64,000 bases of DNA. It comes from Apostichopus japonicus (taxonomy: Eukaryota; Echinodermata; Holothuroidea; Aspidochirotida; Stichopodidae). The stretch spans positions 10,373,501 to 10,437,500 of the forward strand of contig NC_092576.1 in NCBI RefSeq assembly GCF_037975245.1, written 5' to 3'. The position numbers were made by a program, and so were the translations under genes. The notes under the pieces are model-generated. The model saw only the letters and a list, made by a program, of their open reading frames with translations. It searched no databases and was not told the DNA's origin. Positions 1 to 64,000 of this stretch are shown in pieces. How positions within the stretch are numbered: the first letter of the stretch is position 1; every line of letters begins with the position of its first letter.

Positions 1-46
1 AGTTTGGTTTTCGTGCACAGGTTCTTTCCTGGGCGACTTTTTCTTA

Positions 47-68
47 AAAAAAAAAAAAAAAAAAAAAA
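47..68. repeat. poly(A) tract
   Basis: An uninterrupted run of about 21 A lies in the intron upstream of the first EGF exon. No retroelement body is visible next to it. Confidence 0.8.
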
Positions 69-173
69 CTACCATTTGCAATTCCTTTTTAACATGATAG
101 GGCACATTGCTCTAGCTCTACACATTTTAAGAAATATATATAACACTTCTTATATTTGTTTTCTTTTGTATAG

Positions 174-2180
<2,007 letters not shown>

Positions 2181-3400
2181 TATCGACGGTGACGAGTTTG
2201 TTAGTAATAATTATAAATCAAATTCTGATGCTTTATGAATAAATTACCAACACATATATCGGGGGTTGAGCCTTGCAAGGCTTTGTCTGTTTAGAATACA
2301 GAGTCCATCCCAAATCCCAAATAAAATGATAGAGACATGCTAAATAACCGTACTGTCTTTTCTTTTCAATAATTTAACGGTCTCCGCCTTTTCTGAGTAA
2401 TTCAGTGATTCTAACGACTTTTTATCAGGAGCAATTTCTCCAATATTCCCTCGAAAACTAGATCTAGATTAGGCCCCGGGGGAAAACAATTATTTCATAA
2501 GGTTCTTTTTTGTTCAATTTTTTTTTTTAATGGCTTTAAGACTTCATTTTCTTTAAAGTAGAATTCATTAAACTTGATTTAAAATCAATGTATACATTCT
2601 TTATGTCTTCTATTTATTAATTCGTTTTCTCGGGCAACGCATTTGACCCCGAACCCATGGAAATATACCCCCCCCCCCCCTCCTCGACCATGCATATAAT
2701 TCATTATGCTACTAACTTATTATTTGAAGACTACTTTCTCAATGTTTAATGTAATACGAAAAGCTTATGGCAAACTGTTTTATGGGGGGGGGGTGGGGTG
2801 ATGGGGGGTCCACAACTTCAAACTGAGTTTTTTATCATCCTTTCTTAAGTATCAGTCTTTAAGGTGTGCCGCCCTCTCTTTCTGGTGTATACAATGGTGT
2901 TAACACCAGGCTTCCTCAAAGGCCAAAATACAACAATACACATTGGAATTTGTAAGAAGAGAGTTTGTAGAGGGAGAAGAGAGGCAGGTATTCCAAGTAC
3001 GTGTGAACCAAACATGTCTGTTTGTCATACAAACGTTAGAACTCGACACAAAATGAAAGTTTGATGATGATATTTCAATTTGTGTGCAAAAAAACAAAGT
3101 TAAATGGCGTCACTAAACCTGGCACAAAATGTTTGGACTAATCAAAAATGGTTGTGCGCCACATTAACATTAGTGAATCGATGACAATAACAATAACATT
3201 AACGTATCGTTCATATCACCAAGTTGTCACCTCGGTTCAAAATTGGTATTTAAATCCATTAACAATCGAAAGCAGAACATGAATATGAATATGATTGTAA
3301 ACTATTCAAATGAGCGACAGATGGGAATCGAAGAAAAAGATAAAAAGAAAACAATGCAATTGAAAGCTTCGCGTGAAACTCCGAGTTACAACTACTAGTG
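2181..3400. other. intergenic, 3' UTR and no recognisable gene
   Basis: The first ~150 bp are probable 3' UTR with AATAAA at 2238 and 2320. The remainder has G/C homopolymer runs (near 2670 and 2785) and AT-rich sequence. I see no exon with coherent splice sites. Confidence 0.5.
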
Positions 3401-3422
3401 TTCCACTAGTTTCAACTAGTAT

Positions 3423-3426
<4 letters not shown>

Positions 3427-3495
<69 letters not shown>
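3427..3495. repeat. (TA)n microsatellite
   Basis: About 70 bp of pure TA beside the left inverted end of the Penelope-like fragment. Confidence 0.95.
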
Positions 3496-3497
<2 letters not shown>

Positions 3498-3807
3498 AAT
3501 AACGGAAAAACTGTTAAACAACTATGCTGCATTTAGAGAAAGGCTGGATCTCGAGTGAGATACAATAATTGAATTAGGTAAGTGATTGGAAGTAAAACAG
3601 CCAATGTTTGGTTTTTGCAGAGCTTTCGAGCAAAACTAGCTCTTCTTCAGTGCATGATCACCGAAAGTGACAAGGAGTAGCAGGAATTGAAACTCTTTCA
3701 TAGAGGAGATGTCGGCATGGTTGTAAGGGCAAAGCGACTTACTGATTTCTGCTGAATTGAGCAGAAGTTTTAGAAATTCGGATTATTTTAATCCGCGTCG
3801 GATTATT

Positions 3808-4245
3808 TTAATCCGATTCCGTCGTAATTGTAAAGGAATTGTTTTGGTTTATCTGGGACGGCAAATCGTTTCTGATGTTTAAACCGAATGGTGCCGTGGT
3901 CTTTAGGTTTAGTTCCCAGAAATTTTCTTTCGCTTTCCTAGATTTATCTGTCCAAGAATCGTTCTGGTCAATGGCAATAACACGCAAATTCTCAATTGAA
4001 TGATTTTGGAGATTGAAGTGATTTGCAACAGGTTGGTAGATCTTTTTTGTTTTGATCGCCGATCTATGTTGTGTCATTCTCATTCTAAGAGTGTTTTTTG
4101 ACTCTCCAATGTATTGTAAGTTACAAATATTGCAGTAGATGAGGTAAATGACATTTTTGGATAGGCAGTTAATTTTGTGCCGAATTTGGAACGTGCGTTT
4201 GGTTTGGTTGCTCTGAAAGGCCCCGGTCGAATCGACATATATATA
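3808..4245 (-). pseudogene. GIY-YIG endonuclease domain of a Penelope-like element
   Basis: The minus-strand frame is open for about 145 codons. It contains VIYLIYCNICNLQYIGES, i.e. the paired IY and YIG motifs with a CxxC between them, as in Penelope-like elements. LRMRMTQHRSAIK follows, then VANHFNLQNHSIENLRV, then a FWELNLKT(x6)GLN tail. In this family the domain nicks DNA for target-primed reverse transcription. No upstream RT domain is present: the frame runs into (TA)n sequence, so the copy is truncated. The family call is from motif recognition and is fairly secure. Confidence 0.75.
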
Positions 4246-4347
4246 GGTTGGAGTCTATCTTGGCGCAGGTTGGCGTCTATCTTGGCGCAGAGTGCTCTAT
4301 GCCCATTGGACAGAGCGGAATATATGTTGATACTAGATGAGACTAGT

Positions 4348-4349
<2 letters not shown>

Positions 4350-4395
<46 letters not shown>
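4350..4395. repeat. (TA)n microsatellite
   Basis: About 46 bp of TA beside the right inverted end of the Penelope-like fragment. Confidence 0.95.
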
Positions 4396-4398
<3 letters not shown>

Positions 4399-4513
4399 GC
4401 ATAAGTTCCCTGCAAGTATTTACAGGGGTCCCCTGACGTCGTAGCCCTTTGGCCACTTTCCTCATCCACCTGTTGTATATTCCGGCACTTGATATAAACC
4501 CTCGTGGGCCGAT

Positions 4514-26981
<22,468 letters not shown>

Positions 26982-29900
26982 CCTCGAAATGTGAGATTTA
27001 ATTCAAGTTTACTCCAAATATCCGCATACCAACTTCAAATCCGATAAATAATAACGGCAACACAGCCAATCAAGCACATGCCATAAACATACAGTTATTG
27101 AAACGACTATCTGCGTGGTCAATTGAAAAAGGAATCACCTAAACCTACGCAGATAAATAATAATTATGCACAAATGTCACAGTGCCAGTCCATACTAATG
27201 CACCGACCTTTTCTTGTCTTTTTCTTTCGTTAGTCGAACAAACTTATCAAAACCACATACTTTCCATGACCAGGACCAAACGAATCTGTTATATCGGAAC
27301 TGTACAGAGTTTTTTTTATATTTATTATTTATATTTAGAGGTTGTCTGCCGTAGTCTTAAACGTAAACCTTCAAAGTAAACCAAAGATAATGGCAGACCA
27401 ATGTCTGTCGTAATATGTGACAATAGGCATCGATAATATGGGTTTACCCATGCCAAAGGTGAACCACTTAAGGCGGTACAATGTGTTTACATTTTGCGCC
27501 ATTGTGCGTACGTGAGGTAAACTCCAATTCAACTTTGTCGGACGCTAATCTTCTCATCTATCGATCGAATTAGACGCCTTGTTTACTTGTTAAATCACTG
27601 TCCGTTTTACTAGCCCTGTTTCTGTATGTTTAGTCTTTATTTAGCCATCGGATTAGAGATAGTTCAAGAAACAGGCGGAGAGCCGACTGAGAACCCCCTA
27701 AGTGAAAGTTTTGACATTTTTTTTTTCTGTGCCAGGTAATTAAGAGAATTGAAATGTTTATCCAAAGAGCAAAAATAAAAGAACACATACATACACACAC
27801 GGCATGCACACACCAATAATAACACGGCCGTACATACGACACTTTGTAGTTATGTACGTGGAAAATATTATAGTCACTATGTCATTGAAATAACAAATAG
27901 GTAACAATACCGATATGGCATTCAAAATGCGTTATCTATATATATATATATATGAAACGACGCTTACCAACACTTTAAATCGCGATAAAAATAAAATGTC
28001 CTGCTTATATGTACTTAGGCCTACATCGACAGTATGAGCAGTTTATACATATTCTTTTTCCTTGTCAGAAAAAAAGGTAAGAACTATTTGTATTGTCAGT
28101 ATGAGTGCTTTGAAGCATCATATGAGAGAACAGTATAGAGTGATATTAGCATTAGAATCAGATAAAAAAAGGTTAGGAACTATGTGTACTGTCAGTACAA
28201 GTGCTTTGAAGCATGGTATGGAAGGAGAGCATCGAGTGGTGTTAGCATACTTAAATCGTCGCAACTGGCGACTTTATTTGGTAAACTGTATGTGTGTTTG
28301 CGAATGCACGCGTACTGTTGTTTCCAGTCAATGTTCCAATTAATTGCAATCATTGTCAGTCATTTTCCAGATAAATTACCAATCCCCGTGGAGTATGTAT
28401 AACAACTCCCTGGTATAACCAGTGAGTCACTTTCATAAATTATAGTTCGCTGTTATCCTTGGGAATGCATAACGTGGGTCTCCAAGAAAAAGTTCGGGCA
28501 GCAGGGTTCTATAGTAAACATAATCCGAGGCTTAGGAAACAATGAAGTTAACTGACGTCGTAATTAAACTCAACATTAAGCAGCTGTGAATCAAGAAGAA
28601 TCTTAGAAATTCCATGACAAGTACATTTGGGTATTAACAACTGCAAATATTTTTTCCAATCAATTTTAAATTTCCTATGGAATAGTATATTACGCTTTTA
28701 CCTTGTCATTGAAAACGTGACGTGTAATGCAATGTCTATGTGAATACTACTGGGTTGCGTGTGTGTGTGTGTTCTGTTTTGATTTTTATGTGGCAGACGT
28801 GCAATATAGCAATATATGAGGCATTTTTGATATTATCCTTTGTTAATATTTTCAAAATTATTATTATGATTAATTTTTGCTATTGTATATCGTCAAGTCT
28901 TTGCCATAATAATAAACTTATACAAAGACATAAATATGACACTTAATTACTGATTGATTACAAATATTCATAGAGCATAGCACAATTATTAAAAGTCTCT
29001 CTTGGGAGATTGTATGATAGAAGTCCTCGATGTTTACCATGATCTAAATATTTCTTAACTTGTAACAGAAATGTTAATTTATACAAAAACTCGTTAACGT
29101 TGGGAATGCTCATATTTCATTTCTTCTTGAATATATAGTATATATATAAAATATATATATCTTCCAAATAAATAGAGCATGGTACGTAAACCTGTCATGC
29201 CTATTATAATTTATGACAGTAACGATACCATAACATAATATTACATCAGTCTGGAAGAAGAACATGTCACAAGAAACTGTTCAAGATATCAAGCTTTAAT
29301 TACAGTACACTTTGGTACCAAACAGCTATTTCATATTGATGAGGTTATGATCGATACATCTGTTGCTTTCGTTTCGTAAAAAATCAATACTAAAATCAGA
29401 ATTTTAACAGGTAAAATGTTTCAGAATGAATTGACTGGCAGACAATACAGAAAGAGTTAGAGTCACAAACATGGCAACTTGTCCTTCACGTGTTTGGCTC
29501 ATATTCTTCTTTATTCGTTTCTGTTCTTTTATAAAGGAATTGGACATTGTATTTTCATTTTCATTGATTGTTAGGAGATGATTGTCAAATCAAACTGGTC
29601 GTGTATTTCGCTGATGACAAATGCTTGCATCAACCGGTTTTCTCAGTGTTGAAATTGATTTCTTTTGGAAGCTATCGGTGTGTATATCATATACAATCTT
29701 GCATGGAATATATGCAATATATAAATATAATTATATATTCTCTTCGGTATTTATTATTCAAGTATTTGGAATGCCATAATGTGCGAGTGTTGGGTAACCT
29801 TTTCAATCACAACAGATAGCCTAAGGCTTAACAACTTACTTCCAAATACTTGAAATATTTCTCGAAACGTTTTGCAGGAATCTGAACAAAATATGCCGTG

Positions 29901-30012
29901 ACCATTCGACCGCGTTACAATGATTCCGTAAGGATTACTTGCGTTAACGTGTACTAATCACTTTAGCTGATTCACTCAGTTATAACACCTAATGGTATTC
30001 TATGTGTAAACA
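26982..30012. other. intergenic region between the divergent RFX and SMP-A genes
   Basis: The two genes point away from each other, so this ~3 kb should hold both promoters. I see no coding exon. The only structured piece is the ~95-bp tandem dimer near 28068-28258. No TATA box or known operator could be assigned with confidence. Confidence 0.5.
28068..28258. repeat. imperfect tandem dimer of ~95 bp
   Basis: AAAAAAGGTAAGAACTAT (from ~28069) and AAAAAAAGGTTAGGAACTAT (from ~28164) start two similar blocks. Both contain GTCAGTAyrAGTGCTTTGAAGCAT-like sequence. An ORF crosses both copies but shows no recognisable protein. Confidence 0.6.
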
Positions 30013-32137
30013 ATGGAGTCCATTGCCAAACTCAAGAGTGGAATCATTCGATGTGTTCTTACTCTTTATGTTTTATCATTGTTACTGTGTTGCTCTACCG
30101 TCCAAGGTTGCGGGGATTTCACAAACCCTTGCATAATGCCACCTGGTTCAATCTTTAATGATGGCTGTTTCAATTTTTCTGTCTTCAAAAACAACAACTC
30201 GTTTTACAACAATCAGTCTTTTCTGCCGCCTTATCTGCAAACATATCGGAATTCGCTGACAATTTCATGGCATGCAACGCAGAGCCAAACGACATTCTTT
30301 CAATTCAGTAATTTCCTAAGTGGCGTGGTTGGCGGTGAAAGACTAGTCACAGGTGCCATTTTTTATTGGCAAATGTATCGAATGCTCTCGGAATTGAAAT
30401 CATTATGGTTTGAAATGACTGGTTACAAGTCTACTACCATGTACCCGGATCAGACGACGAGAAACAAGATATTCCACGATCTCTTAGGTGAGGCTATATT
30501 TGAAAGTCTGTCCGTTACTAACGACACAAGAATGATGCGTCAAGAGAGAATCATCGAATATTTGAACCGTATAACAGCGTACCTTCTGAGCGACAATGTA
30601 GACATTAACATCACATCAGAGGATGGCTATTCGAGAGTGGCTTTTACATCCCTATTTACGTTTCTTGATCCCGTCAGTATGGATTTGAAATCCGTTCAAT
30701 TGCCGGAATCTGTCAATAAAGATATTATTAAATCTTTCGATTTTCAACAAATAACGACGGCCACGATATGGAATAAAGTAATGGAAATTCATGAGGGCTT
30801 ACGTACTGAAACCTACACGGTACTCAAGGATGACAAATACCAGAATGAATTCATCGACAAGTATTCTGTGTGTCCTTCTGAAATACTTCTCGAGTCGAAT
30901 GTTGACCTTCCAAATCTAAACGGCGTTCATCGCAGTCTAGAAGAAATTGCAAAGTACTGGTATTTTACAACGACCACAGAAGCATCCTTAACAATGCCAA
31001 ATCATCAATTTACTTATCCTTCAGACGTAAATGAGACAAAAGTTGTCTCTACTCAAAGTACAAGATACATGTCCCCGACCGGAAGAAATCCAGATACCCC
31101 GGGAACCTCACAATCTGCCTGCAAGATACAGTTTTGCTCTATTTTACCACTCACTCATTTCATAGACGTCGTAACACTCGAAATCCATATTTCCGCTGAG
31201 TCTATACTGCAGGTTGTTGGAGCTGACCTTTATACATTGCCTGCTGTTATTGTAGGGGTCTTTGAAGAGGGAGTAGAAAAAGTAAAACAACACATGATTG
31301 AACAAAATGTTACCACCGAGAAACTTCTAACCAACATTACTCAAAGTCCAATCGGACTATCACTTTTACGTCAAGTTGAATTTCATCTCGGGTATTTCCA
31401 ATACCTTTTAAAACTCAATAAATGTATCGATACAATTACCAACACATCGGAATCGGCAAATACATATAGCGACGATATCCTCAGTTTCTACAAAGAATGG
31501 AGTTTTGCGTCGTTATTGGTTGCATTCACCTATAAGACGAACCATTCTGATATTTTAAACCAACACCTTAATCTACTGACTGCGTATTATTTTGGTTACG
31601 ACTTAAGTCGTGTTTATGATGTTTCCGCGTTCCATGCACTTAAACCGCATGAGCAGATATCAATCCTAAATCCTTTACAGTGGACTGGGCAGTTACCAAA
31701 AGAGTTTTTACCGTACGTTAATGTTTCGATACTCGATGCTTTTGATATAGAGATACCTATCCAGTTTGACGAAAGTGGTTCTTTATCTCCAGGAGGATTT
31801 TACGAAACATTTTGCGAAGAATTACAGTCTTCGTTAAGTACTGTGTGTAAACTGAACATATATAATTTTTTCGAATCCTATTTGACTACATATTTGAACA
31901 GAATAAAGACTGTTTTGCAAGAAGTTGCTAACTATTGGGCGGTTACATATTATTTTGAAAGTCCTGACTCTGATCCATCGTGTGGCACGTCATTTACGAA
32001 TATATATACCACAATTTCGGATGACAATTATCTTAAAATGACCAAGGGATTTCGAAACACGAAAGCCACTGATGATCCTGGTGTTACATCAGAGGGTAAC
32101 CCCTGGACCAGCTATGGAGCGCCATCTGTTCAATCAG
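30013..32137 (+). CDS. SMP-A: secreted multi-module protein, large first coding exon (708 aa, two modules)
   Basis: The ATG at 30013 opens a signal peptide (hydrophobic residues 11-31, ending CCSTVQG). A splice donor CAG|GTAAGT ends the exon at 32137 in phase 1; the frame beyond it to 32202 is probably intron. Two modules of ~326 residues can be seen. They share EEIAKYW (~310-316) with QEVANYW (~636-642) and each carries a helical first half (FYWQMYRMLSELKSLW at 117-132; HLGYFQYLLKLNKCI at 458-472). Cysteines cluster at the module ends (C370/C375, C600/C612, C657). There are about eleven N-glycosylation sequons and a Thr-rich stretch at 319-323. It is paralogous to the four genes downstream. 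I do not recognise the family. Later exons probably lie beyond 32202. Confidence 0.8.
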
Positions 32138-32623
32138 GTAAGTTTTCACATACCAACAACAATAAGGGAAATCAAGATCACAAGGAAACTGATAGTTTCT
32201 AAAACGAAACATTGAAAGCGTGAAGAAAATAATTTGTTATTGTTTACCCACCGCTCTATAAATAATCCGTTGAAAACACATGATCAATAATAACAAATTC
32301 CTTCTCATTCCATATCGATAATTATTATATGATATCAGAAAATATTTCACATAACTTGCGTCAAGTTTAAATCTAAATTGCTAGCCTAATGAACAAATGC
32401 AACCACCTAAAAGGAAATCAATCATTTTAAATGATGCAAAGATAAACTAGAAAAAAAAAACTATTGCGATATTACTGTAAAATACAAACACAAGGATATC
32501 TGTATCCCAAACTAAGCTGTGCCAAATCCTAGATCGCGTATTCGCAAGTTACCAAGGAAAACAAAAATCATTGTCTTTTCTTTAATTTATCGGTATATAC
32601 TGTCTAGATAAACATGATATCTA

Positions 32624-35600
32624 TACACTCTAAAAAAAAATTACATAGGTTGTGTAAAATTCTACACAACCGCTGTGTAACTAGTGCACCTATCAACCTT
32701 GTGTAGAAACTACACAACTGTTGTGTAAGTGATCATTTGCACAACAGTTGTGTTAAATCTACTCACAGTTGTGTATATCCCAATACACAATACTTGTGTA
32801 AATTGTACACAACCAGTTTGCAATTTCAGCACACCTTGTGTAAAAAAACATACACAAGTTGTGTTAATTCTACACAACCTTTTTACAATTGACTAGTGTA
32901 ATGTACACAACTTTGAGCACATATTACACATACTTTGTCCAGTCTTAACACATTCTGTAGCTATAGTTCATAGCACAGAGCATAAGTATCAATTAAAAAA
33001 TAATATCCAGTATAGACTATACACAGCCTCAATGTTTTGGTATGTATCAACCATGTCCGGAATAAGGTTATCAGTTCTCCTGTTGTGCTTTACATATCTT
33101 TGGATGTTATAAATAGTAGCTTGCTAATTGTGTGGATTCTACAGTAAGACCTGTGTTAAACTTAACTGCAAATTGCTTAACTATAGATGTACAGTAGGAC
33201 ACTATTCACGATACAAAAAAGGATATCAATTTTCTTGGTATATATTTATTTTGGGGAGATCAAAACAAATGCTCTCCATTACAATGAATAAAACCGTAAA
33301 ACATATAATAAAGAGAAGAAAAGTTGATGGAATTCAGCGACTTACGTAACATAACAAGAAATAAAACAGAAATATGTACTTTAATAGATATAAACTATAA
33401 ATCAATGGATTGGTCATTTCCACATCATCATTGAAAGAATAAGTTGTAGGCTATTCTTCCTTTGAAACAAGTAATGGGTTTTACAATATTCACCATCATG
33501 GAAGTCACCCATAACACCATCAGTGCTCCCCCTATGTTCATTGACACATTCTACAAAGCCAGGACTCTCAAAAATAAGTTTGATGACATCTTTGATAGGA
33601 ACAGTAGTAGAAAACACGAGGGGTTGGCACCTGCATCACATTCCCATTAGTTATATCAGTTCTTGGTGCATACCCTAATGTTTTCTGTTTCTCAATAGGT
33701 TGGATAAAATTCTTTGATGCCAGCAGATACTGCAGTTGCTTGTAATCTGTCTCTATGTCATAAAACGGTTTTTGACAAAGTGAAAACTTCTCAAAGAGCT
33801 CAAGAACAGGCTCACTGTTAGTATCAACATTCTGGCTATGCAAAAATGCTTTTGTGTTTTCTTTTAGACTTCCAACAAGGTCATCAAAAGGCTGAGACAC
33901 ATCTTGCACCATAGTTGACACTGAACTTTGAGACACACTACTGAAAGATTTAAGTTTGCAAATTAGCATGAGAGCTCGTTCCTTAACTTGCTGTTCATCA
34001 AGGTGATCCCACTCTTCATTATATGCATCATCATCACTATCTTCATCCATGTCATCAATGCAAATGTCATCTTGCTGTATGTTTCCTATCACAGCCTCCA
34101 CAGGCAAATCATCATCTTGCTCTTGGATATGTTCTCCATTGCAAATATTAGGCATTGTGTGTTGTTTAATGATGTGCCTTTTGAAGCTGTAACTTTTCCA
34201 GAAGCTTTGCTGACATCCATTTTGTTCACACACTGCAATAGATCTAAAATCACTTCCTCTAAGCAAAGAAAAGGCTCTGAAATGTGCAAAGAGCCCCTTT
34301 ATGCCACCATTAACTTCAGTTTGACAGTGGAAACACTCTAGCGCCATTGTTAATACAAAATTATATATTTCTTTGTAGTGTTTACTTGTTTTGCTAACTC
34401 CCTGGCAGTAATAACAGCTTCCTTATCAAAGTTTGTGGGATCAGAGAGAGCTTTATTATTTGTCCTGTTTGATTTTGTTCAAACCCTTACTGCACCTCCA
34501 CTTGAAAAAAAAAATCATCACCGTTTCTTTTCCTTCATTCTTCAGGGCCTCAAAGTTCCTCATAAACGTGATTCTCGGTCCAACTTTTGGGAACGTTCTT
34601 TTATTTCTTCCTTTCCCAGCAACAGGAAATTGTCTATGTCAATCTCATTTTCTAAAATTAAAAGAAAAAGATGATTTACTTGAAGTGTTACAAACAAGAT
34701 ATGGAATGGTCAAAATGACAGTTATTAACTGAACTGGTACTAAAGGTGTGTATGCTGGAACATCCACATGCCCTTCATTACTTTGGAGGTATTCCCTGTT
34801 ACTATCAGCACATAGAAATTGTTTCTTTTGCAAATCTGTGAACTAGCCGTTCATTGTCATTAATGAAAACTTATACCATAACTTCTGCACTTACAGATGG
34901 TCAGAGTGCATGACAAAACTACACAGAGGGATAAGCTTTGATAGGATTTTAGAGGCCCAAACTGAAAACACTCAGCCTTTAATGCAAATGCACACAAGAT
35001 TGCCCTATGCATTCAATATCCCCTTTCCCAACTTAAGGGAAAGCTGTAGTAATTAATCAATGATTTCTAATATATTGAAAAAATAGGTCAAGGCTTCTAG
35101 CCTCTGCTATACAGTATTAACATTAGCATTCTTGGGTTACAATAGCAATTGCCTAATCTATGTGAATTTCTATTGTGATATTTATGCAAACTTCAACAGC
35201 AACATGCCGAAAACATCGGTTCATATAGTTCACTACATAGGCCTAGCCTACACTACGCTCTGCACGCGACTTACGTAATTTAAACTTACTGTAGTCCACA
35301 GCAGATTCATAATGCTCTATGAAAAGTTCTGTTGGAATCCTGCTGGAGTATAATCAAAGTTTGATTTGAATACAGTAACCAATTTAGTGCTGTGCTTGGT
35401 AGTTAAAGGCTAGATGAACAGCTAAACAGCAAAACTGCTGTACATAGTTGGTTGGGATTTTGATTGACTATAGCCTATTGACGAATGTGATCTGATCGCT
35501 GCATTGATGATTGCGCAAGGTGTCAGCCTGCATCGTTGACGCTAGCAGCCACAAAGTCCAATTGCATAACGCAGCTGATAATAGTAAAATATGATCAACT

Positions 35601-36930
35601 ACGTAGTTTAATGACCGTTGTTAGTAGCCACTAGCTTCAAACAAGAAAGCTGTTTAGCTGGTGCCACAGAAGTATACATACTTCCATCAAATGTCAATGA
35701 ATCAGCATCCTAGGAAAATATTATAAGCCTACAGGATGAAAATGGGTTCAGAAAATGAAGCAGACATGCACTCATAATACTTAGCAAATTTAGAAAACTT
35801 AGTTGCCCTTCTCATTAACAAGAATGTAGAATTATAGGCCTCAACTTTATAAAAAGGCCGTTACAGGGGAAATATTCAACTACATCATCAGCTCCAAGTC
35901 CAAGGGCTTAGAGTATAAGAAGCATATGTATTAAACCTGGCACCTGAGCAACATCAATTTTTCAAACTAAGGGGAGAATTCCTGGGAACAACCTTGGTTT
36001 GTTTTGTGTAGGCTAAGATTTAGAAGTAAGACATCAAATCAGGATAGGTCTATCTTCATGAGCCAGGATTGTACTTGTAGCCTCTACTCTAGTCATGAGT
36101 AATTTTCTCTTTCAAATCAAAATAAAAAAAACCTATAATGCAGGATTTTAGAAATATCCTATGATATTTTAAAAGGAGATAAATAAGTGCAATAGATTCG
36201 GCGCAGCCGTTTACTTTGATAAATAAAACGCTTTCGTTGGTAAACAAACTATACCTAGGCTATAGGCCTACTACTGTACTAGATATAGGCCTATGCCTAT
36301 ACTGTGTAACGTTAGGTCTAACGTTAGTAATTATTACTTGTACTAGGCCTATTACTAGTCTGTACACTACATTGTACGACTACGTGAGCCTGTGATTTGC
36401 ATGAAGTTGCGTTGGCAAACCAAATTAGTTTCAAGAAATATTTTCAACTTACCTTCATATATGTCCTGCATATAAGAAAGACCCCATTCCTTGAGTTTTT
36501 CTTGGACAAAGTTCATAGTTGACAGGTAAAAAATAGGTAATTATAACAGCAGACCGGTTACCAGCGTAAGTATTGATGACTGATAGAACGGCGTCAGTAA
36601 AGTGCAGTGCAGTGATATATAAAATTCCCGGGCGGCAGTTTATTGCCAGATAAGGCTACGAAATCTTAAAAAAACATTTTTACTCAACTTAAAAATCCAG
36701 GAAAAATTAAAAGTAAAGTGCAAATGAAATTATAAACTGATTTTAATTTTATAATCTGCTTACAGTACTGAATAAATTAATACATTGAAATTAAAGCAGG
36801 AAAGTGGTTGTGTAACTGACGAACATAGCTCGAACTACACAACCAAGTGTTAGTTTCAATTACAATTGTGTAAAATGACATTTACACAGAGCCTGTGTAG
36901 AAATATTTACACAACTGTTTTAAGAGTGTA
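32624..36930 (-). mobile_element. ~4.3-kb DNA transposon with TACACTC ends and TTGTGTA subterminal repeats (degraded)
   Basis: The left end TACACTCTAAAA (32624-) and the right end TTTTAAGAGTGTA (36918-36930) are inverted repeats. The left ~320 bp contain about 18 copies of TTGTGTA or TACACAA in both orientations, and the right ~100 bp contain several more. CACTC termini with dense subterminal repeats suggest a CACTA/EnSpm-like element. A TA at each edge may be a 2-bp target duplication. It carries a broken SAM/zinc-finger gene on the minus strand (separate entry). No transposase catalytic domain was identified. Confidence 0.7.
33395..36516 (-). pseudogene. transposon-borne SAM-domain plus C2H2 zinc-finger gene, frameshifted
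   Basis: Exon 1 (36516-36453) encodes MNFVQEKLKEWGLSYMQDIY and splices at GAAG|GTAAGT. The next exon starts at 34651 after TTTTAG and continues in frame as EENEIDIDNFLLLGKEEIKE, which is a SAM domain. A 1-nt frameshift precedes PKVGPRITFMRNFEALKNEG, the SAM end. A linker (ALSDPTNFDKEAVITARELA) follows. Then an ORF at 34347-33568 starts MALECFHCQTEV and has a C2H2 pattern (CEQNGCQQSF, then FKRHIIKQH). It continues after another shift as VIKLIFESPGFVECVNEHRG and DFHDGEYCKTHYLF, and after a third as NDDVEMTNP. This layout matches a repeat-associated ORF family common in fish and invertebrate genomes (recalled, not searched). Confidence 0.7.
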
Positions 36931-37820
36931 AACTCGTATAGTTATTGATAAACTTACTCATGAATCAGACTTTAATAACCACAACGATAACATCAACATT
37001 TATTCTTGTTAAACGATGCATTCAGCTGGTGATCATTTGATGGAAACAGCGATTTTTAGCAAATGTTTGATATGCAAGATGAGGATTTTACATATTTGAC
37101 GGTAAGTTACAAGGAAAACGGGCAAAGGGAGCAAAGTTTTGTGGAAAACCGTCAATTTTTCATAAATACCATGTGTATAGTTTGGGTAATAAGACTACTA
37201 GTAGACCACCCCCCCTTTTTTCTGCAGTAATTGTATTTCAGACTTACTTTAAGTTTGAAATCTCAAGAGAAAAAGAAAAAGAAAAAGAAATTTGCCCTTT
37301 TGCTGAAGAACGTTTAAATACTGGAATGGTACATAATTCATGGAAGATCCACTATGCTGCAAAGTTTTTAGGTAACTCTGTGGTTTGTTCTTCAAAATGA
37401 AACTTCACGATATGTCAAGTCACACCTCTCGAGTACTTGATTGCTTTCGAAGTCGCTTATATTGATCTTTGTAGTGAATTCCGAAAACCTGACATTGATA
37501 TTGAATTTGAAATTTTGAAATTTTTTGAAATTTTTGATTGATTAATAGCTTTCCAATGTTAAGACTCTCTCTACTTTCAAGTCAATAAATTAAGTCACAT
37601 GATTATGATTTTAATAAATCGATCTGAGAACATCAAACAATGCCGATGACAAGGATCTAATCAACACATTTCCAATAATGTAAAATTAGTTAATACGAGA
37701 AATCAATATTTACTGTAACGATTTCAATCTTTCATTTCGATATGTTTGACATTGTACGGGCGAAACATTTTACGTTTGTCGATTAATTTATTTTTAATCA
37801 ATACCTGTTCTGCCATTGCT
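36931..37820. other. intergenic or intronic, nothing recognised
   Basis: AT-rich sequence with short ORFs only. If SMP-A has 3' exons, this would be part of an intron of that gene. Confidence 0.4.
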
Positions 37821-37845
37821 CGTTGCTGCATAGTGAGCTCTCATC

Positions 37846-38040
37846 TCATTTGTCTTCTTCTTGCCTAGAGGCAAATGAAGCCTCCACAGAGCGTCTCCAT
37901 TTATCTCGGTCGGCAGCTGCGTTTCTGGCCTCATTCCAGGATCGCCAACCAGTCCTCCCTCTCTCTTTGTCTACTGTCCTGCGCCATGTTGTTTATGGTC
38001 ATCCTCTCTTTCTCCTGCCCTCTGGTGCCCAAGTCATGCT
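37846..38040 (-). pseudogene. C-terminal end of a non-LTR retrotransposon (LINE) ORF, with two nonsense codons
   Basis: The minus strand reads TTWRRTVDKERGRTGWRSWN, then EARNAAADRDKWRRSVEA and a stop at 37846-37848. This is the conserved tail downstream of many LINE reverse transcriptases. Just upstream, RRKRG*P*TTW shows stops where RRKRGRPKTTW is expected, so the copy is dead. No RT domain is nearby. Confidence 0.72.
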
Positions 38041-38568
38041 GATCTTGTTGCTGTCGTTGTTAGGGTTTTGGCGCAATATATGCCGTAGTGAGCTGCGAAA
38101 TATAGATTTCAAAAGTGATGCAGATCAACGATAAACAAAGTCTGGAAACACATTTCAAACTGAAATGCTTAAATACCTTCGTATTAAGTGAGACTCTACT
38201 GTTACAACCGTAACTTAACGGGAAAATGGTTTCAGTGTGACCATGGTATATTGTTCAGTGTTTAAGTTAATTTGGAACTCAGCATCGAGGTTTATACGTT
38301 TTGTTAAATCAAATATTAAATGCTTTACGGATAGACCTGATATGTAATAGTCCAAGCAAAGCAAACAGTCTAAGTGCTAGTAATGTTCTTACTAGTTATT
38401 CCTGTTTACAAGTCGTCCAGCTAATAAATTATGCTGAATCTCTGGAATTGTATAAATTCTTATCACCCCACCAAAACACTTTATTTCTAACTTCTAGCTT
38501 ATAATGAACAATGCATCACAGTTGATTGCTATTGAATACCATTGGAACTTGACATAAAGTATGCATTG

Positions 38569-38571
<3 letters not shown>

Positions 38572-38606
<35 letters not shown>
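38572..38606. repeat. (TA)n microsatellite
   Basis: About 35 bp of pure TA. Confidence 0.9.
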
Positions 38607-38609
<3 letters not shown>

Positions 38610-38844
38610 ATTTGAGACCATTGGAGGCTAATCACTTTACGTTACGTGTTATACTGCCGCTAACAAACTGAAACTAATGGTCTGTGAGTTAGTCTTTGAA
38701 GTTCAGCCACTCTAACTGATGTTATGCTTTATGTGTCTCAATAGGTCTTTCGTCAAAAGATTACGATATTATAGGAAACTGTCTTGGCATCAACGGTGAA
38801 TTATATCGGTTTTGTGTATATCAACACTAATTTTGTGCTTTCAG

Positions 38845-38954
38845 CTATCCGGATGACAAAAAAATGGGATAGTCCTTTTGGGTTTGCGATTTCAACGTAC
38901 TTCATTGGCATTGATTGTCTGGTCCTTACAAATATATTTCCCACAATATTCTGA
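38845..38954 (+). CDS. candidate terminal exon of SMP-A with a hydrophobic tail
   Basis: The acceptor TTTTGTGCTTTCAG precedes 38845 and the frame is compatible with the phase-1 donor at 32137. It would add about 36 residues ending PFGFAISTYFIGIDCLVL plus a short hydrophobic end before TGA at 38952-38954. Such a tail could be a membrane or GPI-type anchor. The link is based only on phase and position, so confidence is low. Confidence 0.22.
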
Positions 38955-39419
38955 CATTGAATCGGCGATTAAAAAAGATGAATGTGGCATTATTGTTTTA
39001 GTTCACGTGTTTAATTCAAAAACCCCATGTAGCGCAACCATAGTTAGGAGAGCGCGGGAACGATAGGAAAAGGCAGAAACACACCCCTCCAGTCACTTTT
39101 AAAAGTAGAGGTAGCTGTACCCCCCCCCCCCCCCTCGCCCAGCAGTGGGCCTGCGTCTGCACTGTCATAAAATCTAAATACTGTGGATCCTTCCATTTCT
39201 GCAATTCAGATTTTGTTTTTTTTCTGTTCTGCAAAGTCTACATGATGTAGTAAAATATTCTCACGTGGTCTGCACATCAGTTTTATGGATTCCAACTCGA
39301 TATAACCGATAATGACCACTCAGATACTCTTGAACAGAATTGTAGTTGCAGCATATGTCACAGAAAATTCGAAATAAGAACAATTAAAACACACCATCAT
39401 TTTTATTTTATATTTATAT

Positions 39420-39786
39420 TTAGGTTAACAGTCTTGTTCAGGGCCAAGGCCGTCTCACACGACTTAACAACTTAACCCTGGTCATTGGTAACTTGTCACA
39501 CCTACACACCAAAGTGTGCACAATTCAATCAATCTCTCCTGGGACACCACAGTGCACCACAACCACGTGTCCCCGGGGGACTTCCCATAGGGTGCAGCCA
39601 CAAACCGGCCCACGCAACTATATTTACAAGTTACCTCACAAGTCCCCATTTATACACCTGGGTGAAGAGAGGCAATGGAGATAAAGCGCCTTGCCCAAGG
39701 ACACAACGCAAGGATCTGGCCAGGACTCGAACCTGTAATCCTTAGATCACAAGTCCACTGCCTTGACCACTTCACCACAACGCCCT
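39420..39786 (-). mobile_element. tRNA-derived SINE, copy 2
   Basis: The minus strand begins near 39786 with a tRNA-like head: GTTGTGGTGAAGTGGTCAAG (A box) and ACAGGTTCGAGTCCTGGCC (B box). The body contains CTTTATCTCCATTGCCTCTC and ends in an A/T-rich tail at about 39420. It is the same family as 12668-13027, and better preserved. Confidence 0.78.
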
Positions 39787-41040
39787 CACATTATATGTAA
39801 CGGTAGCATAATGTGCTAAAACAACAAAGACTTTCACAATTGACGGAGGGTACATGTAGCCCTCCAGTTTGGTTTTTACTGAACTTATTTATAATTTATA
39901 AAATTTGCAAGTTGATTATACAACTCCTTGTGTTCATCAGGTTTTTGATTTTTCTTCTTCACGGAACTGCCTTAACTGCTGAAATGGCTATGGATGAAAC
40001 ATGGTCTCTGACCTTTAGTGCATAACATAGGTCTATAGAATAGGTTTGTAACCCAGTAATAGCCACCGCTCCTAACTTATACAAATTAAAATGGAAGATA
40101 TACTGAAAGTATTTCCAACCTTTTTTTTCCTTAATTTATAAAAGACACTGACGGGATGAAAAAAAAAAAACAGATTGTTCAGCACATTATACCTTGTACC
40201 GGATCTTAACCACCATATATTTAAATGACTCGCATATGTGATCTTGACGGAAGTTGCTTTCTTGAAAGTATTTTCCCTCACAACGTCACGTTTTTAATTA
40301 CCGTGCACGAACAAAAGCGCAACGAAAACTTTCACGTGAGTTTGTTATTGATCCTTTGATCGAGACAAGACAAATTGTAGCTCTCATTATCGATTACAGA
40401 AAGCTCATAACGAATTTGCCAAAAAAGGAATGTCATATTCTTAGAAAATAGCAACAAGTTTAATTGTAATAACAGCTTACAACATGCCCTTAACGGATTA
40501 TAGAGATGTATCAGCACGTAACACCAAGTCTTTACAACTGACGCAGCTTTGTATAAGTTTACATCTAAAAGTGGATTTATATTGTAATTATTATTGTGGA
40601 ACGTTGGATATATGATCACTAGTACCGATAAAGATTGTTTTTTTTTCTTCTCTTGGTTTTGATTCATAAGCTGAGCGACGATCGAAAATAAAATTATTAT
40701 TTCGCATGAGAAACGTGAATAAAGGTAACGATCTTTCTTGGGGTACTCAATTGGAATGTCTACCATGATTGTATATAGCTTAAAACAATGTCTGTATAAA
40801 ATTTTCTAGTAATGATCATGAAATATACGGATTTGTGCTTTATTGATATATTTTGCAAATACTCGATGGAACAGTTGGAAGATTTGTTTTGTCAATGACA
40901 ACGATGCTAGTCCACATGGTACCTTACGTATAACTTGCAGGCTTTCTAGATTGAGCTAACTTATACAAGTTTCCTATAGTTTGACAATATCCAGTCATTG
41001 CTTTCAGACATCTTTCCGTGTGTTATGTAACACTTAAAAA
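39787..41040. other. intergenic region upstream of SMP-B
   Basis: No exon, repeat array or regulatory motif is recognised beyond A/T runs. The last ~200 bp should contain the SMP-B 5' UTR and promoter. Confidence 0.4.
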
Positions 41041-43572
41041 ATGGGGAACATAACCCTTATGAACTTGATATTACAGGCCATAGTCGCCTATTTTGGATTC
41101 TCACATGGCTTTTCTATTCCGCAAACCATTTTAACAGAACCATCATCTGTTGATCAATCTCTGTGTATATCAAATGAATTTGATTGGTTTCCTTACACTA
41201 TAATTCCGCAAAACATCTACGCGTCTGTCGAGGTTACCGCATTCTTGTCGAACACGAGTGAGATTATTGATACTGAAGATGGCCATGTGGATAATATACA
41301 TCAACAAACGACAATGGAAGACTACAGTGAAATCATCCAGTCATTTCTTCCTACCCAGTTTCATAAGCTGGTAGCCTATGCAAAATTGTTTGACCTTTTC
41401 GGTGAATTTATGATATGGTGTGGAAATGTCGTACGTGAGATTGAATCGAATGGGACGCAGGCGATACCACCTCTCTACTTCAATAGAAGTTACCAAAGTG
41501 ACCAACTCTACGAATATGGTTTTGCCGGTATATTGGCGTATCCAGCATATCGTGGCGGTGACTTTAAGATGGCTGCGATGTATCTACATTTTATTGACGT
41601 TCATATCATCAATATGAACCACATCGTTGCTGTCGAGAATCAAACATACCGCTTTGATGATTTCATATTCAATTTAACACACCTCATAATGTGTGAACAA
41701 CTTGCACCACAGAGTCTTAATGCGAATAACAGTGTGTCTTGTAAACAAACAAATCCTTTGATGTATATCGCCAATCGTTTTGATCAAAGTTTTAATAATC
41801 TTCAGGAAGAATATGCTTTGACAATTTCACCTGGTTTTCGTGACATGTTTTTCTCACTTCTTGAAATGACAGACCCAATGCGGTTTGTTCGATTGATTTC
41901 CTATCTTGTAGCTAAATTTGAAGAAATAAATCCAGTGATCGAAACCTCTGTAACTGCTAATTGCCAAAACCATATCCTAGGTTTTTATTCCACATGTACT
42001 ACATGCCAAGATGTAATAGGTAACGCATCGTCGCTAACAATTGCACCCCTCATTACGACATTGGATGATGAACTTCAGCTTTACTTTCAAGTATTACAAA
42101 ATACAAGTATAGAGTTACAAGAAATGTTCATACTGCTTAACAATTCCATCAACAGCGAAAATATATCAACAACGATAAGCCAAGACACAACTTTGTCGGA
42201 TCACGACAGTAAGTAATGTAAAAGAATTATATGATTAGGACAATCCATTAATCTGTTATTATCCTATTGATATCGGAAATATTAATATCAAGCTTTGAGT
42301 TACTCTCATGTCCTTATATTGCAAGTTTGACATTGCTTTCTTGGCTAAATAGTAACTAATCCTGCAATCAACTTAGATAATTGCAAACAACTTAAGTAAA
42401 ACAGAATATTATACAGCCTTCTGGATAATTGTTTTCTTCATTCCACTAATAAAAGTAAAATATACAAAGAAAGAAAGAAAAAACCGGGAAATATTTATTT
42501 CCAGTTTCACGTTAGATCAATAGCAGTAAATATTATCCATATTAAAACAAAAATGGCAATCCATATAATGCATAATTACATAATTGTATGGACTATTATG
42601 TTCCCATTTAATATGATACATTTGGGAAACCGTCTTTATGGTTGTAATCATAAAAAATAAACGTTGTTAGAAAAATAAGGAAGAAATTTTATTTCCACCT
42701 GCGATCAATGTTAAAACATTAAAACATGTGGATATGTTAATATTACATTGTTCTCTTCTTTGTGGGCAAAGGTTATTTTGACTTGATAATTCACCTTGAA
42801 GCGTTGTTACTACACAATCTCAGGACTTCGTTTATGAAAATGTGCAACTTCATTGATGCTTTGTTAAATGAATTAATATAGCACGTTGCCTACTTTTGTT
42901 TAAACGAAAGAAAATAACATGTTGCATTTTTCCTTTATCTCTCCTGCTGTTCATTTTCCTCTTGATATTATCTTGACTCATTACCCATGTAGGGTTTATG
43001 TTTCATCTTCTGGTTACTAATCATCTTATTACAAAGCACATGATCGTTCGTTCTGTCTATTTCCCGGTTGCCTCTTCAACTGTTATTCCTAGTTCACGTT
43101 TCAGGCTCCTTCTAATGAGGTTAACCTAGTATTTGAACATCAATCCCTGTACATTTTAACGCAAAATGATTTTTTTACTTTAAAGATGAAAATATCTGCA
43201 AAAAGAAGCCATTAGGTGTCAAAGTTTGAAATAAACAATAATGACAGTGAACACAACAAAAGCATATGAAAGGTTTCGTTCTTCATTTTGAATAGTTTTC
43301 TTTTTTCTTCTTCATCAATTTAGCAACTACAGGCCAAGCCTCAAGCACGTTCCAAAGTTCTTCTGCAACGACCTCGCGGAGTACCCCCGTTGTGTCGACA
43401 ACAGTATCGCCGCCAAGAACAATCAGAACATCAACTATACAACCGTCAACAATGGCACCAAGTTCATCCCTTGGAATGTCATCTGAAAATATAAATAAGG
43501 GGACATTAACAGATGGAACAGAATCAACATCAGCATCTGTATACGACGAACCATTTACCACAGAATTCTACG
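41041..43572 (+). CDS. SMP-B: secreted single-module protein with a Ser/Thr/Pro-rich second exon
   Basis: Exon 1 (41041-42208) opens with a signal peptide (hydrophobic residues 7-24) and ends at ACA|GTAAGT in phase 1 (389 aa). It holds one module: C42, then LFDLFGEFMIWCGNVVREIE at ~116-135, then C310-, C321- and C324-type cysteines (FYSTCTTCQDV), and a C-terminal amphipathic stretch. About ten N-glycosylation sequons are present. Exon 2 (43324-43572) follows CATCAATTTAG, is phase 1-1, and encodes 83 residues made mostly of Ser, Thr and Pro (e.g. STPVVSTTVSPPRTIRTSTI), a mucin-like stalk. It ends TACG|GTAATG. A last exon may start at 44213 (after TTGCTTCTAG) and stop after about 18 residues. 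The module relates it to its neighbours; the function is unknown. Confidence 0.75.
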
Positions 43573-43610
43573 GTAATGATTTCAATCGTTTGTTTTCAGC
43601 CAATACTCAT

Positions 43611-44124
<514 letters not shown>

Positions 44125-44844
44125 TTTGAGGATCGGATGTTGTTTTCCGTCTTTTTTGTTTGTTCCTTCTTTCTCATTGAAATGGTTGTTGTTTTTGTCT
44201 ATTGCTTCTAGCACGTCAGAGGTCTCTAAATAAAACCACATTAATGAGCGACATTATATTAACTTAATGCGTTTTTTTAGATTGAAGATTCGATTTATTT
44301 AGCAGTGCGAAAGCATTTGATATTTAAAAGTACATACCAACACTACAGCCACTTCCTCGCTTTCGATCTATTCAGGTCTTTCGCTTGCAAGCGATAGCAG
44401 CGAAGTATTTAGAATACCGTCTTACAGTACCTATACATTTCATAACTGCATGAAGTTACAAACAATAAACTAGGCCTATATTTTAAGACTTTGAGAATAT
44501 GCATTACCCTCTTTACAAATAGCACAGGAGAATATGTTAACATCATTGCTAGAATCATATGATATAAAAGGGGTCTTAGATCGTAATCGGCATTGGAAAT
44601 ATTAAAACCATATTGTCATGGGTAATATTAGGGATTAATTCGGCACCGAGAAGTCTGTAAGAAGTAGAATATAAATCTCAGGTTAGGGAGCAGGTGAAAA
44701 GCATGGTAGGTATACCTTAAACGATTCTCATACAGACTGAGCGTCTTTAAATGAAGCAGATCTTCATTGATAGTGCTACTAACGAATTTGATGAGGTGGT
44801 TGTAATTAGTCACAAACGGAAAGCGCGTGTTAGAGTTTTCAGCC

Positions 44845-45350
44845 GATACTGATAGCAAGTACAATAACTACTGGTGCCACCTGTAACGCATGTTACCGTG
44901 TTACGAACACAAAGTAGTAATTACACTGTGCAAGGTTGTGGGACATGAACAGTAGTAACATGTGTTACAAGTGGCATCCGTATAGTTACTGTACTAGGTA
45001 TGTATTTAAAGTAATAAGGTACGGTACCACTTGATTCCCGTTCACACCTCTCTTCAATTACGGCAATTCGTCATGCCGAGAACGAAGAAAGGCCATATTC
45101 GGATATATCCATGGTGTGACATCTAATTATCTTATTCCCCTGACTTCACGACACATGGGCCTACTTATAACATAAAACGACTGAATAAGACTTCATTTTA
45201 GAATCGCGTATTAAAGAACTCGCACTCAATGGTTGGTACAGCAAATATTGTTCATGTCCCACAATCGTGCATCAGTGATTACTACTTTTTGTTCATAACA
45301 TGTGTTACAGGACGTAAACAGTCGTTACTGTACTAGATATAAGTATCGGA
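44845..45350. mobile_element. two diverged fragments of the same fold-back family
   Basis: Near 44875, CATGTTACCGTGTTACGAAC is followed by ACACTGTGCAAGGTTGTGGG. Near 45252, TTCATGTCCCACAATCGTGC is followed by ATCAGTGATTACTAC. Both match arms of the 43611-44124 element. No clear ends are visible. Confidence 0.6.
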
Positions 45351-45649
45351 TGGATTTTTGGACATGTTAATTGAATAAGTCTTCAGGATTCAATACGTCG
45401 GCACTAGAAATATACTGTCTAAGTAAGTGAAGGGGGTAACCGACGTTCCAGAAATATTCATATTTTTTTAATTACCTCGTTTGATGCGGTGCATTTCGGA
45501 CGTCTGTAATCGAAACAAAAATGAAAAGATATTAAAATATTAGGTCTCATTCAAACATGACTCGGTTAATGAGTTATAATTTTATTCAATAATTTAATAC
45601 AAAAATAAAGCTTAAAATTTGAATTGAATTTGTAGTGACACATGCTTAA

Positions 45650-46207
45650 AGCAGCATTTTGCGTTTTGTCGCCGTTTTCCACTTTGTTGACAAGAGTTTT
45701 TTACATATATCAATCACAAAACAGCAAACTTAAATATTAGCCAACTTTTTCCCTGACAAAAGCGTTAATTGGCGAGTACTTAAGGACATTTGCAAATAAT
45801 GAGAAAAGTGTCCTCCGACAATTACACATTAAATATTAATTGCTTCTAGTTCCCCCACCCACTAGTTTGAATTCAACCAATCAGAGATGCAGGTTTAGTT
45901 ATGAGCCGTTGCTAAAAATAGATTCAAAACGTCGAGTTGGTAATTTGTTACAACCAGCAAGCTGGACTCTAACAGCTCCCTGGTGCAACTGCCATAGACA
46001 AAATATATTCATATACTGGGTGAGGTTTATTTGGATCCCAACGGAAAATATCTTCGAGAAAAAGAAAGTTGAAAGTTGTACATTTTTCTACTTTCATGCC
46101 ACCATTTAAGTAAGATTTGTATAGATAAGCTAGTTATGTATGTCGTTATGGCATCGTGGAACCAGTGAGGTTGAGAAATTCCATGGAAAATGACGCCAAA
46201 TGCTGCT
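45650..46207. mobile_element. MITE with TTAA target site, 558 bp
   Basis: The ends AGCAGCATTTTGCG and CGCCAAATGCTGCT are inverted repeats (13 of 14), flanked on each side by TTAA (45646-45649 and 46208-46211). TTAA duplication is typical of piggyBac and Kolobok-type elements. No transposase is present. Confidence 0.75.
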
Positions 46208-46211
46208 TTAA

Positions 46212-47173
46212 AGCAGTCAGTTCTATATATAAACGATGATGGTATCCAAATTTCTTGAAAGAAAGTCTTTTCGTCAATCAGGACAAATTTGTTTAATTTA
46301 AGAATAACTAAGTAGTACTTTAAACTTTGATTGCAGAGTTAGTTACACAATTTCTTTTTTATTAAGATGCCGGTTTTCATTGTTTCTTAGTTGTTTCTGT
46401 CTTTACAAAGAATAACAAAATGAACTCCGATGCAAACACTACTGTTTATAGTGCGCAGTGGAAGTGGTAAAATGTTTTACTGTATGTTAAACGTACAACT
46501 TTTACCAGCACATATATATGTACATGTGGAGCAAAGTCACACATTTTATTTTATCTGTTTTTCATGATGACTTTCTAATTTCTAATTTGACATTGTTGTG
46601 ACATTCTGAATAGTAGCATATGTTATGTAATTAATTAAGTTACTCCGAGTCAAGGTTGCTATACAAATTTTCCTAATGCGATCGAAATCTAATTCAATTA
46701 ATAAAAATAAAAAAAAAATGGAAGAAGAAGAAGAGCTTTGAAGCAATCGATCCCCTGGGATACGTATTGTATTGTTTGCTATTGTTCTATTGTGTTCACC
46801 TACAGATCATACACAATAAAGAGTATGGATCCATACCAGTTTGTCTCGAAAGTATGCGTCTTTTTGAAACAAAAAAAAAAGAAAAAATAATTGTTGTGAA
46901 GTAAACGAGCCGCGTAAACACGTCATCGGTAGTAATGTGTATTTTGTTAGCCCTAAAGCAACGGGAAGTTAATTGTCTCTAAGTGCCAAGGCCTTGATCA
47001 TTTCCTCGTAGGATATTGAGATTTAATGAAAGGAAAACCGGTGGCTTATTCGAGTGTTGGGAGGTTTCGACCAGAGTTTAACAAAAGTAAAGTGACGCAA
47101 TTTATGAATGTTAAATGTGTTGTTAAATGGAGACTATTATTAAGTGACACAGATTTATCAACAAGCGGGAAAC
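46212..47173. other. intergenic region upstream of SMP-C
   Basis: No gene or array is recognised. There are only A-rich runs (46708, 46868) and the presumed SMP-C 5' UTR. Confidence 0.4.
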
Positions 47174-50100
47174 ATGACTAAATCAACTTTCCTAGTTCTC
47201 TGGATTGTATGTTTTTCATTTGGTATAGTTGTATCCTTCTCAAGCATACCCAGACTGCCCAGTTTTGCAAGTACCCCACTGCCAGACGACCTGGAATGTT
47301 TCCAAATATCAGAACGGCTCGAAGATGATGTTGATATACCATTGCGTCTATCGGAATACATAAATGTTTCAATAATACCTTCGGATTTCTTCAACATTAC
47401 TCACAAAGGAAACAAAGAAACTAAAGAGTTTGTGAAGGGATTCATGTATGAGCTTGCATATGAAACTTTCTTTGAATATATCGTATGGTTGGACAATCTT
47501 CTCACTGTCGTCCGAGAAATCTTGCTTGGAGAAGATGCAGCAGATTATAGGACATTTGATAATTCACTGTATAGACGGAATGTTCTAAAATCCTCATATT
47601 TTCGAGTAGCTACAATTCTAGATGGCAGCAGCAAGATAGGAGGAAAAGAAAAGGCGCTTGTAGATGCGGGTTTAGCCCAGCTTCCTTTCGCTGTTTATCA
47701 GTCATTGTACAATACGGACGAAGAACAACTCACGCTTGGGAATGACGACCTGAATCGAACAGTCTATGAGAAAATAACTTCAATTCTTTCTCTCTTTGAA
47801 AATTCTACCTATGGAAATGGATATGCACCATCCTTGTTATTCAATATAGATATTATCGGAGTCAACTTGGATGCTGTACTTCAATTATCACAATGGAAAC
47901 ATCTCGATCTCTCTATTATTTGGACAGGTGGACTTAGAAATGTCTGCATAAATACTGGCGGAGGAATGGCATCTGGGGACATATGGCCGAGAGAAGATAT
48001 AAATTATCACATTGATAAAATATCAAATAATATAACCGCGGAGGCAATTAAACTGAGGTATTTTATTGAGAGCATACTTATAGCAGTTGCTGATGGTAAT
48101 TCTAACTGTACTGACTTACAATGTTGGACGAGGAATCCAACAACGGGCTTACTATGGCCTGCATGGAATAGCGCCACTCTCAATTCATATAGGAGCTTTG
48201 TTATTCACTATTTGAATGATGGGTCCTTGTATCCTGTCTTCCCAATTTCAACTCCTAATTGGGTGAGGGAATACATATCCGTAAGGAGTAATCATTCTGT
48301 GAATCTGCTGGATTTAGATGGATTACTAACTTTGCAGTTGCTATTTCCAGTTTATGAGGCGACATTCCAGTTTGTTAGTTGGCTTGAAAATGTCCAAGTC
48401 TACACCGGAGAATTTATAACGGGACACGATCAGTTCCACCTGCACAAGATGTTGACAGAAAGCAGATTCTACCAAGAATTTATGGAGATTGGATACTATC
48501 TGATTCAATATTCAGATAATTCAAACTTCTTGATACTGATCCATCGTCTTGCTAACGATTTATTTGTCGGTAGATATCAGCAATTTATTCGAAATTCCTC
48601 CTTCATAAATAAAGACAGAGATGAAACCTTGAATAGCACTCTTGGAATATCGTCCGAAGGTATTTTTGAAGAGTTATATCAACTTCTTACAGAATCATTA
48701 ACATACGACGAAGCATCATCCCTCGACCTTAACTCTATCAATTTTACAGATTTACTTAGCAATGACACATTAAACAATGTGATAAACCTGGTGAGTGGCA
48801 TAGTCGAACAACAGGGTAATACATTGAACATAAACGTAAGCCAGAGCATCCGTGCTGAATTCAAAGAAATTCAATACGAGTTTGCAATAACAAGTGTTAT
48901 TCCCTCCGAAATCAAGTTCGTATTAGATAACTTCCAATACAACTTAGAACAAGTCTTTCTAAATGTCTCATTAGAATGGTCATCTCGGCTACAGAATATC
49001 AAACATCAGTTACGCTATTCCCAACAGTGTTCTGAAAAAGTACCAATGTCGAAAGATATTTTCAAAAATCTGGCAAACGTCAGTGAAAGTCTATGTTGGA
49101 ACTCATGGTATGCTGATGTTACAAAAGTTCCTTTCCTGCATGGGAGCTTCTCAACGAAGATTACGGAATACTATGTTAGTTTACCATCTCAAAATGTATC
49201 ATCACTCCAACATGAAAAACGTATATTCGAAATATTTGCATACCAAATACTTTTTACTGACCTAATGAAGTACAAGTATGATCTCGAAGAGTTGAAATCT
49301 TCTCTTCATAATTCCACTTTACCTGTTTCATTAGACGATCTACTTTGCGTGTTCCAGAATAACTTTCTATCGACAACATACCAACTGGCAAATTCCTTCA
49401 AACACGAACAAGATTTTAGAGAATTTTCCCAAACGGTTGGTCTATTAATGATACAGGATGAGTTCAACGATGAACAGATAGCAAACTTTACCGCCCAAAC
49501 TTTATTCCAAAGGTTTGATCTAAATGTGACCGACGTGTTGATGATGAAGGAGAACCGGACTATCGGTATGATCGAAGAACTGTTTGAAAATGCGATGGGA
49601 ATGATACAATCCGCAATCGACGGCTGTAGCATTGTACTGGATTATTCCATAACAGACCAGGAGCAAGATGGACTCCTACAGAGGACTACTTGTTATATAC
49701 ATTTGCAAGGATTGAATGAAACGTTCGGTAGTATTGAGCAAATCTTGCAAGATTTCAGTCAACAGTTGACAGAATCTTCGGAAAATTTGCTAAGAGCTAT
49801 CTTTGCGCTAGAGTCATCAACTTCGGCAGATCTCTTGAGCGACAGTATTAATTACGGCTTAACTACTACAACTGACAGTGTAGTAAGTGTACCGATGTTT
49901 CCTTCATCAACTGGTAAGTCAATACAAAATATAATAAATAAATAAACGTGAACAACAAAGTTAAAAGTGACGTAAACTAGTTGTTTAACTTTATATGGAG
50001 TTTACTATATTTTTGTGTCTGCGTGCACATCGTGAAATACCATTGGAGCCTTTATCACTCATGTCAGTTCCATCTTAGAATGGAAGCGTATTCTCATATC

Positions 50101-53100
50101 TGTAACACCAATGCGCGGTGAAGTTGTTAACCACAGTACTTGCTTAATGTCAATCTATACCACGTTAATTTGCTTCCTCAGTAAAATGTGTCCATGGGAC
50201 AAAGAGGAATGGATAAAATGTTTAAAATGATTGAATCACAGTCAACATTCAAGTGGTAGTGGTGGATAACTAAACAATCATCGTTGATAAATAAATGGTA
50301 TCTGTAATGGTAACTTTAATAGAAAACTTGATCTGACTTAACGAGAACTATGACAAATTAAAAAACAATTATCATACACGTTGTAGGATTTTTTTTTTAA
50401 ATTTTCGACGGGTTTAAATTGCCTCAACTCCTTTCTTTCTTGTCGTTGGCTCATGCAACAAGAAGAACATGAAATCAAAATAGTTGGTGGAGACGTGGGA
50501 GGATGGGTGGGTGGGGGGGGGGGTGAAAGGTGCGGAAGTCAACTTTAGTGAATTTCATGAAATGCATGATCCAATGATCTCAAATGACCTTTGCAATACC
50601 AGAATCATCTCGTACTAGAAATGCCGTTATGAACTATACACTGATCAAACTTCCATGACGGATCATCAGTACATTTTAATCGCTGTTGACACAATTATTC
50701 TTGACATTCCTGCCCCGTTACCACAGTATTTTAATTGCACGTGAGAAAATTACAACAGCAACATTGGATTGAAACACCCATCCTTTATTATAAATGTCTC
50801 CTCAGTGACCTTAAGGTAAAATTATGGATTACATGGTTGATGCTCCGTTCTAAATTGGTGCATTTCATCTGCAAAATGTTAATACAATTTAAACGCAGAA
50901 CGGACGCCAAAGTGCCAGAGATGTGGCTTAAAGCTGTGTAACGTTTCACATATGTGTATTCCAAGCCCATAGTAATACGACACAGTCAAGACATGCCATG
51001 TCAGTTTTCATCGGAAACATTACAAATGCCGTTTAATGAACATTTTAGGTACAATGATTAAGAAAAGAGTGAATTGCAAAACACATTAAGACACTAGCGA
51101 CGGTTCCGGAATCTTTCCTATATGATTATCCTTCCGTTTAATCGTTTTATTATTTATTACCTCATAGACTTTTATATTGTAATCCCTTCTTTCTTGCAGT
51201 GTGAACAGTGAAAGAAAAACACATAACATGAGACTATCTACCAGGCTTTTCACCTGTTTTGCCGTTATTCTATTAAATATTTTAATTCGAATGGATTAAA
51301 TGAAGATGGTCCACAAACTGTGAAATTTAAACGCTCATTAAACATATGGAAGTTACATATTTCTCAACAGAGAATCTTCATTCACGACGGATGACCCTAA
51401 AGACTTAAAACAAGAAACATAATGTTTACCGTGTATAATATATTCAATGCCAATTGTTATGATGCTTGGTTACATCTTTACTTTCGTCTACAGTACATTA
51501 TGTAGGAACTCGAAGATTTACGGCAATCATTTAGACGATATAACATTGTTGCAACAATAGTTTATTCAATTTTATATGAAAGTTAGAAGGTATGGGATTC
51601 GACCATAACGCGATCTATTCTCTAAGTGATTTCAACTTGGATAGAGCGTCAGTTCCTCTAAGTTTTATGCATTCTCCTAGGCACATTTTTTTGCTTAATG
51701 TTTGGGATAATTTATGAATTTTGTAAATAGAGTTTTGGTATGTCAGGGATGTGTTATTTCCTTTGACAAATTGATACAATATGAATACTTTATGTCAAAA
51801 CTATCATTGAATACACGAATTTGTAGGACCTGCGCATAAACAATCAAGATGTATGTATTTGTCACATTAAATAATATAATTGATTCGTTAATGTTTGGAA
51901 AGTTAACGCTGTTTGTATGGAACCAACCCAAATAAACTGTATTTCTTCTATATCTCGATTCAGCTTCAACTATGAGCACAGAAAGTAGTTCTGCATTTAC
52001 GGAAGAAAAGACAACTCTCAACTTGGAAAGTTTATCAACCACAGGTAAGTTACAATACAGTCACATTCATTAAACTATACGACGTCTCCATATCTTTTTC
52101 AAGATTGCTATAGTATTATATGACCTGTGATGTTTATAAACATGGATATTTCTTAAACGTAGATGTGCACAAGCAAAAAAACTGTAATTTCACCGATAAG
52201 TTAACATAATATAAATACAAAATAAAAAGTTTGTTCTCTACATCTAGGTTCAGCTTCAACAATGAGCACAGAAAGTAGTTCTGCATTTACGGAAGAAAAG
52301 ACAACTCGCAAGTCAACCACAGGTAAGGTACTATACAATCACATTCATCAAACTATATACGAGGAATGGTGACGTCCTAATTCATATGGGCTCATGCATG
52401 CTTGTGATACATTGAGCTTTGTCACAGTTTGACCGCATCCACTGACCAATGAGTTAATGAATAATATCAGTGTTACTGCTCATTGATAAATAGTGTGGCA
52501 ATACAAAAAAAATAAATAGCAATGACAACCATGACGTACATATATGGTAAAGATGACGACACCGACGACGATGTTGACAATGACGATAACGACGAAGAAT
52601 ATAGAGACGATGAGGACGACGTAATAGGTGACGACGAATACAACGGTGGGGACGACTATGACGAAATTGGACGATGACGGTGCCGATGAATATGATAACG
52701 ATGAGGACGCTGATGTCATGATGATGGCGACCACAACGAGTCGATGTTGGCAAAGGGGACAATCTGTTTAACCCACCACTACATCTCTTGTCCATCATTG
52801 ACCCATGCATTGTCTTAGCAGAAGCGGGAACACTGACACTGTAATAATCAATAATGTTAAGACTAAAGACATAGCAGATAAGAACATCGTTGCTCTCAAT
52901 ATCATCCTTAGGTAATATACAGTAGTAATTGGAAAATATAGCAGTTTGTTTAGTCTTCTGTGGTCTTTTTTTTAGCCGCTAAGTCAACATATTTTTTTTC
53001 AAGAAATGCCATAGTATTCTCTGACCTGTGATGATTATAAACATTGATATATCTGAAACGTAATTGCACACAAGAAAAAAAAATGTAATTTCACCGATAA

Positions 53101-54161
53101 GTTAACATAATATAAATACAAAATAAAAGGTTTGTTCTCTACATCTAGATTCAGCTTCAACAATGAGCACAGAAAGTAGTTCTGCATTTACGGAAGAAAA
53201 GACAACTCGCAAGTCAACCACAGGTAAGTTACTATACAGTCACATTCATCAAACTATATACGAGGAATGGTGACGTCCTAATTCATATGGGCTCATGCAT
53301 GCTTGTGATACATTGAGCTTTGTCACAGTTTGACCGCATTCACTGAACAATGAGTTAATGAATAATATCAGCGTTTCTGATAAATAGTGTGTACAATACA
53401 AAATATAAATAGCGATGACGATCATGACGTACATATATGGTAAAGATGACGACACCGACGACGATATTGACGATAACGATGGCGATAACGACGAAGACTA
53501 TGAAGACGACGAGGACGATGTGGTAGGTGACAAAGAATGCAACGGTGGGGACGACTATGACAAAAATGGACGATGACGATGACGGTGTCGATGACCATGA
53601 TGACAATGACGTTTATGACGACGACGTCGTCAATGATGATGGCAGACATAACGAGTCGATGATGGCGAAGACCACAATCTACTCAACCCACCGCTACATC
53701 TCTAGTACATCATTAATCCAGTCAATGTCATTACATATAGCTGGGAGCACTGACGCTGTAACTATAATTAATGATAAGACTCAAAACATAGCAGGTTAGT
53801 ACGAGGTTGCTCTTACTATCATCGTCAGGTAATATGCAGTAGTCATTGGAAAATATAGTATTAGTTTGAAACATCTTTGGTCTTTATTTATGCCTTTAGT
53901 CGATAATATCCTCTTTATCATATTTCATAGTGTTCTGTGACACTGTGATATTTATTAATATTTATATTTCCGAGAAAACAATTTTGCACAAGAAAAAAGA
54001 CTGTATTTCCCCCCATTAATTATAATAATATGAATACAAAACATGAACAAAACATTGTGTTCTTGTATATCTAGATTCAGTTTCAACAATGAGCACAGAA
54101 AGTAGCTCTGCATTTACGGAAGAAAAGACAACTATCAAGTTGGAAAGTTTATCAACCACAG
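47174..54161 (+). CDS. SMP-C: secreted three-module protein with four duplicated Ser/Thr-rich exons
   Basis: Exon 1 is 47174-49913 (913 aa, phase 1 at ACTG|GTAAGT). I chose the ATG at 47174 because it starts the signal peptide (FLVLWIVCFSFGIVVSF). Three modules repeat at ~297 residues: YETFFEYIVWLDNLLTVVRE (96-115), YEATFQFVSWLENVQVYTGE (394-413) and AYQILFTDLMKYKYDLEELK (689-708). Cys-Trp hinges occur at CTDLQCW (312-318) and CWNSWY (641-646). There are about twenty N-glycosylation sequons. Four phase 1-1 exons follow: 51964-52044, 52254-52322, 53155-53223, 54081-54161 (27, 23, 23, 27 aa), each reading (A/V)STMSTESSSAFTEEKTT and ending STTG, a stalk rich in Ser and Thr. The 3' end is not found. 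The family is not recognised; a secreted or surface glycoprotein is inferred. Confidence 0.8.
49914..51963. other. first intron of SMP-C
   Basis: About 2 kb, A/T-rich, with a G tract near 50510. No further exon or transposon is recognised. Confidence 0.5.
52540..52735. repeat. (GAC/GAT)n-rich intronic tract, copy 1
   Basis: Imperfect GAy triplets such as GACGACACCGACGACGATG. It belongs to the duplicated intron; related tracts lie at 53432-53645 and 54375-54570. Confidence 0.8.
53432..53645. repeat. (GAC/GAT)n-rich intronic tract, copy 2
   Basis: As in copy 1, with an extra run GATGACGATGACGGTGTCG. ORFs through it are low-complexity artefacts. Confidence 0.8.
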
Positions 54162-54374
54162 GTAGGTTACCATACAATCACATTCATCAAACCACATACG
54201 AGGAATGGTGACGTCCTAATTCGTTTGGGCTCACGTATGCTTGTGAAAAATTTAGCTTGCCACATTTCGATCGCATTCACTAAACAATGTGTTTATGAAT
54301 ATTATCAGCGTTTCTCCTCATTGATACTTTGTTTGTGGCAATACAAGATAGAAATAACGATTACAATCATAACG

Positions 54375-54570
54375 TACATATATGGATAACATGACGACAC
54401 CGACGACGATGTTGACGATGGCGATAACGACGAAGACTATGAGGACGATGTTTCAGGTGACAAAGAATGCAGCGGTGGATACGATGGCGGTGTCGATGAC
54501 CATGATAACGATGACGATTATGACGACGATGATGTCAATGATGACGGCGACCACAACGAGTCGATGATGG
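54375..54570. repeat. (GAC/GAT)n-rich intronic tract, copy 3
   Basis: As in copies 1 and 2, and ending in CAACGAGTCGATGATGG. Confidence 0.8.
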
Positions 54571-54614
54571 AGACGGCGATAATCCACTCATCGCACCATT
54601 ATATATAGGTTTAC

Positions 54615-54876
54615 CAGTGGCGGAGCGTCCATATTTATTGACATTTGTCACATTTTGTTGGTGTAATTTGGCGATGACACCTATTTATTCTTCGTTTATC
54701 TTCAAATTAGCCAGGCCCGGAAAGGGTCATTTCCGGCGGTCTAGGGAGTATCTTTACTCAAAAAAAAATCTATACGCTACGCGCCAACCAGTGGTGGCGC
54801 TCAACTTAGTGTCGAAAGTGCCCCTACAGAGCATTCTCGCCCCCCCCCCCCACCAATACCCCAAGCTCCGCCACTG
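54615..54876 (+). mobile_element. hAT-type MITE, 262 bp (CAGTGGCGGAGC family)
   Basis: The ends CAGTGGCGGAGC and GCTCCGCCACTG are perfect inverted repeats. AGGTTTAC at 54607-54614 and 54877-54884 is a perfect 8-bp target-site duplication. It is related to 15535-15937. The sister intron copies at ~52785 and ~53700 lack it and act as natural empty sites. Confidence 0.9.
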
Positions 54877-54884
54877 AGGTTTAC

Positions 54885-55569
54885 CTATTGTCCATCATTA
54901 ACCCATTCATTGTCATTACAAGGACGGGTACATTGACACTACTATTACTAATTAGACTAAAGACGCAGCAGATAAGTACTACGTTGCTCTTACTTTCATC
55001 GTCAGGTAAAATACAGTAGTCATTGGAAAATATGGTGTTTGGTTTGGTCTTATTTTAGTCGCTAGGTCGTCACAAATGTGCACCAGAATAACGACTGTAA
55101 TGTCACCGTTTAGTTAGAATAACATATTTATAAAGCACGTCGAGATATATGGATGCATAAAACGGTCTACATAGATACAATAAATAACAAACTAAACGCT
55201 ACATTTGCTCTTTATTTTAATACGGAAGCGTATTGCTGCCACAAATTTCTTTCGAAAATAACGAAAGATATTCGAAACTACGATTTCTATTCATAATTAC
55301 ACAAGGATTGTTCTTTGTTGTTTATGGCAAGATAACCCTTCCGGATTAATTCATAAGCAACATTAACACATATGCATTAGGTGACCTTTTCAGCTGTCCT
55401 TGTTTCAATTGCACGGATTAGGGTTAGCAAGCGGGTTAAATGACTGTGGTCCACACAAAGCGGAGACTATGGACACTACAAAATGTGGCTCGTTTCGTAA
55501 TGAAGATTGTCATGTTTCTTTGTTTGAATAATGGGTTCTTTGAGCAATCAAGTAGAACACAGTCGACGT
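54885..55569. other. end of the duplicated unit and intergenic sequence
   Basis: To about 55030 this continues the third duplicated intron copy. Beyond it I see no exon with convincing signals. Confidence 0.4.
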
Positions 55570-55913
55570 TGAGTATTAACATCTAGTTATATTTTATTGC
55601 GTAACATAGTCATACTGTACAGTAAATATATTGGACGACATGTCCAAGATTACATGTTTACAGATGGAGAGACAGGGTGAACAAGGACGAGCAGACAGCA
55701 TGCTCTAACTTATATACCAATATGCAAATGCACAGCTCAATAACAAACAGGTGCAGATTCTACAATGTAGTGCAACGGTTGTACAAGTGTATCTTATGCA
55801 TATTCAATAACATTACAAAGATATTACAGAGATAGCCATACGAGCAGCAATGACAATGACCGACGTAAGCAAAATTTGTGCATGACCTCATGAATATGTT
55901 GATGATTATATCA
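55570..55913 (-). mobile_element. LTR-retrotransposon remnant (3' LTR, minus strand)
   Basis: On the minus strand a purine tract AGAGGGGGAAACTA is followed by TGATATAATC, like a polypurine tract and LTR start. A TATA-like GGTATATAAG (near 55712) and AATAAA (55593-55598) lie ~115 bp apart, and the LTR may end TACTCA at 55570. No gag or pol is seen, and no target duplication could be confirmed. Confidence 0.42.
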
Positions 55914-56408
55914 TAGTTTCCCCCTCTCGAGCTAGTTTAATCTCCACAGAATATCTGAAACGATAATTTATATTTCAGTAACCTAGCAATCTGAGCGTAC
56001 AAATATGACTTAATCAATGTCCTCTTAGGGAGATAGAGGACGACAGAAAGAGAGAAATAGAGATTTTATTTGGCAATCGCTGATTTTCCAATAACTTTTC
56101 ATTGATCACTATGTTACAATTGATAGTAAAGCCTTTCAATAATGCCAATGACAAACTTTTCAATCACTATCATGTTACATATGCCATATTTGGCACAATA
56201 GGTTATTTGTAATCGCAAGAAGCTACTTGGTTCTTGTTCGTCGTGTGCTAAACATATATATTAATAAAAAACACAGCTACATGGTTATTACGAGATATGA
56301 GAGTCGAACGATATTAATATTATTGAGCAGTTTGAAGGTAGGATAAGTTGTCGCCTCGGAGATGAACTGTTGTATGATATATTTACTACATGAAGAAAAA
56401 AGGGGGAA

Positions 56409-57374
56409 ATGTGCAACATGGAGATATTTGTTTTAGTTTTCTATCTTTTGATGGGATTATTGGTTTCTCTGTTTGCAAGAGAAACACATGACTTACATTT
56501 CTTCCCTAACTTTGCTCCTGTGCGGCGAAATATGAGTGTCTCTTGCTTCCAGGTATTCGAAAATATTGAAGACAACTACTTTCCTCAAACTGTGCTAGAT
56601 TTCTTATCTTCACAAGGAATACAAAATCTTGATAAAAGGAGTAGCCCGTTGTCCTCTGACCATGCGAAATCTTTTCTGAAGATGATCGTTTTTGAACGCG
56701 TTTATGAAATCACCTTTGAATATCGGTTTTGGTTAGAGAAGTTGCTTAACAGTTTCAAACAGGTTGATTCTGATGGTAGAAGTGACGAAGAAATACGGGA
56801 ATTTAACGCATCGTATTTTAACGATATTTTTAAAAGAGCCTCGTACCTAGCGTTGAAAAGCGATATGAAAATCGTTCATGGTCAAAACTGGCAGGAATTT
56901 CCTACAAATTTATCTGTCGCGATTTATAGTTCGTTATTTAATGAAACGATGGAAAGCATACAAGAGGATGTTAAAAACATTTCGGTAGAAATATTAAAAT
57001 CATTGGGTGAAAGTCAAGATTACACTCTAGTTTTTGATTTAGTATTCTTAAATATTAACAATGTTACAGATGAAATCTTCATATTGTTTCAGGATAGTGA
57101 AGTTGGAACACTTGATAACGTTAAAGGAGAAGGCCCAATATGTCACAAGAACCAGAATAATGAACACTTTAAAGAAATGAATGATAGGCTATCAACCATT
57201 TATTCTATCGTAAATGAAACTGTGTTCTTTGTCACATATAATTTATTGGCCCTCAGTTTTGCAAATGATGACGAGGACGCACTACGTGAGTACATATTTA
57301 AGTATAAAATAATAGATATATATATAACAATTTTTTTTTTTAAATTACCAGCTGTAAACTCATTGGAGGAATAA
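56409..57374 (+). CDS. SMP-D: short secreted single-module paralogue
   Basis: ATG at 56409 (or 56418, MEIFVLV) with a signal peptide to about residue 23. One module is present: VSCFQVFENIED at 44-55, then YEITFEYRFWLEKLLNSFKQ at 99-118. The module stops after NETVFFVTYNLLALSFANDD, just before the Cys-Trp hinge seen in SMP-C and SMP-E. A donor CTAC|GTGAGT ends the exon at 57285 in phase 1 (292 aa). A 66-bp intron to an acceptor at 57351 would add PVNSLEE and a stop at 57374. The 66 bp are in frame and stop-free, so read-through gives the same end. An alternative phase-compatible exon is at 58621-58823. It has about seven N-glycosylation sequons. It may be a truncated or shortened member of the array. 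Confidence 0.7.
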   Translation: MCNMEIFVLVFYLLMGLLVSLFARETHDLHFFPNFAPVRRNMSVSCFQVFENIEDNYFPQTVLDFLSSQGIQNLDKRSSPLSSDHAKSFLKMIVFERVYEITFEYRFWLEKLLNSFKQVDSDGRSDEEIREFNASYFNDIFKRASYLALKSDMKIVHGQNWQEFPTNLSVAIYSSLFNETMESIQEDVKNISVEILKSLGESQDYTLVFDLVFLNINNVTDEIFILFQDSEVGTLDNVKGEGPICHKNQNNEHFKEMNDRLSTIYSIVNETVFFVTYNLLALSFANDDEDALREYIFKYKIIDIYITIFFFKLPAVNSLEE

Positions 57375-57712
57375 TCCCTTCAGCAAGACTTATATTAACC
57401 GAATCTAACTCGAAGGGCATAACAAAATTATTAGCATGTCAAGGAAAAACACGAAAAGGGTGGCAATCGCACTGATTATAGTTTTTGCTTTCATTATATT
57501 ATTCCCAAAGATATACGTACAAAACCCCTTCCTTCCTCCCTCCACCTCATCCCGCAAGAATAATGGAGGTTTGAGATTATATTTTTTATTTATTAATTTA
57601 ACCGGTACTGTTGAAAGCCAGTACGTATACGTTAGCCTTTTTTCTTTATGTTTGTAAAGGAGACAACTCACTTCAAATAAGGACTTTTACATCATTATCA
57701 AGTTTATAAATA

Positions 57713-57716
<4 letters not shown>

Positions 57717-57777
<61 letters not shown>

Positions 57778-57810
57778 CATATCTATATATATATATATAT
57801 ACATACATAT

Positions 57811-57842
<32 letters not shown>
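57717..57842. repeat. (TA)n microsatellite, left of the palindrome
   Basis: TA repeats with CATACATA and TATCTA interruptions, abutting the palindrome. Confidence 0.92.
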
Positions 57843-57845
<3 letters not shown>

Positions 57846-58154
57846 GGTATAAATAATGTACACTCGTACAAAGTTTGCGCTATTACTCGAGTTTCATGCT
57901 TCTTCGCAATCGTCAGATAGCTAATGATCAGGTTGTCTGTCTGTGGCGTGGTGCTGTTATTTTTTCCGTTTTTTTCTATGTCGACACTTTGACAAAAGCT
58001 TTTGTCAAAGTGTCGACATAGAAAAAAACGGAAAAAATAACAGCACCACGCCACAGACAGACAACCTGATCATTAGCTATCTGACGATTGCGAAGAAGCA
58101 TGAAACTCGAGTAATAGCGCAAACTTTGTACGAGTGTACATTATTTATACCTAT
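57843..58154. repeat. perfect 312-bp palindrome (156-bp arms, no spacer)
   Basis: The sequence from ATAGGTATAAATAATG at 57843 is identical to the reverse complement of the strand ending at 58154. The symmetry axis lies between 57998 and 57999, in ACAAAAGCTTTTGT. Both strands therefore encode the same peptide from the centre outward. I found no mismatch by eye. Confidence 0.92.
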
Positions 58155-58208
58155 CCAGCTCTATACCCAGGTATATTGAGCACTCTTCACCTGGAATTAA
58201 TGCCATCT

Positions 58209-58211
<3 letters not shown>

Positions 58212-58265
<54 letters not shown>

Positions 58266-58266
58266 T
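58212..58266. repeat. (TA)n microsatellite, right of the palindrome
   Basis: About 50 bp of TA beginning 58 bp after the palindrome. Confidence 0.92.
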
Positions 58267-58620
58267 TACCTGCAACAAAGTTTCAGTATAATAAAAATGG
58301 TTACAAGAAGTCAAATACAGGAGAGACATAACTAACTGCAGTAATCTAACGTAAGTTATGAATTGGAAGGAATTGCTGCTAGTAAGGTGGTATTTTACGT
58401 TTCAATCTAAAAGCATAGAGTGGATCAACATTATTGACACTGGCAGGAAACCTGGCCAGAGACTGCAAAAGTAATATATTTTATTAGGATTTCACCACAG
58501 TCTGTGTTCAGGCGAGAAGTTTAGTACCTCTTGTATCGCTACGGATTGTTTAGCTGGACTAAACGGTATCATTGGCGATAGCAAACTGTCAAGAAGAATT
58601 ACTTGTTTTGCACTATGTAG

Positions 58621-58823
58621 TCAATTTTTCCATTACACTTTTTACCCTTATAACAACACAAAATAACTTGATGGTGAACAACGAGCGTACGAGTCTCATG
58701 AAATGCTCCGAGAATTTGATTGAAATCGGTCTAATTTATGAGCAACTCCAATCTAACTTCAATTGCATAGCAGCTTTGTTTTACCTATTATTGGCAAACA
58801 ACGTTATTTCGAATTTATTTTAG
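58621..58823 (+). CDS. candidate downstream exon or remnant of SMP-D
   Basis: An acceptor-like CACTATGTAG precedes 58621, and the frame fits the phase-1 donor at 57285. It would encode about 67 residues with NFSITLFTL, MKCSENLIEIGLIYEQLQSN and a hydrophobic end before TAG. The C...L..I...YE.L pattern is reminiscent of the later part of a module (SMP-E 560-590). The evidence is weak. Confidence 0.22.
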
Positions 58824-58959
58824 CCGAAAGGTTTCTGAATCACACATATCACAATTGCCTCCGGTACATTTTGACTTTCAAATTTCTTAGATGAAATTTT
58901 ATAACCAGAAACAACAACCCATCCACACAGAGATTACATGAACTATACCTGAAATCTTG

Positions 58960-59170
58960 AAGTGTTGTACCACAGTAACAATTAGATTGTGTTGATAAGT
59001 ATGATCAATCGGTAGCATATAACATTAGGTTTACAGTAAGAACTGAGGATATGTGTTATCCTAAGAAATACATCAATCCTAATAGCACATGCTACTGATT
59101 TATAGCGCGATCCAGTTTTTACTTTTGTACAAACTTTAAGTTTTACAGTATAGTTGCTATATTCTCTTTG
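58960..59170. mobile_element. diverged copy of the 22868-23174 fold-back MITE
   Basis: GTTGTACCACAGTAACAATT, ACAGTAAGAACTGAGGATAT and AGCGCGATCCAGTTTTTAC match that element in the same order. The hairpin is less perfect here. Confidence 0.65.
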
Positions 59171-61228
59171 CATGTCCGGTCTCTCAGGATATAAATACCT
59201 CCCCTCGTGAACCTCCTTGACAGCGGTTGGACAATCTGCTGTTGTTCTAATCGTGTGATTGACAGGTCTATTAATTGCTACTATCCCTGGTATGATAACA
59301 TTTTCAACGTAATGCTAAGGCTTTCAGACTCTTACAAATCTTTAGTCTATTTACAAGGTATAACTATTATTTCGGAGTGATGTACTTAGCCCACAAACGT
59401 TATAAATACCTACATGTTGGATTAGAACGACTGAAAAATCAAATCTGTAGCACCACAATAAAAACGAAAGGTAGTTGTTAGCACATCCCTGCTTGTATAA
59501 CCCTAAATTATAGCCTGTATATACATCAGACTAGATCATTTGACGTTGTTGTTTTTGGATTGCTATATATATTGATATCATGAATTCAACTTTATTAGAA
59601 TATCCCACATATGTATGGTGTCTTTTGAAAGCCTCTCTTTATCTCTGATACTCTATCGAAAGCAAACGAAACATTCTCGATGGTGATATATTGTATGTTT
59701 TTGTGTGATTATTTGGCTTTGTATATGATGCCTTTGCATCCCCACCCCCTCCCCCCCCGCTCCCGGCTTGTATGCGCAATAATTCAACAAACCTACGCGC
59801 ATTGGTGAAAGTTCAAAAGCATTGGAAGTCAGCATGTCTCAAAGTCTGAAACCGTTTAAACACACTTAAAAAATATCAAATTGGGAGTTCATTTCGTATG
59901 TGGATTGCCCTTGATGAGGCCTCGAACGCTATTGAAGTGCTGAGGTTAGAATATCTTTGGACGTAAGATTCTGAAAGCCGTGCCATCTTGGTTGACGTTA
60001 ATGCATGGTATGTAGGTATCCGTTGGTTAGTATATGGACAGCATTGAAAAAGCAGACCTCAAATTTAACTTGACGTCAAAACAGGTCAAAGTATGTCCAC
60101 CTTGTTAATATGATAAATGCATGAGTAAAGCTACTGAGAACTTCAGTCGTCGTATGTAGACCCCCATTGTATATCCCTGTTAAAATTGGTGGTGTTCAAA
60201 AGTCATTTTAAGTCGCCTATTAAGCACCATTGATGTGAAAGTTAAGCTTGGATAAATTCGTAATCGATTTGTGGTCCCTCTTATTACTGCAAGAACCTTT
60301 TCAGCGAATAATCGTGAAGTCAGTCAACACTTGCGCACATAGTTACTGCTAATGTTCCGTTTTTAAATTGGATTTCAAGTTGATATTACGAATTACGAAA
60401 GCCATTCATTCTATATGTAGCACAATAGGCGTAAGGAAAGTAATGAGGCTGCCGGTAAAGAAACGTTTAAAATTATACAAGTAGCAACATTATGAAGCAT
60501 TTGTATGATGTCATGGTTACTTATATTTTATTGTTTACGCTTCTCACAAAAATTCAGCAGCCAAGGTAAATCTTTGCTGTCAAAATCATTTCTCATGAGA
60601 TTAAAATTTGTTTAACCTAGAAATCAGAGCACAATCGTGAACGTATCAAAGCCAAACAAGAGAGTTTTCTCATGCACTCACTACAATGTTTTGGCTTCGT
60701 TTACCAAGTTGCAAATGATGAAAACAGCCACTTTAATTCAGTCAAGAGGATTCAATGTTAAGAACTTTCGATCTTATGAATGCTCTTTTAAAATATATAG
60801 ATATACAGTATTCACGAAAGAGCTCTTTTCATATTGTATATTCTTAAATTTATTTTGAGCGTGATCGATCCGCCTGCTGCTATCATATTCAAACAACTTT
60901 TATTGAGACAGGATAGCTTAACGATTCACTCGTGTGTGTATCCGACTAAACAAACAGGAGGGAAAAAAATAAAAAGAAACTGATTTAATTGGACAAGGCA
61001 ATAGTGATCGATAAATAAAGTACAGACTTTATAATCATCATAAATAAATAGATCAAGCTTTTAATAATAATATGAAAGACGAAAATATCAAATATAGGCA
61101 GCTCGAAGTGTATCATATAGACATTCTATCTCAAAGCGTGATACATTTCGGACGCTTTATCATCTTGGGTAATTTTCTACTGGAGCAGAATATTTTGAGT
61201 ATTCAGATTAAAGTGACGTTGTGCCGCT
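59171..61228. other. intergenic region upstream of SMP-E
   Basis: About 2 kb with no convincing exon. There is a C tract near 59745 and scattered A/T runs. The last few hundred bases should hold the SMP-E promoter and 5' UTR. Confidence 0.4.
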
Positions 61229-64000
61229 ATGGCAAACGGGGGGATATGTCACATTGTCATCTTTATGATGTTCATATGGTATGTTGGATGTATTAATGGG
61301 CAAGGAGTGAGGATCCCAGCGTTCTCATCACAGGTTACAGATATTTCAGTCGATTGTTTTCACGTATCAGCCAATATCGAGGATGAAGGATTCGCACCAA
61401 ATGTTTTAGAGTTTCTGAATCAGTCTGATGGAACAATTAGCCGCCCATACTTCTACCAAGAAAATTCTCTCGCCCTCATGGAGATGATAGCAACAGGAAA
61501 ACTATACCAAGTGTTTTCAGAGTTTCTGTACTGGCTAGACAATCTTTATGTATTTACCGTAGCGTTGACTAAAGAAAAAGCTTCGTCAGAGTACTTTCAT
61601 TTCAGTAGCGAAGAATTTGATAGATTGTTCAAAATCGCAGCCATTCATAAAGTCGCTCAGGTAACATTTGAATTCGATAGTGTACAAGAGGTGGAACAAG
61701 ATACATTCCTAGAAGACTTCGCAAGTTTGCTTTTCATATCATTCACAGACGAGACTATCAAATTTTTCAATGTTGACGACATGATCAAAGTCCAATACCA
61801 GAAATTAGAACGTATTCTCAGGCTTCGCTCGTCTGAACACCATCAAATTGATGAAAAAGTCATGTCAAATTTCGCAGTCGATTTCCAGTTTCTTTTAGAC
61901 AGTATTGCATCTGTATTTGAAACGACAGAATACATCAGCGAAGGACCTAGGGATGTAGGAACATGGTTTAACGTACCCTATTATGTGGAAACATCTAGGG
62001 AAGACTCCACGGGGTGGTTTGTTTGTGAAAAGGAATCTACTTGGTATCAGATTGGGTATTCTAATGACATATTGGCCGATGCTACCGATACTATTGGAAA
62101 TATATCGAGATCCATTGCTTCATACATACACAGAGAATTCGGTACCGGATACTTAGCCAAAAAAGGGAATCGACCTTGCAATGATCATGGATGCTGGAAA
62201 CGGGATACTGCAACAAACATCCCCATACCAAGTTTAACCTTGAAAGATAATGAGCGTGAAGAATGTTTCAATACGTATTTTACCTCCGACAGCAAACCAA
62301 TATTATCTCTCGGTGCACCAGAATGGCTGCTAAATATTACGTTCAGTAATATCTACACAGACACCAACCCAGAGATTTGGAAAAACGTATTCGTCCTCCA
62401 GAATATTTACAACGCATATGAAAAGGCATTTTACTTCATCGTTATGCTTGAGAACATGAAGATGTACCTTGCAAAAATAAAAGAGGAGGTGCAAATTGGG
62501 ACTACGCAACGATTAAATGGTCATTTCTCTTGGGCATATTTCATGGAAGAGGGCTTTCAGTTATTACAAACGTCTTACGACGAGTTTCCTGGTAATGATA
62601 TTGAGAACATAGCCGTACATGTCATACAGAGTTTGTTGAATATTACAAGTGATGATCGGACAGCTTTTCCTAACGTGTTGAGTATAATCGAGTGGCAGAT
62701 GAATGACCTCAACATCCAGGTTTCGGAGGAAGTGGAACTTGCAAGCATCTTTGGAGGTACTGGTCAAACCGCCATGGAATCATTTGTCCCTCTGTTTAGT
62801 GTAATCGGAACGCTAAGGGAACAAGTAAATGAGTACGAATGGCTAATATTTGAGGATGCATATGATGTATCAACTGTCAAAAATTCTGACTCAGCAGGAC
62901 AAAGCATTTGCTTGGAAATCCAGAGAAAAGAATTCAACCAATTACTTATCAATATAGAAGATGTATTAGAAACTTTCGAAGTCAACCTACTTGAGGCTTC
63001 CAATGCCATATATGATGCTATATCTAGTCAGATACGCGAGATATGGAGACAGAGACACTTTGCTGATTCATGTTCTGACAACGAATGCTTACCCCTGGAT
63101 ACCTGGTTCGTTACACCTTTCAACCCACCTGTACCGCTTAAAGAGCAATCATGTTCCTATCCGTGGTTTGCGGGCACGAAAGGAGAACCGGTCGTAAACG
63201 AGTATGTAGGGGAGAAGACCACCGAGTACATCTCGTCTCTGTTATTGGATCTTGACACTGAACATATCTTAAACTCCGAACTGCCAGCACACGAAAGTGA
63301 AACCAAAATCTTAAAAGCAGTTTCTTTTGAAAGGATGTTCGTACAACTCGGGCAGTATGTCATCTGGTATAGAATCGTTGAAGCTCAACTTACCCCATTT
63401 AGCAACGTGGTAGCCTATCAAAGCCTCCCGAGAAACAACGGGCAGCTTGAAGCGACCATATCTTACTTCAAAAGAATGTATAAAATTGTCAGTTATCAAG
63501 GTTTGGTGTATTTGGAACAATCAAACGTCGGACAAATCGTCAGCCCAGATGATTTTTTGTTCCAAGTGGGTGTTCGGTTGTTCGAAGATGTATTTATGGG
63601 CACCGACACCGTATTTCGGCAAGTTGATGGTCTTGGTGAACAACTGCCAGACAAGTATACATTTAAGATTGACGATTTTCAAATAGAAAGCGACGAAGTA
63701 AATGACGAGACCGTGCTGTCTCATGTGGGACAATTGTTGCAGAATGTGACGACTGCTATAAATAGTCACTTGCTTTCATCAAGGATTTCGTTCAGAAGGA
63801 ATCAAGTTTACAATACAAATAACAGAGATAGCAGTACAGGAATGAACGAACTTGAAGTTTGTCATTCAAACGCGACGTCTTTAGGCGAGGCAATTCTTAC
63901 CCTATATGAAAATCTTGATAACTCTATAAACGAGTTAAGCAATTCCTTGAAAGTTTTATACCACGAAATGTTTCGGTTCTTGCCAGAAGGTGATGTAACT
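61229..64000 (+). CDS. SMP-E: secreted protein with at least three modules (924 codons, open to the window edge)
   Basis: The ATG at 61229 opens a 924-codon frame with no stop before the window ends. The signal peptide is residues 1-24 (HIVIFMMFIWYVGCING). Three modules repeat at ~305 residues. Their first cysteine is at C43 (VDCFHVSANIED), C346 (EECFNTYF) and C642 (QSCSYPWF). Their signature helix is YQVFSEFLYWLDNLYVFTVA (93-112), NAYEKAFYFIVMLENMKMYL (395-414) and MFVQLGQYVIWYRIVEAQL (703-721). The Cys hinges are CNDHGCWKRDTATNIPIPSL (317-336) and CSDNECLPLDTW (615-626). About six N-glycosylation sequons are present. C43 and the CFxVxxNIED context match SMP-D (CFQVFENIED), showing common descent. 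The exon end and any mucin-like exons lie beyond the window. Confidence 0.85.
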   Translation, partial: MANGGICHIVIFMMFIWYVGCINGQGVRIPAFSSQVTDISVDCFHVSANIEDEGFAPNVLEFLNQSDGTISRPYFYQENSLALMEMIATGKLYQVFSEFLYWLDNLYVFTVALTKEKASSEYFHFSSEEFDRLFKIAAIHKVAQVTFEFDSVQEVEQDTFLEDFASLLFISFTDETIKFFNVDDMIKVQYQKLERILRLRSSEHHQIDEKVMSNFAVDFQFLLDSIASVFETTEYISEGPRDVGTWFNVPYYVETSREDSTGWFVCEKESTWYQIGYSNDILADATDTIGNISRSIASYIHREFGTGYLAKKGNRPCNDHGCWKRDTATNIPIPSLTLKDNEREECFNTYFTSDSKPILSLGAPEWLLNITFSNIYTDTNPEIWKNVFVLQNIYNAYEKAFYFIVMLENMKMYLAKIKEEVQIGTTQRLNGHFSWAYFMEEGFQLLQTSYDEFPGNDIENIAVHVIQSLLNITSDDRTAFPNVLSIIEWQMNDLNIQVSEEVELASIFGGTGQTAMESFVPLFSVIGTLREQVNEYEWLIFEDAYDVSTVKNSDSAGQSICLEIQRKEFNQLLINIEDVLETFEVNLLEASNAIYDAISSQIREIWRQRHFADSCSDNECLPLDTWFVTPFNPPVPLKEQSCSYPWFAGTKGEPVVNEYVGEKTTEYISSLLLDLDTEHILNSELPAHESETKILKAVSFERMFVQLGQYVIWYRIVEAQLTPFSNVVAYQSLPRNNGQLEATISYFKRMYKIVSYQGLVYLEQSNVGQIVSPDDFLFQVGVRLFEDVFMGTDTVFRQVDGLGEQLPDKYTFKIDDFQIESDEVNDETVLSHVGQLLQNVTTAINSHLLSSRISFRRNQVYNTNNRDSSTGMNELEVCHSNATSLGEAILTLYENLDNSINELSNSLKVLYHEMFRFLPEGDVT

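What the first reader, a model, noticed from the sequence alone, without database searches (positions are those of the whole stretch)
30013..64000. A tandem array of five paralogous secreted multi-module proteins of no recognised family
Five same-strand genes (30013, 41041, 47174, 56409, 61229) each start with one huge intronless coding exon. All have a signal peptide and many N-glycosylation sequons. The four with a visible exon end (A-D) all have a phase-1 donor. Shared text such as WLDN/WLEN/WLEK helices and CFxVxxNIED links them. I recognise no described domain. Size variation (292, 389, 708, 913 and at least 924 aa) and tandem layout suggest a fast-evolving, lineage-specific family, as seen for surface, immune, adhesive or gamete proteins. 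That role is inference only.
Basis: partly seen in the sequence, partly recalled or inferred. Interest (0 to 1): 0.88.

Follow-up and report, generated by a model that had tools for sequence, protein, structure and literature searches.

The report
Egg-jelly-type receptor with multiple front exons
In a sea cucumber, five tandem exons that each code for a signal peptide and a fast-changing outer region lie in front of one receptor gene of the kind that lets sea urchin sperm sense egg jelly, so the animal may be able to put different heads on one receptor.

Summary
The five exons are real (708, 389, 913, 292 and about 975 codons; longest frame in 20 simulated windows 207). They come from a sea cucumber close to or identical with Apostichopus japonicus. 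C, D and E are clear paralogues; B is marginal; A is linked only by layout, an internal repeat and cysteine spacing. The module matches no Pfam, NCBIfam or PDB entry. Two AlphaFold jobs failed (pLDDT 31 and 44), so 'helical' is a guess.

The main result lies outside the window. About 11 kb past E, same strand, begin exons of a REJ-GPS-single-TM receptor (REJ PF02010, 2.6e-51). A convergent sister locus has head exon F (135631-134725), then REJ (1.8e-46), GPS and TM, with 14 conserved segments in the same order. Intron phase fits (clear for E, weak splice score for F), and a scan of both gaps found no other signal-peptide exon. So the exons are most likely N-terminal exons of a receptor of the egg-jelly/polycystin-1 family, not a standalone secreted family.

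No REJ exons were found between A and E, and D's nearest relative is F, not E. Protocadherin-like alternative first exons remain the boldest open reading; transcripts must decide.

The parts
30013..32137 (+). A: large first exon, signal peptide, two repeated modules, phase-1 donor TCAG|GTAAGT
41041..42208 (+). B: large first exon, signal peptide, one module, phase-1 donor
   Evidence: marginal similarity to E and C
43324..43572 (+). B: candidate second exon, Ser/Thr/Pro-rich (47%), enters in phase 1; either ends at a weak phase-1 donor (score 1.8) or runs to a stop at 43616
47174..49913 (+). C: large first exon, signal peptide, up to three modules, phase-1 donor ACTG|GTAAGT
   Evidence: 97% identical to Logan ORF P0006
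51964..52044 (+). C: candidate Ser/Thr-rich mini-exon 1 (phase 1 in and out; acceptor 5.7, donor 8.7)
   Evidence: carried in a tandem DNA repeat of about 910 bp
52254..52322 (+). C: candidate mini-exon 2 (acceptor 2.9, donor 8.3)
53155..53223 (+). C: candidate mini-exon 3 (acceptor 2.8, donor 8.7)
54081..54161 (+). C: candidate mini-exon 4 (acceptor 1.1, donor 7.0)
56409..57285 (+). D: first exon, signal peptide, one module, phase-1 donor CTAC|GTGAGT; nearest relative is F of the sister locus (window-scale 135631-134725, - strand)
61229..64000 (+). E: first exon, signal peptide, up to three modules; open to 64240 beyond the window, then about 11 kb to REJ exons at 75213
   Evidence: 96% identical to BSL78_01952 of A. 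japonicus over the best local alignment, 32% of the query

Best explanation
The E exon is the N-terminal part of a membrane receptor: signal peptide, up to three modules (probably helical), a short spacer, REJ domain, GPS/GAIN-like region, one transmembrane helix and a tail of about 13 residues. A convergent sister gene (F) has the same order with one module. A-D are further copies of this first exon in front of the same body. The donors of A-D are phase 1, E's candidates are too, and the first REJ exon takes a phase-1 intron, so any of A-E could be joined in frame to the shared REJ-GPS-TM exons. My best guess is that A-D are alternative first exons, each with its own promoter, giving one receptor several heads, with phase-1 Ser/Thr-rich mini-exons as optional stalk pieces. 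SHOWN by sequence: large exons, phases, homology among C, D, E and F, domain calls, the same order of segments in two loci, faster divergence of the head. INFERRED: splicing of E to REJ (about 0.8), splicing of A-D to the same body (about 0.45), cleavage at GPS, and a role in gamete or other self/other recognition (about 0.5, by analogy with sea urchin REJ and ascidian s-Themis).
Against: No transcript was seen. E's candidate donors are weak (3.2-3.8), F's too (2.7), and F's first REJ acceptor scores 0.8. No good donor was found after E's GPS exon (best phase-1 score -0.8), unlike F's (4.6). GPS of the + locus is below Pfam's cut-off (15.6 v 22.5 bits). The TM exons are candidates by hydropathy; weak donors in E's (1.9, 1.5) leave room for further exons. 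The A. japonicus gene model that covers E is not joined to a REJ domain (P0007), though it is plainly partial. B's second exon can end in a stop. A would have to skip 43 kb. The upstream regions of A-F share no motif beyond shuffles. The gap scan cannot see a signal exon with a poorer donor.
Confidence: 0.5

Rival explanations
1. E belongs to the REJ receptor, but A-D are independent genes for secreted, REJ-less decoys or partners with Ser/Thr-rich tails, each with its own short terminal exon.
For: No REJ exon (tblastn E<=0.01) and no convincing TM exon entered in phase 1 lies between A and E. B's second exon runs to a stop at 43616. C has four candidate Ser/Thr-rich mini-exons of its own.
Against: No terminal exon was recognised for A, C or D. 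D's closest relative F is the only intact head detected in front of its REJ body.
Confidence: 0.35
2. All five are standalone secreted proteins of a new family; closeness to two REJ genes is an accident.
For: Donors of E and F and F's acceptor are weak; no RNA seen.
Against: The order module exon then REJ body recurs in a sister locus on the other strand, the phases fit, and a scan found no other signal-peptide exon in either gap.
Confidence: 0.12
3. Part of the array is decaying duplicates: some of A-D are unexpressed relics of first-exon duplication.
For: G, a seventh copy on the - strand near 137765-136973, has stops and frame breaks, so copies do die.
Against: A-D are open over 292 to 913 codons with intact donors and hydrophobic starts; C's ORF is open and 97% identical in another sequence set.
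Confidence: 0.15

Closest known systems
Sea urchin receptor for egg jelly, SpREJ1 (also SpREJ8, SpREJ9)
   Same: REJ domain, GPS, single transmembrane helix; large echinoderm proteins (PMC1934368: abstract, passages and section 6 read)
   Different: SpREJ1 has one EGF and C-type lectin domains; no such domain was found here. The head is an unrecognised module coded by one giant exon, and several such exons stand in tandem. SpREJ8 and 9 have partial REJ domains
Ascidian s-Themis (sperm-side self-sterility factor)
   Same: Hypervariable region, REJ and GPS in one protein (PMC8849226, passages read)
   Different: s-Themis has LH2 and 5 or 11 TM helices and a v-Themis gene in its first intron; here one TM candidate, and no partner gene was looked for by profile
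Vertebrate clustered protocadherins (recalled; one search gave only search listings)
   Same: Tandem large first exons, each with signal peptide and ectodomain, upstream of one set of shared exons
   Different: There the shared exons code only for the cytoplasmic tail; here they would code for REJ, GPS and TM. Joint transcripts are unproved and no common promoter motif was found

Membership tests
REJ / PKD1 family | REJ domain (defines the family, PMC1934368) | tested here: met
   PF02010 2.6e-51 (E locus) and 1.8e-46 (F locus); these exons lie outside the window
REJ / PKD1 family | GPS before the first TM | tested here: met
   F locus 22.8 bits v cut-off 22.5. E locus alone would fail (15.6 bits), but its segment is colinear, with CxCKFW...CKTxHLTSF
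REJ / PKD1 family | 1-11 TM segments | tested here: met
   One hydrophobic exon with a stop soon after in each locus; by hydropathy only, and the join from the + locus GPS exon has no good donor
REJ / PKD1 family | PLAT/LH2 after TM1 (five of ten SpREJ) | tested here: inconclusive
   The TM exon reaches a stop about 13 residues after the helix in both loci and no clearly conserved exon follows GPS; no profile scan beyond GPS was run
REJ / PKD1 family | Lectin or EGF N-terminal domains as in SpREJ1 | tested here: not met
   No significant Pfam match in A-E
REJ / PKD1 family | Sperm expression and egg-jelly binding (SpREJ1) | not testable with these tools
   No expression or binding data
Clustered alternative-first-exon gene | Several tandem first exons with signal peptide and one donor phase | tested here: met
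   E's donor is one of five weak phase-1 candidates
Clustered alternative-first-exon gene | One downstream set of shared exons in matching phase | tested here: met
Clustered alternative-first-exon gene | Transcripts joining each first exon to the shared exons | not testable with these tools
   No RNA data
Clustered alternative-first-exon gene | Shared promoter element | tested here: inconclusive
   A simple test of 500 bp upstream of A-F: 10-mers with up to one mismatch, best in 5 of 6, reached by 1 of 5 shuffles

The most novel reading that the evidence does not exclude
A protocadherin-like receptor locus of the egg-jelly (REJ) family: five interchangeable first exons, each a signal peptide plus a fast-evolving head of a fold not yet described, are joined one at a time to one REJ-GPS-TM body, so that each sperm or other cell may display its own choice of head for self/other recognition.
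Probability: 0.3. Interest if true: 0.92.

Novelty: new variant of a known kind. Interest (0 to 1): 0.68.

Why it matters
SpREJ1 triggers the sea urchin acrosome reaction, and an ascidian relative is the sperm side of self-sterility, yet how such receptors gain variable binding heads is open. A holothurian REJ receptor with an unrecognised head and a rank of spare heads in front of it makes this directly testable by long-read RNA sequencing of testis. It also shows why orphan exons should be read with 100 kb of context before being called a new family.

Tried and rejected
Known families for the module: nothing significant in Pfam or NCBIfam for A-E (best E 0.11 and 0.022, below the curated cut-offs) or in PDB for C, A, B and the C/E/D profile (best E 0.037). 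D and E were not searched in PDB on their own. Wider homologues: three searches of 5.8 billion proteins, with C, E and a C/E/D profile, found only P0006 and P0007; two of them scored only the best 8000 or so candidates, none used A or B, and heads this divergent can be missed, so 'lineage-specific' is not proved. Fold: AlphaFold on C with 5 rows (pLDDT 31) and on module D with 8 rows (pLDDT 44) was too poor to search; both models are mostly helix at useless confidence. No fold search was run. Last exons for A-D: splice-site scans and cross-comparison gave only B exon 2 and the four C mini-exons. Phase-1 exons with a TM-like stretch after A (e.g. 34104, 36289, 37869) were judged chance by eye. 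Shared promoter motif: none. Genome-wide count of REJ genes and module exons: not obtained. Literature: searches listed no paper whose title or abstract start describes sea cucumber REJ genes with such heads; the only paper with both 'receptor for egg jelly' and 'sea cucumber' is a sea urchin genome paper, not opened (PMC10855541); BSL78_01952 is in no held paper; the library lacks most subscription journals. PMC13228809 (outline with abstract, passages) treats THAP and SRCR families. PMC5638244 was seen in a listing only.

The F-locus model has a likely error: its exon 108781-108471 takes in an intron-like hydrophobic stretch. The conserved segments were chosen because they match between loci, so exons unique to one locus would be missed.

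Full report
SOURCE. Gene E is 96% identical over its best local alignment (32% of the query) to BSL78_01952, a hypothetical protein of the sea cucumber Apostichopus japonicus, on a contig of 1.2 Mb. Gene C is 97% identical over its whole length to an ORF in Logan data without a named organism. The window is bases 10373501-10437500 of contig C16 of an unnamed 672 Mb assembly in 35 contigs. Whether it is A. japonicus itself or a close relative is not settled. Below, positions beyond 64000 are counted on in window scale (x = C16 position minus 10373500).

THE FIVE EXONS. The phase-1 donors of A-D are there. E is open past the window to 64240; its last part is a fourfold repeat of 15 residues, and five weak candidate phase-1 donors (scores 3.2-3.8) lie in or just before it. 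C, D and E are related beyond doubt; B is marginal; A shows no link beyond shuffles except a weak one to D (4 of 300), though it repeats itself internally and has cysteines spaced as in C and E. In an alignment of eight modules from B, C, D and E, seven rows share a late cysteine, followed by a heptad-like stretch (by eye). Some pairs of modules pass the shuffle test and some do not. Sequons are enriched in B, C and D only. That the modules are helical rests on AlphaFold models of useless confidence and on the look of the sequence.

WHAT FOLLOWS THE EXONS. Downstream of C lie four candidate Ser/Thr-rich mini-exons with phase 1 at both ends, good donors (7.0-8.7) and mostly modest acceptors (1.1-5.7), carried by a DNA repeat of about 910 bp. 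Downstream of B lies one Ser/Thr/Pro-rich exon, which may be internal or terminal. Nothing convincing was found for A and D.

THE RECEPTOR BODY. I read 224 kb (-59999 to 164000). Downstream of E, + strand, 14 modelled exons from 75213 to about 91899 code for a protein with a REJ domain (PF02010, 2.6e-51) and a GPS-like segment (15.6 bits, below the cut-off of 22.5); a candidate exon at 94174 codes for one transmembrane helix and stops about 13 residues later. On the - strand a second locus runs towards it: module exon F at 135631-134725, then 14 matching segments from 119625 to 106243 (REJ 1.8e-46, GPS 1.3e-4), then a TM candidate at 105035. The two modelled bodies are 44.8% identical over 924 residues, and tblastn at E<=0.01 finds them nowhere else in these 224 kb.

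WHY THE HEADS BELONG TO THE BODY. First, the order module exon then REJ body is present in both loci, on opposite strands. Second, the first REJ exon of the + locus is entered in phase 1 at a strong acceptor (11.8), and the best acceptor of the - locus is phase 1 too, though poor (0.8); the heads' donors or donor candidates are phase 1. Third, neither gap between head and body (10,970 and 15,095 bp) holds another ORF with a hydrophobic start and a phase-1 donor of score 2.5 or more; antisense controls gave 1 and 0 (a stricter scan gave 0 in all four stretches). Weak points: the donors of E (3.2-3.8) and F (2.7) are poor, no good donor follows E's GPS exon, and no transcript was seen.

KNOWN OR NEW. 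By its REJ domain the E/F gene is a member of the REJ/PKD1 family, apparently in the single-TM form; absence of PLAT is likely but was not tested by profile. What is new is the head module, which matches nothing searched, and the rank of first exons. I call it a new variant of a known kind. It would be more if transcripts show exon choice.

Noticed in passing
57832-58165: Spacer-less inverted repeat of 2 x 167 nt, 97% complementary, 3' of D; a natural palindrome or an assembly fold-back.
   Followed up: no
51943-55135: Tandem DNA repeat of about 910 bp, three to four copies, with four copies of a Ser/Thr-rich phase-1 mini-exon: stalk length could vary by unequal exchange.
   Followed up: partly
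131-2180, + strand: EGF-like exons of a neighbouring gene (label by eye, not profile-tested).
   Followed up: no
window-scale 137765-136973, - strand: Seventh head copy G with stops and frame breaks, upstream of F.
   Followed up: partly
window-scale 138314-147243: Large inverted duplication: several ORFs recur on the opposite strand, among them one that looks like a C2H2 zinc-finger protein (by eye).
   Followed up: no
window-scale 85217-88133, - strand: LINE-type endonuclease/reverse transcriptase ORFs in an intron of the + strand REJ body (by eye); similar ORFs near -19085 to -17648.
   Followed up: no
20469-20931: Long (TCACCA)n microsatellite giving a spurious 218-codon ORF.
   Followed up: no
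33568-34347, - strand: 259-codon ORF with a C2H2-like start, in the gap after A; resembles transposon-borne zinc-finger proteins (by eye).
   Followed up: no
3808-4254, - strand: ORF resembling a GIY-YIG endonuclease tail of a retroelement (by eye).
   Followed up: no
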